Shown one piece after another: positions 1-60,673 of a stretch of 60,673 bases of DNA. The notes beneath the pieces were generated by a model. That model was not told where the DNA came from and did not search any database. It saw nothing but the letters and a program-made list of their open reading frames with translations. Position numbers and translations under genes: made by a program. The DNA is from Prevotella sp. (GTDB lineage: Bacteria > Bacteroidota > Bacteroidia > Bacteroidales > Bacteroidaceae): assembly GCA_017651265.1 (NCBI GenBank), contig JAGCDO010000068.1, forward strand, positions 1 through 60,673, given 5' to 3'. Position 1 is the first letter of the stretch. Each line of letters starts with the position of its first letter.

Positions 1-30
1 AATTGAAAATTGAAAATTGAAAATTATTCC
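1..30. repeat. AATTGAAA short tandem repeat at the left edge
   Basis: The window opens in about three copies of AATTGAAA. The same unit (TCAATTTT on the other strand) recurs at 28.6 and 36.8 kb. A multi-copy repeat at the very edge suggests the assembly broke here. Apart from this repeat, bases 1-87 show no gene and no clear terminator for the RND gene that ends at 88. Confidence 0.75.
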
Positions 31-87
31 TTTGCTGTGGATTATAAGCTTAGTCAGAAGGACAAAAGAACAAACTTCTTCTCCACA

Positions 88-3000
88 TCACCTTTTCAGT
101 TTCAGCACACATGGCAGGAAAAGGAAGAGGGGGATAATACTCAACAGCAAGCCACCAATGGTGCCTACGGCAAGAGCGTACCAGAAAGGCTGATCGTCAG
201 GACCGTCGATAAGGAAAGGAATCATGCCCAGCACGGTTGATAGTATGGTAAGAAGAATAGGAATGATCTTATGATTAAAGGCCGTTACATACCTTTTGCT
301 TCCCTTCCATCGCCCCTTCTTCCCGTCCGTATCGGCAGTCAGTAATTCCCTTTCACGCTGGTTGTTGTACTGACCGATAATGTATATCCCCGCATTCACG
401 GTCAGACCAGCCAGTAGTACCATGGCTGCAAATCCCCCTGTACCGAAAGGTACACCAGTGACAAAATACGTAAGAAAAAGTCCGATGAACGATACCGGTA
501 TGAGTAAGACAACCGCTAAGGCCTGCATCAGACTCTCATACAAGATAGCGATGATGAAGAAAATAATGACCGCCACCAGTCCGATGAGCCAGTATTGCAT
601 ACCCTCATCCTCATATGCCCCCCACGACCTGTCCATGCAGCGGAATCCCACCGGAAAATAGTTATTGAACTTCTCCGTGGTCGTCTTGATCAGTTTATTC
701 GTGTAGGAAAACGACCCCAGAACATTGAATGCCACTTCAAGGATATACTCCTGATTCTCCCTCGGAATCACATTTTTCGCCTCACGCCTGTTGATGTTCA
801 TAAAGCCAGAAGGGCGCACCACCCTTCCCCCCACGTCGATGTACGAATTCCTCAGCTGCCACTCATCAAACGAATCCATGGTCGAAGGGCGTACCACTAC
901 TGGCATCAGCCTACTGTCCGATACCTCAATCCTGTCGGCTGCCCCCTTTTCTAACAGGTTTCTTAGTACATGATATATACCCTGCGGATGCAGTCCTGAG
1001 AGCGCAAGCGCCCGCTTGTCATATTCCATATACAACTCGTCCTCCTGATTCTCATAACGTGGTATCCTGATCACCAAATCGGCCACCCGCGAGTTACCAC
1101 GCAGTTCGCGGCACATCTCCTCCGCAAAAGCATACAGGCGGTCATAGTCGTACCCTCCAATCACAATACTATTTTCGCGATGCTGCAGCTGCAGCGAATT
1201 ACTGAATCCCCGCTCGCTCACCCCATGCGTAGCCCAGTCGGCCCCGCCAATCGACACCAGCTTACCTATCACCTTACTCTCCAGCATTCCGGGAAACCCT
1301 GTCTTCAAAGCCTCGTCGGTAAAGTCCACATCAATCGTAGCCCCCTGTCCGCCTACCGATGTCTCAAACCGCCTGATTCCTTTACCATACTGCGTAAGGA
1401 AAGCCTCCACCTCCCGAATCTTCCCATTCAGCTCCTGCACACTGCCGCCCACGGGCATCTCCCCGCGTATGTGTAGCATCGTTCTGGGTTTCTTCGGACT
1501 ATACGTATTGGTAGAAAGACACATCATGAAACATTTCAGAGAACCTGCAAACATCAAGGCAAACAGCAAGAGCAAAGCCCACCGTCCGAACCGCTGCTGA
1601 CTCCACCCTACATATCGCCGGTAGATATGCGAGAATGCCACAACCAGTCGCATCCGCCATGTTCTTTTTGTGATCTTCCTCCTGCTCGAAAATCCACATT
1701 GTTCAATCAAGGCAGGAACAAACACCGAAGCCACCACAATGGCAATCACGAGATTCACCATCACCACCACCGAAAAATCTTTCAGATCGTGCCTAATGAA
1801 ATCTGGTAGCCAGAACACTATCACCAACGCCCCGATGGTAGTAAGCATCGCTGCCAGAATTCCCACGAAAGCCCTTCGGTTACAGTAATACCCATAATGA
1901 TCCACCATCACAATGGTAGCATCGATGATGATGCCCAACGACACCGTTATCCCCGCCATTGACATCGGATGCAATCGGATATCCAATAGCCAATAAAGCA
2001 CCACCGCCAGCAGGATATTCGCCAGCAGCGCCGCTGTAATCATCGCCGTATATACCCAGTTCCTTCCCCCCGAAAGCCACACGAACAACAACAGAATCAC
2101 TAGTGTGAGCGACGACCGCAGCAGAAGCGTATAAAAGTCCTTCATCTGCACCTCCGCCCGATCATATACCATCGTCGAATGCGCAGTCATGAAAGCATTC
2201 CCTGCCCCCTTCAGCACCTCTTTCACCCTCTTCGATGTCCTAATCACACTCGCATCCTTATCCGCAAACACATTTACATACACCGAGTTCATACCATTCA
2301 CGCGGTAGTAGCTCTCGGGCTTTTGCTCAAGGATACTACTTGTGGTCAGATTATTCAGGTAGATCATCTTCCCCCCCACCGTCCGCAGCGGCATCTCCTC
2401 AAATCTCTTCCCGTTCCCCTTGGAAGTCAGCACTAGCGGCACCGTCACCCTTCCCTCATCCATGGTCACCTCGCCCACCACGTCCTCCTGTCCAGTGAAA
2501 CTCCTCACCGCCTCAACGATGTCGCTGTTCGTCAAACCGTACACCTCTATCTCTTCCGCATCATACGAGATGTCCATATACAACATCTTGGTTCCCGATA
2601 CCTCCACATGGTGCACCCCCTCCATCTTCTCCACCTCGCGCTTTATTTCCTTCTCCGCCAGCTGTCTCATCTGCTCCTCCGGCATATCCGCATTCAGCTG
2701 ATAGGTAAGAATCAGCTTCACCTCATCATCATCCGCCCGCGCAGCATCCACCTCGCCCCCACTCACCACGGGGAACGACATCTGTTCAGGCAACTTCGGG
2801 CGCAGTTGTCTGAGGATGGAGGCTATTTCGAACTTCGCCATCGACACGTTCGCCTTCGGTTTCATCTCTACGAAGACCATTCCCGATCCGAATAAGCTCA
2901 TCGATGATACCTTCTCCACCCCCTTCACCGCGCTCACCGCCGCCTCAATGCGCGATGTGATATTCTGTTCCACCACCTTGGCCGACGCGTTTTGCCACCC

Positions 3001-3132
3001 ATATGAAATGGTAAGCCGCTTCCCCTGCTCCGGTCGCGGTTCATTACCGATGTCCAGGCTCGGCACCAACGCCGCCCCAATCACCATCAGGATGCACATC
3101 ACCAAAAGAATACTGAAGTTATGCCTCATCAT
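88..3132 (-). CDS. RND efflux permease subunit (second of a pair)
   Basis: Inner-membrane RND transporter of 1014 aa, the usual size of AcrB/MdtC/CusA relatives (about 1000-1050 aa). Hydrophobic segments follow the RND plan: one near residues 7-25, a block at about 335-480, one near 525, and a final block at about 860-1010, with two large periplasmic porter loops between. The TM4 motif reads GIIIDATIVMVDHY, so one acidic residue is kept where AcrB has two. The TM10 motif reads LTVNAGIYII and lacks the AcrB-type lysine. The ATG overlaps the stop of the preceding RND gene as ATGA, so the two are translationally coupled. The family is certain; the substrate is unknown, and peptide export is only inferred from the locus. 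Confidence 0.93.
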   Translation of the reverse strand: MMRHNFSILLVMCILMVIGAALVPSLDIGNEPRPEQGKRLTISYGWQNASAKVVEQNITSRIEAAVSAVKGVEKVSSMSLFGSGMVFVEMKPKANVSMAKFEIASILRQLRPKLPEQMSFPVVSGGEVDAARADDDEVKLILTYQLNADMPEEQMRQLAEKEIKREVEKMEGVHHVEVSGTKMLYMDISYDAEEIEVYGLTNSDIVEAVRSFTGQEDVVGEVTMDEGRVTVPLVLTSKGNGKRFEEMPLRTVGGKMIYLNNLTTSSILEQKPESYYRVNGMNSVYVNVFADKDASVIRTSKRVKEVLKGAGNAFMTAHSTMVYDRAEVQMKDFYTLLLRSSLTLVILLLFVWLSGGRNWVYTAMITAALLANILLAVVLYWLLDIRLHPMSMAGITVSLGIIIDATIVMVDHYGYYCNRRAFVGILAAMLTTIGALVIVFWLPDFIRHDLKDFSVVVMVNLVIAIVVASVFVPALIEQCGFSSRRKITKRTWRMRLVVAFSHIYRRYVGWSQQRFGRWALLLLFALMFAGSLKCFMMCLSTNTYSPKKPRTMLHIRGEMPVGGSVQELNGKIREVEAFLTQYGKGIRRFETSVGGQGATIDVDFTDEALKTGFPGMLESKVIGKLVSIGGADWATHGVSERGFSNSLQLQHRENSIVIGGYDYDRLYAFAEEMCRELRGNSRVADLVIRIPRYENQEDELYMEYDKRALALSGLHPQGIYHVLRNLLEKGAADRIEVSDSRLMPVVVRPSTMDSFDEWQLRNSYIDVGGRVVRPSGFMNINRREAKNVIPRENQEYILEVAFNVLGSFSYTNKLIKTTTEKFNNYFPVGFRCMDRSWGAYEDEGMQYWLIGLVAVIIFFIIAILYESLMQALAVVLLIPVSFIGLFLTYFVTGVPFGTGGFAAMVLLAGLTVNAGIYIIGQYNNQRERELLTADTDGKKGRWKGSKRYVTAFNHKIIPILLTILSTVLGMIPFLIDGPDDQPFWYALAVGTIGGLLLSIIPLFLFLPCVLKLKR

Positions 3133-6100
3133 TTCCTATATAACAGATAATACACCAAAGGAACGAAAAACAAGCTCACCAGCGTACCCACCAGCATTCC
3201 CACAATAAGGGTGAACGAAAGCGGGAACTGCAGGGCCGACCCCATATCACCGCGATGCAGCAGTGGCACAATGGCCAGCATCGTGGTGAGCGATGTCATC
3301 ACAATAGGCTTCAGTCGGCGATGCCCCGCCACCATAATCGCTTTCAGCAAAGAACACCTCTCAGGCCTCTCCACACTCCTATATAGACGATTGATGGTGT
3401 CAACCTTCAATATCGAGTCATTCACGATAATGCCGCACATCACCACCATACCAATCATCGACATGATGTTCACCGATTCCCCCGCCGCCCATACAACAAA
3501 CAGTACCAAGGCCACATCAACCACCACCTCAACTAGAATAATCATGGGCTGTATCATACTCTCAAACTGTGCAGCCAGGATGAAATAGAGCAGCAGAAGC
3601 GCCACCACAAGAACCATCAATAGTTCACTGATCATACTGCGCGACGAGAAATAACCGCCCACAAACGATGCCTGAAAGTCCCCACACCTCTCATCGTCGG
3701 TCAGCCAGGCAAGATACCTCATCACCCCCTTCACCACCTTGTCATCCGCCTTGTCGATATTGATCACCGCGAACTCCCCCTCTTCACTCGCATACAGATG
3801 CTTATAGTCGTCTGTGCGCTGTTCCTTCACCAGATAAGAGATAGGAATATCAACCCCCTCGCTATTACGAATTGTATTTCCCAGCAGCACCGCCGCATCC
3901 CTGCTGTTACTACCAATGACAACCGGCACGCTCTCACCGCCGCTGTTGATATCGTAGATACTGTTATTCCCCAGCAACTCCTTCAGTCGTGCATACAGCT
4001 GCTGGTACGAAACCCTATAATATCCCATCAGCTCCGCATCCGCCGTATATTTCAAATACGTTTCCGTGGCCACCGGCTGAATGCCCAGCTCAGGAAAGTG
4101 AGCCCGCAGCGAATCCGTCACCATGCGGGTCTGCTCAACCCTCGGTCGTCCACCCTCCCGTTTATGTAACCTGATCTGCAGGTCGGGCTCCTCAGTCGAG
4201 AAGATCATATCAAACACATTCGCAGCCAGTTCCGTCTCTATTTTAGCATGCGGATAGTGCTCCCCCATATGTTGGCGAATCGTTTCAACAGCCCTGTCAA
4301 GATCCTCCACCGATTTCCCCTTCAAATAGCACACAGCCTCACTGCTCGTAATGTTCCTGGTATGCGACAAGATGAAATCCTGTCCGCCCACCATGGTTGT
4401 CGATGTCTCCACATACGGCTTTACCGCCCCCAACAGCTCCGTCATCCTTCGGTTATTCTCCTCAGGCGTAATCCCGTTGTTCCAGTCAATGCAAACCAAG
4501 GCATCATCATGCGCAATCTCCGGCATCCGCTCCTTACGTACAAATGGGAACAACATCACGATAACCAACACGCAAACGGCGAAGAACGTCAGCATCATCC
4601 CCGCATGACGGAAGGTAAGCTCCATACCCCACTCATAGAAGCGCATCACCAGTCCATTCGTCCTCTCCACCAACCTGTTCGTCTGCTCTATCGCCCCACT
4701 GTGCTTCCTACATAGAACGAAATAATACACCGGCACCACCCATGCAGCCACCGCCAACGAGCAGAACAGCGCAATCGATACCCCCATGGCCTGATCATAG
4801 AACAGCGCCCCTGCCGTACCGCTGAGAAATATCAACGGAATAAATACCGAGCAAGTAGTGAGCACCGACGAAAGCATCGGCATTATCACCTCCTTCACAG
4901 CATCAACAATAGCCCCATCGGTCATCATCCCCTTCTGTCGGATGTTGTCTATCACGATAATTGAATTATCCACAATCATTCCAACGCCAAGGATTAACCC
5001 CGACAACGATATGATATTCAGCGAGATGCCTATCAAGTAGAAGCAAAGCAAGGTAAGAATCAGCGAAAGCGGAATCGAGACCATCACGAGCAATGGTAGC
5101 CGCCACCCACCAATAAACAGGAACAGCACCACACTGGCCATCACCACGCCCAGCACAAGGTTCCATTCTAGGTTGACGATACTATATGAAAGCAGTTGTG
5201 TCTGATCGCGTGTAACCTTAAACCTCAGTTCCGGATAATCCTTACTCAAGTCCTTCATCAGCGTATCCACCCTATGCTGCAGACCGCTCATTTGGGCGTT
5301 GCTTTGCTTGATCACAGCCATGGTAATAGCATTATTGCCTTCCGATGTCACGATACCCTTTCTCTCAGCGGCCGATTCCTCTACCTTGCAGAAATCCTTC
5401 AACTGCAACAAGCGACCTTCAATCTGCAGATAAATATCCTCAATGTCATGAACTGACAATATCTGAGCATCAAAATGAATACTATAGCGATATATACCAT
5501 CACGCACGCTCAACGCTGCCAATACGATGTTATTATCACTGATCGCCTTTTCTATATCCGAATTCGTCAGCCCGAGAGATTGCATCTTCAGTTCGTTTGG
5601 GATGATGGTAATCTGCGTGCCCACCGTTCCACTATAGTCTACCATGGCAACCTCAGGCAACTGTTCCAGTCGTTTACTAATCACGTTCCCTACCAATCTA
5701 CTTGTCTGTTCTGGCTTGCCGCCTGTAACATCCACATAGAATGCGGGAATATCCATCGCACCAATCTTCATGGCCTTTGGGCGCTCCATCCCCTTAGGCA
5801 TACTACTCATGGCACGGTCAATCTTTTCATTCACTTCGATGAAGAGCAGACTCATATCACTGCCTGGGTCGAAGGTCATGGTAATGATACCAGCATCGGT
5901 ACGTGATGTTGATTCAATTCTCTTCAGTCCTGCGACCTGCGAAAGTTGCTGACGCATTTGACTAACAATCTGTTGTTCTATCTCACGCGCCGAACTTCCT
6001 TGGGCCGACATCTGCACCACAATACGCGGCACATCTATATCAGGCATCAAAGAAACCGGTATTCGTTGGAAAGCAAGAACGCCAAGTGCTACAATGGCAA

Positions 6101-6152
6101 TCAACGACATCGTAACAGCAATCGGGCGATGAAGAAGTGTTTTAAGCATCAT
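3129..6152 (-). CDS. RND efflux permease subunit (first of a pair)
   Basis: RND transporter of 1007 aa. I start at the ATG at 6152 rather than the in-frame TTG two codons upstream, because that TTG belongs to a TTGACA repeat in the spacer. The TM4 motif is GMIVDNSIIVIDN, with Asp-Asn in place of the Asp-Asp of AcrB. The TM10 region reads VVMCGIIVNDSILKVD and has no equivalent of Lys940 at the usual place. The gene is coupled to the next permease by ATGA. Two different adjacent permeases resemble the MdtB/MdtC pair, which works as a hetero-oligomer. With the adaptor and TolC-like genes just upstream it forms a complete tripartite pump. The family is certain and the cargo unknown. Confidence 0.94.
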   Translation of the reverse strand: MMLKTLLHRPIAVTMSLIAIVALGVLAFQRIPVSLMPDIDVPRIVVQMSAQGSSAREIEQQIVSQMRQQLSQVAGLKRIESTSRTDAGIITMTFDPGSDMSLLFIEVNEKIDRAMSSMPKGMERPKAMKIGAMDIPAFYVDVTGGKPEQTSRLVGNVISKRLEQLPEVAMVDYSGTVGTQITIIPNELKMQSLGLTNSDIEKAISDNNIVLAALSVRDGIYRYSIHFDAQILSVHDIEDIYLQIEGRLLQLKDFCKVEESAAERKGIVTSEGNNAITMAVIKQSNAQMSGLQHRVDTLMKDLSKDYPELRFKVTRDQTQLLSYSIVNLEWNLVLGVVMASVVLFLFIGGWRLPLLVMVSIPLSLILTLLCFYLIGISLNIISLSGLILGVGMIVDNSIIVIDNIRQKGMMTDGAIVDAVKEVIMPMLSSVLTTCSVFIPLIFLSGTAGALFYDQAMGVSIALFCSLAVAAWVVPVYYFVLCRKHSGAIEQTNRLVERTNGLVMRFYEWGMELTFRHAGMMLTFFAVCVLVIVMLFPFVRKERMPEIAHDDALVCIDWNNGITPEENNRRMTELLGAVKPYVETSTTMVGGQDFILSHTRNITSSEAVCYLKGKSVEDLDRAVETIRQHMGEHYPHAKIETELAANVFDMIFSTEEPDLQIRLHKREGGRPRVEQTRMVTDSLRAHFPELGIQPVATETYLKYTADAELMGYYRVSYQQLYARLKELLGNNSIYDINSGGESVPVVIGSNSRDAAVLLGNTIRNSEGVDIPISYLVKEQRTDDYKHLYASEEGEFAVINIDKADDKVVKGVMRYLAWLTDDERCGDFQASFVGGYFSSRSMISELLMVLVVALLLLYFILAAQFESMIQPMIILVEVVVDVALVLFVVWAAGESVNIMSMIGMVVMCGIIVNDSILKVDTINRLYRSVERPERCSLLKAIMVAGHRRLKPIVMTSLTTMLAIVPLLHRGDMGSALQFPLSFTLIVGMLVGTLVSLFFVPLVYYLLYRK

Positions 6153-6180
6153 TGTCAACTGTCAACTAATTATCAATTGA
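6151..6180. repeat. TTGACA/CAATTGATAATT repeat at an adaptor-permease junction
   Basis: Minus-strand sequence of the type CAATTGATAATTAGTTGACA followed by a further TTGACA unit. It supplies the adaptor's last codons and TAG stop, fills the short spacer, and runs up to the permease ATG. Related units occur at 44130-44157 and 48350-48385. Confidence 0.6.
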
Positions 6181-7284
6181 TGAAATCGTCACCTCCGTAT
6201 CGTCCGCCAGATTAAGGTTACCTGACGTAATAACGATATCACCCTCATTAACCGTCGTCTGTTTCTTCTCACAACCAGTGATAGCATAACTCGTCAGATT
6301 ACTATATTGAATATCTACGTATGTCCAAACAACACGACTCGTCTTCTTGTCATAGACAAACACCACATGATATCCGTCACGTTCAACCACCGCCTCCTTG
6401 GGCACAACAAGCATATCATGAACAGAGTTCTCGATGACAATCTTTACGTTCATTCCATCAAGAAGTCTGCCAGAAGTATTCTTCACCCTTGCCTTGACTG
6501 AAACAAGTCCTTTCTCATCAATTGTAGGATTGATTTCAGTAACGGTTCCGTTCAGCACCATGTTTTCATCAATATAAGGAGATACTCTTACGGCAGTTCC
6601 TTTATTTACAGAAGCAAGTTCCGACTCAAGGATTTTGAATTCCACATCAAAGAAGGAGTCGTCTATCAATGTACAAAACTTATCTCCACGCTGATGAGGA
6701 CGCGCCACAAGGTCAGCTATCTTTCCGCCAAAAGGAGCTATAAGTCTACAATCCGAGAGCGATGTCTCGGCTGCTCTTATGGCGAATTTTGCAGAATAAT
6801 AACCAGATGTCATTTCTGCTCTTTTCATGACATCAGCAGGCACATTCTTAGCATCGGCCTCATAACCAAGACCAATCAGTTTATCTTGCAGATCTACTTT
6901 TGCTTTCTCCAAATCGTGTTTCGCTCTTTCCAGTGCGGCACTCATATCACGGGTGTCTGCAACGGCAAGCACCATTCCTCTTGATACCCTTTGACCATTC
7001 TTTACGTTCACGCTTCTAAGGATTTCGCCCGCTTTCGGACACATCAACTCAGCTCGTCGAATGGCAACCAACTTACCATTACACAGTATCTGCATCTGGA
7101 ACACCTGCTTACGAAGCACCACGGTATCTACCTCCACAATAGTTTGTTCCATTGCAGCTATGGGTAACTCTTTCTCTTCTTTTTCCTTTTTATGTGTCAA
7201 CGAGAATACCACAAACACAACGACACCAGTAAGAAGTAAGCCTGCGATAGAAGAAATCGCGATCTTTATATATCTCTTTCTCAT
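6166..7284 (-). CDS. RND periplasmic adaptor (membrane fusion protein)
   Basis: A 372-aa adaptor that would bridge the RND permease and the TolC-like channel. An N-terminal membrane anchor spans about residues 8-30; there is no lipobox, so it is anchored by a helix. Barrel-sandwich (lipoyl-like) halves lie near residues 75-110 (CPKAGEILRSVNVKNGQRV) and 180-205 (APFGGKIADLVARPHQRGDK). A short helical hairpin at about 115-175 is rich in Ala, Lys and Glu. A beta-barrel and membrane-proximal domain follow. The last codons and stop lie in a repeat. The gene sits 6 bp after the TolC-like stop, in the same operon. Confidence 0.93.
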   Translation of the reverse strand: MRKRYIKIAISSIAGLLLTGVVVFVVFSLTHKKEKEEKELPIAAMEQTIVEVDTVVLRKQVFQMQILCNGKLVAIRRAELMCPKAGEILRSVNVKNGQRVSRGMVLAVADTRDMSAALERAKHDLEKAKVDLQDKLIGLGYEADAKNVPADVMKRAEMTSGYYSAKFAIRAAETSLSDCRLIAPFGGKIADLVARPHQRGDKFCTLIDDSFFDVEFKILESELASVNKGTAVRVSPYIDENMVLNGTVTEINPTIDEKGLVSVKARVKNTSGRLLDGMNVKIVIENSVHDMLVVPKEAVVERDGYHVVFVYDKKTSRVVWTYVDIQYSNLTSYAITGCEKKQTTVNEGDIVITSGNLNLADDTEVTISSIDN

Positions 7285-7290
7285 GATAAC

Positions 7291-8757
7291 TTATTGTATT
7301 AAAGATTCAAAATCAACTGTCAAATCACTATTATGCTGCCAATCATACAGGGTGGCCTTCTGCAAGGTGTAATAATCGTTCCAAAAAGACGACAGCTGGA
7401 CTATATATTGCGCCTTGGCAGATTCAAGTTCCTGTTGAGCCGTATTAAGTTCTGTTACAGAAATAGCACCAGTCTCATACCGCTTACGTGTTATTTCATA
7501 ACGCTCAACCGCTATTTCCTGTGCGCGAAGGGCATCCTTACATTGTGTAGGTTGTGCATTGAATTGCGTTACCTTTTTACGAATATCCTGCATATAGTCA
7601 AGATGCTCTTGTTCAAGTTGCGTCTTCACCACGTCAAGTTGCGCCTGCGCCATCTTTATCCTGCCTTTGCTCATGCCCCAATCGAAAATGGGTAATGATA
7701 TCGTCAATCCGATAATCTCGTTATCCATCAAATGACTATAAGCGTTTCCCAAAGAACGACCTGTCTGAGTAAACCCGAGTTCACTGCTAACGGTCATTTT
7801 TATACCCTTATTAGCCTTTGCCTGCGCCAGAGTTTTCTGGGCTTCGAGCATTTGCAGTTTCTGGTTAAGACTATGCGATGAGTTGCTTATGGCTTTTTGC
7901 AGCACATCATCGGCATTGACCAGAATTTCAGGAATAGTAATTGGTGGTAGCAGATCAGCATTCTCGTAGTTTGTTAAACGAAGATATGAGAACAACTCAT
8001 ACATACTTTCATCAAGAGCTATCTTGTTCTTCTTTACCGCTAAACGAGCATTGATCAACGACAGTTCCATCTGAAGCACCTCACTCTTCGTCGTTGTGGT
8101 CAGGTTCAACCTACTTTTCGACAACTCATAGAGGCGATCACGTTCTTCCACAGTTGCAACACTTTGCTTATACGCAGACTGGGCAGCAAGAACGTTGAAA
8201 AACAAAGATGTAACCCTTATGGTTATGTCTTGTAACGAACTGATATAATTGCGTTCTGCTATTTGATACTCCACAGGTGCAGTCTTCTTTTCCCATTTCA
8301 GTGAATTGTAGGAACTCAAGCTTTGGTTATAACTAATACGGAGCGGCTGCGAGTTATAAGTCTTTTCATTATAATCAAACTGATCCAATCTGTACAGGTA
8401 CGATTGGAGAGAGAGTGTGCCACCCGTAGCCGCAATTCTTTGGTCAAGCGAGAGTGTCAGGTAGTTGGTCAACGTGTTATTGTTTACCTGATTAACACGT
8501 CCCGTCTCAAAATCACGAGCTTCCACAACTGAATGATTGAACTGTCCTAACATACCCCCAAGATTCACCGATGGTTTCAGTTCTGCCCTAAACGCGCGAT
8601 ACTGCCAATATTTACTCATAAAAGAGAAACGGGCTATCTGCGCATCAAGAGAGTTTTCCTGTGCTATCCTTATCGCGTTAGCAAGGGTTAGCGTCTGAGC
8701 CTTGATTGTACAACAGCCCATCCATAGCGTTATTATATATATACCAATTCTTCTCAT
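7291..8757 (-). CDS. TolC-family outer-membrane channel
   Basis: A 488-aa TolC-like outer membrane efflux protein. A signal peptide covers roughly residues 1-20 (cleavage after IKA). The mature N-terminus, LTLANAIRIAQENSLDAQIA, is the classic first helix of the family. Long heptad-like helices recur in both halves (about 180-240 and 345-470), as expected for the trimeric tunnel. It is the first gene of the four-gene pump and lies 48 bp after the O-antigen-ligase-like gene with no terminator seen between, so it may be co-transcribed with the peptide locus. Its composition is richer in A+T than the two permeases. Confidence 0.93.
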   Translation of the reverse strand: MRRIGIYIITLWMGCCTIKAQTLTLANAIRIAQENSLDAQIARFSFMSKYWQYRAFRAELKPSVNLGGMLGQFNHSVVEARDFETGRVNQVNNNTLTNYLTLSLDQRIAATGGTLSLQSYLYRLDQFDYNEKTYNSQPLRISYNQSLSSYNSLKWEKKTAPVEYQIAERNYISSLQDITIRVTSLFFNVLAAQSAYKQSVATVEERDRLYELSKSRLNLTTTTKSEVLQMELSLINARLAVKKNKIALDESMYELFSYLRLTNYENADLLPPITIPEILVNADDVLQKAISNSSHSLNQKLQMLEAQKTLAQAKANKGIKMTVSSELGFTQTGRSLGNAYSHLMDNEIIGLTISLPIFDWGMSKGRIKMAQAQLDVVKTQLEQEHLDYMQDIRKKVTQFNAQPTQCKDALRAQEIAVERYEITRKRYETGAISVTELNTAQQELESAKAQYIVQLSSFWNDYYTLQKATLYDWQHNSDLTVDFESLIQ

Positions 8758-8805
8758 CTTATTATATCATATAAGTTTTGCAAACTATACCATATTATGC
8801 TGATT

Positions 8806-10596
8806 CTACAAAAGCTCCCTGGCCTTTTTCTTCATATCTCTTGTAGCAGGAGATTCCACCTTTGGTTTCATATCGATCACCCGTTTTGCCATTGCCTTTG
8901 CTTTCTGCTTGTTGCCGCTTTCATGATACAGCAACATCAGTTGATACAATGGATAGAGGCGGTTGGGCATCACCGTGAAAGCCTTATTGTATGCCTGTTC
9001 TGCCAGATCATAAAATTTCATATCCTTGTAATTATTACCGATAAGTATATAAAACATAGGATCGTTGCTTATCAATGTCCCTTTTTGAAAGACAGCGTTG
9101 CTTTCGTTATATCTTCCGAATGAACGTAGTAGCTTCCCGAAATCAAACAAGAAGAGGGAATTATCATGTTCTAAAGGCAGTAACTCATAATAATCATTGA
9201 TAAACGCTTCTTGACCTGAATTGCAGAACAGACGATATGACATGTCTGCCTCTATACGTTTTTTCATCTCTGTGTTTACAAATAGGCTGCTCAGCAATAA
9301 AGCCATCGCTATGAGCACACATGATTTCCAACCCAATTGACTCAATGGTTTACAGATCATCCTGCTGACGACATGACCATTGGTCTGAATCATTGGCTGA
9401 CTGTTCCCCCATGCTGCTATCAACACAACGATCAACTTATAGGGTAACAAATCAAATGGATATGACGTCATTGAAAAAATGAGCAAAGCTATAACGCTAT
9501 AACAGAGCGACTTGCTATGTCCATACAATTTCACTAATAGGGTTATGGTAGCAAAAGCACATAGCAACGCGCCTATTACTCCTTGTTCAAGTATTATCTT
9601 CAGATAATCGTTGCACATGAAGTTTGTAACATCTGCTGAATCAAATAATGATATATACCCGTTATTCGCAAATAACTCCGAAGTGCCCTCTGCTTCGGCA
9701 TGGAAGAAACTACCTATTCCTGTTCCAATCCATGGTGAATGCTTCCACGAAGTCAGCGACGACAGCCAGATAAACAATCGCCCGTCTGCTGAATCTTTCT
9801 TCAAGAAATACATACCTATTACCACAATGATGATGGCTCCCCATAAATAGTATCTGTATCGATAGTACTTATCACGGTAAATCCACAAGCACATGATTGC
9901 TAAAGCCATAAATGCAGAGCGGCTCCAGGTAGCAGGCAAAACCAATAATGTGAGAATCAGTATGATATAGTAAAGGTATATTGTTTTCACCTTCCCCCAT
10001 GTCAGAAGATACATCCCATTGTGATCTGAATTCAGCATACTCAATATAATCACTACCCCCAGCGCTAAACAAGCTGAATAGGGACCGGGATTATAAAAGG
10101 TTCCCGTAATCATGAATAATAAATGATTACTATTGCCGCCCATCAGCTGCATCATTCCAGACAATGCTTCGTAGCCGCAGAACAACAGCAGGAAGAGAAT
10201 CAATAACTTGTCAGCAAGATCGTAGTGTGAAAAGAACAGTCGCAAAACAAAATAGAATGCAAACATCATCACACCCTTTATGGCGTCTGTTGCGCATGGA
10301 TTATCAGTCCAGAACCACACTCGGCTGCAATAATACACAAACCACAACAGTACAAACACATCGCTCCATACCATATGGAAGCATGCTTTACAAGTTCCTT
10401 GCTGAAACCTCTTTATCATGCACGTCACAATTACAAAGCCTGCTATTACCTCTATGCCATGCATCACCTTTACATCGGCAAAGGTAATACGCACATCTAT
10501 TGGTTGTAATACCAAGCACAGGATATACAGCAATACAATGATGCTGATAGCAACAGTGTAATATGATTCTATTATGTTTCTGATCTTCCCTATCAT
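8806..10596 (-). CDS. O-antigen ligase/polymerase-like membrane protein with C-terminal TPRs
   Basis: A 596-aa polytopic protein. About eleven hydrophobic segments fill residues 15-430. The Wzy/WaaL family signature is visible as ATWSRSAFMALAIMC followed by HSPWIGTGIGSFFHAEAEG. From about residue 500 to the end are two or three TPR units, for example FYILIGNNYKDMKFYDLAEQ. Members of this fold polymerise or ligate surface glycans, and some (PglL-type) transfer glycans to Ser/Thr of secreted proteins. No other glycan-assembly gene is nearby. It is embedded among peptide-maturation genes and overlaps the signal peptidase gene by ATGA. Glycosylation of the NVEALA peptides is a hypothesis only. 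A TPR domain could recruit protein substrates. Confidence 0.85.
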   Translation of the reverse strand: MIGKIRNIIESYYTVAISIIVLLYILCLVLQPIDVRITFADVKVMHGIEVIAGFVIVTCMIKRFQQGTCKACFHMVWSDVFVLLWFVYYCSRVWFWTDNPCATDAIKGVMMFAFYFVLRLFFSHYDLADKLLILFLLLFCGYEALSGMMQLMGGNSNHLLFMITGTFYNPGPYSACLALGVVIILSMLNSDHNGMYLLTWGKVKTIYLYYIILILTLLVLPATWSRSAFMALAIMCLWIYRDKYYRYRYYLWGAIIIVVIGMYFLKKDSADGRLFIWLSSLTSWKHSPWIGTGIGSFFHAEAEGTSELFANNGYISLFDSADVTNFMCNDYLKIILEQGVIGALLCAFATITLLVKLYGHSKSLCYSVIALLIFSMTSYPFDLLPYKLIVVLIAAWGNSQPMIQTNGHVVSRMICKPLSQLGWKSCVLIAMALLLSSLFVNTEMKKRIEADMSYRLFCNSGQEAFINDYYELLPLEHDNSLFLFDFGKLLRSFGRYNESNAVFQKGTLISNDPMFYILIGNNYKDMKFYDLAEQAYNKAFTVMPNRLYPLYQLMLLYHESGNKQKAKAMAKRVIDMKPKVESPATRDMKKKARELL

Positions 10597-11411
10597 TTCA
10601 CACTGAATTTAACACCTACAACACCCACAATATACTCTTCAGGTACTAATCCCCAATACCGTGAGTCGTCCGAATCTATAACATTATCTCCTGCCATGAA
10701 ATAATAATTATGTTTAAACTGATGTCTGGTCAGCAGCTGCCCGTTGGCCTTCACTTCACCAGTATCCCAGTCCCGTGTAACCTTCTGTCCGAGTTCCCAT
10801 TCCAAAATGAATCCATACAAGGCTGCTTCTAAGGGAGTAATCCTCATCACGTCCCCTTTCCGTGGAATATACATCGGACCCATATTATAGACATTCCATT
10901 TAACATGATCATCAAACGGGTATGACTGTACTTCTTTTGCCCAACTCATAGAATCCGGGAGATGGTCATATTTCATTTGCTCTTCCTCTATTCCAAGAAC
11001 TTCTTCGTAATGATTATTTCTATAGAATCCATCTACTATACTTAAACTGTCACCAGGCAAGCCAACAACTCGTTTACAAAAAACATTGTTGATAATAAAA
11101 CTAATTTTCCAGTCATGATGAGGAAAGTTGAACACCACGATATCGTTATGGCGTATAGGTCGTATTCCCCTTGTTCTCCATGATTTCAATTCAATTCCTT
11201 TGTCATCGAAATGGAAATCCTTATAAATCCTTGCCCCGATCAGCGTTTTATTCACAATCACCTCATCCCCAGGTTTCAAGGTGGGATACATCGAATAAGA
11301 AGGAATGGAAAAGAAATCAAACAGAAAGGCACGGCACAAAAGCCACAACCCGTAGAGTAGTGGAAGTGTAATCACCCCTATTACAATATATCGTAATACC
11401 CTCTTCATCAT
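10593..11411 (-). CDS. Signal peptidase I (S26), locus-specific copy
   Basis: A 272-aa type I signal peptidase. One N-terminal membrane segment spans about residues 8-29. Box B is SIPSYSMYPTLKPGD with catalytic Ser40. Box D is FCKRVVGLPGD with the general base Lys113. Box E is YFMAGDNVIDSDDSRYWG near the C-terminus. Typical housekeeping enzymes of Bacteroidales are longer and have two N-terminal membrane segments, so this shorter one looks specialised. It lies between the MauE-like and O-antigen-ligase-like genes (1-bp spacer; ATGA overlap). I infer that it removes the NVEALA leaders, whose motif ends in Ala-Leu-Ala. Confidence 0.95.
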   Translation of the reverse strand: MMKRVLRYIVIGVITLPLLYGLWLLCRAFLFDFFSIPSYSMYPTLKPGDEVIVNKTLIGARIYKDFHFDDKGIELKSWRTRGIRPIRHNDIVVFNFPHHDWKISFIINNVFCKRVVGLPGDSLSIVDGFYRNNHYEEVLGIEEEQMKYDHLPDSMSWAKEVQSYPFDDHVKWNVYNMGPMYIPRKGDVMRITPLEAALYGFILEWELGQKVTRDWDTGEVKANGQLLTRHQFKHNYYFMAGDNVIDSDDSRYWGLVPEEYIVGVVGVKFSVK

Positions 11412-11412
11412 T

Positions 11413-12084
11413 TTATTTTTCGTTTTTCCAGCACCATATAGTCACCATTGTAAGTATAAAACAAATACCTACATAAAACACCATATATAGACCATGATTC
11501 AGCTTGTTCACAAAGAAGTATGAAAACAACACCAAACACCAACCTGCGCAAACCGAAATCCATAAGTAAGAATCCTTCCAGCAACCGGAACTATTCTTAA
11601 GTCCAACGGTTTCTAAAACAAATCCTCTTTGTTTCCAGCCAACAAGCAGTACGCCGCCTACTATTGCCCACAATACAACACTCTTCACAAACGATGCCAT
11701 TGGCGTAAAATGTATAAGTTCTCCGAAACACCCACACGATTCAATGCTTCCAAGTATGGTTGGAAAAAAAGCATTGACGGCTGTCAGCCACACGAAGAAC
11801 GTCAGAAGCAGAAACATACCACATAATGCCATGTGCCTGTATTTCGCCTTCAATACCAGCAAGCCCAACATCAATTCCAACTGACACACAATCATGGCGC
11901 ATGGATATTTGAATCCATGCAGCCACGATGGCATATACATGTCAATAAAATCACCGGTTTCCATGGCAAACGAATGAATGTTTATTGACTTTAGAATTGC
12001 TGACAGTGAAAATACGACAAAACACATTTTTGTCAAACATGAATATACCAGTGATACCATCTTTCGTTTGTTAAGGGCGTTCAT
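11413..12084 (-). CDS. MauE/DoxX-like membrane protein
   Basis: A 223-aa membrane protein with four to six predicted helices. The motif SIESCGCFGE (Cys117, Cys119) at the end of a helix is the hallmark of MauE-type proteins, which are thought to carry reducing equivalents across the membrane for thiol chemistry in the periplasm. Its start overlaps the upstream thioredoxin-like gene by 14 bp, and the signal peptidase gene begins 1 bp downstream, so translation is probably coupled. The pairing with a CxxC lipoprotein and four-cysteine peptides fits a role in disulfide formation or reduction. A second ATG eight codons in is an alternative start. Confidence 0.85.
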   Translation of the reverse strand: MNALNKRKMVSLVYSCLTKMCFVVFSLSAILKSINIHSFAMETGDFIDMYMPSWLHGFKYPCAMIVCQLELMLGLLVLKAKYRHMALCGMFLLLTFFVWLTAVNAFFPTILGSIESCGCFGELIHFTPMASFVKSVVLWAIVGGVLLVGWKQRGFVLETVGLKNSSGCWKDSYLWISVCAGWCLVLFSYFFVNKLNHGLYMVFYVGICFILTMVTIWCWKNEK

Positions 12085-12613
12085 TTATTATATCATCAAA
12101 AAGCTTTTCTATTTTGGGGCTTCTCCTCGGATCCCCAACAAGTTTTATTCGACTATCCTTCTTGTCTATCAACATGGTATGATAAATAGAAGAATGGGGA
12201 ATGAAAGGATTCGCTTTTTCAAATGTGTTCAAAGTATCTAAATAAATATTTTTCTTTTCCTTTTTCCTCATAAGAAATGTACGCATATACTGATGAGAAT
12301 CTGCTTTCGGGTGAAAAATAAAGACATAATCCATTTGTTGTGGTTTGCCATATTTCTCCATAAAATTATTCCACGTATACAGTTTTGAAGTAGCGCATGT
12401 TTGACACTCAGTAGAGTCAAAGTAACAGAGCATTACAAAACGAGAATCAATATTCGCACCAGATTTGTCACAATCTATCAGTTCCATTTGTTCCAAGTTC
12501 AGTTCAACCTTACTATCAAGCATTTCTTTTACACAAGATAACGTATCATCCTTCTTACAAGAAATGAATAAAAAGACTGTTGAAAGAACAATAAATACTA
12601 CTCGATTATTCAT
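12071..12613 (-). CDS. Thioredoxin-like lipoprotein (CQTC)
   Basis: A 180-aa predicted lipoprotein with lipobox FISC (Cys19) followed by KKDD. The thioredoxin-like core has FVMLCYFDSTECQTCATSK with CxxC at Cys70-Cys73, then a helix and a strand containing VFIFHPKADS. The later segment THE-like region HSSIYHTMLIDKKDSRIKL resembles the cis-Pro/beta4 region of TlpA-type redoxins. Its ATG overlaps the upstream propeller stop as ATGA and its 3' end overlaps the MauE gene. A periplasm-facing thiol oxidoreductase is likely; the partner is inferred to be the MauE-like protein, with NVEALA peptides as substrates. Confidence 0.8.
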   Translation of the reverse strand: MNNRVVFIVLSTVFLFISCKKDDTLSCVKEMLDSKVELNLEQMELIDCDKSGANIDSRFVMLCYFDSTECQTCATSKLYTWNNFMEKYGKPQQMDYVFIFHPKADSHQYMRTFLMRKKEKKNIYLDTLNTFEKANPFIPHSSIYHTMLIDKKDSRIKLVGDPRRSPKIEKLFDDIINERP

Positions 12614-13779
12614 TTTTTCACTTTATATTTAACTATAATAGGATTACCTGTGTCAGAAACTCTCTCAGATACGATTTCTTTAAGTTCTCTTAAATACTTT
12701 TCTTCAATCGGATTATCGTCATCTTCCAATATCTTAATAGAGCTGACGAAATCATCGCCATCATACAAGTTGTAAATGGTATTTTCATGAATATAGTAAT
12801 TCATTAATCCTAAATGATACATACTACACACTGCAATACCTTTGCAAAGCAAAACATTAGATTTAGTCTTATGGTTAATGACAAGAAGATAATCATTGCT
12901 GTTTACACTGAATCTTATAAAAAGAAGATCACCTGATACTTGTATTCTCTCTATTCCTAAAACGTACTTTTGATAATTATTATTCGTGTTATATATTAAC
13001 TCTCTGGCATCCATAGGCTTATATTCTTCTGGAAGATTGTACTTTCCAAAATCCAGAGTAATGAATGGTTCACATTTCCCCGATGTAACTTTAAATATCG
13101 TATTGGATTCTCTTTGAGCATAAAAAACAGAGTCCTCTGAATAACATGAAAAACGCATATCACAAGATAAGCCTGGACCCTTATCAAAAGGAATATATGA
13201 TTTCACTAAAGTCCCATCTTTTCTTATTTCAATAATATGGTTCTTTCCGTCTTTCGTTTCAGACCGGTCATTTACAAGAAAAATATGATCACCAACTACA
13301 AAGAAACTATTTGCCCAATAATCTGAGATGTTTGTCACACTTTTGCATTGCCCTTCGTAATCGTATTCTACTATTTTCAAGGATGACATATCCAACACAT
13401 ATACCTTGTTATTCACTGCAAAAAAATCTGTGATTTCAATATACTCATTCGATGATTTTCCCAGGCGATTGATCTCATGCTCACAAACTCCTTCCTTATT
13501 TAGAATATGAATTCTCTGCCTTCCATTATCAAGTAGGATTATCTTATCTTTATCGAATTTCATATCTTCTATAGTACCTATTCCTGTAGAACAATTCATT
13601 TGAATGAGTTCACATTCATTAGGAATGATGAGACCTGATTCTGCATCTGTGATATATGATTTAGCTTTATCAATATCAACGCGAACGATACTCCCTTGTT
13701 GTTCGTATGTATTTGTATTCTGACAACAAACTAACGAAACCAAGAATGACAGCAAATATAAATAGTTTAAAAACTTCAT
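12610..13779 (-). CDS. Six-bladed beta-propeller lipoprotein (1 of 3)
   Basis: A 389-aa protein with N-terminal signal MKFLNYLYLLSFLVSLVCC and a Cys at the lipid position (C18 or C19). The rest matches the NHL-like six-bladed propeller family typical of Bacteroidales. Recurrent blade motifs include KIILLDNGRQRIHILNKEG, KVYVLDMSSLKIVEYDYEG and HIFLVNDRSETKDGKNHII. Members usually occur beside NVEALA peptides and redoxins; their function is not established. It is AT-rich, with a 46-bp spacer from the upstream NVEALA gene and an ATGA overlap with the redoxin gene downstream. A binding scaffold at the membrane surface is a reasonable guess. Confidence 0.8.
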   Translation of the reverse strand: MKFLNYLYLLSFLVSLVCCQNTNTYEQQGSIVRVDIDKAKSYITDAESGLIIPNECELIQMNCSTGIGTIEDMKFDKDKIILLDNGRQRIHILNKEGVCEHEINRLGKSSNEYIEITDFFAVNNKVYVLDMSSLKIVEYDYEGQCKSVTNISDYWANSFFVVGDHIFLVNDRSETKDGKNHIIEIRKDGTLVKSYIPFDKGPGLSCDMRFSCYSEDSVFYAQRESNTIFKVTSGKCEPFITLDFGKYNLPEEYKPMDARELIYNTNNNYQKYVLGIERIQVSGDLLFIRFSVNSNDYLLVINHKTKSNVLLCKGIAVCSMYHLGLMNYYIHENTIYNLYDGDDFVSSIKILEDDDNPIEEKYLRELKEIVSERVSDTGNPIIVKYKVKK

Positions 13780-13825
13780 ATATTCTAATGTGTATTTATG
13801 TAAGTGTTATTCTATTAAAATTCCA

Positions 13826-14215
13826 TTAATAATTTACCACATGACAATCGTACGGGGTACACCCGAATCCTTTGTCTGGACAATCATCATAGATTGCTTT
13901 TAGTATCTTTTTATTATAGATGCCACTAGCCTCTAACTGTATATTTGGCTGAGAAGAAGAATAAGCGACTCTCCCAGACACATCAGTATAAACATAAAGA
14001 ACACAAAACTTTGTTATACCTTTCCTGTCAGGATAACGATAACCACCTCTATTTGCATCACCATCACCACCATCTGAACTCTGTGCCAATGCCTCAACAT
14101 TCTGCATCAGCAAACTGTTGTCTTGAACACCATAAGAACTGTAGCTCTGGTAGGCAGTAAAACCTGCAGCTACTAACACCGCAGCAGCAATGCCGCATTT
14201 AATTGATTTTTTCAT
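13826..14215 (-). CDS. NVEALA-family exported peptide (copy D)
   Basis: A 129-aa precursor. The leader has a Lys-rich start, a hydrophobic stretch (about residues 8-20), then SLLMQNVEALA with the family motif at residues 39-44. The motif ends in Ala-Leu-Ala, a plausible signal peptidase I site, which would release an 85-aa peptide beginning QSSDGGDGD. The mature part has four cysteines at 71, 112, 119 and 124. Copy B has cysteines at exactly the same positions and is a full-length paralogue. The leader DNA is nearly identical to copies B and C. The biological activity of NVEALA peptides is unknown. Confidence 0.88.
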   Translation of the reverse strand: MKKSIKCGIAAAVLVAAGFTAYQSYSSYGVQDNSLLMQNVEALAQSSDGGDGDANRGGYRYPDRKGITKFCVLYVYTDVSGRVAYSSSQPNIQLEASGIYNKKILKAIYDDCPDKGFGCTPYDCHVVNY

Positions 14216-14254
14216 TGTTTTATATAAATAATTTACAAAACTTGTAAAGGGACT

Positions 14255-15598
14255 CTACTTCAGTGTACATACCTGAATTATTGGATTATTGTTTTTCGAT
14301 AAGCGCACCATTTCTGCTTTCTCCTCAAAAGAAATGATAGAGGGAGTTTTACGATCAGCATTGAGTTTTATTAGATTTTGATACAAAGCCCGTGCAGAAT
14401 AAAACTTCTTATCTATTTGCGATAAAGTATTGTGACAAGTTTTTAATTTCTCCTCAGTCATATCTGTATTCGTTGGAATGCTTGCCATACGTTCGAACTG
14501 GTCGGGTTCTATCATGAAGTAAACTTTATTATTTGAAACTGATTTTAATTCCATACCATTTACTTGACCATATATATCATTATCCATTAGACGTACATAT
14601 CTTAAATCATCCAAAGAATCTTTATTTGCAACCATAAGATGTAACATTTGTGCATCCCATGAAAAGTTCATTAATAAATATTTACCCGTACTATAAAAAT
14701 TTACGCTTCTCGCCACATTATCCGGATAATTGGAGTAGGCTTTTTCCTGATATGATTCAAATGACTCAAACCACTCTTCTGGTTGGTTGTTTTTTCCAAA
14801 ATCCACAAAGTAAAGAGTCTTCAATGAATCATTAACAAATTCATTAATTAAAGGCGTTCCCGGGACATGTACATACACATGGTCTTCAGAACGTGTGAAC
14901 ACATTTGAACTCATGGTAAAACCTTTCCAATTATCGCTATAAGGAGCATGATAGCCGACAATCTTCCCTTTCCGGTCAACAATCACATAATTGTAAGAAC
15001 CGTCTATTCCAGGAACATCCATTTGATAGTTCATATAAAGAATGAGATGATCCCTATCCAATATTTCAAATTCATAATAGAAAGAAGGTATTTCCACGAC
15101 ATTCAAGAATTTTCCGTCGATGCTATAAAACTGGAGCGAGCTCTTTCCTGCATCATAAACTATCACCTGATTACGATAAACGTCATAGACCATGCAGGTA
15201 GGAGAAATGTATTCTCCCTTTGAATGCCCTAAACCACCTATAGTATTTACAAATTTCCCATCGTTGTTAAAACGGAGTATTGATTTTCCAGAAGCATCAA
15301 AAACAAGGAGATCGCCATCTTTTGTAATTTGCAATTTCCTAATTTCACCAACCTTTGACTTTGGAGTGAACTCTAATGGGATATACTTGACATCCGAAAA
15401 GAAATCAGAATAAAAGGCAACACTTCCTACTTGCAAATCACTCAAATCTATTGTTGGCACATTCCCTTTCTCATAGTTATCCGCTAAGCCAATGCCAATC
15501 AACTCTTTATCATATTGAAAAGATGTAAAAGTATTCTTATGAAGACAAGAAGAAAGACACATCAACAACAATAAACTTATTAATAACCTTTTCATCAT
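14255..15598 (-). CDS. Six-bladed beta-propeller lipoprotein (2 of 3)
   Basis: A 447-aa lipoprotein with signal MMKRLLISLLLLMCLSSC and lipobox LSSC (Cys18). Propeller repeats include GDLLVFDASGKSILRFNNDG, QVIVYDAGKSSLQFYSIDG and YNYVIVDRKGKIVGYHA. The first blade contains VKYIPLEFTPKSKVGEIRKL, a segment typical of this Bacteroidales family. A C-terminal extension of roughly 60 residues is charged and helical. It lies 48 bp after NVEALA copy C and 39 bp before copy D, so it is bracketed by peptide genes. The function is unknown; surface display or peptide binding are guesses from context. Confidence 0.82.
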   Translation of the reverse strand: MMKRLLISLLLLMCLSSCLHKNTFTSFQYDKELIGIGLADNYEKGNVPTIDLSDLQVGSVAFYSDFFSDVKYIPLEFTPKSKVGEIRKLQITKDGDLLVFDASGKSILRFNNDGKFVNTIGGLGHSKGEYISPTCMVYDVYRNQVIVYDAGKSSLQFYSIDGKFLNVVEIPSFYYEFEILDRDHLILYMNYQMDVPGIDGSYNYVIVDRKGKIVGYHAPYSDNWKGFTMSSNVFTRSEDHVYVHVPGTPLINEFVNDSLKTLYFVDFGKNNQPEEWFESFESYQEKAYSNYPDNVARSVNFYSTGKYLLMNFSWDAQMLHLMVANKDSLDDLRYVRLMDNDIYGQVNGMELKSVSNNKVYFMIEPDQFERMASIPTNTDMTEEKLKTCHNTLSQIDKKFYSARALYQNLIKLNADRKTPSIISFEEKAEMVRLSKNNNPIIQVCTLK

Positions 15599-15646
15599 TT
15601 TATATATTCTTTTAAAGGAGTACAGACAAGCTGTACTCCATAATAA

Positions 15647-15988
15647 TCAACAGGGATTAGGGATTTCGTCACAATGGGCATATTGTCCTTCACCGTCTTT
15701 TACCCTAATACAATCATTGCATTTGTAAGTTTTAGACTCACTGTACCATTGAGTATAATGTATTGTCACAGTTTTTACCGTTGGCCTGGCAACGTAATCC
15801 TTACGATTCCACCAGCCCCAAAGCCCGCTATCTGCATCACCGCCATCAGAAGTCTGTGCCAATGCCTCAACATTCTGCATCAGCAAACTATTGTCTTGAA
15901 CGCCATAAGAACTGTAGCTCTGGTAGGCAGTAAAACCTGCAGCTGCTAACACCGCGGCAGCAATGCCGCATTTAATTGTTTTTTTCAT
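15647..15988 (-). CDS. NVEALA-family exported peptide (copy C)
   Basis: A 113-aa precursor. Its leader is almost the same as copies B and D (one residue change in the hydrophobic stretch) and it carries NVEALA at 39-44. After the shared acidic SDGGD stretch the cargo is unrelated in sequence: an aromatic segment (GLWGWW), a Thr/Val-rich strand and a Cys-rich end with cysteines at 90, 93, 106 and 113. The cysteine number (four) is kept although spacing and sequence are not. This looks like a constant leader joined to a variable payload. Confidence 0.87.
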   Translation of the reverse strand: MKKTIKCGIAAAVLAAAGFTAYQSYSSYGVQDNSLLMQNVEALAQTSDGGDADSGLWGWWNRKDYVARPTVKTVTIHYTQWYSESKTYKCNDCIRVKDGEGQYAHCDEIPNPC

Positions 15989-16070
15989 ATCTTTTATTAT
16001 TAAGTGTATAAGAGTTCTTTTCTTTCATGAATAGATCTCTTATACACATGATTACACTTCTATTATTTCT

Positions 16071-16460
16071 TTAATAAGGAACCTCCTGACATGAGAAAGG
16101 ACTACATCCATTTCCATCATCTGGACATTTATCTTCTAGACCTCGTCTCGTTGTTTTTTCATATTTTCCACTTAATTCTAACTGTTTATTTTCCTCAGTG
16201 CTAGAATAAGCGACCTTCCCGTTTGAATCTATATAAACATGAAGAGTACAAAATCTTGCTCTCCCTCTCCTATCAGGATAACGATAACCACCTCCATTTG
16301 CATCACCATCACCACCATCTGAACTCTGTGCCAATGCCTCAACATTTTGCATCAGCAAACTGTTGTCTTGAACACCATAAGAACTGTAGCTCTGGTAGGC
16401 AGTAAAACCTGCAGCTACTAACACCGCGGCAGCAATGCCGCATTTAATTGTTTTTTTCAT
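16071..16460 (-). CDS. NVEALA-family exported peptide (copy B)
   Basis: A 129-aa precursor, the close paralogue of copy D over its whole length. NVEALA is at 39-44 and cysteines are at 71, 112, 119 and 124. Differences from copy D are concentrated in the cargo, for example in the stretch before Cys112 and in the C-terminal tail. The leader coding DNA differs from copy D at only about three positions in some 136 bases by eye. It is the first of two consecutive NVEALA genes, 82 bp upstream of copy C. Confidence 0.88.
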   Translation of the reverse strand: MKKTIKCGIAAAVLVAAGFTAYQSYSSYGVQDNSLLMQNVEALAQSSDGGDGDANGGGYRYPDRRGRARFCTLHVYIDSNGKVAYSSTEENKQLELSGKYEKTTRRGLEDKCPDDGNGCSPFSCQEVPY

Positions 16461-16478
16461 TGTTTTTTGTTTAAATGA

Positions 16479-16589
16479 TTAATAATAATTGATAGAAAGG
16501 CTATTATGCATCACAGCCTCTTTCTTTAGGCGTTCTTCCAGGTTTTGGCGTCCCTCCACCCAGTAGTCGGCCTTATCCCCTGCATGCAT
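16479..16589 (-). CDS. Possible 36-aa small protein or gene remnant
   Basis: An ATG inside the hairpin at 16573-16597 opens a 36-codon frame ending in TAA. It starts MHAGDKADYWVEGRQNLEER and continues with a basic/acidic helix and MHNS. Codons in the first two thirds are G/C-ending, unlike the AT-rich NVEALA genes, and the hydrophilic helical character looks like genuine coding. I do not recognise it. It could be a small protein between the transglutaminase and NVEALA genes, or the broken C-terminus of a lost gene. Confidence 0.35.
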   Translation of the reverse strand: MHAGDKADYWVEGRQNLEERLKKEAVMHNSLSINYY

Positions 16590-16597
16590 GGGGATAA
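16573..16597 (-). terminator. Hairpin between transglutaminase and NVEALA genes
   Basis: Perfect inverted repeat TTATCCCC/GGGGATAA around a 9-nt core that is itself TGCATGCA-like. It lies 35 bp after the transglutaminase stop. No U-run follows, so it may be a processing or attenuation hairpin rather than a full terminator. Confidence 0.45.
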
Positions 16598-16631
16598 TAT
16601 ATCATGCGCTAATATATTCTACTCTTTCTGT

Positions 16632-19433
16632 TCACCACCATATCTGCTTGCCGTTTTCATAGGTAAACAGGCGTTCCTCCTTACCTTTTGTCAGGTCATG
16701 AAGAATATATAGACCGCCTGCCGGCACATGATCAATAATCAAGTAGTCCTCTGTAGCAACTTTACGCTCCACTTCATTCCATTGACAGTTGTCCCAATAG
16801 CATAGGGCATAGAGATCGCCCCTTTCAATTGTATTCCCGTCGTTACGGGCAATGAAACGAATGTTGCCTACAATAGAGGGTTTACTAAGTTGCAAGCCTA
16901 CCCACTGACCATCTGCCCCGAGCGCATGGAATCCAGTAAGGATATCGCCGTCGAAAACGGTCTCCTTGGTCTTCTTCGGCTCGCCTTTTGTTCCAATGAT
17001 TCTGCCCATGAGTTTGTTACCATCCTTGTCGAAGAACGCCAGCTCATTGATATTGCCATGCGATCCTTCAGGACCTAAATAACGGAGATACCGGTATGCT
17101 TGGGCATCGTTAATAGGTATGTCGTACCAGTTGCCGTTGGTTACACCTTCGAAACGGTAGAGATTGGTTACCTTACTGAACTGTGCGTCGTTGGAGCCTT
17201 GGAAGAGTCCTCCGCCCATCTTGTAATTGATATCGCTGAACTTACCGAGGAACGGAAATTTACGATTGAGCACCATGGTAACTGACTTGTCTTTTGAGAC
17301 GCTGATATCGGTCACGGAGCCATCACCTGCAACCAGGAACGGATCCCCGAAGGGTTGCATGCCGCGTTCATCGCAAATGGCGGCCATATAGACTATGTCG
17401 GGACCCATGCAACGGAACGTGACCTTTCCGTTCTTGATTCTGCCGTAATATACGGGTACCCAGTTGGCATTGTCGAAAACACAGATATAGGCTACCTTCT
17501 TATCTGAATAGGCTTCGGGTACGGGGCGTTCCACATCTACAGGATTGTCGTAATACTCATCGGTGACATCGATGATGTTGAGCGACCGGAACAGGGAGGG
17601 AACGTATTTTTCATGGGCAAAGGCTTCGGCCATGTCTCTGTTCAGACTAAACCGACGACGGAATACTTTTGCTTTGCTATATGAATAGGAATAGTGCGCG
17701 GTGTCCCCTGGAACGCTACCCATGAAAAACGGTGTTGACTTACCATCTGGATTGATAATGACATTCCAGGTGTGACCCTGACTGCGGTTGCCCCAATTAG
17801 GGGTAAAGTCTATGGCTGAAGGTATTCCTAAGCTGCGGCACAGATAGACGGCGAAGCTGCCTTCCTCGCGACAGTTTCCAGAGAGGCCTCTCAACAGGGT
17901 TGTTCCTCTTGGCATGAGTCCGCTTTTGTTGTCATACCATTCAAACATGGTGTTGACGTCATATACCTTCATGGCTTCGGATATCGGACCGCCGAACGCA
18001 TAGATGGTCTTGGCATCTCGGCGCTTGCCTTGTTCCTCTATGAGCCAGTGCTGAGAATCAGAGTGCCTGTAGTCATCTACGGTAAGGACTTCCTTCTGAC
18101 CTCGTCTGACGGAGGTAAGGAACAATCCGCAGTCCTTGTTCATGATTTTGCAATAACCGTTACCCAAAGGGATGATAACCCATTTCTGATGGTTTATCTT
18201 TACTTTCTGGTAAGTCGTTATATAATCATTTTGGACAACTTCGCTACCTGCCGAAAGGGCGGCGTTGCCTACTTCCACACATAGATCGGTAGTGTCGTTG
18301 TGTGCTGAATATATCTTCCAAATGGGAAAGCCCAAGTAGTCGAGTCGCAGCAGCTGGGTGGTGTCGTTGGCCGCCTGCGCTTTGAGTTGCAGCTGACTTT
18401 CCTTGGCATTGCCCCCTAAATCGAAGGTAAGGTATCGGCCTGATTGCTTGTTCTGGATAGTGCAATATCTTTGCGAATAGTCTTTCAATGAGGGGGTATC
18501 GATAGTTTCCAACGTTGATACGCGCACGTAATCCATACTGAAGGGTTCATCCACACATACTACTGTTAGCTGGTTGTCGCCATGGCTCAGGGTAACATCA
18601 AGACCTACGCGATTCTCACGGAATACGGTGTAGTAGTTGGTGGGCTCAAGGGCGAGGGTGCTGACCAGCTGACCGTTGAGGTAGATTGCGGCCTTGGCAT
18701 GTAACAACTGCACCGAATACTTGAAGAACAGACGTTTGGTGGCGGTGCCGTGCGAAGGAAGGGTGAGCGTAAGACTGTCGTTTGGGGTTGACAGCAATAC
18801 TATTTTCTTTCCTGAGGCAGCTTCGTTGTCTTTGAGGTTCTTAGGGTTATAAACACCTTTCTCACACTCAATGTCGATGCCACGATTACTCGATACCGTT
18901 GAGGTGTAGAGGAAAGGATAGTTCTCTTTAACGTATGAGCGCCATGCGCTCACAGGTTCGTTCATGAGCCGGTATGGCAGCACGTAATCGAAAAAGATGG
19001 ACTCGTCGTATTCTCCCTTCCAGTTCACCTGATGCCACACATCGCAGGCTTCGTTGATCATCTCGATGAGATAATCGGCCTTGAGACTCTTCAGGTCAAT
19101 AGCAGCTGTAGCAGATGACGAGGGGTTGGAATAGGCTATCTGCTTGAAAACGCTGTCGCGCTGCTCGATGGGATAGCACGAGGAGACGCGGAAGGCGGAA
19201 TCGGCATACTCGGCAGCATCGCCCATGTTGGAATAGTTATAGGGCATGTTCTCAATGAGGAACTTGGCCGAACGGTATTTCAGCCCATCGGGATCGTCTT
19301 TGAAGTGTGAAAGGACTTTCTCCAGCTCAGCCCGGTTACTACCGGCCAACTGAAGGGCAGAGTCAAGGTTCTTGTTGCAGGCCGCACATAACAGCACGAT
19401 GACAATGGTGAAATATTTGCTAACTGTTCTCAT
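16632..19433 (-). CDS. Transglutaminase-fold lipoprotein with lectin and discoidin-like domains
   Basis: A 933-aa predicted lipoprotein (LCAAC lipobox, Cys19). A helical N-terminal part covers about 20-180. A beta-trefoil (ricin-like) lectin region at about 315-470 shows two Q-x-W motifs (NHQKWVI, DSQHWLI). The transglutaminase-like core has GLSGNCREEGSF (Cys521), SQGHTWN (His554) and NPDG (Asp562), the expected Cys-His-Asp triad. The C-terminus (about 770-900) resembles an F5/8-type C carbohydrate-binding fold. The gene is visibly richer in G+C than its neighbours on both sides, which suggests a separate origin. In Bacteroidales such enzymes are uncharacterised; protease or crosslinking activity on exported peptides is possible but not shown. 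Confidence 0.85.
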   Translation of the reverse strand: MRTVSKYFTIVIVLLCAACNKNLDSALQLAGSNRAELEKVLSHFKDDPDGLKYRSAKFLIENMPYNYSNMGDAAEYADSAFRVSSCYPIEQRDSVFKQIAYSNPSSSATAAIDLKSLKADYLIEMINEACDVWHQVNWKGEYDESIFFDYVLPYRLMNEPVSAWRSYVKENYPFLYTSTVSSNRGIDIECEKGVYNPKNLKDNEAASGKKIVLLSTPNDSLTLTLPSHGTATKRLFFKYSVQLLHAKAAIYLNGQLVSTLALEPTNYYTVFRENRVGLDVTLSHGDNQLTVVCVDEPFSMDYVRVSTLETIDTPSLKDYSQRYCTIQNKQSGRYLTFDLGGNAKESQLQLKAQAANDTTQLLRLDYLGFPIWKIYSAHNDTTDLCVEVGNAALSAGSEVVQNDYITTYQKVKINHQKWVIIPLGNGYCKIMNKDCGLFLTSVRRGQKEVLTVDDYRHSDSQHWLIEEQGKRRDAKTIYAFGGPISEAMKVYDVNTMFEWYDNKSGLMPRGTTLLRGLSGNCREEGSFAVYLCRSLGIPSAIDFTPNWGNRSQGHTWNVIINPDGKSTPFFMGSVPGDTAHYSYSYSKAKVFRRRFSLNRDMAEAFAHEKYVPSLFRSLNIIDVTDEYYDNPVDVERPVPEAYSDKKVAYICVFDNANWVPVYYGRIKNGKVTFRCMGPDIVYMAAICDERGMQPFGDPFLVAGDGSVTDISVSKDKSVTMVLNRKFPFLGKFSDINYKMGGGLFQGSNDAQFSKVTNLYRFEGVTNGNWYDIPINDAQAYRYLRYLGPEGSHGNINELAFFDKDGNKLMGRIIGTKGEPKKTKETVFDGDILTGFHALGADGQWVGLQLSKPSIVGNIRFIARNDGNTIERGDLYALCYWDNCQWNEVERKVATEDYLIIDHVPAGGLYILHDLTKGKEERLFTYENGKQIWW

Positions 19434-19480
19434 TTTCTTTTAATTAATTCGATAATACTCAAAGTAGATTCGCCAATTTC

Positions 19481-20065
19481 TCAAAGCCCGTGAGTGTATT
19501 CCATTTTTAATGACGCGATGGCCTTTTTGTACAGTTGAGAGAGCTTCTCATTGCCAAACGGTTCGCCGACAACAACTATTCGGTTCTTCTTATCCAGGAG
19601 AAAGGTTTTGTTGCGGGCAAGAACATCAAGTTTATTCACTTCACCAAAAACAGAATCTTCGTAATACAACAGAGGATAGAGTAACCGCATCGAATCTATA
19701 TTATTGAATAGCACATCTTTTTGAGGGGTTTGGACAACTATCACGTATGCTACCTCAGGGTCTATCTGCTTCACTTGCTCTATCCACGTATGCAACATTC
19801 TAACGCCACATGAGGTGCATGGGAGATCGTTTATATATGATACTATCTTGATGTCTGTTGCCAACAAAGAATCAATTGGCATAGAATTTTGGTAAGACAA
19901 AGAACAATAGCCTTTAGGGAATAAAATCTCACGCCCTGACAATGCTCGTACTTCTTTAACCAGACGATCGTTATTGTTACAAGAACAAAAAATGAGAATC
20001 AACAACAATATCCAAAGCATCATCACGCTTTTAGAAAACGAAAGACAAAAGTTGTACTTAGTCAT
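19481..20065 (-). CDS. Thioredoxin-like lipoprotein (CTSC)
   Basis: A 194-aa predicted lipoprotein with lipobox FCSC (Cys29) followed by NNNDR. The start could also be the internal ATG at 20023 (MMLWILLL), which gives a more usual signal length. The redoxin motif is IVSYINDLPCTSCGVRML with CxxC at Cys83-Cys86. Later, NKTFLLDKKNRIVVVGEPF resembles the TlpA beta4-beta5 segment. It follows the propeller gene by 24 bp, giving the order NVEALA, propeller, redoxin that is repeated at 12-14 kb. A periplasmic thiol role is inferred. Confidence 0.8.
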   Translation of the reverse strand: MTKYNFCLSFSKSVMMLWILLLILIFCSCNNNDRLVKEVRALSGREILFPKGYCSLSYQNSMPIDSLLATDIKIVSYINDLPCTSCGVRMLHTWIEQVKQIDPEVAYVIVVQTPQKDVLFNNIDSMRLLYPLLYYEDSVFGEVNKLDVLARNKTFLLDKKNRIVVVGEPFGNEKLSQLYKKAIASLKMEYTHGL

Positions 20066-20089
20066 ATAACAACTGATAATTTTGACTGA

Positions 20090-21199
20090 TTATAATAGTT
20101 GAGATAAATCATACTTCAAGACTGTACCATCTTGCCTAATACCAAATAGCATTTTGTAACGTTCACTAAATGCAATATTGTCAACTTTGTCTTTAATGCA
20201 AAAACTCTTAAGATAATCACCTTCATGATTAAAAATCAAAACGAGCCTATTGGCATTGACTTCTTCTGTCACTATCTCAACCATTTTTCTCCTATCTTGC
20301 AAAACCATGATATAGTTCTCACTTACACTCAAACTCCTTGTGCATATATTAATATGTTCATTTAACCATTGGATATCGTTTTGGTGTTTTTCAGCATCCT
20401 CTAAACTGAATGTCTGTTTTTCTATAACACCTATGGTCGCTGACTTCTCTACATCCAAAATGTTGATCATATTCATATAAAGAAGCCCTTCCACTATTTT
20501 GTCTTTTTGAGGACTTATCCTCATCTCAGAATTATATAATAAGGATACTATATCATAATTAGGACAACTGATTGTTGATGGGTAAAATGACACCTCTCGT
20601 GTTTCATTCTTTTCTTTTAATATGAATTTTGGGGGAAAATAGACATGGTCTCTTGGATCATCACTAGTTATGAACTGACTTGTAACGCTATTATCATCGC
20701 TAATCCAATAATAACGTTCTGTCATCAATCCATGCTTCAACAGTCGAGATACAATACTATTATTCTCTCTGATTGATTTACTGAGATTAACAACTTTAGC
20801 TGTCAGTTGCAGATCTGGAACAATCATCATTAAATCTCCGTTTTCCCTGCCAAAATAACAAGTGGTTGGAGCCCAGGAAAACTCATTCTTTGCATTACCT
20901 ATCTGACCGAATCTTGCTAAAATAGAATCTTCCTTTATTCCATATACTGAGAAAATACGATCAGACTTGGAATTCTCTATAACAACTAGATAATCATCCA
21001 TTACCTCAATTCCCATCGGCTCAATAAATAGGTGAGTCACGAGGGGAGTTCCTGAAATAGTATCATCAATATGCCCAACTTCATACTCTTTTAGCACATC
21101 AGGATTGTATCTACTTTTCGTGTTACATGACACAAAGAATTGCACACACAAGACTAGAATAAGGACATAATATGTTCTTTTATAATAAAGCAATTGCAT
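20090..21199 (-). CDS. Six-bladed beta-propeller lipoprotein (3 of 3)
   Basis: A 369-aa lipoprotein starting at the ATG at 21199; an in-frame TTG at 21229 is less likely. The signal ends in a lipobox, FVSC (Cys24 from this start). Propeller-like strands include VMDDYLVVIENSKSDRIFSV, GDLMMIVPDLQLTAKVVNL and NYIMVLQDRRKMVEIV. It is more diverged than the other two propellers but has the same family layout. It lies 171 bp after NVEALA copy A and 24 bp before the redoxin gene. The role is unknown. Confidence 0.75.
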   Translation of the reverse strand: MQLLYYKRTYYVLILVLCVQFFVSCNTKSRYNPDVLKEYEVGHIDDTISGTPLVTHLFIEPMGIEVMDDYLVVIENSKSDRIFSVYGIKEDSILARFGQIGNAKNEFSWAPTTCYFGRENGDLMMIVPDLQLTAKVVNLSKSIRENNSIVSRLLKHGLMTERYYWISDDNSVTSQFITSDDPRDHVYFPPKFILKEKNETREVSFYPSTISCPNYDIVSLLYNSEMRISPQKDKIVEGLLYMNMINILDVEKSATIGVIEKQTFSLEDAEKHQNDIQWLNEHINICTRSLSVSENYIMVLQDRRKMVEIVTEEVNANRLVLIFNHEGDYLKSFCIKDKVDNIAFSERYKMLFGIRQDGTVLKYDLSQLL

Positions 21200-21370
21200 A
21201 TATAGACTAAAGATTATTATTCTTAGCAATGCTAATTATACCACTTTGCTAAGAATTACCATTCAATTAAAGTTTCACAGTTCAAATGGGATATAACTTC
21301 ATTTTCTCACTTCATGCTGTACATCGATAAAGTTTCTCAGCCATTATAAATACCATAAAAAAGCAAACAT

Positions 21371-21748
21371 TCAATACCTCATGCAATACCCATTGTTTGG
21401 AGTCATTGAAAACAGACTTATGTCTGGTATTCCTCGTGTCGAACAAGGGTACATTTTGGGTTGAAGCGGCACGCTATTAGAATAAAAAAGAGTTGTACCC
21501 TCTGCACATATATACATTACAGTTCCTTTTTTACCACCACCCGGGCTTTTACAATTTTCAAGTATAGCCGGTTTCCCTTCACCATTGTCACCCGATTCAC
21601 CTTCAGAATCTGCACTCAGCGCCTCCAAATTCTCCATCAGTAAAGAATTGTCAACATTTCCATACGCGCCATACGCTCTCCAAACACCGAGGCAAGATGT
21701 TGCCACAACGACCACTGCTAAAGTGGATTTGATAATAGCATTTTTCAT
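21371..21748 (-). CDS. NVEALA-family exported peptide (copy A, diverged)
   Basis: A 125-aa precursor at the 5' end of the locus. The leader keeps the family plan (DNSLLMENLEALS in place of MQNVEALA, motif at 40-45) but is otherwise diverged. The payload begins ADSEGESGDNGEGK and carries cysteines at 66, 81, 102 and 122, again four. A Gly/Lys-rich stretch follows the first cysteine. A Cys in the hydrophobic stretch (VVATSC) might be mistaken for a lipobox, but a poor fit at -3 and the conserved distal motif argue against it. Confidence 0.8.
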   Translation of the reverse strand: MKNAIIKSTLAVVVVATSCLGVWRAYGAYGNVDNSLLMENLEALSADSEGESGDNGEGKPAILENCKSPGGGKKGTVMYICAEGTTLFYSNSVPLQPKMYPCSTRGIPDISLFSMTPNNGYCMRY

Positions 21749-21888
21749 TCTAAATTGTTTAAATAGTTTATAATTAATACCTGTATGACTAGGTTTTCAT
21801 GATTGCAAATGAGATGTAGGATAGTGTCCAAGTCTTGTATATAAACAGAGAAAAGGGCACTGCAACCTGTTTCATGATAAGACTGCTG

Positions 21889-21896
21889 CAAAAGTA
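21889..21896 (-). promoter_or_regulatory. Putative -7 element for the NVEALA locus
   Basis: TACTTTTG on the minus strand matches the Bacteroidetes TAnnTTTG consensus and lies about 140 bp upstream of NVEALA copy A. No good TTTG -33 box is seen 19-20 bp upstream. The implied leader is long (about 130 nt), with room for an RNA regulatory element. Confidence 0.5.
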
Positions 21897-22115
21897 CATA
21901 TACATTTGAGAAGAAAGCTTAAAGTAGATTTCTAAAACTTTTTGAAATGTTACTTGAGTGTTGCAATTATTGAACTGAAGTTATCGTAAATACTTGATAA
22001 TGAGAGTTGGCGATGCAACAATTGCCAACTTTCAATGATAGATTATTCAATGGTAATCCATGGCTTTTTAACCTTAATAGCCATTTTGTTACACGTTTCG
22101 TATGTCAGTATTATG

Positions 22116-22123
22116 TACCTTTG
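22116..22123 (+). promoter_or_regulatory. Putative plus-strand -7 element
   Basis: TACCTTTG matches TAnnTTTG and points into a gene-free stretch that ends in a strong hairpin. The -33 box is weak (TTTCG, 15 bp upstream). Confidence 0.45.
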
Positions 22124-22129
22124 CAGAGC

Positions 22130-22266
22130 GAAAGCAAAAGCGGATAATGGATAATTAACCTCTCTAAAGAGGGTGAACAAGAAAGGGGAGGCCACCCCTG
22201 GCTCCTCCAAAAGGGAGGGGAACTAAGAAGAACGAGGAAGGGCAACCACCCTTCCTCGTTCTTTTA
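22130..22266 (+). ncRNA. Candidate small RNA
   Basis: Lies in the 569-bp gene-free interval 21749-22317. A TAnnTTTG element (22116-22123) would start a transcript near 22130. The stretch has a small hairpin CCTCT/AGAGG, a G/C-rich fold (CCCCT...AGGGG) and finally the 15-bp stem at 22228-22263 followed by TT. No open frame of note is present. It could instead be an old repeat next to a bidirectional terminator. The rest of the interval holds the NVEALA promoter and nothing else I recognise. Confidence 0.35.
22228..22266. terminator. 15-bp stem hairpin, probably bidirectional terminator
   Basis: AAGAACGAGGAAGGG pairs perfectly with CCCTTCCTCGTTCTT around a 6-nt loop, with TTTT on the plus side and TTCTT on the minus side. 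It would end the GH97 operon (minus) and the candidate small RNA (plus). Confidence 0.75.
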
Positions 22267-22317
22267 TAGGATAATACTACTTAAGTTTCGCTAGTTCTTG
22301 CCTTCGACAAATCCCTT

Positions 22318-24174
22318 TTATTCCCCTATCACGAACACAAAGCCGCCGCGGGGCTGACAGGTAACGGATTCGGGCAGGGATCCACCGTTGCGGATGGACC
22401 AGCCGGTGGACTGCTCACCGTCGAGGAAAGCGGTGGTGAACGATTGCCACTTGACGATTCCGTCGAGGGGAAGGGCAATCTGCTTCAGCTCATCGGTGCC
22501 GTTGATGCCTGCTACATACCAGGTGTTGCCGCTACGGCGGGCTAACACTACATACTCGGCGGGATAGCCGGCAACAAAGCGGGTCTCATCCCAAACTGTG
22601 GGCAGCTTACCGAAGAACTCCTGCACCTCGTCGGGCTGCGCGTAGTAGCTCCCGGGCTTGTCGGCCAGATGCTGCAGGGCTGATTCGAAGAGCACGGTAA
22701 GCGCCAGCTCGTGGGCATTCGAGGTAATATGCGGATGCTGCGAGTCGGAGAAGGCGCAAGGCGTGTAGTCCATCGGTCCGATAACATTGCGGGTGAAGGG
22801 CAGCGTGGCGTTATGGGCAGCTGCCTTCTTGGTGAACGTACCTACGTTGTTGTACCACTCGGCACCATACACGGCCTCGGTGGAGAGCAGGTTGGGATAG
22901 GTGCGCTGCCAGCCGCGGGGGATGGTGGCACCGTGGAAGTTGACCAGCAGATGATGCTTGGCGGCACTCTCCAGGAGATCGATGCAGTAGTCCATGTTCA
23001 TCTGGTTATCGCCCGAGAAGAAATCGATCTTCACACCAGCTACACCGATCTTCTCGCACCAGGCAAACTCCTTTTCCCGATCCTCAGCCTTGTTCAGTCG
23101 GTACTTCGGCGTAGGAGCACCATCTACCCAGCCCACCGACGAGTTGTACCAGATGAGGGGCTTGATACCCTTCGACTTGGCGTAGTTCACCGCATCCTCA
23201 ATGGTATAGCCGTCTTTCATGGTGTCCCACTCGGCATCGATGAGCATATAGGGAAGATGCAGGGTGACCGCCATATCGACGTATTCCTTGATGATGTTAT
23301 AGTCGTTCGAGCCATGGTTATAAGCCCAGTAGATCCACGACACCACTCCGGGATGAATCCAGTTGACATCGTTGAGCTTACTGGGTTCAGAGACATCGGT
23401 GACGAGGGTTGACTCGACCACGTTGGCCAGACTGCCGATGATGACCACCCGCCAAGGGGAATGCCAATCGCCGCTTAACGAGAGCTCGTTCTTGTCGGGC
23501 ACCACCCGATAGTCTTCCTTGTTATTGAACAGGCACGAAGCGCTCTGCCGTCGTTCGATGTTAGCCTCGGTGATGAGGGCAAACACGCCATCGACAGGCT
23601 CCAGCAGGGCGGGATAGCCCCAACGGTTGTTCCAGCCCTCGTCGGACTTCGATACGCCACTGAACGAGGGGATGGGCTTTACCTGATAGGTAGTTTCTAA
23701 AGGGAAGAAACTCTCGTAAGCATCAGTCCACTGCTGCATCCACCGCTTGGTTCCCTCGGGAATGCGATAGACGGTGTGCTCCTCAAAGGGTTTCTGTCCT
23801 TTCAGGTTCTTATACTCGTAGCGGAAGGCCAGTCCATCGTTATACATGCGGAGCACCAGCTGAGCATCCTTGCCGTTACGCGACTGGCAGATATACTCGT
23901 TGGCCTCGTTGCTGCACTGCAGGCGCTTACCCTGCAGCATGCTGTAGCTGGTGGAGAGTTTCCGGGCAAGGCGCGGTAACTTGAAGTCGGAGGCTTCCCC
24001 ACCCGACATATCCTTGGCCGAGAGACTGAGCACCTGCTGACCTTGATAGCTCACGATGTACTGACCATCTACAACGGTCAGGGAGAGCTTACCGTTGGGC
24101 GATGTGGCCTTGGCGGCAAAGAGTACCGGGGCTGACAGCAGACAGCAGCAGACGGTGATGAGGAATCTTTTCAT
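22318..24174 (-). CDS. GH97 glycoside hydrolase (retaining type, alpha-galactosidase-like)
   Basis: A 618-aa secreted enzyme starting at the ATG at 24174, giving the signal MKRFLITVCCCLLSAPVLFA; a longer frame upstream lies inside the GH8 gene. It has an N-terminal beta-sandwich (about 20-260), a TIM barrel and a small C-terminal domain, as in all GH97. The barrel motif GVAGVKIDFFSGD holds an Asp (D384) at the nucleophile position used by the retaining alpha-galactosidase branch, whereas SusB-type inverting members use glutamates. STEAVYGAEW (E433) is a likely further active-site segment. The ATG overlaps the GH8 stop as TAATG, so the two are coupled. Confidence 0.92.
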   Translation of the reverse strand: MKRFLITVCCCLLSAPVLFAAKATSPNGKLSLTVVDGQYIVSYQGQQVLSLSAKDMSGGEASDFKLPRLARKLSTSYSMLQGKRLQCSNEANEYICQSRNGKDAQLVLRMYNDGLAFRYEYKNLKGQKPFEEHTVYRIPEGTKRWMQQWTDAYESFFPLETTYQVKPIPSFSGVSKSDEGWNNRWGYPALLEPVDGVFALITEANIERRQSASCLFNNKEDYRVVPDKNELSLSGDWHSPWRVVIIGSLANVVESTLVTDVSEPSKLNDVNWIHPGVVSWIYWAYNHGSNDYNIIKEYVDMAVTLHLPYMLIDAEWDTMKDGYTIEDAVNYAKSKGIKPLIWYNSSVGWVDGAPTPKYRLNKAEDREKEFAWCEKIGVAGVKIDFFSGDNQMNMDYCIDLLESAAKHHLLVNFHGATIPRGWQRTYPNLLSTEAVYGAEWYNNVGTFTKKAAAHNATLPFTRNVIGPMDYTPCAFSDSQHPHITSNAHELALTVLFESALQHLADKPGSYYAQPDEVQEFFGKLPTVWDETRFVAGYPAEYVVLARRSGNTWYVAGINGTDELKQIALPLDGIVKWQSFTTAFLDGEQSTGWSIRNGGSLPESVTCQPRGGFVFVIGE

Positions 24175-25505
24175 TATTTCGGGAAGATTACACGGTAGTT
24201 TCCACTGAGGTGCATGAAGGCGAAGAGACGCAACAGACCGTCGTAGTAGGCATCGAAATAGCCGTCCTCGAAGGGCTCGTGCTTGGCGTTCCACAGCTCA
24301 TCGACAAACTCCTTACTCTTATCATGACTGCACATCATGGAGGCGGCAGCTGCAGTGGCAATGAAGCCGATGGAGTGGCGCAGCTTCCTGAAGCCGCCAG
24401 CCTGCAGAATCTCGTTACCTTCTGGTAATGAACCATCTACACGATACTGATCAAGGAAATCGTGAACACCCTGCTTGTAGAGGAAGTTCTGGATGGTTTC
24501 GCCATATTTCTGCTGCCATTCCTTATCGGCGCAGCACCACTCGTAGTCGAGCGTGATATTCATGGGCACACGCCAGGAGTCGTAACGGAAGTTGTTACTG
24601 GGGTTAGGACGGTTACCGAAGCCTTGCATCAATGAGCCATCGAACTGGCACATATCAGGATTCAATCCCGTCTCTTCGTTGATGGCCTTGTGCAGGAACT
24701 CACGACTCTTTGCAGCACACTCGCGCCAGTAGTCTGCACGACCGTCGTCGGCCCATCGTGCCCATACCTCATAGAAAGCAGGGATATGGTAGGAAGGATC
24801 GGTGTAACGCTGACCGAAGCCATCGGGGGTGAAGGTGATGAGCTTGGTTTCGGGGTCGATGAGGTACATGCGCTGCTTACCGCCCTGCTGCTGACCGCCG
24901 CCGAAGCCGCCACCGAAGCCACCGAAGCCGCCCGGACGCTGCTCGGGCTCATATTCCTTGGGCATGGTGCAGTTCAGGATGCGCTGAGCCTCAGCCTTGT
25001 AGTTAATGCCCGTATCGTCGCCCCAGCGGTTAGAGGCGAAGAGCAGCGAGGTGATGAAGTAGAGCTCGCCATCGCTGGCGGCACCATCGGAATTGCGCGT
25101 TCCGTCGGTCCTACAGCTCCAGGCGAAATAGCCCTCGCGACTGCCCGACTGGTGCTGCATGTATTTCTTGCTCCAGCGCCACAGACGGTCGAAGATGTCC
25201 TTCTCGTTCATCTGCACGGCAATCATCAAACCATACGACATACCCTCGGTGCGGGCATCGTGGTTCTTGATATCCGAGACATATCCCATGGAGTCGCCAA
25301 CCTCGAAATAGACCTTGTTGGGGCCGCGGAACACATCGTTGAACACTTCCTTGAGCTTGGCGTCCACTTCCTTCTGGGAGTAGCCCATCTCAACAAACAG
25401 ATTTCTGTACTTCTTGGTTTCAAAACCTCCCTTGGTCCAAGGCTTACCAGCCAGGAGGGGGAGAGACATCAGCAACATAGCTGCCATTAATAGATTCTTT
25501 TTCAT
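24174..25505 (-). CDS. GH8 glycoside hydrolase (exo-oligoxylanase-like)
   Basis: A 443-aa secreted enzyme with a signal peptide ending near LLAG. GH8 motifs are clear: NHDARTEGMSYGLMIAVQ, whose Glu87 corresponds to the general acid, and SDGAASDGELYFITSLLFA with Asp145. Sequence and length resemble reducing-end xylose-releasing exo-oligoxylanases. A glycine/phenylalanine/glutamine-rich insertion at about residues 190-210 breaks the domain and is unusual for the family. The gene is 23 bp after the GH43 gene and overlaps GH97 by TAATG, so the three enzymes form an operon for xylan-type oligosaccharides with galactosyl decorations (inferred). Confidence 0.9.
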   Translation of the reverse strand: MKKNLLMAAMLLMSLPLLAGKPWTKGGFETKKYRNLFVEMGYSQKEVDAKLKEVFNDVFRGPNKVYFEVGDSMGYVSDIKNHDARTEGMSYGLMIAVQMNEKDIFDRLWRWSKKYMQHQSGSREGYFAWSCRTDGTRNSDGAASDGELYFITSLLFASNRWGDDTGINYKAEAQRILNCTMPKEYEPEQRPGGFGGFGGGFGGGQQQGGKQRMYLIDPETKLITFTPDGFGQRYTDPSYHIPAFYEVWARWADDGRADYWRECAAKSREFLHKAINEETGLNPDMCQFDGSLMQGFGNRPNPSNNFRYDSWRVPMNITLDYEWCCADKEWQQKYGETIQNFLYKQGVHDFLDQYRVDGSLPEGNEILQAGGFRKLRHSIGFIATAAAASMMCSHDKSKEFVDELWNAKHEPFEDGYFDAYYDGLLRLFAFMHLSGNYRVIFPK

Positions 25506-25528
25506 GTGAGTAATGTATAGATAATTAA

Positions 25529-28381
25529 TTATTTACGTTGAAAGCGCCACCAGTCGAGACGCACATCGCCGCGTGCCTCGCTGAAGCAGATATAGAGGTC
25601 GTGCACCCCTGTTACACCGCCTACCTTGGCGGCAAACTGACGGTATTTATCTACCGAGCCAGTGGGCGTGACGGGTAAGGTGGCAATGACTGCCCCGTTG
25701 ACGCCATCCACCCGAAGAGTAATAGTGCAGGAGCCCGTGGCCGCAGCCGTGAGTTGGAACTTGGAAGCCCCCTTCTCACCGAAGTCGACACCACGCAGAC
25801 GGATATACTCACCGTCGTTGATATCGTAGATATACATGTTGCGCTTACCGGTGGAAGCAGGCATATCCTTCACCACACCCGTATTGGCAATACCCATCTT
25901 CGCACTCTTCAGTCCGTTACCCCATGCCATGGTCTCGGCCTCCACCCTATTGTACGGGTTGAGCCAATGTAATTGTTTCATGGGCTCCTGATCGAGCCAG
26001 TAGGGAATCTCCTGAATGGTACCGTCGGCCTTGTAGGTAATCTCCTGTGCCGATACCGAACGGCGCTCGCTGTGCTTGAAGGTCTCCAGGTGCATCAGGT
26101 CGTAGTTCTGACCGAACACATAGGAATGTCCTTTATAATCGGTGATACCCGGATGGTTACCACGGTCGCGCTCGGTAGGACTCATGATGTAGTTCTTCCA
26201 TACCCACGGACCCGTAGGACTGTCGCTCATAGCGTAGCCCAAGGCTTCAGGACAGCAGGTGGTGGCATAACCCAGATAGTAATGTCCGTTGCGCTTATAG
26301 ATCCACGGACCTTCCTGATAGTGCTTCACTGCCCAGTTGGCCTTCTGCTCATCGGGCACCCTGAGGTTGATCTTGGCACCTTCGGTCTTGACAGGGCGCA
26401 TCACTCCATCTTCGGGGTTGAGCACGCAGATATCGCCACTGGTGGAGATCATATCCTCGTTGAGCTTGACGTAATAGACATGCGGGTTACCCCAGTACAT
26501 ATACGCCTGTCCGTCGTCGTCGATGAATACCGACGGGTCGATATCGTCCCAATGCTCCTTCTGCCAGACAAGGGGTTCACCTAAGGGATCATGGAAAGGA
26601 CCGTAAGGGGAATCGGCCACCAGAACGCCGATGCCATGACCATGCAAGGGGGCGTAGAGATAATACTTACCGTTGCGCTCGATGGTCTGGATGGCCCATG
26701 CACCATTGTCGCGTTCGCGCCAGCTGAACTCCTTGAGCGAGGCCACCGCCCCATGTTCGGTCCAGTTCACCATATCGGTGGTTGACCACAGCAGCCAGTC
26801 GTACATGAAGAAACCTGCCGAGCTGCGTTCGTTGGGATCGGGGATATCCTCGAAGTGAGCATCGTGCGACGTATATAAGAATAAGGTATCGCCCACCACC
26901 AGGGGTGAGGGGTCGGCGGTGTACTTGGTCTGGAACAGCGGCATGTTCACCTGTTCCATGCCCCGCATCTCCCACCAGTCGAAGTTGAACAGCTTAGGTC
27001 CTTTCCTGCCGGTGAAGACGAAATAGAAGTCATGGCACCCTGTGGCCACCTCGCGCAGATCGGTGGTGAGTGTCTGCCATGCTTCCCAACCTCCTGTGCC
27101 GGGTACCTCCAAACGACCTATCCGTTGTCCGCGAATACTGTCAAGACGGATCTCGATGGCACCGCCACGCAGACCGCTGGCCACACGGGCCGTGAACGTA
27201 CGGGGAATCTGATTGCCGAACTCCACGTTTTGCAGCTTGATATAGTCATCGTTATGGATATCGGTAATATACACCCCTACCTGATCGTTCTGCTCGGCCT
27301 TGATACCCTTAGAGAAAGCCATGGTCTCGGCCTCCACCTTACGATAGGGATTGAAGATCGCTACAGGCTGCACACCCTCGTCGGTAGGCAGGATGGTGGG
27401 AATACTACCGTCGGCATTGTACTTGAACTCCTCGACTGCTACGCTGCGACCGAATCCCCCACCCTGCGGGAGCTTACCCGTATGGTAGAAGAAATAGCTA
27501 TGCCCTTTAAAATCGGCCACACCGCAATGGTTCGTGAACGAGTTGGTCTCGCTTTGTGGCATGATCACTCCCTCATAGGTCCAAGGACCTAACGGCGTAG
27601 GGGCTGTACTGTACGAGATATGCTCGGGGATGCCACCAGCGGCATAGAGCAACTGATAGACCTTGGACGTAGGCACCTGGTACTTGGAGGTGTCCACCTT
27701 GCGCAGCCACGGACCTTCTACATACGAATCCTTGTACTGCTTACCTTCCACGCGTTTGTCCATGGGCGGACCGCCGAAAGCTTCCTCGGTCATGGAGAGG
27801 ATACCCACCTCGCCCTCATAGGAGATCATGTCGCGGTTCAGCTTCAGGTAATACACCCGCGGGTTACCCCACATCAGCCAAGCCTGACCGTCATCATCAA
27901 TCAGTACGGTGGGGTCGATATGATCCCATGAGCCGTTCTCGAACAACGGCTTACCGATGGCGTCACGGAACGGTCCTGTGGGGGAATCGCTCACAGCTAC
28001 GCCGATGGCCATGCCACGCGACAGACGGGAATGGGCGCAGATATACCAGAAGAACTTACCGTCGCGCTCGATGCACTGACTCGCCCAAGCGCGATCGTCA
28101 GCCCAGGAGAAACTCTCCAGCGCCAACGGTGAGCCATGATCCTGCCAGTTCACCATATCCTTGGTGGAATAGACACGCCACTCCTGCATCCAGAAGAAGT
28201 CGGCATTGTCCTCATCATGTCCTGTATAGACATACATTGTGCCGTCGTGCACCATGGGTGCCGGATCGCTTGTGAACCACGTTTGCACAAACGGGTTCTG
28301 TGCCCAAGCTGTTTGTCCGATCATCATGGTCATCAAGCTACCGATGACCATCATCGTCCGTTGTCTTCTCAATACTACCAT
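25529..28381 (-). CDS. Tandem GH43-CBM6-GH43-CBM6 enzyme
   Basis: A 950-aa secreted protein whose signal ends AWAQ. Two full GH43 five-bladed propellers are each followed by a CBM6-like sandwich. Domain 1 (about 30-335) has SDPAPM, WDHIDPTVLID and SYVEGPW, the Asp/Asp/Glu triad. Domain 2 (about 480-800) has ADPSPL, WDDIDPSVFID and HYQEGPW. The CBM6-like parts contain EAETMAFSKGIKAEQND and EAETMAWGNGLKSAKMG. Both catalytic domains look intact, so it may cut two linkages, for example arabinofuranosyl and xylosyl. It heads the GH43-GH8-GH97 operon. Confidence 0.92.
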   Translation of the reverse strand: MVVLRRQRTMMVIGSLMTMMIGQTAWAQNPFVQTWFTSDPAPMVHDGTMYVYTGHDEDNADFFWMQEWRVYSTKDMVNWQDHGSPLALESFSWADDRAWASQCIERDGKFFWYICAHSRLSRGMAIGVAVSDSPTGPFRDAIGKPLFENGSWDHIDPTVLIDDDGQAWLMWGNPRVYYLKLNRDMISYEGEVGILSMTEEAFGGPPMDKRVEGKQYKDSYVEGPWLRKVDTSKYQVPTSKVYQLLYAAGGIPEHISYSTAPTPLGPWTYEGVIMPQSETNSFTNHCGVADFKGHSYFFYHTGKLPQGGGFGRSVAVEEFKYNADGSIPTILPTDEGVQPVAIFNPYRKVEAETMAFSKGIKAEQNDQVGVYITDIHNDDYIKLQNVEFGNQIPRTFTARVASGLRGGAIEIRLDSIRGQRIGRLEVPGTGGWEAWQTLTTDLREVATGCHDFYFVFTGRKGPKLFNFDWWEMRGMEQVNMPLFQTKYTADPSPLVVGDTLFLYTSHDAHFEDIPDPNERSSAGFFMYDWLLWSTTDMVNWTEHGAVASLKEFSWRERDNGAWAIQTIERNGKYYLYAPLHGHGIGVLVADSPYGPFHDPLGEPLVWQKEHWDDIDPSVFIDDDGQAYMYWGNPHVYYVKLNEDMISTSGDICVLNPEDGVMRPVKTEGAKINLRVPDEQKANWAVKHYQEGPWIYKRNGHYYLGYATTCCPEALGYAMSDSPTGPWVWKNYIMSPTERDRGNHPGITDYKGHSYVFGQNYDLMHLETFKHSERRSVSAQEITYKADGTIQEIPYWLDQEPMKQLHWLNPYNRVEAETMAWGNGLKSAKMGIANTGVVKDMPASTGKRNMYIYDINDGEYIRLRGVDFGEKGASKFQLTAAATGSCTITLRVDGVNGAVIATLPVTPTGSVDKYRQFAAKVGGVTGVHDLYICFSEARGDVRLDWWRFQRK

Positions 28382-28397
28382 ATTTTAAGTTATTTTT

Positions 28398-28592
28398 CGA
28401 GGAGGGAGGAGGGAGGAAGGAGGAAGGAGATTAGTACTATGTGTCAATGATTCTATCCTGTACATAATGCTTGTATCTCTGTAGTTTTCTCCTTAACTTC
28501 GTTGACTTTTGTCAAGACTCGGCCAAATTGATGCCAGCATCTTTGGCTCTCGCTGCTCCAAAAGTTCCTCATTCCTCCTTCGTCCTTCCTCG
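28398..28592. repeat. GGAAGGA inverted element (copy C)
   Basis: It begins CGAGGAGGGAGGA and ends TCCTTCGTCCTTCCTCG, purine-rich arms in inverted orientation around about 120 bp. Its left 44 bp match 52008-52051 with one difference. It fills most of the spacer between the GH43 gene and the second GH97. Confidence 0.6.
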
Positions 28593-28608
28593 GGGGCTTT
28601 AGCCCCTC

Positions 28609-28640
28609 AATTCTCAATTTTCAATTTTCAATTTTCAATT
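28609..28640. repeat. TCAATTTT tandem repeat
   Basis: About four TCAATTTT-type units end at the stop region of the second GH97 gene, preceded by the short hairpin GGGGCTTTAGCCCC. The same unit occurs at 1-30 and 36.8 kb. Confidence 0.7.
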
Positions 28641-30574
28641 AATACCAGTCCGCCGTTTTTCGGAATCACCACCTTCACCTGCTGTTTCTTGTTCTGCTTC
28701 AGCTCCTTCACACTACCGTTCAGCTCGGCATCATCACTATACATCTTTAGCGAAGCACCCTTGTTGAACATCGGTAAGGTGAGTGTGGCGGTATAGGGCT
28801 TCTCCTCAGCGTTGGCGCCCACCACATACCACTTGTCGCCACAACGACGGGCAATGACCACATACTTACCAGGATAGCCGTCGATGAACTTCACCTCATC
28901 CCATGTAGTGGGAACCTTCTTCATGAAGTCGATGGCCCATGCAGGGGCATCCTCTAGGTTGTTCGGCGCCAAGGCGAAGTGCTGCACGGCACTCTGGAAC
29001 ATCACGGCAGTGGCTAAGGCGAACACATCGCTGGTGCGACGAACCGTTCCGCGCTTGTTGTCAGCCCCATAGAACTTGTTCAAGGCAGAGCCGCCAAAGT
29101 CCATGGACCCCACCGTGTTACGGATGAAAGGATGGATACACGCATTACGTGCCTCAGCATCGCAGGCCCCTTGTCCGAAGTGCAGGTTCTCACTGGCCAG
29201 AACAGCCTCGCTGGCTGCGTAGTTGGGATACATACGCTCCCATCCTCGAGGTAATGTGCAGCCGTGGAAGATGACCAGCAATCCGAAGTCATTGGCATCT
29301 ACCAGGATATCCTCATACAGCTGCATCATCTGCTGCTTGTCACCACCGAAGAAGTCGACCTTGATACCGCGGATACCTGTTTTCTGCATCCATGCCATCT
29401 CCTGTCGGCGCACCAAGTGGTTGTTCATCTTACCTAAAGGACTCTGCGGTGCATCGTTCCATGAACCGTTGGAGTTATACCACAGGAAGAGTCCTACACC
29501 CTTCGTTTTTCCGTAGCGAGCCAGTTCTTCGATACGCTCATAACCAATCTGCTTGTCCCAGAGGGCATCAATCAGAACGGTCTGATAACCCATGGCAGCC
29601 GAGAAATCAATGTAGCGCTTCTGCTCATCGAAGTTACAGCTCGCATCCATACCGATAATCCAGCTCCATGAGCCCTTACCATATATATATTCCTGAGAAG
29701 CCTTGTACTTAGGTTTCACCAAATCGAAGGGTACGGTGGTCTCCACGATGTTGGCAAGCGTATTACCGAGGGTGATGGTTCGCCAAGGGGTTGATCCGGG
29801 CAGGGTGATAGACGGAGTGACCGAACCGATGCCGTTGCACTCGCCTTCCTGCGGGAAGCCGATGCGGTAAAGACCGTCGTGCTCGTTAAGCAGTCTGCTG
29901 GCACAATAGCTGCCGTCAACACCGGTCTCGCTGATGAGCACCCAACCTAAGGCGTTCACCTTGAACAGACAGGGGAACGAATAACCTTCGCCAAAGCCGT
30001 TCTTACCCATCTCATCATCGGTGGTATAGCTGGTCTCGTAGCTCGGGGAAGTGCGGGCAAAGCCGCCCATGGGCTTCGACTGCGGACACAGGAAAGTGGT
30101 GGTGCCTGCAGGGAGTGAGAATCCACTCGCCTCGGTGGTTACCACAGCCACCTTGGTATCTCTTTGCGGAAGAACCTCGTAGCGGTAGGCCACGTCGCGG
30201 TTACTTACACGGAACACGATATCTAACACTGCACGGTTATTTTTCTTGAAATGACATACGGCTTCGTTGGCCTGATAATCCACCTGCTGCTGCTTGATGT
30301 TGCGCGTCAGATAATGATCTTCCACCAACGTCGTGGTGCAATCGCCCATGGAAAGACCGGTGGTCAGATCACTGAAATTGGTCTTGAGTCCCAACGGGGA
30401 TTTCTCTAAAAACACCTGATTTTTGTAGGATACCTGATAGGTGGGCACACCTTCGGCATCACTAATGGTTACAACGATTTGTTTGTCAGGACTACATACC
30501 TGGAAGTCTTCAGCCATTGCGGTGAGGCATCCCATGCTCAACAGGGCAACGACAAGGTTCAATTTTGTTTTCAT
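28628..30574 (-). CDS. GH97 glycoside hydrolase (second copy)
   Basis: A 648-aa secreted enzyme with a signal ending LTAMA. The layout is that of GH97, with RGIKVDFFGGDKQQMM in the barrel giving Asp407 at the retaining-nucleophile position and ASEAVLASENLHFGQ downstream. It is clearly paralogous to the GH97 at 22-24 kb but not a recent duplicate. The 246-bp repeat-rich gap to the GH43 gene suggests it may be the first gene of a longer operon or a separate unit. Its last codons lie in the TCAATTTT repeat. Confidence 0.92.
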   Translation of the reverse strand: MKTKLNLVVALLSMGCLTAMAEDFQVCSPDKQIVVTISDAEGVPTYQVSYKNQVFLEKSPLGLKTNFSDLTTGLSMGDCTTTLVEDHYLTRNIKQQQVDYQANEAVCHFKKNNRAVLDIVFRVSNRDVAYRYEVLPQRDTKVAVVTTEASGFSLPAGTTTFLCPQSKPMGGFARTSPSYETSYTTDDEMGKNGFGEGYSFPCLFKVNALGWVLISETGVDGSYCASRLLNEHDGLYRIGFPQEGECNGIGSVTPSITLPGSTPWRTITLGNTLANIVETTVPFDLVKPKYKASQEYIYGKGSWSWIIGMDASCNFDEQKRYIDFSAAMGYQTVLIDALWDKQIGYERIEELARYGKTKGVGLFLWYNSNGSWNDAPQSPLGKMNNHLVRRQEMAWMQKTGIRGIKVDFFGGDKQQMMQLYEDILVDANDFGLLVIFHGCTLPRGWERMYPNYAASEAVLASENLHFGQGACDAEARNACIHPFIRNTVGSMDFGGSALNKFYGADNKRGTVRRTSDVFALATAVMFQSAVQHFALAPNNLEDAPAWAIDFMKKVPTTWDEVKFIDGYPGKYVVIARRCGDKWYVVGANAEEKPYTATLTLPMFNKGASLKMYSDDAELNGSVKELKQNKKQQVKVVIPKNGGLVLIEN

Positions 30575-30599
30575 ATTGCTGAATAATCAAATTAGGGCA

Positions 30600-30607
30600 C
30601 AAAGATA
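30600..30607 (-). promoter_or_regulatory. Putative promoter of the second GH97 gene
   Basis: TATCTTTG on the minus strand, 26 bp upstream of the ATG; a TTTTG is 14 bp further upstream, a shorter spacing than the usual 19. The rest of 30575-30778 shows nothing I recognise. Confidence 0.55.
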
Positions 30608-30778
30608 AGCATTTTTTTTCACAAAACAGGTGGGTTGTGTTACATAATATTTCGATGGTGTATCATGATAGAAGGGGAAAGGGGTATTCGTTATGTACAG
30701 AATGTTACCACAGTTAAGAACATTTAACGTTCCAAGGTATAATATTTCAGCGAATGTTGCGTATACTATTCGAGTATA

Positions 30779-32851
30779 ATGAAAAACAATATCATGAAAA
30801 AGAAGGAAAGATGTTACGATGTTGATAACTTCGTAGTATGGCGCCACATCATCATCGTACTACTCTTGCTCACCGCAAGCAGCGGATGGGCACAAAAGGT
30901 TGTTTACAACCCTTTATACAATTCCAGTTGGCGAGATGTGGAAACAGGCGACTGGATAATCAGTCTTTTCGATGACCATGCCATATATGATAGTAAGATG
31001 TGGCAGTATGACATGAAATCGAATAACAAAGTGGTACTTGTTTCAGGAGATGAAAAGCTCACCATCTCCATCGGTAAGGAAAAAGACGGCAAACGCCTTT
31101 TCACCATTGGCAGTAAGAAGCACACACTCTCTGCTATCACACCCAAATCCATTGCCGACTATCCCATTGCCGACAACACCTCTTTCAACACGGAGTTGAA
31201 GGAGGGTAATGCCATCTTGAGCGGTTGGCTGAGATGCCCCAAGGAGATGATCAAGGACCATATGATTGTGGAGGCTGTGGGTTTCAACATCGCATCCAAT
31301 GATTCTCAGCGATGCTCCGTTCAGACAGATTCTTTAGGCCGCTTTGAGCTAGCGATTCCGTTGGTTGGCACTCAGGAAGTTATCTTGTTTGCAAATTCCA
31401 GTGAGGACGAGTTTATTGATATAGGTACTTTCATCCTTACACCAGGCGAGAAGTATTTCATGCTGAAAGACGTCCAATCTTCGCAGACACTCTTTATGGG
31501 TAATGACGCCCGACTACAGAACGAGTTGCAGTTGCAAGAAGATTGTCCGTTTGTATCTAATGCGGGTACTATAGAGAATCCCGTGAGTGATGATTCTGTA
31601 AGTGTCTTGGCACAGAAATGGATTCAAAACTATGACACATTCGTAGCACAGAGCAAAGACTTCTTTTCACAGCATCCCAACCTGAGCAAACGCTTTTGTG
31701 ATTATATCCGTGCGGACAGGCGCTGCTATGTATGCTGGGGGATACTGATGATGCATAACAAAACCTATTCCCAATTATTGCCGCCCGAAGTCATGCAATG
31801 GGTAGAGGATCATTCTGCTTTAGACACCTCATTGCCTGTCAACCTCATCACTACGATGTCTTCGGTTTTGAGAAACAAACGTGATTGCTATGTAAAGGCT
31901 GACCCACGTATGCATGTCTTATGGAAAATGCCCTCTATCTTACCTTGGCTTGAGGAGAAGGGAATGCTTCACCTGAACGACAAGGAACATCGTGCCATCA
32001 GTGAGATTGAGAAGATGCACAGGGAGGTTTTCACACTCTACTCAACAATGAAAGATCATATAGAGCTCGACGATTCGGTAATGGCTATACAGGAGAAATA
32101 CAAGGAGGAAGGAAAAGTGATAGAAGCTATTCATCAAAGCGATGACTATCACAGGGCGGTTGAAATGCTCTGTGGGGGTGATGGGCTAGACATCATGTAT
32201 GCTATCATCGACTCTATGTGTACCGATACGTTGACCAGCAGCATTCATCAAGCGCAGATACTCAATGATTATCTATATGAAGAAAAAGAAGCACTCCCAA
32301 AGGAATTGGAGCGTTACATAGCGCTTATCAAAGAGCCGTATTTCAGAAATGACATCATCAAAAAGAATGAGCGCTTCAAACGACAGGTAGAAGTGGATGA
32401 GGAGGCGGTAAACGCAGTGATCCATCCATCATCGGATGTAGAGGGATTAACCGACGGCAAGGCAATTATTGACAAAATCATCGAACCATACAGGGGGAAG
32501 ATCGTGTATCTTGACGTTTGGGGTACTTGGTGTGGACCGTGCTTGCGCGAGTTGAGGCATTGGCACGAGCTAAAGGATGAACTCAAGGATTATGACATGG
32601 TGTACCTCTACCTTGCCAACAAATCACCTGAAGAGTCATGGAAGGACATCATTGGCAAGTATGAACTCACAGAGTCAAACTGTGTTCACTACAATCTGCC
32701 TGACAGCCAGCAGCATGCTGTTGAGGAATACATAGGTCTTGAGGGTTATCCCACTTATCGTGTATTCGACAAGCAGGGCGGTTATCATTACTATGATAGG
32801 AATAATGACAACCTGCTTGAGTTTATAAAGAAAATAGAAGACCTGAATTGA
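30779..32851 (+). CDS. TlpA-like thioredoxin-domain protein
   Basis: A 690-aa exported protein with a long basic N-terminus and a hydrophobic stretch (VVWRHIIIVLLLLTASSG) ending at WAQ. Residues about 30-250 are beta-rich, with a DUF4369-like/transthyretin-like feel (AILSGWLRCPKE...SLGRFELAIPL). The middle is helical. The C-terminal thioredoxin fold starts near 570 with YLDVWGTWCGPCLRELRHW (CxxC Cys585-Cys588) and contains EGYPTYRVF, the cis-Pro loop. Such proteins are common in Bacteroidales and presumed to be periplasmic thiol-disulfide oxidoreductases. It stands alone, with the terminator at 32891-32946 behind it. A second ATG at 30794 is possible. Confidence 0.85.
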   Translation: MKNNIMKKKERCYDVDNFVVWRHIIIVLLLLTASSGWAQKVVYNPLYNSSWRDVETGDWIISLFDDHAIYDSKMWQYDMKSNNKVVLVSGDEKLTISIGKEKDGKRLFTIGSKKHTLSAITPKSIADYPIADNTSFNTELKEGNAILSGWLRCPKEMIKDHMIVEAVGFNIASNDSQRCSVQTDSLGRFELAIPLVGTQEVILFANSSEDEFIDIGTFILTPGEKYFMLKDVQSSQTLFMGNDARLQNELQLQEDCPFVSNAGTIENPVSDDSVSVLAQKWIQNYDTFVAQSKDFFSQHPNLSKRFCDYIRADRRCYVCWGILMMHNKTYSQLLPPEVMQWVEDHSALDTSLPVNLITTMSSVLRNKRDCYVKADPRMHVLWKMPSILPWLEEKGMLHLNDKEHRAISEIEKMHREVFTLYSTMKDHIELDDSVMAIQEKYKEEGKVIEAIHQSDDYHRAVEMLCGGDGLDIMYAIIDSMCTDTLTSSIHQAQILNDYLYEEKEALPKELERYIALIKEPYFRNDIIKKNERFKRQVEVDEEAVNAVIHPSSDVEGLTDGKAIIDKIIEPYRGKIVYLDVWGTWCGPCLRELRHWHELKDELKDYDMVYLYLANKSPEESWKDIIGKYELTESNCVHYNLPDSQQHAVEEYIGLEGYPTYRVFDKQGGYHYYDRNNDNLLEFIKKIEDLN

Positions 32852-32890
32852 CTGCGCCGATCCCTACCCTGCCCGTGGCAGGGTATCACA

Positions 32891-32946
32891 AAAAGAGAGA
32901 ATCTCACGCTTGAAAGTGAACTTTCAGACATGAGATTCTCTCTTTT
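32891..32946. terminator. Bidirectional terminator with nested hairpin
   Basis: A 16-bp perfect stem AAAAGAGAGAATCTCA/TGAGATTCTCTCTTTT encloses a second palindrome TGAAAGTGAACTTTCA (32911-32926). It serves the TlpA-like gene on plus and tRNA-Arg on minus; both sides end in T-runs. Confidence 0.8.
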
Positions 32947-32948
32947 CG

Positions 32949-33022
32949 TGACTCCCGCGGGATTCAAACCCACAACCTTCTGATCCGTAGTCAGATGCTC
33001 TATTCAGTTGAGCTAGGGAGCC
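32949..33022 (-). tRNA. tRNA-Arg (anticodon ACG)
   Basis: The acceptor stem GGCTCCC pairs with GGGAGTC. The anticodon arm has TCTGA and TCAGA around the loop CTACGGA, with anticodon ACG. The T arm contains GGTTTGAATCC. The discriminator is A and CCA is not encoded. ACG is read as inosine-modified ICG in bacteria. Confidence 0.95.
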
Positions 33023-33114
33023 TTTTTGCGACTCATTTTCGAATTGCGGTTGCAAAGGTACGCAGTTTTTTCGACACCGCCAAATTTTTCCCTCACTTTT
33101 TTCGAAAAAGAATT

Positions 33115-34386
33115 CTAGTCCTCGAACCGCTTCCCCCAGCATTGGATCATTCGTTGGTAGAGTTTTTCCTCTGATGGGGTGTGTTGGGCATGCCATAACC
33201 GTTTGTCCTTCAACGTGTCAGGTAAGAACTGCTGTTCCACGAAATTTCCGGGATAGTCGTGTGCATACTTATACCCATCGCTATAGCCTAATTCGGCCAT
33301 CAACTGAGTGGGCGCATTGCGCAGATGCAGAGGCACAGGCTGATTACCCGTATTCTTCACCAGTTCCAAAGCACTATTGATGCCCATATAGGCACTGTTA
33401 CTCTTCGGACTTGTGGCAAGATAGACCGCACATTCAGCCAAAGGAATTCTTCCTTCAGGCCACCCGATCTTCATCACTGCATCGAAGGCTGCATTGGCTA
33501 ACAACAAGGCATTCGGGTTGGCTAAGCCGATATCCTCAGATGCACTGATAACCATTCTGCGGGCAATGAACTGCGGATCCTCTCCCCCTTCGATCATCCT
33601 TGCCATCCAATAGAGGGCAGCATCGGGATCGCTTCCACGGATGCTCTTGATAAAGGCCGAGATGATGTCGTAGTGCATCTCCCCGTCTTTGTCGTATGCC
33701 AAGGGATTCTGCTGCAGACGGTTCTCTACCAACTCATCGGTAATCATCACATCACCACTCTCCGACTCCACCACCAGTTCGAGGATATTCAGGAGTTTAC
33801 GGGCATCACCGCCGCTATAGCGCAGGATGGCACCTGTTTCCTTGACGTCAATCTTCCGCTCCTTCAGTTCCACATCTTCGGTGATGGCACGATGGAGGAG
33901 TTGCAGCAGATCGTCTTTCTCCAAGGATTTCAGGACATAGAGCTGACAGCGACTGAGCAGGGGGCGGATCACCTCGAACGAGGGATTCTCGGTGGTGGCA
34001 CCAATCAAGGTAACGATGCCTTTCTCTACGGCACCTAACAGAGAGTCTTGTTGCGACTTACTAAAACGATGGATCTCATCGATGAAAAGAATCGGACTCG
34101 CCTCGTTGAAGAATCTTCCGCTCTTGGCACGTTCAATCACGTCGCGCACATCCTTCACGCCACTAGTCACCGCACTTAACGTATAGAAAGGTGTATCCAG
34201 CTTGTGCGCAATGATCTGCGCCAAGGTAGTCTTCCCCACCCCCGGCGGTCCCCAAAGCAGAAAAGAACTCACCCGTCCTGCATCGATCATCTTACGCAGG
34301 ACGGCCCCTTCCCCTACCAGATGACGCTGACCGATGTACTCATCGAGCGTCTTGGGGCGCATTCGTTCAGCTAACGGTTGTGCCAT
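33115..34386 (-). CDS. rarA: Replication-associated recombination protein A
   Basis: A 423-aa AAA+ ATPase of the RarA/MgsA/WRNIP1 family, active at stalled replication forks. It starts at MAQPLAERMRPKTLDEYIGQ; the longer frame upstream runs through the promoter. Walker A is GPPGVGKTT (46-54), Walker B LFIDEIHRF (about 100-108), sensor 1 GATTENPSF. The C-terminal tetramerisation part contains RGSDPDAALYWMARMIEGGEDP. The promoter at 34396-34427 would begin the transcript only a few bases before this ATG. Confidence 0.96.
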   Translation of the reverse strand: MAQPLAERMRPKTLDEYIGQRHLVGEGAVLRKMIDAGRVSSFLLWGPPGVGKTTLAQIIAHKLDTPFYTLSAVTSGVKDVRDVIERAKSGRFFNEASPILFIDEIHRFSKSQQDSLLGAVEKGIVTLIGATTENPSFEVIRPLLSRCQLYVLKSLEKDDLLQLLHRAITEDVELKERKIDVKETGAILRYSGGDARKLLNILELVVESESGDVMITDELVENRLQQNPLAYDKDGEMHYDIISAFIKSIRGSDPDAALYWMARMIEGGEDPQFIARRMVISASEDIGLANPNALLLANAAFDAVMKIGWPEGRIPLAECAVYLATSPKSNSAYMGINSALELVKNTGNQPVPLHLRNAPTQLMAELGYSDGYKYAHDYPGNFVEQQFLPDTLKDKRLWHAQHTPSEEKLYQRMIQCWGKRFED

Positions 34387-34395
34387 ATCGTCGGA

Positions 34396-34427
34396 CAAAG
34401 ATACAAAAAGTAGTGCGCTTGACAAAA
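34396..34427 (-). promoter_or_regulatory. rarA promoter
   Basis: TTTTG, 19-bp spacer, TATCTTTG on the minus strand: a full match to the Bacteroidetes consensus. The predicted start point is about 34390, only some 4 nt before the ATG at 34386. Confidence 0.8.
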
Positions 34428-34429
34428 TA

Positions 34430-34548
34430 AAATCCATATTTATTTTGTATTTCTCTCGCTTAATCGTACTTTGGCTTCGCCGAAGATACTTTCACTCGGA
34501 AATAAAAATAAATCCATATTTATTTTGTATTTCTCTCGCTTAATCGTA
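34430..34548 (+). repeat. 39-bp direct duplication of a promoter region
   Basis: Bases 34430-34468 and 34510-34548 are identical. The second copy runs into TATCTTTG; the first runs into TACTTTGG, which equals the same box minus one T. Confidence 0.85.
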
Positions 34549-34554
34549 TCTTTG
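34523..34554 (+). promoter_or_regulatory. Promoter of the nitrilase-family gene
   Basis: TTTTG, 19-bp spacer, TATCTTTG, ending 27 bp before the ATG at 34582. Confidence 0.8.
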
Positions 34555-34581
34555 CACCCAAGAATAACAAAGTCACGTACG

Positions 34582-35340
34582 ATGAAGATAACGCTTCTGC
34601 AGACCGACATTGCATGGGCAAAACCGGAGGAGAACATGGCAAACGCTGAGCAGATGATTCTTTCTGCACCTGGAGCCGACCTCTATGTTCTTCCGGAAAT
34701 GTGGAGCACAGGGTTCATCACCGATGTCAGACCGACGGAGAACTGTGCTGCAAATGCCTTGAGATGGATGAAGGAGATGGCCGAGAGAACAAATGCCGCT
34801 ATCTGCGGCAGTCTCGCCGTGAACGATGCAGGACAGTGCTTCAACCGACAGTATTTCGTGCAACCTGATGGGAAGATAGCCGCATACGACAAGCATCACC
34901 TGTTCCAATATGGCGGTGAGGACAAGTACTATCAGACCGGTAATCAACGTACTGTGGTATCGTTTCGTGGAACACGGTTCCTGCTGGTAACCTGCTACGA
35001 CCTGCGTTTCCCGGTGTGGGAGCGCTATCAAGGCGATTACGATGCGATGATCTGCGTGGCCAACTGGCCTGAATCACGACAGGAGGTATGGCATATCCTG
35101 CTCAGGGCCCGCGCCATCGAGAACCAGTGTTATGTGATTGGCTGTAACCGTGTGGGCGATGACCCGAACTGTCATTACATCGGTCGCAGCGCCTTTATCG
35201 ACTCCCGTGGCAGGACCATGGCAGAATGTGAGGAAGCAACGGCACAGACACTGACGGCAGAGATCGACATGGAGAGTCTGCGTACCTTCAGGAACAAGTT
35301 CAAGGTGCTGAACGACAGGGATGCGTTCACCTTACAGTAA
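34582..35340 (+). CDS. Nitrilase-superfamily amidase (omega-amidase-like)
   Basis: A 252-aa carbon-nitrogen hydrolase. I chose the ATG at 34582 because it lies just after the promoter; the longer frame contains the promoter. The triad is Glu39 (LPEMWSTGF), Lys104 (YDKHHLF) and Cys138 (LVTCYDLRFP). The motifs VANWPESR and RARAIENQCYVIGCNRVG are those of the YafV/NIT2-like omega-amidases, which hydrolyse alpha-ketoglutaramate or alpha-ketosuccinamate. It is cytosolic, with no signal. The next gene follows 34 bp later on the same strand and may be co-transcribed. Confidence 0.92.
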   Translation: MKITLLQTDIAWAKPEENMANAEQMILSAPGADLYVLPEMWSTGFITDVRPTENCAANALRWMKEMAERTNAAICGSLAVNDAGQCFNRQYFVQPDGKIAAYDKHHLFQYGGEDKYYQTGNQRTVVSFRGTRFLLVTCYDLRFPVWERYQGDYDAMICVANWPESRQEVWHILLRARAIENQCYVIGCNRVGDDPNCHYIGRSAFIDSRGRTMAECEEATAQTLTAEIDMESLRTFRNKFKVLNDRDAFTLQ

Positions 35341-35374
35341 TAATGATAGGTAAGAATATATTAAAGTAATTTAT

Positions 35375-36181
35375 ATGAAAGAGACTGACAAAAATGCTTT
35401 TACCCTCAAGACGCTGAATAAGAGCAACGTCTGGGATTTACAGGAAAACGATGTGTTCCGCCTCTGGGAGGCTGCCGAGAAAGATGCTGATCTGAAGGAG
35501 AACATGCGCCACTATATCGATATCCTTCGTAGTGCTTTCGATATGGAGGAAGTCAAGATCGACAAGCCTGAGGTCATCAAGAAATACGAAGCAAGGGGCT
35601 TCAAGGTGGGCAATATCCGCGTGGATGAGAACAAGAAGAACCTGTGGGCCATCAAGAAACGTCCTATCATGCGCGTCACCGATCTCACCTACGAGAATAT
35701 CCGTCATATCTCTGCAGCCAAGCTGATGGAGGTGATCGACCGTAACTTCGGCGGTGGATGGGATTCTCTCTCGCAGAGCATCCAGGATATCATCCAGAGT
35801 GGTTTCGATGTAAGTACCACTACGCTGCCCAAGGACCGTCTGCACAATCCTGGAGGCATGTACGAGAAGAAGGTGGCCGACGGCTTCGAGGTACTGGAGA
35901 TTCCCAAGGGCTTGTGGGTAGAGGCGATCTTCGCCAAGGAGAAACAGATTATCGAGCGTCCTCGTACGCGCTTTGGTGTGGATGAAGATGAGGAGATTGA
36001 CATCCCCAATGAGGAAGATGAGGACTTGCCAGAGATCGAAGACCACTATAACGATACAGACGAGGATGACGACTACGATGAGGATAAGCTCACCGAAGAG
36101 AGTTATCGTACGACGTTCGATGAGACACCGGAAGACCTCGACCTGGATGCTGTTGAGGTGGCCGATGACTCAGAATACTAA
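35375..36181 (+). CDS. Unknown protein with a very acidic C-terminal tail
   Basis: A 268-aa soluble protein with no signal or membrane segment. The first about 190 residues look globular, alpha/beta, with TLNKSNVWDLQENDVFRLWE near the start and RVTDLTYENIRHISAAKLME in the middle. From about 198 the chain is mostly Asp and Glu (for example DEDEEIDIPNEEDEDLPEIE), typical of proteins that bind basic partners or nucleic-acid-binding proteins. I recognise it only as a type of protein conserved in Bacteroidales without assigned function. Its stop overlaps the stop of maf, which converges on it. Confidence 0.8.
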   Translation: MKETDKNAFTLKTLNKSNVWDLQENDVFRLWEAAEKDADLKENMRHYIDILRSAFDMEEVKIDKPEVIKKYEARGFKVGNIRVDENKKNLWAIKKRPIMRVTDLTYENIRHISAAKLMEVIDRNFGGGWDSLSQSIQDIIQSGFDVSTTTLPKDRLHNPGGMYEKKVADGFEVLEIPKGLWVEAIFAKEKQIIERPRTRFGVDEDEEIDIPNEEDEDLPEIEDHYNDTDEDDDYDEDKLTEESYRTTFDETPEDLDLDAVEVADDSEY

Positions 36182-36747
36182 AACTTTTGAAGTTCGGCGT
36201 AGATTCGTTGCACAGGGAGCCCCATTACATTGAAGTAGCTCCCGTGCAACGAGGTTACGCCAATATAACCAATCCACTCCTGAATACCATAGGCCCCCGC
36301 CTTGTCGAAGGGCTTATAGTGTTCGATGTAATAATCAATTTCGCTTTCCGACAGTTGTTTGAAGGCCACATCGGTACTCACTGAGAAGGAACGGATCTTC
36401 TCGGTGGTGGTAAGACAAACGCCTGTAATGACCTGATGCTCCCTACCGCTGATCAAACGAAGCATACGACGGGCATCATCGGCATCTTCGGGTTTCCCCA
36501 GAATCTCCTGATCCACCACAACCACGGTGTCGGCTGTGATGACCAGTTCATCATCATGGATCATGGAACGATAGGCATCTGCCTTTTTACGGGAGATATA
36601 CTCAGCCACCTCGCCGACAGGAAGATCCGACGGGAAGCTCTCATCAATATCCGCCAGCACCCGCACCTCGAAATCAAGGTCGAGTCCTGCCAACAGTTCC
36701 CTCCTCCTCGGACTGTTACTTGCTAATATGTATCTCCTATTTTTCAA
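36178..36747 (-). CDS. maf: Maf-family nucleotide pyrophosphatase
   Basis: A 189-aa Maf/YhdE-like house-cleaning nucleoside triphosphate pyrophosphatase. N-terminal signature ILASNSPRRRELLAGLDLDF, then ISRKKADAY, ITADTVVVVD and the C-terminal KAGAYGIQEWIG. No ATG or GTG exists upstream of the signature before an in-frame stop, so translation probably begins at the TTG at 36747, which lies inside a TTGAAAAT repeat. It is third in the unit nitroreductase-kdsC-maf and overlaps the stop of the convergent unknown gene by 3 bp. Confidence 0.93.
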   Translation of the reverse strand: MKNRRYILASNSPRRRELLAGLDLDFEVRVLADIDESFPSDLPVGEVAEYISRKKADAYRSMIHDDELVITADTVVVVDQEILGKPEDADDARRMLRLISGREHQVITGVCLTTTEKIRSFSVSTDVAFKQLSESEIDYYIEHYKPFDKAGAYGIQEWIGYIGVTSLHGSYFNVMGLPVQRIYAELQKF

Positions 36748-36815
36748 TTTTCCGCTCTGTTCTGCCGCTTCGCTTGCGAAGAATTTTCAATTCTCAATTT
36801 TCAATTTTCAATTGT
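36742..36815. repeat. TCAATTTT repeats in the kdsC-maf spacer
   Basis: Units of TCAATTTT flank a short palindrome-like core (CCGCTTCGCTTGCGAAG). The spacer consists almost wholly of repeat. It supplies the TTG start of maf. Confidence 0.7.
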
Positions 36816-36818
36816 AAG

Positions 36819-37337
36819 TTACCATCCAAACGCTTTGGCATCCGACAGCCACTTGCCCTGAACACGCAACACCTGCTCAATGACATCACGGGCACAACCG
36901 TAGCCGCCCTTCTTGTCGCTGATATACCTACTGATGCTCTTGATATCCGGACATGCATCTGAGGGACAGCACGGACAACCGCTGCGTTTCATAATCTCGT
37001 AATCAGGCACATCATCACCCATGTAGATCACCTCTTCGTCCTTCAAGCCATACTTCTCCAGGAACTGCTCATAGGTTTTGATCTTCACGGCACAGTTCAT
37101 GTAGATATCCTCCACGCCTAAGTGCTCATAGCGTTTACGGACACTCTCCGTGGCACCACCGGTCAGGATCACGATACGCAGTCCCATCTTCTGTGCCAGC
37201 TGGATGGCATAGCCGTCCTTGATGTTCACCGTGCGCATCGGTTCGCCGTTAGGATGCAAAGTGATGGTCTCGGCACTCAGCACACCGTCCACATCAAAGA
37301 TGATGGCACGGATCTTCTGTAAGTCGTAATTGATCAT
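36819..37337 (-). CDS. kdsC: 3-deoxy-D-manno-octulosonate 8-phosphate phosphatase
   Basis: A 172-aa HAD-superfamily C0-cap phosphatase of the KdsC family, which releases Kdo from Kdo 8-phosphate for lipid A-core synthesis. HAD motif I is [10 protein letters not shown] (nucleophile Asp15, Asp17), motif II ILTGG, and motif [28 protein letters not shown] and [15 protein letters not shown] are family-specific. It is 7 bp after the nitroreductase stop. Size and motifs match the tetrameric bacterial enzyme. Confidence 0.93.
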
Positions 37338-37344
37338 GTACGTA

Positions 37345-37872
37345 TCAATATTTGTTCACATGCACATTCTCCCACTTCAAACGGTCCTCGTTCTGCGGCT
37401 TGCGCTCATCGGCCTTATGACCGAAGGCGAGGACGCACAAACAGTTCAGGTTCTCAGGAATATCCAGGATACCACGGATCACCGTATCAGCACTCGTACC
37501 GTCACTCAGTCCGCGGCCCCTCATCTGTGCCCAGCAAGAACCCAAGCCCAGATCCTCAGCCTGGTACTGCATGGTGATGGCGGCAATACTCGCATCCTCC
37601 ACCCAGCAGTCGTTCTTCATCGGATCGCCCAGTACCACAATGGCCAGCGGAGCACCCTTGATGAACTGTCCGCCCAGATCCTTGGCATCCGACAGCTTCT
37701 CGATATCCATCTTATCCTCTACCACCACGAACTCCCAGCCACGCTGTCCCTTTGACGTAGGTGACATCAGGGCGGCACGGAGAATCAGCTGCACATCCTC
37801 GGCACTGATCTCCTCTTCAGTGAACTTCCTATGACTGCGGCGCATCTGCACCAAATCCTTAAATGCTTCCAT
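37345..37872 (-). CDS. Nitroreductase-family flavoprotein
   Basis: A 175-aa FMN-dependent nitroreductase-like enzyme. The N-terminal [13 protein letters not shown] is the usual FMN-phosphate-binding Arg/Ser motif. [41 protein letters not shown] and a closing [13 protein letters not shown] are typical. The substrate is unknown. First gene of a likely operon with kdsC and maf, with a TATCTTTG box about 60 bp upstream. Confidence 0.92.
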
Positions 37873-37930
37873 AATCCTTTTCTCTACGAATTTGACTCAC
37901 AAGGAGGATTCTCCTTGATTGATTTTCATG

Positions 37931-37938
37931 CAAAGATA
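37931..37938 (-). promoter_or_regulatory. Putative promoter of the nitroreductase-kdsC-maf unit
   Basis: TATCTTTG on the minus strand. The -33 position is not a clear TTTG. Confidence 0.6.
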
Positions 37939-37966
37939 GACAAAAATCACTAATTATCCACCTTCT

Positions 37967-37998
37967 CTTGCACTTTTTAAAAAGTTTTATTACTTTTG
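37967..37998 (+). promoter_or_regulatory. Promoter of the GNAT-like gene
   Basis: CTTG, 20-bp spacer, TACTTTTG on the plus strand. The predicted start point is about 38003-38006, which coincides with an in-frame GTG at 38004. Confidence 0.65.
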
Positions 37999-38003
37999 TC
38001 GCA

Positions 38004-38981
38004 GTGAACGACGAATTGCGTGTGAGCATTGTCACCAAGAGTGGAGATCTGCCGTACATGACCTGTACCAGTTTCTTCCATAGCACCGATTTCTTCCGTA
38101 TCATCGAGAAGTCACCGGGACAGCAACCCTATATGGTGATTGTGAGAAGAGGGAACACCGTTGTTGCCCACATGCTGGCCACCCTTCGTCGTCGTGGTTC
38201 CCTGGTTCCTCCTTATCTTTTTTCTCAAGGTCGGGTATATGGTGAAGGCGAGTATGCAGAAGGAGAAGACAAGGATGAACTCTTCAAACTCATGCTGAAG
38301 GCTATCACCAAGAAGCTGCGCAGGAAGATGTGCATGTATATCGAGTTCAGCGACCTGAGTCAGAAGATGTTCGGCTATCGGATTCTCCGTAACGAGGGTT
38401 ACTTCCCCGTTCAGTGGATGGAGATCCATAACTCCCTGCATTCTTTGTCACCCGAGGAGCGCATCAACGAGAAGACACTCCAGCGCATTGAGCATGCGCA
38501 CGAGGCAGGGGTAAGCAGTCATGAGGTAGAGACCGAGGAGGAGATGAATGGTTTCTACCATCTGCTGAGTCGTTTCTTCTCGCTGAAGGTGCGTCGTTAC
38601 CTGCCGCCGAAAAAGACATTCGAGCTGCTGCATACCACCGGAAACGGTCGGCTGTTCGTAACGAAACATAAGAACAAGGTGATTGGCGGCAGCTGTTGCG
38701 TCTATTCCGGGAACAATGTCTATCTGTGGTACCTGGCCTCCAAGCGCAAGAGTCACCCCACCCTACATCCCTCGGCTGTCACCATTTGGGGAGCCATCAA
38801 GCATGCCTATGAACACGACAAGTGGCATATCTATTTCATGGATGTAGGACTGCCCTTCAAAAAGAACCGATACCGCGACTTCATCCTGAGCTTTGGTGGG
38901 AAGGAGGTGGGAACCTACCGTTGGTTCCGTTTCTCCATTCCTTGGATGAGTAAGCTGGTGGGATGGTTCTATCGGGAATAG
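38004..38981 (+). CDS. GNAT/FemAB-like acyltransferase
   Basis: About 325 aa. The frame stays open upstream to an ATG at 37968, but that lies inside the promoter, so the start is more likely GTG 38004 or GTG 38022. The chain contains two GNAT-like halves. The second has LFVTKHKNKVIGGSCCVYSG, NVYLWYLAS, HPSAVTIWGAIKHAYEHDKW and a closing SFGGKEVGTYRWFRF, as in FemAB-like peptidyl or N-acyl transferases common in Bacteroidales. Cytosolic; substrate unknown. Confidence 0.75.
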   Translation: MNDELRVSIVTKSGDLPYMTCTSFFHSTDFFRIIEKSPGQQPYMVIVRRGNTVVAHMLATLRRRGSLVPPYLFSQGRVYGEGEYAEGEDKDELFKLMLKAITKKLRRKMCMYIEFSDLSQKMFGYRILRNEGYFPVQWMEIHNSLHSLSPEERINEKTLQRIEHAHEAGVSSHEVETEEEMNGFYHLLSRFFSLKVRRYLPPKKTFELLHTTGNGRLFVTKHKNKVIGGSCCVYSGNNVYLWYLASKRKSHPTLHPSAVTIWGAIKHAYEHDKWHIYFMDVGLPFKKNRYRDFILSFGGKEVGTYRWFRFSIPWMSKLVGWFYRE

Positions 38982-39001
38982 CTTAAAGAGATGTGAATAG
39001 G

Positions 39002-39082
39002 TTCCCATGATGGGAATAATAGGTTCCCAACGTGGGAAAACAAAATTCCCATGGTGGGAAAAAGAAGTTCCAACCATGGGAA
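39002..39082. repeat. Four 15-bp dyads at exact 22-bp spacing
   Basis: TTCCCATGATGGGAA (39002), TTCCCAACGTGGGAA (39024), TTCCCATGGTGGGAA (39046) and TTCCAACCATGGGAA (39068). Each is an inverted repeat; the spacers differ. The array lies between the convergent GNAT-like gene and nuoN. Confidence 0.85.
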
Positions 39083-39107
39083 TATATTTTGTTATGTATA
39101 ACGATTC

Positions 39108-40544
39108 CTACAGTGTGGCGTATATCCAGTTGTAGAAATAGCTGCATACACCGAAGAGGATGATACCAGCGGTACAGAGTGCCAAAGCCACCTTGGTGTT
39201 CAGATCACTCTTGAAGGTGGGCAGCGGACTGTCGGTCTGCTTGATATACATCGCCTTCACGATGAGCAGGTAGTAGTAAAGACTCACTACGGTATTTACC
39301 AAGGCGATGAACACCACGAAGTAGGCCATGAACGAACCTTGTTCGGCGGCAGCCATAAATACGAAGAACTTACTGAACATACCGGCAAACGGGGGAATAC
39401 CAGCCAAGGAGAACAATGCCACTGTCATCAGGAACGACAGCTTCGGATTGGTCTGATAGAACCCGTTATAGGCCTCCATGTCGGTGCGTCCGCCATTATT
39501 CTCTTCCACAACGCCAATCACGGTGAATACAGCAAGGTTAGCCACCACATACACCAGTACGTAATACGACAGGGCAGCAATACCTGTAGCACTGTTTCCA
39601 ATCACGGCCAGCATGATGTAACCCGCCTGACTGATGGAGCTGAAGGCCATGAAGCGTTTCAGTTCACTCTGACGGATGGCGAAGAGGTTGGCCACGGTGA
39701 TACTCAGTACGATAACGATATAGAGCAGATACTGCCATTGCTCAACCACAGGAGCAAACACACGCATCAAGATGATGCAGAGCGCAAAGGCAGCAGCACC
39801 CTTGGAAACCACACTCAGGTAACCCGTTACTGTGGTTGGCGCACCCTGATAGGTGTCGGCCGTCCAGAAGTGGAACGGTACGAGTGAGATCTTAAAGCCG
39901 AGTCCGCTGAAGAAGAACACCAGTCCGAGCACCACCAAAGCGGTATGCTCCGTAAACGCTGAGCTGATGGCCATGCTATTGAAATACAACGTTCCGAAGG
40001 CTCCATAGAGGAACGAGATACCATAGAGCATCACACCGCTGGAGAAGGTAGCTGTGAGGATATACTTCGCAGCAGCCTCTGCACTGTGATGACGGTATTT
40101 GTCGAGCGCCACCAGACAGGCCATGGGCACAGATGCCATCTCCAGTCCGAGGAAGAACATCAGGAAATGCCCTGCACTCACCATCATGTTCATACCCAAC
40201 AAGGTAGATACCACGAGCATGTAGAACTCACCCTCCTTGAAAGAGGTGTCGGGACGACGCAGCCACTGACGGGCCTGAATCACCACGATGAGGGTACCTG
40301 CAGCCAAGATGGTCTTGATGACATGTGCGGCCGGAATGGCACGATACATACCACCGAAGGCCTGGACGGTATCGGTTTGCAGGAACGATACAACCACCTG
40401 TCCGAGCATCAGCAAGCACATCAGCGGATTGAACCACTTCCTTTCAGCATGCTTCGAAGAGATGAAATCTGCGATGAACGCCACCACCAGGATAGCCATC
40501 AGAGTGGCTTCCGGTACCATATAGAGAAATTGTCCGTAGTTCAT
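39108..40544 (-). CDS. nuoN: NADH-quinone oxidoreductase subunit N
   Basis: A 478-aa antiporter-like membrane subunit of respiratory complex I with 13-14 hydrophobic segments. Family motifs such as [20 protein letters not shown] and [20 protein letters not shown] are present, the latter with the conserved Lys/His proton-path residues. It is the last gene of the operon, 1 bp after nuoM, and ends 26 bp from the 22-bp dyad array. Confidence 0.95.
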
Positions 40545-40545
40545 A

Positions 40546-42057
40546 TTACATTCCTGCTATTACTGAGATATTCATAATGTTATCAAGGATAGGTGCCACA
40601 CCATTGTCGATGACATGACTGGCCCAGAGTGGGAAGCAACCCAGACCGGCTACACAGGCAATCAGACAGATCACGGCCACGCGCTCATCCCATGTAGCAT
40701 CGGTGAGTTTCACCGTGTCGCAATGCGGGTACTTCACATCACCGAAGAGGATGAAGCCCACGGTACGGAGGATATAGACTGCCGTAACCACGATAGAGCA
40801 GCAGGCGATGATGGTACATGCACGATGGAACGTGTCGGCATTGGCAAACGAGCCCACGAAGATGGTCATCTCGGCAATGAAGCCTGAGAAGCCCGGCAGA
40901 CCCAAGTTGGCTAAACCGGCAATGACATAACCCACAGCCAGGAACGGCATGATCTTCATCAGACCGCCGAGGTAGCGGATGTCACGCGTGTGTGCACGAC
41001 CGTATATCATACCGATGAGGGCAAAGAAGAGGGCGGTCATCAAACCATGCGACAACATCTGCAGCACCGCACCGGTACAAGAGGTCTTCGTCATCATCAG
41101 CAGGGCGAAGAGCACCAGTCCGCAGTGCGACACCGATGAATAAGCATTGATGTATTTCAGGTCGGTCTGCACACAAGCGCTCAAGGCTCCATACACCACA
41201 GAAATCGTGGTAAGGATCAGAAAGATCCACGCCAGTTCCTGTGCAGCCTCAGGCAAGAGGTACATCGCTACGCGGAAACAGCCATAACCTCCCAGCTTCA
41301 TCAACACACCGGCATGGAGCATTGACACAGCTGTAGGCGCCGAGGCATGACCGTCGGGTGACCATGTGTGGAAGGGGAACAATGCACCTAACACACCGAA
41401 ACCGATGAAGATGAAGGGGAAGAACACCTTCTGGATCTCCACAGGGATATTGTGCAAGGCGGCAATCTCGTTCACATTCATCGTGGTGGCACCGCTGAAG
41501 AAATAGATACCCAAGATACCGATGATGAGCAAGGCTGAACCTCCCATAAGCATCAGCGTAAGCTTCATGGCCGAATACTCCTTGTGTCCACTACCCCATA
41601 CACCAATCAGCAGGTACATCGGGATCAGTGCCACCTCGTAGAACATGAACATGGTGAACATATCCACAGAGATGAAGAAACCGTACACACCTGATGAGAG
41701 CAGGGTGAACCACAGGAAATACTCCTTGGTGAGCGGTTTCAGCTGCCAGGAGGCGAAGGTACCTGTGAAGACGATGATGCTCGACAGGAGCAACATCACC
41801 ACCGAGATACCGTCAACACCCACCGAATACTTGATGTTCAGCGGCTTGAACCAGTCAACGGCATACGTGAGCAGCATCGCATCCTGATTTCCGGCCGCGC
41901 GCTGCTGGATGAAATAAATGGTGAGCCAGATGGAGAGAGCCAGCAGACAAGAGGCTCCTACCACCATCACTCCACGCACCTGGTTGAGGTTGCGGGCCAG
42001 CCAGAGACCCAGCAACATCAGGGCGGGAATTACAACGAATAGACTTAATATACTCAT
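40546..42057 (-). CDS. nuoM: NADH-quinone oxidoreductase subunit M
   Basis: A 503-aa proton-pumping membrane subunit. [17 protein letters not shown] contains the key Glu of TM5, and [17 protein letters not shown] the quinone/proton-channel motif; [10 protein letters not shown] follows. About 14 helices. A 60-bp spacer with an ACTAGTNNN array separates it from nuoL upstream. Confidence 0.96.
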
Positions 42058-42065
42058 TTCTATTG

Positions 42066-42121
42066 TTTTTTATATGCTAGTAACACTAGTAGTACTAGTA
42101 ATACTAGTTATACTAGTTTAT
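42066..42121. repeat. ACTAGTNNN nonamer array (nuoL-nuoM spacer)
   Basis: Five units of nine bases, each with an ACTAGT core (first unit GCTAGT) and three varying bases. It fills the spacer and runs into the nuoL stop. Confidence 0.85.
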
Positions 42122-44112
42122 ATAGCCAATAAAATCAATGCCAGTGCCACTGTTCCCGTGAGGAACCACACAGCATACTGGCGCACATCACCACTCTGCC
42201 ACGGACGGATGCTCTCACCGGCCTCGTTGGCACCCCATGCCATGAAGTTGAATGTGCCGTCAACGATGTGGCGGTCAAACCAGGCAATGGGATAAGAGAA
42301 CAGGCGGAACACGATCTTGTGCGTGAAATACTGCCAAACGTCATCCATATAGAAACGCTTGTAGGCCGCACGGTGCAGCTTGGGGAACTTCGCTGCCAAC
42401 AGATCGGCAACAGGTGTCTCCTCGTTCTTATACATATAGGTGGCCAGACCAATACCGCAGAGAGCGAGTATCGTACTGGAGATAGCCACCGGCCAGTTGA
42501 TGTGTGTATGGAAACCGATGCCGTTGGCAGAGACGAACTCGCCGAAAGGCAACCAGCCGCAAAGCACGGTGATGGTAGCCAGCACGATCAACGGGATATA
42601 CATCGTGGCAGGAGCCTCATGCGGGGCATGGGGAGCATGACCTTCCTGACATGCCTCATACTTAGCCAGCTCACTCTCATAATGACTCTTGCCCCAGAAG
42701 ATCACGTAGTACAGACGGAACATATAGAAAGCCGTCATGGCGGCAATTCCACTCATGATGATACCCATCACCGGAGAGAAATGATAGCAGGCTACCAGAA
42801 TCTCATCCTTCGAGAAGAAGCCGCTGAACGGCCAGATACCGGCGATAGCCAGACAGGAAATCAGGAAGGTGATATGAGTGATGGGCATATACTTGCGCAA
42901 GCCACCCATGTATTTCTTCTCATTACTGTGTACGGCATGGATGATACAACCTGCACCGAGGAACAGACAAGCCTTGAACATAGCATGGGTGAACAAATGG
43001 AACATACTGGCCATGTAACCCAGTCCGCTCTCATCAGCATAAGCCTCGGTCATCGGCATGGAAGTAGCACCACTGTCGGGCAGGCAAACACCTAAAGCCA
43101 CCAACATGAAACCGATCTGCGAGATGGTTGAGAAGGCCAATACACGCTTGATATCACTCTGTACACAGGCCACGCTGGCAGCATAGAAAGCCGTAAAGGC
43201 TGCGATATAAGCCACCCAGTGAAGGGTCTCGGGAGCATACTCAATCCAGATCGGGAACAGACAAGCCACCTGATAGACACCAGCCACCACCATGGTAGCT
43301 GCATGGATCAGTGCGGAAACAGGAGTCGGACCCTCCATGGCGTCGGGCAGCCAGATATGCAAGGGGAACATCGCACTCTTACCGGCACCACCGATGAACA
43401 TCAGGAACAGGGCCATCGGCATGAGCCAGTAGGCACCGTCAAGACGGGCTGACAGCTCAGGCATCGCATTCAGGTCGAAACTGAACGTTCCCACATAGTA
43501 GCTGTAGAACAGGATACCGATGAGGAAGAACAGGTCGGCAAAGCGTGTCACGATGAAAGCCTTCTTCGATGCAGCCACAGCTGCCTGCAACGGATAGTAG
43601 AAACCGATGAGCAGGTATGAGCTCACACCCACCAGCTCCCAGAACAAATACATCTGGAAGATATTGGTAGCCACCACCAGTCCGAGCATCGACATTGAGA
43701 ACAGACTCAGGAACGCATAGTAGCGCTGGAAGCCCTTCTCGCCATGCATGTAACCGAATGAATAGATGTGCACCATCAGACTCACCGTTGAGATCACGAT
43801 GAGCATCATCACCGAGATAGGTGTCAAACGGAAGCCCAAGGTAAACAACAGCTGCACCCCGTTAATCGTTCCGAAGTCGAGCCACGTAAAGTCAAACGGT
43901 GTGATCACCGGATACATACCCGTTGCGGCGTCACGACCAGCCAAGAGGAAGTACTCGATAGCCGTATAATAGCTCAGCACCGTCACGACAGCCAACGACA
44001 GGGTTCCGATAATTCCCGCCGTCTTATGCGACATCTTCATGCCCGCCAGTCCCAGTATGATAAACGAGATCAGCGGCAGCAGAAGAATTAAATATACATA
44101 ACTATAATCCAT
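42118..44112 (-). CDS. nuoL: NADH-quinone oxidoreductase subunit L
   Basis: A 664-aa largest antiporter-like subunit. The conserved FWELVGVSSYLLIGFYY and MFPLHIWLPDAMEGPTPVSA segments carry the Glu and Lys/His residues of the proton path. The C-terminal long lateral helix region is present (about 540-600). The last codons and stop abut the ACTAGT array. Confidence 0.96.
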   Translation of the reverse strand: MDYSYVYLILLLPLISFIILGLAGMKMSHKTAGIIGTLSLAVVTVLSYYTAIEYFLLAGRDAATGMYPVITPFDFTWLDFGTINGVQLLFTLGFRLTPISVMMLIVISTVSLMVHIYSFGYMHGEKGFQRYYAFLSLFSMSMLGLVVATNIFQMYLFWELVGVSSYLLIGFYYPLQAAVAASKKAFIVTRFADLFFLIGILFYSYYVGTFSFDLNAMPELSARLDGAYWLMPMALFLMFIGGAGKSAMFPLHIWLPDAMEGPTPVSALIHAATMVVAGVYQVACLFPIWIEYAPETLHWVAYIAAFTAFYAASVACVQSDIKRVLAFSTISQIGFMLVALGVCLPDSGATSMPMTEAYADESGLGYMASMFHLFTHAMFKACLFLGAGCIIHAVHSNEKKYMGGLRKYMPITHITFLISCLAIAGIWPFSGFFSKDEILVACYHFSPVMGIIMSGIAAMTAFYMFRLYYVIFWGKSHYESELAKYEACQEGHAPHAPHEAPATMYIPLIVLATITVLCGWLPFGEFVSANGIGFHTHINWPVAISSTILALCGIGLATYMYKNEETPVADLLAAKFPKLHRAAYKRFYMDDVWQYFTHKIVFRLFSYPIAWFDRHIVDGTFNFMAWGANEAGESIRPWQSGDVRQYAVWFLTGTVALALILLAI

Positions 44113-44129
44113 ATAGACAATACTCTTAT

Positions 44130-44157
44130 TTCAATTATCAATTGTCAATTCTTTAAC
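44130..44157. repeat. CAATTGACA-type repeat at the nuoK stop
   Basis: TCAATTATCAATTGTCAATTC sits in the nuoK-nuoL spacer and supplies the nuoK stop codon, like the 6151-6180 and 48350-48385 repeats. Confidence 0.6.
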
Positions 44158-44453
44158 TCCGGTATGCTGTTCACGCTATCACTATGGAAGTTGCGATACA
44201 CATTAATAATAATAGCCACAGCAACGGCAGTCTCAGCAGCAGCAACACCGATGGCGAACAAGGTAAAGAAGAATCCTTCCAGTTCACCCGGATATAAGAT
44301 ACGGTTGAATGCCGCGAAGTTGATGTCCACCGCATTGAGGATCAGCTCCGTGGAGATCAGCATGGCAAGCAGGTTACGACGGGTGATGAACCCGAACACG
44401 CCAATGAAAAACAACAGTGCACTCAGCACAAAGAAACATTCTACTGGTACCAT
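44145..44453 (-). CDS. nuoK: NADH-quinone oxidoreductase subunit K
   Basis: A 102-aa subunit with three helices. It has FFIGVFGFITRRNLLAMLIS followed by TELILNAVDINF (conserved Glu), and AAAETAVAVAI (second Glu). The last residues and the TGA stop are encoded by a TTGACA/TTGATA repeat at 44130-44157. Confidence 0.95.
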   Translation of the reverse strand: MVPVECFFVLSALLFFIGVFGFITRRNLLAMLISTELILNAVDINFAAFNRILYPGELEGFFFTLFAIGVAAAETAVAVAIIINVYRNFHSDSVNSIPELKN

Positions 44454-44456
44454 ACC

Positions 44457-44969
44457 TTACTCCTTTCTTGAAATGACAATACCACCGATGATACAAGCCA
44501 GCAGGAACACGGAGATGAACTCGAACGGGAGTACATAGCCAAACCTGTCTGAGCTTACCAACGACCTACCGATCGTGTCCATCGACACCTCTGCGTCGGC
44601 CGCTGCGGCAAAGTTATTGATTACCTGGTTCTTCAGGAATACCACTACGACGGTGGCCAGACCGATCAGGGCTGCGAGAGCTCCGAACACCACCCTACTT
44701 CCCTTCATGCGCTCTACCAGTCCTTGCAAGGTGCGCTTGTTCACCAACTGGATGGCGAAGATATAGATCATCGTCACACCACCGGCATAGACACTCAGCT
44801 GAGCCGCCCCGAGGAACGTATAGTCGAGCAGGAAATAGATTCCCGCGATACCGAACAACACGAACAGCAGGAACGTAGCTGCCCGCATGATCCGCTTGGT
44901 CGTCACGCACATCACGGCAGAAGCCAGGATGACGACAGCGAGGATACAAAACAATATCAAGTTACTCAT
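44457..44969 (-). CDS. nuoJ: NADH-quinone oxidoreductase subunit J
   Basis: A 170-aa subunit with five helices. RIMRAATFLLFVLFGIAGIY and GAAQLSVYAGGVTMIYIFAI are the family core; the pi-bulge helix lies in the second. A loop of about 25 residues follows at 110-140. Spacers of 3 bp on each side show tight packing. Confidence 0.94.
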   Translation of the reverse strand: MSNLILFCILAVVILASAVMCVTTKRIMRAATFLLFVLFGIAGIYFLLDYTFLGAAQLSVYAGGVTMIYIFAIQLVNKRTLQGLVERMKGSRVVFGALAALIGLATVVVVFLKNQVINNFAAAADAEVSMDTIGRSLVSSDRFGYVLPFEFISVFLLACIIGGIVISRKE

Positions 44970-44972
44970 AAT

Positions 44973-45515
44973 CTACTTCTTTGTGTTAAACGTTCCGACC
45001 TTCCACTCAGCACCGCCGTCCAGCAGGTTAGGCAGTGAGCCGCCCTTGTACACCTCTTTATCCAGGTGCAGCACCAGCTTACTACGGTCGAACACGGCAT
45101 TCTCGAAATCGTTGGTAAATTCGATGGCATCAAAGTTACAAGCATTGGTACACAACTGACAGAACATACAGTCGCCTAAGTCGTACAGATAGTCATCCAA
45201 CACCTTTTTCTTCTTCCCTGTCTCAGGATCCTCCTGCATGTGAGCCACAATCTTGATGGTTCCGTTCGGACAGGTCTTCTCACACAGCGTACAAGCCGTA
45301 CACTTATAGCTGCCGTCCTCGTTACGCTTGAAGACCAGTCGTCCGCGATGGCGCTGAGCCACATGGAGGGTTGTCTTACGGTTCTCGGGATACTGCTCGG
45401 TTGACTTATTGGTGAAGAAGTCCTTGAAGTATTCCTTCCAGGTTACCTTCATACCGGTAGCCAACGTCTTGAGTCCGTGCCCGATCTCTCCGAAATATGA
45501 TAGTTCTTTTTCCAT
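44973..45515 (-). CDS. nuoI: NADH-quinone oxidoreductase subunit I
   Basis: A 180-aa peripheral-arm subunit holding clusters N6a and N6b. The two ferredoxin motifs are CTACTLCEKTCPNGTI and CMFCQLCTNACNFDAI. An amphipathic N-terminal segment attaches it to the membrane arm. It lies 51 bp after nuoH, with an ACTAGT array in the spacer. Confidence 0.95.
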   Translation of the reverse strand: MEKELSYFGEIGHGLKTLATGMKVTWKEYFKDFFTNKSTEQYPENRKTTLHVAQRHRGRLVFKRNEDGSYKCTACTLCEKTCPNGTIKIVAHMQEDPETGKKKKVLDDYLYDLGDCMFCQLCTNACNFDAIEFTNDFENAVFDRSKLVLHLDKEVYKGGSLPNLLDGGAEWKVGTFNTKK

Positions 45516-45529
45516 ATCTATTGATATTT

Positions 45530-45570
45530 ATTCTAGTTTTACTAGTTTAACTAGTCATACTAGTTCTTAA
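45530..45570. repeat. ACTAGTNNN nonamer array (nuoH-nuoI spacer)
   Basis: Four 9-bp units (TCTAGTTTT, ACTAGTTTA, ACTAGTCAT, ACTAGTTCT) end at the nuoH stop. Confidence 0.85.
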
Positions 45571-46652
45571 AAATACCATCCCAAAGCCACTACAACCGTC
45601 ATCACAACTAAGTTCAACAGTGCCAGCGGCATCAAATACTTCCATTCCAGCTTCAGGATCTGGTCGATACGCAGACGGGGGAAAGTCCACTTAATCCACA
45701 TGAGCAACCACACCAGAGCGAAGGCCTTACCCATGAACCATACGATACCGGGGATGTAGTTCATCACCTTGTCGAAGCCCTCTATACCTATATTTATAGG
45801 AGCCCATCCACCGAGGAACACCATGGCGGCAATACCAGCGATGATAAAGAGGTTCAGGAACTCAGCCAGGTAGAAGAAGCCGAAGCCCATACCTGAATAC
45901 TCCGTGTGATGACCGGCGGTGAGCTCACTCTCTGCCTCCGCCATATCAAACGGACCGCGGTTCGCCTCAGCGTTTCCGGCAATCAGGAATACAAAGAAGG
46001 CGATCAGTGCAGGTATATGACCTTTGAATATCAACCAGTTCCACGGACCAGTCTGATACTCCACGATACCGCTCACCTGCATCGTACCCGTCAGGATGAC
46101 CGCCGTGATCAGACACAGACAGAGTGACATCTCATAAGAGATCATCTGTACGGCACCACGCATGGCAGATACCACCGAATACTTATTGTTGGAACCCCAT
46201 CCAGCAAGGAAGATACCCACCACGCCGATGGATGAGATGGCGGTGAGCAGGAACACGCCCACATTGAAATCGAGGATCACCGCTCCCTTGTTCCACGGCA
46301 AGAACGAGAAGGCACCCACCGAACCGATGATTACCAGCAGCGGAGCAACGATATACAGGAACTTATCGGCCTTGTCCACGAAGAAAATCTCCTTGATGAG
46401 CATCTTCAGTACGTCGGCAAACACCTGCAGCAATCCCCAGAAGCCCACACGCATCGGACCCAATCGGCACTGGAAGTAAGCACACACCTTACGCTCCATG
46501 AAGATCAGTGCGATGGCAATCAGCGCATAGGCTGTCAGGATGAGCACGCCCACCAGCACACATTCAATCAGGATCGACCAGAAGTCACCCAGTCCCAAAG
46601 TGAACCTGAGCAGGTGGTCGAACCATTGTGTAACTATTGAAAAGTCAAACAT
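45567..46652 (-). CDS. nuoH: NADH-quinone oxidoreductase subunit H
   Basis: A 361-aa membrane subunit next to the quinone site, with eight or nine helices. MERKVCAYFQCRLGPMRVG and GNAEANRGPFDMAEAESELT are the invariant loops; the latter carries the charged residues that couple quinone chemistry to pumping. A 43-bp spacer made of TTTCAATC units separates it from nuoCD. Confidence 0.96.
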   Translation of the reverse strand: MFDFSIVTQWFDHLLRFTLGLGDFWSILIECVLVGVLILTAYALIAIALIFMERKVCAYFQCRLGPMRVGFWGLLQVFADVLKMLIKEIFFVDKADKFLYIVAPLLVIIGSVGAFSFLPWNKGAVILDFNVGVFLLTAISSIGVVGIFLAGWGSNNKYSVVSAMRGAVQMISYEMSLCLCLITAVILTGTMQVSGIVEYQTGPWNWLIFKGHIPALIAFFVFLIAGNAEANRGPFDMAEAESELTAGHHTEYSGMGFGFFYLAEFLNLFIIAGIAAMVFLGGWAPINIGIEGFDKVMNYIPGIVWFMGKAFALVWLLMWIKWTFPRLRIDQILKLEWKYLMPLALLNLVVMTVVVALGWYF

Positions 46653-46657
46653 AATAT

Positions 46658-46697
46658 CTTCAATATTTCAATCTTTCAATTTTTCAATCTTTCAATT
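46658..46697. repeat. TTTCAATC tandem repeat (nuoCD-nuoH spacer)
   Basis: About four TTTCAATC/TTTCAATT units fill the spacer and reach the nuoCD stop. Confidence 0.7.
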
Positions 46698-48330
46698 ATC
46701 TGTCGATGTCAGGAATAACGAAGTCGATAGCGGCACCTGTAGCCACCAGGTCGGCAATCTTCTGTCCGCGCAACATCGGGTCGAGCGCACCGGTCAGTGA
46801 CAAGCCCATGGGTCGCATCTTCAAACGGTACGGACTCTTGCCGCCACGAGAGTCGAGATAGACACCGAACTCACCGCTGGCACCCTCCACCGAGTAGTAC
46901 CACTGTCCTTCAGGCACTTTAATGACCGGCTTCTGCTTGATGTAGAAGTCACCTGGAGGGATACTGTCGATGAGCTGCTCGATAATATGCAGACTCTGGT
47001 ACATCTCCCGGATATGACAAGTATAGCGGTCCATGGTGTCGCAGCCCGTCATGGTAATCTGCTCCCACTCCACCTGGTTATACACATCGTACGGATGGTT
47101 CTTGCGCACATCGTTCTCCCAACCGGAGGCACGTCCTGCAGGACCTGTCACGGCATACGAGATACAATCTTCCTTGCTCATCGGTCCTACCTTCTCAAAG
47201 CGCTTGTGGGTGATGATGTTATCACCGAACACATCCACATACTCCTGAATGATAGGCTTCATATACTTGATGAGATCCTTCACGTTCTTCACGAAGTTCG
47301 GATCGATATCATCCTGCAGTCCACCTATTCTATAATAGTTTTGGATCAGTCGTCCACCCGTTGTCTCCTCCATGCAGTTGAGCACATGCTCACGGTCGCG
47401 CATAGAATAGAGGAAGGCAGTCAGCGCACCCATGTCCTGAGCGCAGCAGCCCACATACAACAGGTGCGAATCCAGTCGCTGCAGCTCATCCATGATGGTA
47501 CGGATGTACTTGATACGGTCGGTCAGTTCCACACCCAATCCCTCTTCAATCACTCCTACCAGAGCATGACGGTGCATCATGGCACTCAGATAGTTAAGAC
47601 GATCGGTTAAAGCAAGGGTCTGCGGGTATGTATAGCTCTCGCACATCTTCTCGATACCACGGTGGATATAGCCCAGATGCGGATACACACGCTTCACGGT
47701 CTCACCGTCGAGAACGGTCTGCAAGCGGAGCACACCGTGTGTTGAGGGGTGCTGCGGACCGATGTTGATCACATAGTCATCAGCGGTAAAGAGTCTGTTC
47801 TTCTTCGACTGCAGTACACCATCCTTGTCGAGGTAATACTCCAATCCGTAGTCAGGCTCCACATCATCCTCGAGGGTGTACTTGTCGTTGAACTCCCAGT
47901 CCTTGCGGAAGGGGAATCCCTTGAAGTCACTACGCAGGAACAGGCGTCGCATGTCGGGATGACCGAGGAACACGATGCCGTAGAAATCATATACCTCCCG
48001 TTCCAGCAGATCAGCTACGCGCCAGATATGAGATACGGTAGGAATATAAGGAACCAGCTGACCGTCGGTGTCACCCGTTCCGTTGGATGACATACCGTCG
48101 CCACAAACCTGTGTACGGGCCATCATCTTGACCGAGCAACGCTCATGTGTCTGGGTATTCTCCAGGATATAGATACATCCTAAGGCAGGCTCACCCGACT
48201 GATAATCTGGTGTCTTACTGAAGTCCTCGCCTACGATGGTCACCAGGTAGTCAAAACCTTTCTGGTCTTTCAGGTTTGCCATCTCTGTGGCAAACTGATC
48301 AAAACTATAAGAAAGAAAATCTAATTTCAT
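46696..48330 (-). CDS. nuoC: NADH-quinone oxidoreductase subunit C/D fusion
   Basis: A 544-aa fusion. The NuoC part (about 1-150) ends with REVYDFYGIVFLGHPDMRRL and FRKDWEF. The NuoD part starts near 175 with INIGPQHPSTHGVLRL, whose His is the quinone-site residue, and contains HLGYIHRGIEKMCE and PGDFYIKQKP. The fusion is known in several phyla, including Bacteroidetes. The start overlaps the nuoB stop as ATGA. Confidence 0.95.
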   Translation of the reverse strand: MKLDFLSYSFDQFATEMANLKDQKGFDYLVTIVGEDFSKTPDYQSGEPALGCIYILENTQTHERCSVKMMARTQVCGDGMSSNGTGDTDGQLVPYIPTVSHIWRVADLLEREVYDFYGIVFLGHPDMRRLFLRSDFKGFPFRKDWEFNDKYTLEDDVEPDYGLEYYLDKDGVLQSKKNRLFTADDYVINIGPQHPSTHGVLRLQTVLDGETVKRVYPHLGYIHRGIEKMCESYTYPQTLALTDRLNYLSAMMHRHALVGVIEEGLGVELTDRIKYIRTIMDELQRLDSHLLYVGCCAQDMGALTAFLYSMRDREHVLNCMEETTGGRLIQNYYRIGGLQDDIDPNFVKNVKDLIKYMKPIIQEYVDVFGDNIITHKRFEKVGPMSKEDCISYAVTGPAGRASGWENDVRKNHPYDVYNQVEWEQITMTGCDTMDRYTCHIREMYQSLHIIEQLIDSIPPGDFYIKQKPVIKVPEGQWYYSVEGASGEFGVYLDSRGGKSPYRLKMRPMGLSLTGALDPMLRGQKIADLVATGAAIDFVIPDIDR

Positions 48331-49076
48331 GCCTGGCCCTCCTCCTTCTTAGTTGACAATTGACAGTTGACAGTTGACAATTGTTCTGCCTTCAACGCTT
48401 CTGTAAACTCTTTAGGAACCTCGGTGATAACGATCGGCTCGCGACGATGATCGCCCAGCTGGCGAGCTGTCAGTTCTGAGTTAGATACGCCCAGCTCGCG
48501 CTCTTCCTTGGTCTGCTTGTGGTTCACTCCACCAAAGAACTTCTCGATCTTCACCTTACGCTGCAGCTGCATCATACCATACATGATAGCCTCTGGACGC
48601 GGTGGACAGCCGGGAATGAACACATCCACGGGCACGATCTCCTCGATGCCCTTCACCACATGGTAGCTCGACTTGAACGGACCGCCACTGATGGCGCAGC
48701 CACCCACGGCAATGACATATTTCGGCTCAGCCATCTCGTCATAGAGACGTTTCAGGGCAGGAGCCATCTTATGTGTAATCGTACCGGCACACATAATCAG
48801 GTCGGCCTGACGTGGTGAGTTACGTGTCACCTCGAAGCCGAAGCGTGCAAAGTCATATCGGGAACAGCCACAGGCCATGAACTCGATACCGCAGCAAGAT
48901 GTAGCGAAGGTAAGCGACCACAGGGAGTTGGCACGTCCCCAGTTGATCAACTTGTCGAGCGATCCGGTAACCACGTTGACGCCTCCCTCATGGAGCTCGT
49001 CAACCAGCTTCTCCAACGAGGCATTGTCGTTCCACTCCTCGTAGGGAATACTCTTGATTTTCGGTTTTATTTCCAT
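48327..49076 (-). CDS. nuoB: NADH-quinone oxidoreductase subunit B
   Basis: A 249-aa subunit holding the N2 cluster. I start at MEIKPKIKSIPYEEWND; the longer frame runs inside nuoA. Cluster cysteines are in FATSCCGIEFMACG, VGGCAISGG and PGCPPRPEA. The C-terminal residues LSTVNCQLSTKK are encoded by a TTGACAGTTGACA repeat (48350-48385) and look like an added tail. Its start overlaps nuoA by 10 bp. Confidence 0.95.
   Translation of the reverse strand: MEIKPKIKSIPYEEWNDNASLEKLVDELHEGGVNVVTGSLDKLINWGRANSLWSLTFATSCCGIEFMACGCSRYDFARFGFEVTRNSPRQADLIMCAGTITHKMAPALKRLYDEMAEPKYVIAVGGCAISGGPFKSSYHVVKGIEEIVPVDVFIPGCPPRPEAIMYGMMQLQRKVKIEKFFGGVNHKQTKEERELGVSNSELTARQLGDHRREPIVITEVPKEFTEALKAEQLSTVNCQLSTKKEEGQA
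48350..48385. repeat. TTGACA repeat inside the nuoB 3' end
   Basis: Four TTGACA-type units, read in frame as a Ser/Thr/Gln-rich tail of nuoB. Confidence 0.75.
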
Positions 49077-49417
49077 TCCAGTGCTCCTTTCCGCCAAGCG
49101 TAAGCCAAGCCAAATACTAGTACCAACAAAAAGAATCCGATGCTGAAGATAGCCATTGCACCGAATTCTTTCACGACCACTGCCCAAGGGTACAGAAACA
49201 CTGTCTCCACATCGAACATAAGAAACAAGATGGCGAACAGGTAGAAGCCTACACTGACGGGGAGCCAGGATGAGCCATGTGTTGGAATACCACACTCATA
49301 AGGTTCTCCTTTCACCTTGTTGTATGAACGCGGACCGATCAACTTGGCTATGACGTAAGCTGCCGCAACCAGTGTTATGGCCGTTATGATAACGGTAATC
49401 AACAAAGTAAAATACAT
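49067..49417 (-). CDS. nuoA: NADH-quinone oxidoreductase subunit A
   Basis: A 116-aa subunit with three helices. It starts at MYFTLLITVIITAITLVAA; a frame 22 codons longer begins inside the leader. The conserved motif KGEPYECGIPTHGSSWLPVS precedes the second helix, and FDVETVFLYPWAV holds the conserved acidic pair. First gene of nuoABCDHIJKLMN. Confidence 0.95.
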   Translation of the reverse strand: MYFTLLITVIITAITLVAAAYVIAKLIGPRSYNKVKGEPYECGIPTHGSSWLPVSVGFYLFAILFLMFDVETVFLYPWAVVVKEFGAMAIFSIGFFLLVLVFGLAYAWRKGALEWK

Positions 49418-49471
49418 ATTATTTAACTGATAATTATTATGCTCGTTAGCATCATCGTTTAAAAGCGTCTG

Positions 49472-49479
49472 CAAAGGTA
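49472..49479 (-). promoter_or_regulatory. Putative nuo operon promoter
   Basis: TACCTTTG on the minus strand, 55 bp upstream of nuoA. No clear TTTG sits 19 bp upstream. Confidence 0.6.
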
Positions 49480-49520
49480 ACAATTATTTTGCAATAAATG
49501 ATAATAAATATTGGAAATTA

Positions 49521-49551
49521 TTGGCGAATCCGCATTTTTTCCTTATTTTTG
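49521..49551 (+). promoter_or_regulatory. Promoter of the BspA-like gene
   Basis: TTGG near 49521 and TATTTTTG at 49544-49551, about 19-20 bp apart. The start point is about 49557, which sets the ATG at 49585 as the start. Confidence 0.65.
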
Positions 49552-49584
49552 CAGAAATGTTTCGAACATAAAAATGACAAGGAT

Positions 49585-50868
49585 ATGAACTACAGAAAGA
49601 AAACATGGATCGTGGTTTTCGCACTTATGTGCTGCACAGTGTTGGAAGCCAGGCAGATAACCCAAGCATCCAAATCCCCCAAGAAAGCCACCAAGGCCAT
49701 CGTCGATGGCATCAACTACGCACTGAATGCCAAGAACAACAAAGCCAAGGTGATTGCCGGAAAGAATCTCTACACGGGTGATGTAGAAATCCCGAACAAG
49801 TTCACCGAAGACAGTGTGACCTATTATGTGGAAGAGATCGACGATGGCGCGTTCAAGGACTGTGCCTCGATGACCTCCATCAGCATCCCCAACACGGTGA
49901 CGAAGATTGGTGCGGGTGCGTTTGAGGACTGTACAGGTCTTACCTCCATCAGTATTCCCGAGAGTGTTCTCGACCTGCCCTTCAACCTTTTCTCCGGCTG
50001 TTCTGCCCTGACAGAGGTAAATCTCCCCTCGGGCATCAAGAACATCGGTCATGGCGCCTTCAAGAAATGCACGGCGTTGGAAAGGATTGAACTACCCAGC
50101 GGTGTCACCTCCCTGGCATATAGTCTGTTCCAGGGCTGCACCAGTCTGAAGGACGTCATACTTCCCCGGTTCCTGGATAAGATCGGTTATTCAGCATTCC
50201 AGGACTGCTCCGCACTGGAAGAGATCGAGTTGCCCAACAGTGTGAAGGCCATCGGATGGGTAGCATTCAAAAACTGTACCTCCTTGAAGCGTTTCGCTTT
50301 CACCACCAGCATGGACAATATCGCAAACAGCATCTTCGAAGGCTGTACCAGTCTGGAGGAAGTATATATCCCCACCTCCATCACAAGCATCACCCATGAT
50401 GCCTTCAAGGGATGCACCAGTCTGGAGACCGTCAGCATTCCCAACTCCGTGAGGAGCATCGGCACCAGTGCCTTTGAGGATTGCTCGAACCTGAAGACCG
50501 TCAACATCCCCAACGGCATCAAGGAGATCACCTCCTACTGTTTCAAGAACTGCGGTAGCTTGATCGATATCACCATCCCCACATCAGTCAAGACCATTTC
50601 CAACCAGGCCTTCCATGGCTGTTCGTCGATAGAGAGCATCGATATCCCCAACAGCGTGAAGGAGATGGGAGGCGACGTATTTAAAAACTGCAGCAGTCTG
50701 ATGACCGTGTTCATGCGCAGCGGTACACCGCCGAAAATCAAAAAAGACACCTTCCCGAAGTCACTCCTTCATGAAGGTATCCTTTATGTACCGAACCCCT
50801 CGCCCTATCGTTCCGACCCCAAGAACCCGTGGTCGCAGTTCAGGGATATTAAGGCTATAGCCAGGTAA
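49585..50868 (+). CDS. BspA-like leucine-rich repeat surface protein
   Basis: A 427-aa exported protein with signal MNYRKKTWIVVFALMCCTVL and cleavage near LEA. About thirteen LRR_5 (Treponema pallidum/BspA type) repeats of about 23 residues fill 75-400, with the pattern AF-x-x-C-t-s-L-x-x-I-x-I-P. The Cys and Leu positions are regular. Such proteins mediate adhesion or binding to host and other bacteria in oral and gut Bacteroidales. No lipobox or clear sorting domain is visible at the C-terminus, so its anchoring is unclear. Its 3' end overlaps the convergent epimerase gene by 14 bp. Confidence 0.88.
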   Translation: MNYRKKTWIVVFALMCCTVLEARQITQASKSPKKATKAIVDGINYALNAKNNKAKVIAGKNLYTGDVEIPNKFTEDSVTYYVEEIDDGAFKDCASMTSISIPNTVTKIGAGAFEDCTGLTSISIPESVLDLPFNLFSGCSALTEVNLPSGIKNIGHGAFKKCTALERIELPSGVTSLAYSLFQGCTSLKDVILPRFLDKIGYSAFQDCSALEEIELPNSVKAIGWVAFKNCTSLKRFAFTTSMDNIANSIFEGCTSLEEVYIPTSITSITHDAFKGCTSLETVSIPNSVRSIGTSAFEDCSNLKTVNIPNGIKEITSYCFKNCGSLIDITIPTSVKTISNQAFHGCSSIESIDIPNSVKEMGGDVFKNCSSLMTVFMRSGTPPKIKKDTFPKSLLHEGILYVPNPSPYRSDPKNPWSQFRDIKAIAR

Positions 50869-52333
50869 TAGTGAATAGTGAACAGTGAATAATTCGTTCT
50901 AGGATCTCAAGGCACATCCTGCTGTTATGGTACGGACATTTCCAGAACCCGGCCTTATCATCGGTTGTGTTTAGGGAACCGTCGGTATGACGACTCCAAT
51001 ACCACTCTCCGTTCTGGTAGTCAATCAGGTTCTTCTTGATATACTCCCAGCAACGGAGAGCTTTTTCCAGCGCATCCTCATCACCGAAATACTGGTAGAT
51101 ATTCAACCATCCCACCACGTTCTCCGCCTGTACCCACCAGTGCAGGTCATCGTCCACATGACCCGTATCCAGGTTGGCCTCATGGATCATGCTTCCGTCA
51201 GGACGTAATCCTTTCTCCGATGCCTTCGCCACCATCTGCACGATGGGTTCCACCTTCTTTAATACCTGCTGGTCGCCCAGCACCAGTGCAGCCTCGTGCA
51301 AGAGCCATGAGCACTCGATGTCGTGACCGTAGCTCTCCAAATGACCAGCCCCTCTTGTCCAGTCGTTCTCGAAGAAGAGGTCGAGGTGGTGGGTTTGCGG
51401 GTTCAGGATCTTATCGGTGAAGATATCGATGAGGTTGCGGAGAGAGGCTTCAATTTGTGGAATGTGGAGTCGTTTCGAGGAGTGTGGAGGGAGGAGTGTG
51501 GAGGGAGATATGCTTTCAAGAACAAGTGGTTTTGTATATGAATCCTTTATCTCTGTGCTATTCTCACTCCACATTCCACACTCCACATTCCACATTCCAC
51601 TCTCCTCAATTTCACGCATTGCGCGAACCAAATTAGTATAAGGCTCAATAATATGCAGGTGGGTGTTCTGCGACTTCGGGTAGTTAGCATCCAGTTCCGA
51701 CAAGCGCATATCTTCTATCACGCCCCACTCTCTCGTGCAGGCTTCTATGTAACCGTTGTACTCTTTGTCGAAGGCATGCTCCTCGATACAATCATACAGA
51801 TCAAGCGCATATTCCAACGCCTCCCTGTCGCCCGTGGCCCGTGCATATTCCGAAAGACCGTAGATGGCGAATCCGATGGCATAGAACTGTTTCTTGGTAT
51901 CCAAAGGATTTCCCAGATAATCCACGCTCCAATACACACCCCCGTATTCATGGTCGATGAAGTGGTCGATGAGGTAATTATAGGCCCGGCGGGACATTTC
52001 TTGTATACGAGGAAGGAGGAGGGAGGAAGGAGGAAGGAGATTAGTACTATGCGCTTGTACTTGTGACATTTCTCCTTCCTCCTTCGTCCTTCCTCCTTCC
52101 TCGAGAAATCTTTCCTCCTTTAAAACCCTATACGCTGCTGAGAACGCCCAAAGGATGCGGGCGTTGAGGATGGCACCCTTCTCAGCTTCGGGGTGCAGCA
52201 CACCCTTCCCGTCGATACGACCGTAGAAGCCACCATGCTCCTGGTCGATCATCTTATCCATCCAGAAGGGCAGGATGTTATTCTCCAGCACATCCCGCAC
52301 CTCCTGTTTCAACTTCTTGATTCTTTCGTTCAT
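50855..52333 (-). CDS. AGE-family mannobiose/cellobiose 2-epimerase with repeat insertions
   Basis: A 492-aa (alpha/alpha)6-barrel epimerase starting at MNERIKKLKQ; family members are about 390-410 aa. HLHIIEPYTNLVRAMREI, HDIECSWLLHEAALVLGDQ and GHVDDDLHWWVQAENVVGW hold the conserved His and Trp residues. Two insertions explain the extra length: residues about 77-111, encoded by a GGAAGGA inverted element, and 245-293, encoded by ATTCCACACTCCAC-type repeats. The C-terminal tail IHCSLFTITWL is also repeat-derived. With GH130, GH26 and the transporter it completes a mannan pathway: mannobiose is epimerised to mannosylglucose. Whether the inserted protein is active is open. Confidence 0.9.
   Translation of the reverse strand: MNERIKKLKQEVRDVLENNILPFWMDKMIDQEHGGFYGRIDGKGVLHPEAEKGAILNARILWAFSAAYRVLKEERFLEEGGRTKEEGEMSQVQAHSTNLLPPSSLLLPRIQEMSRRAYNYLIDHFIDHEYGGVYWSVDYLGNPLDTKKQFYAIGFAIYGLSEYARATGDREALEYALDLYDCIEEHAFDKEYNGYIEACTREWGVIEDMRLSELDANYPKSQNTHLHIIEPYTNLVRAMREIEESGMWNVECGMWSENSTEIKDSYTKPLVLESISPSTLLPPHSSKRLHIPQIEASLRNLIDIFTDKILNPQTHHLDLFFENDWTRGAGHLESYGHDIECSWLLHEAALVLGDQQVLKKVEPIVQMVAKASEKGLRPDGSMIHEANLDTGHVDDDLHWWVQAENVVGWLNIYQYFGDEDALEKALRCWEYIKKNLIDYQNGEWYWSRHTDGSLNTTDDKAGFWKCPYHNSRMCLEILERIIHCSLFTITWL
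51550..51605. repeat. ACTCCACATTCCAC repeat inside the epimerase gene
   Basis: Units of CTCCACATTCCACA-type sequence, in frame in the epimerase (GMWNVECGMWSE). The same motif occurs in non-coding DNA at 56610-56640. Confidence 0.75.
52008..52103. repeat. GGAAGGA inverted element inside the epimerase gene (copy A)
   Basis: CGAGGAAGGAGGA at one end and TCCTTCCTCG at the other, with about 30-bp purine/pyrimidine arms around about 28 bp. The left 44 bp equal 28398-28441 with one change. It is read in frame. Confidence 0.75.
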
Positions 52334-52350
52334 TTTGGTTGTTTTTTTAT

Positions 52351-52509
52351 CGAGGAAGGAGGAAGGAGGAAGGACGAAGGAGGAAGGAGATTTGTTCTGA
52401 GATACAGTCAACCGGTGGTCGTAATTACGTAATAACGATGTTACGAGATAACGTAATAACGAAAACTCAAAGGTATTCTCCTTCCTCCCTCCTCCTTCCT
52501 CCTTCCTCG
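52351..52509. repeat. GGAAGGA inverted element (copy B)
   Basis: Same arms as copy A with a longer, different core that includes TAACGTAATAACG-like units. It fills most of the spacer between the transporter and epimerase genes. Confidence 0.7.
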
Positions 52510-52551
52510 AGAAATCTATCCTCCTTCCTCGAAGAATCCCCCTGCGGGGAA

Positions 52552-53961
52552 TTATTTCTTAATCGGATACTTATACAGCAGCCAGAGCATGATCAGGACA
52601 ATGATAGCGGGGAAGATGGAGAACAGAGCCCATGTCATGGAGCGCACCGATTCCATATCGGTAATGGTAACAACGGTCTGTCCGTTGGCATCCGTACCCG
52701 AATAGAAACCGGCGATGCCTAACAGCAGCGCCACCAATGAGCCAGAGATAGCTGTTCCGAACTTCTGTGCCATGGTACCCGACGAGAAGATCAATCCCGT
52801 GGATGACGTACCATTCTTCTCCGTGGCATAGTCGGCCACGTCGGCATACATCGACCACAGCAGTGGTGAATAAAGTCCCACACCTATTGATGTCAGTATC
52901 ACGATAGCGATGAGCACCCAGATATAGGCAGGATCCATGGGAACGAAGAAGAATGCCACCGAAGTGATGGCGCAGATGATGGCCGCGATGGAGAACGCCT
53001 TGCGCTTGCTCCCCACCCACTCGGTGAACTTAGGCGACAGTCCGCCGAAGATCATACAGGTCACCTCACCGAAGGTCATGAACACCGTGTAGTTGATGAT
53101 CAGACCGCTTACGGTGACATCCCCATGCAGACAGTATTCCATCAGGTAACCGGCCACTGCATAACGGAAACCGTTGAAGAAGTTCGTGCAGATACCGATG
53201 AGTGTCAGGTAGATCCACGGTTTGTTCTTGAACAGGTCGGCAAAGGGCTTGAACGAGAACTTCTCTGCCCGAACGGGCTTCAGGCGCTCCTTCGTGAGCA
53301 ATCCGCAGGCCAGTGTCATGATGGTAGCTACGGCACCCAACGAAGCACCTAATACGGCATACTGATGTTGCTCTGATCCCCCCACTAACTTCTGCAGATA
53401 CGGGAACGACAGCAGGGTGATGAAACCCATGGCGTAGGCACCCACCATGCGGAAGCTGGAGAACTGGTTCTTCTCGTTGTCATCAGCCGTCATCACACCC
53501 AGCAAAGATCCGTAGGGCACATTGACAGCCGTGTAGATGGCCATCATGAGCAGATAGAGCGTGTAGGCATAGACCCGCTTACCCACCGGACCGAAGTCGG
53601 GGGTGTACAACAACAGCGCAAAGATAAGTCCGAGGGGTATTGCACCGAAGATGAGCCACGGACGATACGTTCCCCAACGACTCTGGGTACGGTCAGCCAA
53701 CGATCCCATCAACGGGTCGGTAACCACATCGAACATACGTGCCACGAGCATCAGTGTGGCCGTATCAGCCACGGTCAGACCGAACACATTGGTGAAGAAC
53801 AAAGGGAAAGCAATCGACATCACCTTCCACGTAATACCTCCGGCAGCCGCATCACCTAATGCGTAGCCGATTTTTTCTTTTAGACTGACAGGATTAAGAC
53901 CCGCCCCCGACCCCGCCCTGTGAGGGAGGGGAGTAGTTACATTACAATCTTCCATATTCAT
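52552..53961 (-). CDS. GPH-family sugar:cation symporter (mannobiose transport candidate)
   Basis: A 469-aa MFS-fold transporter with about 12 helices. FDVVTDPLMGSLADRTQSRW is the GPH/MelB signature (Asp pair plus loop). The conserved N-terminus is SLKEKIGYALGDAAAGG; before it, residues 9-24 (TPLPHRAGSGAGLNP) are encoded by a CCCTCCCTCACAGGG-type palindromic repeat. By position between GH130 and the epimerase it matches the transporter of the Bacteroides fragilis mannan cluster and would bring in mannobiose. Confidence 0.9.
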   Translation of the reverse strand: MNMEDCNVTTPLPHRAGSGAGLNPVSLKEKIGYALGDAAAGGITWKVMSIAFPLFFTNVFGLTVADTATLMLVARMFDVVTDPLMGSLADRTQSRWGTYRPWLIFGAIPLGLIFALLLYTPDFGPVGKRVYAYTLYLLMMAIYTAVNVPYGSLLGVMTADDNEKNQFSSFRMVGAYAMGFITLLSFPYLQKLVGGSEQHQYAVLGASLGAVATIMTLACGLLTKERLKPVRAEKFSFKPFADLFKNKPWIYLTLIGICTNFFNGFRYAVAGYLMEYCLHGDVTVSGLIINYTVFMTFGEVTCMIFGGLSPKFTEWVGSKRKAFSIAAIICAITSVAFFFVPMDPAYIWVLIAIVILTSIGVGLYSPLLWSMYADVADYATEKNGTSSTGLIFSSGTMAQKFGTAISGSLVALLLGIAGFYSGTDANGQTVVTITDMESVRSMTWALFSIFPAIIVLIMLWLLYKYPIKK

Positions 53962-54040
53962 TATCTGTTATAGTTATTTGATTCTGTTTGGAGCCAACAT
54001 GCTAATCACTCCCCTCCCTCACAGGGAGGGGTTGGGGGAG
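53907..54040. repeat. Inverted pair of CCCCTCCCTCACAGGGAGGGG palindromes
   Basis: A copy at 53907-53938 (GCCCTGTGAGGGAGGGGAG) and an inverted copy at 54005-54040 (TCCCCTCCCTCACAGGGAGG), each a hairpin itself. They flank the transporter start region and the GH130 3' end. The first is in frame in the transporter. Confidence 0.7.
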
Positions 54041-55197
54041 AGTCTGTTTTTTGCAATCATTTTCTTGATAGTTTCCACTGAGGCAGCGGTCGTCAGACCG
54101 TCCTGCGGGGTGTTCATACAATAGTCGATCAGTTTGTCGATGGTCGACGTAGCCACATGCATACGGGTATCAGCCGAGGCATAGTAGATGAACACCTTCC
54201 CGTCGTCATCGGCAATCCAGCCATTCGAGAAAGCCACGTTCATCACATCACCCAAGTACTCATTACCCTCGGGAACGATGAAGAAGCCGCCCGGCTGGGC
54301 AATCACCTTCGTAGGATCTTCCAGGGCCGTCATATACATATATAATACATATCGCAGACCGTCGGCCGTGGCTCTTACGCCATGCGCCAGATGCAGCCAG
54401 CCCTTAGGTGTCTTGATGGGGTGCGGACCCTCACCGTTCTTTACCTCGGTGATGGTATGGTAGTGACGTGCATTGATGATCTTCTCCTCTTTCACCTCAG
54501 CATGGGTGATATCATCCACCAGCGCCCAGCCGATGCCACCGCCTGAGCCCGTATCGATGAAGCCGTCCTGCGGACGGGTATAGAAAGCGTATTTCCCATT
54601 CACGAACTCCGGGTGGAGCACCACGTTACGCTGCTGCGAACCCGACTTCAAATCGGGCAACCGCTCCCACGTCTTTAAGTCTTTGGTACGGGCGATACCC
54701 GCCGTGGCGGTAGCTGCACTCAGGTTTCCCGGTTGTGTGTCATCATGCCGTTCAGCGCAGAACACCCCGTAGATCCAGCCATCCTCATGCTGCGTGATGC
54801 GCATGTCATAGATATTGGTGGCTGGCACCACATCCTCAGGCATGGTAATCGGTTCCTCCCAGAAGCGGAAGTTATCGATACCGTTGGGCGACTCTGCCAC
54901 GGCGAAGAACGACTTACGGTCGGCTCCCTCCACGCGCACCACCAGCAGATACTTATCGTTCCACTTGATGGCTCCGCTGTTCAGGGTGGCGTTCATCATG
55001 ATGCGCTGCATCAGATACGGGTTGTCGTGCTCGTTGAAATCGTAGCGCCACTCCAGAGGAGTATGCTCAGCCGTGAGGATAGGGTTTTTGTATTTCTCGT
55101 AGATACCGTTCCCCCACTCCACGGGTTCGTTCTTTTTAGACAGCAGCGCCTCATGATGGGCGCGCAGGGCTGATAGTTTATCTTGGAAACTGCTCAT
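54019..55197 (-). CDS. GH130 4-O-beta-mannosyl-glucose phosphorylase
   Basis: A 392-aa five-bladed propeller enzyme of GH130 subfamily 1. [20 protein letters not shown] and [20 protein letters not shown] bind phosphate and sugar. [19 protein letters not shown] holds the general acid Asp131, the position known in the B. fragilis enzyme. It cleaves mannosylglucose to mannose 1-phosphate and glucose in the cytosol, after the epimerase. No signal peptide. Confidence 0.95.
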
Positions 55198-55210
55198 AAT
55201 CTTTATTCTT

Positions 55211-55262
55211 TCCTAGTTATACTAGATTTACTAGTTATACTAGATATACTAGTTTTCCTAGC
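55211..55262. repeat. ACTAGTNNN nonamer array (GH26-GH130 spacer)
   Basis: About six 9-bp units with ACTAGT or ACTAGA cores (ends CCTAG), filling the spacer up to the GH26 stop. Confidence 0.85.
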
Positions 55263-55267
55263 AATTA

Positions 55268-56383
55268 TCACTCTGAAATATCCTTCAGGAACAACACGTT
55301 CTCTTTGGCGTACATCTCTTTGAAGTACGGGGCATCGGGCTTCGACGGTGATGGTCCGAACCACTCCTTCTTATAGTTGCGCCATACGAGGAAGTAGCTG
55401 ATGGCATGCTTGTCGAGCACCGGTATCAGCGTGGATGTCCACCAGGTAGGATCCGTCAGGTTCTTCAGTCCGCACTCCGTCAACGCAGGAATCTTCCCAT
55501 GGTCGGCAGCGAACTGCGTGAGCATGGCGAGGTTCTGATCCAGCTGAGCCACAAAGTCCTCTTTGCTTCCCCACTGATAGCCATCGATGCCCACCATACC
55601 GATACGGTCATCACCTGGATAGCGCTCTAGGTATTTCTCAGCAGTCAGATCGGTAGCCATACCCGGTGAATACGCCCAGAGCAGGTTGTCGAAGCCATCG
55701 GCATTCAGCTTATCCTGCAGCATATTCCAGAGCGCCTTATATTCCTCGGCTGTGCAGAGTTTCTCACCCCACCAGAACCAGGAACCCGTATTCTCGTGCC
55801 AAGGACGGAAGAGGATGGGAATCTTCTTCCCGTCGGCGGTCTTCAGTGTTGCGAGGAAGTCGCTCAGGCGCTGCATCCATGTCTGGAACAACTCATATTT
55901 GGTTCCACCGGGCAGGATATTCTTCACCACAGTAGAATCGGTCACATCCCATGCCGTTCCCTCCGGGAACTTCTGTCCTGCGTTTCCTCCCCCTTCAATG
56001 GTGGTCAGAGGATTCCGAGGATGCCAGCTCAGGGTGATGATACCACCGCGTTGGTAGTGGTTGATCACCTCCTCGGTGATACGGGTGAACGGTACGCTGT
56101 CCAGACTCTTCTCGTCGGCCATCTCGATACCGCCCAGTTCGAAGCCCATCACGGCGGGGTAATCGCCGCACACGTTCTTCACATCACTACTGTCCTTATC
56201 GTATTCCCAGGTCAGACCGTACATCGGGTCATCCTGATGACCGAACATATAGCCTTTCTGACGGAGCGAATCCAGTCGCTCGAATAGCTGCTGGGCCCCG
56301 GTCTTCTCCGGCTCAGCTTGCTTTGCTGTTGTGCAGGCAAGCATCGTTAGTGTTGCTGCTGCTAAGCAAATATACATCTTCAT
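55268..56383 (-). CDS. GH26 beta-mannanase lipoprotein
   Basis: A 371-aa endo- or mannobiose-producing beta-1,4-mannanase. Lipobox MLAC (Cys17) predicts a membrane-anchored enzyme. The acid/base is Glu197 in FRPWHENTGSWFWWG and the nucleophile Glu303 in PALTECGLKN. MFGHQDDPMYGLTWEYD is a family signature. It would cut mannan or manno-oligosaccharides to mannobiose outside the inner membrane. First gene of the mannan operon GH26-GH130-transporter-epimerase. Confidence 0.95.
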   Translation of the reverse strand: MKMYICLAAATLTMLACTTAKQAEPEKTGAQQLFERLDSLRQKGYMFGHQDDPMYGLTWEYDKDSSDVKNVCGDYPAVMGFELGGIEMADEKSLDSVPFTRITEEVINHYQRGGIITLSWHPRNPLTTIEGGGNAGQKFPEGTAWDVTDSTVVKNILPGGTKYELFQTWMQRLSDFLATLKTADGKKIPILFRPWHENTGSWFWWGEKLCTAEEYKALWNMLQDKLNADGFDNLLWAYSPGMATDLTAEKYLERYPGDDRIGMVGIDGYQWGSKEDFVAQLDQNLAMLTQFAADHGKIPALTECGLKNLTDPTWWTSTLIPVLDKHAISYFLVWRNYKKEWFGPSPSKPDAPYFKEMYAKENVLFLKDISE

Positions 56384-56688
56384 ATTTTTATTTATTTTTT
56401 ATCTTAACCCTCTTTTTCTCTGGCGCAGAGAAAAGAGGCAAAAGAGACATCCACCCTAACCAAACCTTCCCCTATATGGGAAGGCTTAACCGCTCCTACT
56501 CGTCGCTCGTTCATTATGGTAAGCTCGCCCCATCAAAGGGGCGGCTTGTGTTTCTTCTCGGCTTGCGCCAGGCTCTTGGCGCGGGATGTCATAATCTCAG
56601 TGGTATTCTCATTCCACACTCCACACTCCACATTCCACAAATCACATCTCCTTCCTCCTTCCTCCTTCGTCCTTCCTCCAGAAGGGGA
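56384..56688. repeat. Repeat-filled intergenic region
   Basis: No gene is seen. It holds the hairpin CCTCTTTTTCTCTGGCGCAG.../GAGAAAAGAGG (56409-56438), CCTTCCC/GGGAAGG (56465-56484), CGCCCC/GGGGCG (56526-56543), ACTCCACATTCCAC units and a GGAAGGA-type right arm (56647-56680). A GH26 promoter is not recognised. Confidence 0.7.
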
Positions 56689-58023
56689 TTAGCGCCCCAT
56701 CTGCTTGAGCATCCACGCCTCCCACTCATCCCACTGCTCCTGGAACCAGAAGTGCCAGGTGGCCTGGTAGGGAGAGATGGTCTTAGGCCCCTTCACGGTG
56801 TTATAGGTTTCCCATGCCGTGGTGGGCGGCACCACATCATCATTGTATCCGAACGAGAACCAGCCGTGCTGCTGATCCGTGATCAACCGTGCGAAGTTGA
56901 TACCATCGTAGTACCTGCTCACCTCGATCAGCTTCTCCTCTCTCCCTCCCTTGGGGAGGGTCGGGGTGGGTTTCTTGCCTCTTGCTTCTTGCTTCTTGCT
57001 TCCGTAGAAGTAATGCGGCCATCCGCAAGCAATGCCTTTTAACGAGTTGGTATGGTCGCACAGCGCAGCATGCACCGGAGCATAGAAGGTAATACGCTGG
57101 TCGAGACCTGCTGTGGCCAGGGAGAGGAAGCCACCCTGAGAAGAACCCGTCACGCCCATCTCCTTACCATTCCAAGGAGTGAACTGCTCGATATAGTCGA
57201 GCGCGCGGATGCAGCCAACGATTACCCTTTTATAATAATGTTTATCGCGGTTATCCATATTAAACTCCCAGTAGCCTGTGAGCGCACCGCTATAGATATC
57301 ATCATACACCTTCTGATCCATGGTCACAGGAATCCCATGAATACCGATCTCCAAGGTGATGGCTCCTTGCGAGGCTGTATATACATCGCCGCCATAAGGC
57401 CGCACGCCAGCCCCTGGAACACGCAGCAAAGCAGGATACTCCCCTTCTTTTACAGGAACACAAAGTATGCCATAGGTACGGTAGTTCGGCAGGATATTAT
57501 TGAACGACACCTCATACACATTCACATCCTTGGTGCAACGCTCCGGCAGCAGTCGTTTGGTAGGATTGAGGTCGGTCTTCCGTGCCTCGGCGATCGCTCC
57601 TTGCCAGAACTGTTGGAAATCGGCAGGCATCACGGTCGATGGCTGCAGTTGCTCGGGTGAGAACGCAGCGCCGCATGCCCCTTTGTAGTCCTTCCCATTC
57701 ACATGAGCAGTCACACTGAGTCGGTAGAACCCCGGCACCTTCATTGTACCCTGGTGTTTCATCGTACCGTCCTTGAGTACCACGCCGGTCTTCTTCACCT
57801 CGGGATACATCTCAGGACCCGCCTCGAAATCCACCAGCGCATTGTCAATCAAGGTACCCGACCGTAATACGCTCACGGTAAAACGACAGGTCTCCCCCAC
57901 TCGATAAGTCCAGTCCTGGTGATCAGGTGTTACCATCACGGTAATTTCGCTACCCCTGATTTGGGCGTGCAGGGGTAGCATAATCGTCACTAGCAGTAAT
58001 AATACTATACTCTTCTTCATCAT
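56689..58023 (-). CDS. CE7-type acetyl esterase with an in-frame repeat insertion
   Basis: A 444-aa secreted alpha/beta-hydrolase; signal ends LHAQ. An N-terminal beta domain covers about 25-115, then the CE7/AXE1 core. The nucleophile is Ser295 in GVTGSSQGGFLSLATAG; Asp near 395 (GYNDDVVPP) and His424 complete a likely triad. Between GWPHYFYG and EVSRYYDGINFAR, residues about 342-364 (KKQEARGKKPTPTLPKGGRE) are encoded by a CTTGCTTCTTGC repeat plus a CCCTTGGGGAGGG palindrome; they replace the short loop usual in the family. It is likely to deacetylate acetylated mannan or xylan fragments. Own promoter at 58063. Confidence 0.88.
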   Translation of the reverse strand: MMKKSIVLLLLVTIMLPLHAQIRGSEITVMVTPDHQDWTYRVGETCRFTVSVLRSGTLIDNALVDFEAGPEMYPEVKKTGVVLKDGTMKHQGTMKVPGFYRLSVTAHVNGKDYKGACGAAFSPEQLQPSTVMPADFQQFWQGAIAEARKTDLNPTKRLLPERCTKDVNVYEVSFNNILPNYRTYGILCVPVKEGEYPALLRVPGAGVRPYGGDVYTASQGAITLEIGIHGIPVTMDQKVYDDIYSGALTGYWEFNMDNRDKHYYKRVIVGCIRALDYIEQFTPWNGKEMGVTGSSQGGFLSLATAGLDQRITFYAPVHAALCDHTNSLKGIACGWPHYFYGSKKQEARGKKPTPTLPKGGREEKLIEVSRYYDGINFARLITDQQHGWFSFGYNDDVVPPTTAWETYNTVKGPKTISPYQATWHFWFQEQWDEWEAWMLKQMGR

Positions 58024-58062
58024 TTAGGTTATGTTTGTAGTTGATGTTGTTCCAACTGGGTA

Positions 58063-58070
58063 CAAAAGTA
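58063..58070 (-). promoter_or_regulatory. Putative promoter of the esterase gene
   Basis: TACTTTTG on the minus strand, 40 bp upstream of the ATG; no clear -33 box. Confidence 0.55.
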
Positions 58071-58140
58071 CTATTTTTTTTACATAAATGTTAATACTTT
58101 TTTATCTATTATCAATACTTTGAGGCCGAGACGCGTTAAT

Positions 58141-58178
58141 ATAAGTTAAGGGGGCCGAATTGGCCCCCTTTAACTTAT
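58141..58178 (-). terminator. Terminator of the CBM-protein gene
   Basis: ATAAGTTAAGGGGGCC pairs with GGCCCCCTTTAACTTAT around a 5-nt loop, with one bulge. It lies about 70 bp after the stop at 58247. Confidence 0.75.
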
Positions 58179-58183
58179 TGAAA

Positions 58184-58244
58184 CTAGTATAACTAGTACT
58201 ACTAGTTTTTCTAGTGTTTCTAGTGTTTCTAGTTTTCTAGTCTT
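58184..58244. repeat. ACTAGTNNN nonamer array (3' of the CBM protein gene)
   Basis: Three ACTAGTNNN units grade into TCTAGTGTT/TCTAGTTTT units, all 9 bp, between the terminator and the stop codon. Confidence 0.8.
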
Positions 58245-58246
58245 TC

Positions 58247-60460
58247 TTACTTCATCAGCACCTTCTTGCCGTTCACAATCACGATGCCCTTGTAGTTAGC
58301 GTCAACCTTCTGTCCTGCCACGTTGTACAGCTTGCCTTGTGCAGCCTCTGCCTTGATGGTAGCGATACCGGTAGGAGCAGTAACAGTAGCGTTCACCTCC
58401 TTGGTCTCCTCGTTGAAGGTAATCACCACCTTAGAACCATCCTGATCAACAGTAAGCTGATAGTTGCTTCCAGGATAAGCTACGCTCCAGTCGTGATCCA
58501 CGCGAACCTTGAACTCATAGTTACCAGCAGCCACATCGTCGAAGGTAATGGTATAGATACCATCATCGCCCTTGGTCATGTCGTTGTCAACAGTCCAGCT
58601 GTCGCCACCTAAGGTACCCATCACGCTATAAGTATGCTCAACAGGTCCTGCCTCACCGGTCTTCACGGTAGTCACATTGATCTCCTGTGTCTCAGCATTG
58701 AAGGTAATGGTTACGGTATAGATACCGGTCTCCTCCACGGTGAAGGTGTAGTTGTTACTTGGATAAGCCACGGTCCAAGCATGATCCTTCACCACCTTGA
58801 ACTCATAGCTTGTACCCTTCTCCAGGGTTACATCGGTCTTCACCAAGGTATAGAGGTCACCCTCCAAGGTCATGTCGTTGGAAGCATCCTCAGGATTCCA
58901 TGAGCTACCTACGAAGTTACCGGCAACGGTCCAGGTTGCTTCAGGAATAACAGCCACGTCACCTGTCTTCTCGGTGGTTACATTGATAGCCTGTGTCTCA
59001 GCATTGAAGGTAATGGTCACGGTATAGATAGCGGTCTCCTCCACGGTGAACACATAGTTCTCGCTTGGGTAAGCTTCATCCCATGCATGATCCTTCACCA
59101 CCTTGAACTCATAGTTAACACCCTTCTCCAGGGTTACATCCTTCACCACGAGGGTATAGCTACCATCTTCACCGAGTGTCATATCGTTGGTGGCATCCTC
59201 CGGATTCCACTGGTTAGCCAGGAAGTTACCAGCCACGGTCCAAGTGGCTTGAGGAGCAGGCGGTCCGGCTATCACCTTCTCAATCAGAGTCCAGTCTTCA
59301 TCGCTTGCGAAATCCCTGTCGATATACATCTCGATGTTATCAAAGTAGAAGGTAGTGGCAAGCGCCCTATTCTCATTCAGGTTAAAGGCAAGGGTCTGAC
59401 AGGTTCCACCACCGGAAGCTGCAGATGAGATCACGATTTCCTTCTCATAGTGCTGCCATTGAGAAGTAAAATTAATGCCATTTCCATTCTCTCCAGGACC
59501 CTGCCAATCAATATAGTCACCAGGGAGCGCATGCCACTGAACAGTAACATTGGTTTCATCATCACTCTTATAATCAAACTTGATAATCACATGCTCCCCT
59601 TCTTGGAACTTATGTGTAGAGGTGATAAAGAACTGGGTGTCATACTCGTTTACGGCGTCAGCCACACTATGAACTGCCACACCACGAGTGCCATCCACGC
59701 CAACACCATTCTCAATGCATGGATTTTCCGGCATACCAGGCTCACGTCCTACGAAGCTGAACAAATTGCCCTCATGACCATCTCTCCAGAAATCTGTCTT
59801 GATGAATCCGAAGTCAGCATCAGCCTCACAGTCGCCATTAGGAATCAAGTTGGATGTCCATTGGATCTCCTTTGGAATCATCTTGGTCACATAGATGTTA
59901 TCGAAGTAGTAGGTAACCTCGATACCATCACCTTGATCTGTTTTTTTACTGAGCGTTGAGAGGTTGAAGGCGATTGACAGGAAGCCGCCACCATTACCAT
60001 TGTTGGCCATGCCACTTCCCACGGTAACGGAACCTTCATAGGTTTTCCATTCCGTATCGAAGTTTGCGTCCTTACCCCAACCAAAGACGGTCCAATCGTG
60101 ATAATCACCAGGCTGTCCATGTGCCTGCGGTCCAACATTCACTGCCGTGGTAGCTTTGTAGTCGAATGACACGTTGATGACGTCGCCCTCATATAGCGGC
60201 TCGTCAAACACAATCCAGAACTGCGTGTCCCAGTCCTGTTCTGCACCAGGAGCAGAAACCAATTGTACACCACGTGAACCATCTACACCGATACCGTCGA
60301 TAATCTCCAACGGACCGGTTGCACCATTGTTTTCCTTACCAACAAAGTTGGCGTTCTCTGTTCCCTCCATGTCGCTGTTCTGAACGATAGGCACCCATCT
60401 CTGGGCTGACATACCAACAGCAAACAAAGACATTGCAAAAAGAGTTAATAATTTCTTCAT
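58247..60460 (-). CDS. Secreted multi-CBM protein with sorting-like C-terminus
   Basis: A 737-aa exported protein, signal ending GMSAQ. Two CBM4/9-like jelly rolls occupy about 22-195 and 200-390, sharing GVDGSRGV/GVDGTRGV, WDTQF/YDTQF and YYFDNIYV/FYFDNIEM. Three beta-sandwich repeats follow at 404-500, 507-602 and 608-693; they resemble SusE/SusF-type starch-binding or X25 modules, and the first two are very similar (VAGNF...WNPEDA, YEFKVVKDHAW). The last about 40 residues (KLYNVAGQKVDANYKGIVIV then NGKKVLMK) look like a type IX secretion C-terminal signal of Prevotella. No catalytic domain is seen. It may be a surface glycan-binding protein for the adjacent mannan system. Confidence 0.85.
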   Translation of the reverse strand: MKKLLTLFAMSLFAVGMSAQRWVPIVQNSDMEGTENANFVGKENNGATGPLEIIDGIGVDGSRGVQLVSAPGAEQDWDTQFWIVFDEPLYEGDVINVSFDYKATTAVNVGPQAHGQPGDYHDWTVFGWGKDANFDTEWKTYEGSVTVGSGMANNGNGGGFLSIAFNLSTLSKKTDQGDGIEVTYYFDNIYVTKMIPKEIQWTSNLIPNGDCEADADFGFIKTDFWRDGHEGNLFSFVGREPGMPENPCIENGVGVDGTRGVAVHSVADAVNEYDTQFFITSTHKFQEGEHVIIKFDYKSDDETNVTVQWHALPGDYIDWQGPGENGNGINFTSQWQHYEKEIVISSAASGGGTCQTLAFNLNENRALATTFYFDNIEMYIDRDFASDEDWTLIEKVIAGPPAPQATWTVAGNFLANQWNPEDATNDMTLGEDGSYTLVVKDVTLEKGVNYEFKVVKDHAWDEAYPSENYVFTVEETAIYTVTITFNAETQAINVTTEKTGDVAVIPEATWTVAGNFVGSSWNPEDASNDMTLEGDLYTLVKTDVTLEKGTSYEFKVVKDHAWTVAYPSNNYTFTVEETGIYTVTITFNAETQEINVTTVKTGEAGPVEHTYSVMGTLGGDSWTVDNDMTKGDDGIYTITFDDVAAGNYEFKVRVDHDWSVAYPGSNYQLTVDQDGSKVVITFNEETKEVNATVTAPTGIATIKAEAAQGKLYNVAGQKVDANYKGIVIVNGKKVLMK

Positions 60461-60521
60461 AAGCTTTTGTTTTTAGACTAAAAAATTAATATAAGTAAGG
60501 TAATAGATACTATAGTTTTTG

Positions 60522-60551
60522 CAAAGATAATACATTTTGACAATAATACAA
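60522..60551 (-). promoter_or_regulatory. Promoter of the CBM-protein gene
   Basis: TTG (60549-60551), 19-bp spacer, TATCTTTG (60522-60529) on the minus strand. The -33 box lies inside the terminal palindrome. Confidence 0.7.
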
Positions 60552-60673
60552 TCTTTTTTTCAAAAAAAAATTATATTATCTTTTCTTCCTCTTTTCTCTG
60601 GCGCCAGAGAAAAGAGGAAGAAAAGATAATATAATTTTTTTTTGAAAAAAAGATTGTATTATTGTCAAAATGT
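60532..60673. repeat. 142-bp perfect palindrome at the right edge
   Basis: Two 71-bp arms centred on GGCGCC (60600-60605) are perfect reverse complements to the last base of the window. The inner 30 bp (60588-60617) recur nearly unchanged at 56409-56438; the outer parts do not. It may be a real hairpin extended by an assembly fold-back. Confidence 0.9.

Follow-up and report, generated by a model that had tools for sequence, protein, structure and literature searches.

The comparisons presented here identify, in a 60,673 nt stretch of Prevotella DNA (the window, which is a whole contig), a chromosomal locus that we interpret, with confidence somewhat better than even, as a class II microcin-like system of polymorphic peptides that would be Sec-exported, disulfide-bonded and RND-secreted, the propeller lipoprotein most likely being the cognate immunity protein. 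Central to this interpretation are two observations: the NVEALA precursors combine a conserved leader with a hypervariable core, a design that is new in this analysis, and core and propeller form a cognate unit that can be exchanged while the leader in front of it stays constant, a point absent from the earlier sequence-only reading of this DNA. Among the matches listed, the titles, abstract openings and passages of the open-licence PMC literature contained no description or functional test of this system, which appears to be a weapon or signal system not described before.

Organization of the locus

Seventeen named genes lie between 88 and 21748 and all are on the minus strand, as had been reported, with gaps between neighbours of -14 to 171 nt and overlaps at four junctions. 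Read along that strand, the set begins with NVEALA precursor 4 (21371..21748; 125 aa), which has the leader MKNAII...NLEALS and a four-Cys core, followed directly by propeller lipoprotein A (20090..21229; 379 aa) and then CxxC lipoprotein A (19481..20065; 194 aa; predicted thioredoxin-like fold). The transglutaminase-like lipoprotein with a ricin-B lectin domain (TG; 16632..19433; 933 aa), which belongs to the constant machinery, precedes precursor 3 (16071..16460; 129 aa; its 44 aa leader at 16329..16460) and precursor 2 (15647..15988; 113 aa), which has the same leader as precursor 3 and a different core. Propeller lipoprotein B (14255..15598; 447 aa), precursor 1 (13826..14215; 129 aa), propeller lipoprotein C (12610..13779; 389 aa) and CxxC lipoprotein B (12071..12613; 180 aa; of the same family as A) come next, and then a MauE-like membrane protein (11413..12084; 223 aa), a signal peptidase I (SPase; 10593..11411; 272 aa) and a WaaL-like membrane protein with C-terminal TPRs (8806..10596; 596 aa). 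The set closes with a TolC-family outer-membrane channel (7291..8757; 488 aa), an RND periplasmic adaptor (6166..7284; 372 aa) and the permeases RND1 (3129..6158; 1009 aa; TTG start as listed) and RND2 (88..3132; 1014 aa; very diverged). Since the RND2 gene ends 87 nt from the contig end, additional genes downstream of it are possible.

Pfam matches in the locus comprise two ACR_tran, HlyD, OEP, Wzy_C with TPR, Peptidase_S26, MauE and RicinB; propellers B and C match DUF5128, propeller A matches TolB_like below the cut-off (25.4 vs 29.2), and the Transglut_core match in TG falls just under it (22.4 vs 23). A possible -7 box, TACTTTTG, starts at 21896, approximately 148 nt upstream of the first NVEALA gene, with no exact -33 TTTG accompanying it, and four more -7 boxes occur on the minus strand within the first 23.5 kb. 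A search of the minus strand up to 23.5 kb for an exact -33/-7 Bacteroides promoter gave -7 boxes only.

NVEALA precursors

The Pfam family NVEALA (PF14055), whose description is merely 'NVEALA protein', matches the leader (profile positions 1–46 of 62); at its cut-off of 27 bits two of the precursors score above (28.0 and 28.1) and two below (26.0 and 20.9). Because PF14055 alone was too weak, loci found via the WaaL-like gene served to build a leader profile. The open-licence PMC literature yielded no mention of NVEALA and no function for PF14055.

Across loci, a conserved leader of about 45 residues ending in N(V/I)EAL(A/S) is followed by a hypervariable core with mostly four or two Cys. 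An end of the N(V/I)EAL(A/S/T) type is present in 164 of 185 leaders, with no double glycine there. Even where leaders are at least 80% identical (224 precursor pairs), mean core identity is 0.20, vs 0.15 for shuffled cores, and within the window the first 135 nt of precursor 3 share 132 positions with precursor 1 and 131 with precursor 2. All four cores of the window have four Cys. Among the 184 cores of at least 18 aa, the Cys count is even in 144 (binomial null 92.4, sd 6.9, maximum 118 in 2000 draws) and exactly four in 85 (null mean 29.0); counting against our interpretation, it is odd in 40 and zero in 4.

Core–propeller units

Variation between loci in the core follows that of the adjacent propeller (r = 0.40 with pairs of core similarity at or above 0.8 left out, 0.52 with them in), whereas leader variation does not (core–leader 0.06, leader–propeller 0.08); when propellers were shuffled within the 39 multi-unit loci the mean was 0.113 (sd 0.036, maximum 0.258), and none of 1000 shuffles reached 0.40. 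The covariation shows that the pairing is cognate; the two partners would bind each other, presumably in the periplasm. An NVEALA gene is directly upstream of 137 of the 184 propellers situated away from locus ends, a count that is partly circular, the second propeller profile having drawn on one third of the same proteins; of the remaining 47, 25 follow another propeller. Among 151 proteins adjoining a precursor, the first propeller profile labels 99 and a lipobox is present in 124. For the propeller families, no described role was found among the matches listed in the available text of the open-licence PMC literature, and the terms DUF5128, PF17170 and PF14055 occur in none of those matches. 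Surface display by the known lipoprotein export signal, as set out in the accessible part of PMC5080379, was considered for the propellers and rejected, the acidic signature not being seen in the 151 proteins.

Comparison with the closest relative, L085, makes the exchange visible: the machinery is 80–96% identical, while cores are 9–27%, best propeller matches 21–25% and CxxC proteins 22–28% identical, so L085 keeps the machinery but has other cores, propellers and CxxC proteins in it. Long DNA homology spans 101–11970 and 16290–19441 of the window, and the intervening block (11971..16289, minus strand), which apart from short leader matches has no L085 homology, holds the remainder of the precursor 3 core, precursors 1 and 2 with propellers B and C, CxxC lipoprotein B and the mauE 5' end; precursor 4, propeller A and CxxC lipoprotein A fall outside this in-place comparison, the L085 stretch ending about 1.1 kb beyond its TG gene. 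At precursor 3, homology to L085 ends 39 nt past the leader/core junction, and in a second match 0 nt past it. More generally, DNA homology ends at this junction in 62 of 65 unit pairs when matches above 98.5% DNA identity are excluded, or 62 of 83 when they are included, most of the 18 additional pairs with homology running through involving loci taken twice from the same genome; 43 of the 62 junction stops come from three genomes.

Processing and export machinery

The window SPase, with a Peptidase_S26 match over the cut-off, contains SMYPTL and CKRVVGLPGD, which we take to be the Ser and Lys catalytic contexts of signal peptidase I (S26). In the tree the locus SPases stand apart from housekeeping types, and we call them separate, not firmly monophyletic, because the 32 members together have support of 0.676, which rises to 0.902 when L147 is left out (31 members). 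Neither CxxC lipoprotein has a Pfam or NCBIfam match at E <= 0.01; the model of one of them (mean pLDDT 88.8) has a predicted thioredoxin-like fold, with ResA, DsbE and CcmG among its best fold matches (TM-score by query about 0.4–0.5), and C83 and C86 are invariant in 34 of 34 family members, CxxC being present in 76 of 79 proteins of a wider set.

All parts of a tripartite pump are present (ACR_tran permease, HlyD-type adaptor and OEP channel). RND pumps usually carry small molecules, which counts against our interpretation, and their usual proton-relay residues are D407, D408 and K940 (AcrB numbering). In 39 RNDs the D407 column is always Asp and the D408 column never Asp, and the K940 column is Asn in 24/24 and 15/15 members of the two RND groups; that the usual TM10 Lys/Arg is missing also counts against it.

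The gene set recurs. Among the 80 named loci, which are the best 80 of 569 confirmed relatives and consequently lean to the window's clade, and many of which are cut by contig ends, the SPase is found in 66, NVEALA in 55, TolC in 56, the adaptor in 53 and RND in 50, with MauE labelled in 26 and TG in 40. In the 31 of these best 80 that have long flanks the counts are 31 for the SPase, 28 for NVEALA and 25 each for TolC, adaptor and RND, all five being present in 22. Of 25 genomes with NVEALA, 24 have an RND1-like pump, against 10 of the family's 126 other genomes (Fisher p = 6.6e-19), a test that is not fully independent, because the leader profile came from WaaL-found loci. Here RND1-like means E <= 1e-130, a stand-in for clade membership, with at most five candidates scored per genome, and the genome sets of 151 and 149 were drawn evenly from larger groups; in the four genomes that also appear in the tree this threshold gave exactly one match each, the locus RND1. 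Moreover, RND1 and RND2 of such loci form their own clades apart from other RNDs (support 0.996 and 1.0). Among the outcomes that would count against it, the sequence-only reading had named a lack of recurring linkage between pump and NVEALA genes in other genomes, and the linkage does recur. This recurrence is consistent with a dedicated gene set for making, folding, trimming and exporting Cys-rich peptides, as had been suggested, and the pump clades and co-occurrence strengthen the proposal that an RND pump may take the place of an ABC exporter.

Alternative explanations

Considering the pump by itself, RND, adaptor and TolC genes are common (6–12 rows of RND matches in each of four genomes, some of them pieces of one gene), and an ordinary multidrug efflux operon could by chance lie beside a peptide locus. 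NVEALA is within 20 kb of 16 of the 35 RND1-like matches and missing there for 19, some of which are at contig edges (in G296 pump and NVEALA are about 1 Mb apart), and a strong NVEALA match is missing from 10 of the 34 genomes in which an RND1-like pump was found. The separate clades and the co-occurrence nevertheless largely contradict chance neighbourhood, as does G222, in which, across the adjoining stretches L070 and L081, NVEALA and propeller genes separate the adaptor from the RND genes; we reject this explanation as extremely improbable. It is also very doubtful, in our estimate, that the WaaL-like/TPR protein glycosylates the peptides or ligates them to a surface glycan, so that they would be displayed and not released. 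Its best fold match is the WaaL O-antigen ligase (7tpg, E 5e-6), all 19 members scanned match Wzy_C, two arginines are conserved in 44 of 44 members, and of the 66 named loci (from the best 80 of 569) with both an SPase and a WaaL-like gene, 55 have the two within 200 bp of each other. The ligase His of WaaL is catalytic, yet the aligned column is Phe in 31, Tyr in 10 and Cys in 3 of 44 members and His in none, although a family-specific His158 (43 of 44) could take over its role; relative to the ligase, C-terminal TPRs have also been added. The Bacteroidetes O-glycosylation motif is D(S/T)(A/I/L/V/M/T), and it occurs in 10 of 185 cores vs a mean of 18.8 in shuffled cores, which leads us to reject core glycosylation by this general motif; nor did Pfam place any of the 17 proteins in a glycosyltransferase family. 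The peptide glycosylation that had been raised from sequence is accordingly not borne out.

As for the propellers, an unlikely alternative to immunity is that each acts in the periplasm as a chaperone or cargo receptor specific to its peptide and passes the folded core to the shared RND pump. The covariation, the lipoprotein signals lacking the surface-export signature and the position of most propellers directly downstream of an NVEALA gene would all suit such a role, but because of the orphan propellers, of which over half follow another propeller, an immunity or receptor role fits better. Paired and exchanged peptides and partners are also typical of polymorphic signal–receptor systems, and the orphans could then listen to the peptides of others; peptides and propellers might thus be self/non-self specific signal–receptor pairs. 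We regard signalling of this kind as quite unlikely, given that no kinase, sigma factor, anti-sigma factor or transcription factor family was matched by the 17 proteins (Pfam, NCBIfam) and that the propellers carry no known surface-export signature.

Proposed mechanism

Under the preferred reading, a secreted peptide system with cognate immunity, the precursor would enter the Sec pathway and be anchored in the inner membrane by the hydrophobic segment of its leader. The thioredoxin-like CxxC lipoprotein, supplied by MauE, would form the core disulfides, which are suggested by the thioredoxin-like fold, the linkage and the even Cys counts. The locus SPase would cut after N(V/I)EAL(A/S/T), a conserved site that fits the -3/-1 small-residue rule but, at about 25 residues past the hydrophobic segment, is more distant than an ordinary signal peptide would allow. 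In the periplasm each mature core would be recognized by its own adjacent propeller lipoprotein, and the adaptor, the two RND permeases and TolC would carry the peptide out, an export route to which the dedicated pump clades and the linkage point. Modules of core and propeller, with or without the CxxC protein, are exchanged against constant machinery, most likely via recombination between repeated leader sequences. Most likely the system would serve to antagonize rival Bacteroidales, the propeller being the cognate immunity protein. Cleavage at the NVEALA site, disulfides, RND export, immunity and antagonism are all steps that we infer from sequence.

Comparison with known systems

Class II microcins of Enterobacterales, according to the available portions of PMC9746304, have a conserved signal, a variable core, variable immunity and a conserved exporter, the largest known immunity protein being 216 aa. 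The NVEALA locus resembles them in that signal sequence and exporter are conserved, a highly variable core goes with a variable cognate partner, and an adaptor and TolC are present, but it has neither the double-glycine leader nor the C39 peptidase ABC transporter (at E <= 0.01 Pfam finds neither an ABC transporter domain nor a C39 peptidase domain among the 17 proteins, and NCBIfam gives solely sub-cut-off matches to TPR and adaptor parts); instead it has a Sec-type leader, its own SPase, two RND permeases, a thioredoxin-like lipoprotein and, as partner, a large propeller. At 300–470 aa the propellers exceed the known microcin immunity proteins, which counts against an immunity role. Bacteroidetocins, as far as the accessible text of PMC6671954 describes them, are likewise Bacteroidales peptides with four Cys, encoded in a four-gene region with a thiol oxidoreductase and a transmembrane protein; a Cys-containing peptide beside a predicted thiol oxidoreductase gene appears to be present here also, judged by fold and CxxC. 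Their 15–16 aa GG leader and peptidase-containing ABC transporter were not found in the locus, and in that text the four genes include no propeller, signal peptidase, RND or WaaL-like gene, and no obvious immunity protein is reported (PMC6671954). For export there is a precedent in STII, a Sec-exported two-disulfide peptide that MacAB-TolC expels from the periplasm, according to the excerpts available of PMC5985334. Both would be small Sec-exported peptides with two disulfides taken from periplasm to outside by a tripartite pump, but MacB is ABC-type, not RND. To our knowledge the STII system has no exchangeable partner protein.

Implications

Gut and rumen Bacteroidales, among which isolated Paraprevotella and Parabacteroides strains were found, share a machine that appears, from its gene content, to make and export small Cys-rich peptides. 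We further suggest, tentatively and at somewhat less than even confidence, that it represents a new class of secreted-peptide weapon or recognition system, in which the leader would act as a recombination joint, cassettes of core and beta-propeller would be shuffled between loci and species, and the SPase, thioredoxin-like lipoprotein and two-RND–TolC apparatus would process and expel any core. If true, this would give a function to the Pfam family NVEALA and to the propeller families, would add the RND pump as an exporter of ribosomal peptides, and would make gut bacteria a large natural source of disulfide-rich peptides, each with its matched partner. The system seems to be present in model species, B. 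thetaiotaomicron carrying it by annotation only at BT0662–BT0669 (tags from a table in the available part of PMC10434189), which would make the pairing and export claims directly testable.

A recurring gene set on one strand

The sequence-only reading had proposed a 22-kb NVEALA locus that makes, folds, trims and secretes four-cysteine peptides, and all 17 of its open reading frames were found, each on the minus strand, between 21748 and 88, with neighbouring frames spaced by -14 to 171 nt. In transcription order they encode precursor NVEA4, β-propeller lipoprotein (propeller) A, CxxC lipoprotein A, a transglutaminase-like (TG) lipoprotein, NVEA3, NVEA2, propeller B, NVEA1, propeller C, CxxC lipoprotein B, a MauE-like protein, signal peptidase I (SPase), a WaaL-like/TPR protein, TolC, an adaptor and the permeases RND1 and RND2; the window is a complete contig of a 3.16-Mb genome, and the gene list past RND2 is limited by the contig end. 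Adjoining genes for GH97, GH8 and GH43 (with CBM6 and CBM35) on the same strand (22318–28381) resemble a section of a plant-glycan utilisation locus; GH97, listed with a GTG start, overlaps GH8. A tRNA-Arg (acg) gene lies on the minus strand at 32948–33022.

With the WaaL-like protein as bait, 20 stretches and 80 loci (the best 80 of 569 relatives) were read; the latter are labelled Prevotella, Xylanibacter, Phocaeicola, Paraprevotella, Parabacteroides, Odoribacter, Rikenella, Alistipes, Paludibacter, Muribaculaceae and others, and the gene-order strings show the same set repeatedly. In these best 80, many of them cut by contig ends, we counted SPase in 66, TolC 56, NVEALA 55, adaptor 53, propellers 52, CxxC 50, RND 50, TG 40 and MauE 26, with 556 of 581 labelled neighbours on the bait strand. 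The 31 of the best 80 whose flanks exceed 6 kb ahead of the bait and 9 kb behind it gave SPase 31, NVEALA 28, propellers 27, CxxC 27, TolC 25, adaptor 25, RND 25, TG 21 and MauE 12; NVEALA, SPase and pump stood together in 22. For 15 of 29 strong WaaL-like matches in genomes of the family, NVEALA (E ≤ 1e-6) lay no more than 20 kb away; the remaining 14 had none detected at that distance, so the WaaL-like family is also present without detectable NVEALA (e.g. L071, L077 and L082, some such relatives being at contig edges) and may serve other loci too, or nearby leaders may be too diverged for detection. Two records labelled Tepidanaerobacteraceae (L144) and Lachnospiraceae (L146) carry Bacteroidales-type genes and are probably misbinned contigs.

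At E ≤ 1e-6 the leader was found in 6 of 149 genomes sampled from the order and in 1 of 198 from the phylum, the window's own, and thus looks confined to Bacteroidales; its spread is patchy, with a WaaL-like match in 4 of 10 genus members listed. No mention of NVEALA was found in open-licence PMC papers (subscription journals and preprints lay outside the search). A Bacteroides thetaiotaomicron transcriptome table in PMC10434189 has separate rows for BT0662 (O-antigen ligase family), BT0664 (6-bladed beta-propeller), BT0667 (signal peptidase I) and BT0669 (RND adaptor), and within the same search scope no other paper was found for the locus tags searched.

Core and propeller form one unit, exchanged at the leader

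A clear leader-end motif is present in 164 of 185 distinct precursors (N at -6 in 147, E at -4 in 156, A at -3 in 148, L at -2 in 151), with A, S, T or G at -1 in 157. The N(V/I)EAL(A/S) site agrees with the small-residue rule for signal peptidase I, and cleavage there is predicted; it lies a median 25 residues past the most hydrophobic stretch, and in ordinary signal peptides the cleavage site is much nearer. Cores mostly span 25–90 residues (154 precursors), and in the 184 of at least 18 residues the cysteine count is even in 144 (including four with none; 92.4 expected), odd in 40 and exactly four in 85 (29 expected). A two-Cys subtype (CxGxGSxxCP...KV-like) recurs in L167 (7856–8170), L171 (6967–7203), L170 (889–1140), L078 (16718–16942) and L175 (6744–6953); a propeller comes next in L175, and in the other four its place is taken by a CxxC protein, about 290 aa long in complete copies, hinting at another type of cognate pair.

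Directly 3' of 151 of the 185 precursors lies a gene for a protein of 300–470 residues, of which a first profile labelled 99 as propellers, 51 were unlabelled and one was a signal peptidase; a second propeller profile, partly built from the same proteins, matched 137 of 147, and 124 of the 151 carry a lipobox. Core similarity correlates with that of the adjacent protein (r = 0.40; 11,063 between-locus pairs, core similarity <0.8), and leader similarity predicts neither core nor propeller (r = 0.06 and 0.08). None of 1000 reshufflings of partners within 39 multi-unit loci reached 0.40 (mean 0.113, maximum 0.258), and inside loci the correlation is 0.55–0.63. Core and propeller thus form one unit. 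In 43 precursor–propeller–CxxC cassettes, CxxC tracks propeller (0.65) and core (0.45), and leader less (0.33).

This unit is swapped at the leader. In Prevotella sp. Tb.RUG.501 (L085), the closest relative among the matches listed, TolC (96% identity), adaptor (94%), TG (94%), WaaL-like (90%), SPase (90%), RND1 (88%), RND2 (85%) and MauE (80%) resemble those of the window, and its two leaders are 86–95% identical to those of precursors 1–3 (41–43% to that of precursor 4), whereas cores share 9–27%, best propeller matches 21–25% and CxxC proteins 22–28%. DNA homology covers 101–11970 and 16290–19441, breaking just past the precursor 3 leader; the L085 sequence compared ends about 1.1 kb past its TG gene, with precursor 4, propeller A and CxxC A outside the in-place comparison. 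Among 65 unit pairs aligned over the leader and 250 nt or more upstream of it (identity ≤98.5%), the match stopped no further than 60 nt from the leader/core junction in 62 (68 of 72 per direction), three genomes supplying 43 of the 62. Window precursors 1, 2 and 3 have 130–132 of their first 135 nt in common. Long precursor arrays also occur, with eleven in one contig of genome G227 and more than 10 upstream of the machinery in G256.

Pump, peptidase and modifying proteins

The linkage of an RND pump with NVEALA, put forward from the sequence, recurs across genomes: an RND1 search of 151 genomes of the family gave 35 matches (E ≤ 1e-130) in 34 genomes, namely 24 of 25 with a strong leader (E ≤ 1e-6) versus 10 of 126 without (Fisher p = 6.6e-19), a test not fully independent because the leader profile was built from loci found via the WaaL-like gene. 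NVEALA lies within 20 kb of 16 of the 35, and the other 19 include contig-edge cases (e.g. G199 and G234) and genuine separations, as in G296. A tree of 24 locus RND1, 15 locus RND2 and 23 further RND proteins, these 23 drawn from four genomes, places RND1 and RND2 in two separate long-stemmed clades (support 0.996 and 1.0). The first TM4-motif Asp is retained in both, and all 39 carry Asn at the TM10 position that is Lys, Arg or Gln in the other 23. Locus signal peptidases separate, with moderate support, from both housekeeping types, which are the only kinds in G152, a genome of the same genus with no WaaL-like match.

The WaaL-like protein is modelled with a WaaL fold (pLDDT 90.9; 7tpg, E 5e-6). 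Two Arg are kept in 44 of 44 members, one aligning with a 7tpg Arg in a confident stretch and the other only in a weak one; the column of the 7tpg histidine, which we take to be catalytic, holds Phe, Tyr or Cys, and a different His, 158, is kept in 43 of 44. Given this replacement we do not claim the glycosylation that the sequence-only reading had thought possible; the protein may act as an altered transferase or as a scaffold. The CxxC lipoprotein has no match in Pfam or NCBIfam, and its model is thioredoxin-like (pLDDT 88.8), with top fold matches including a B. thetaiotaomicron putative protein disulfide isomerase, ResA, DsbE and CcmG (TM-score by query ~0.4–0.5). General disulfide machinery is described as absent from Bacteroides, with bacteroidetocin-locus oxidoreductases likely substituting (PMC6671954). 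Human NHLRC2 (6gc1) fuses a thioredoxin-like domain with an NHL propeller, the two folds of these neighbouring, co-varying locus proteins.

Putative function

We suggest that the RND pump would export a peptide already moved by Sec and folded in the periplasm, a role that would suit it because RND pumps take substrates from the periplasm; STII, a peptide that Sec exports and that carries disulfide bonds, leaves the periplasm through the tripartite pump MacAB–TolC (PMC5985334) and is a precedent for such a route. The acidic surface-export signature described in PMC5080379 was sought in the propellers and not found, so that a periplasmic propeller beside the mature peptide is likely. Propellers could be peptide-specific export chaperones, a putative role that we rank second, but 47 of 184 have no NVEALA gene directly upstream (another propeller precedes 25 of these), which fits immunity better; signalling, likewise putative, ranks third. 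We place first, as a proposal, antagonism in which the propeller may act as the immunity protein. A leader and exporter that stay constant while core and partner are exchanged is the arrangement described for class II microcins with their immunity proteins (PMC9746304).
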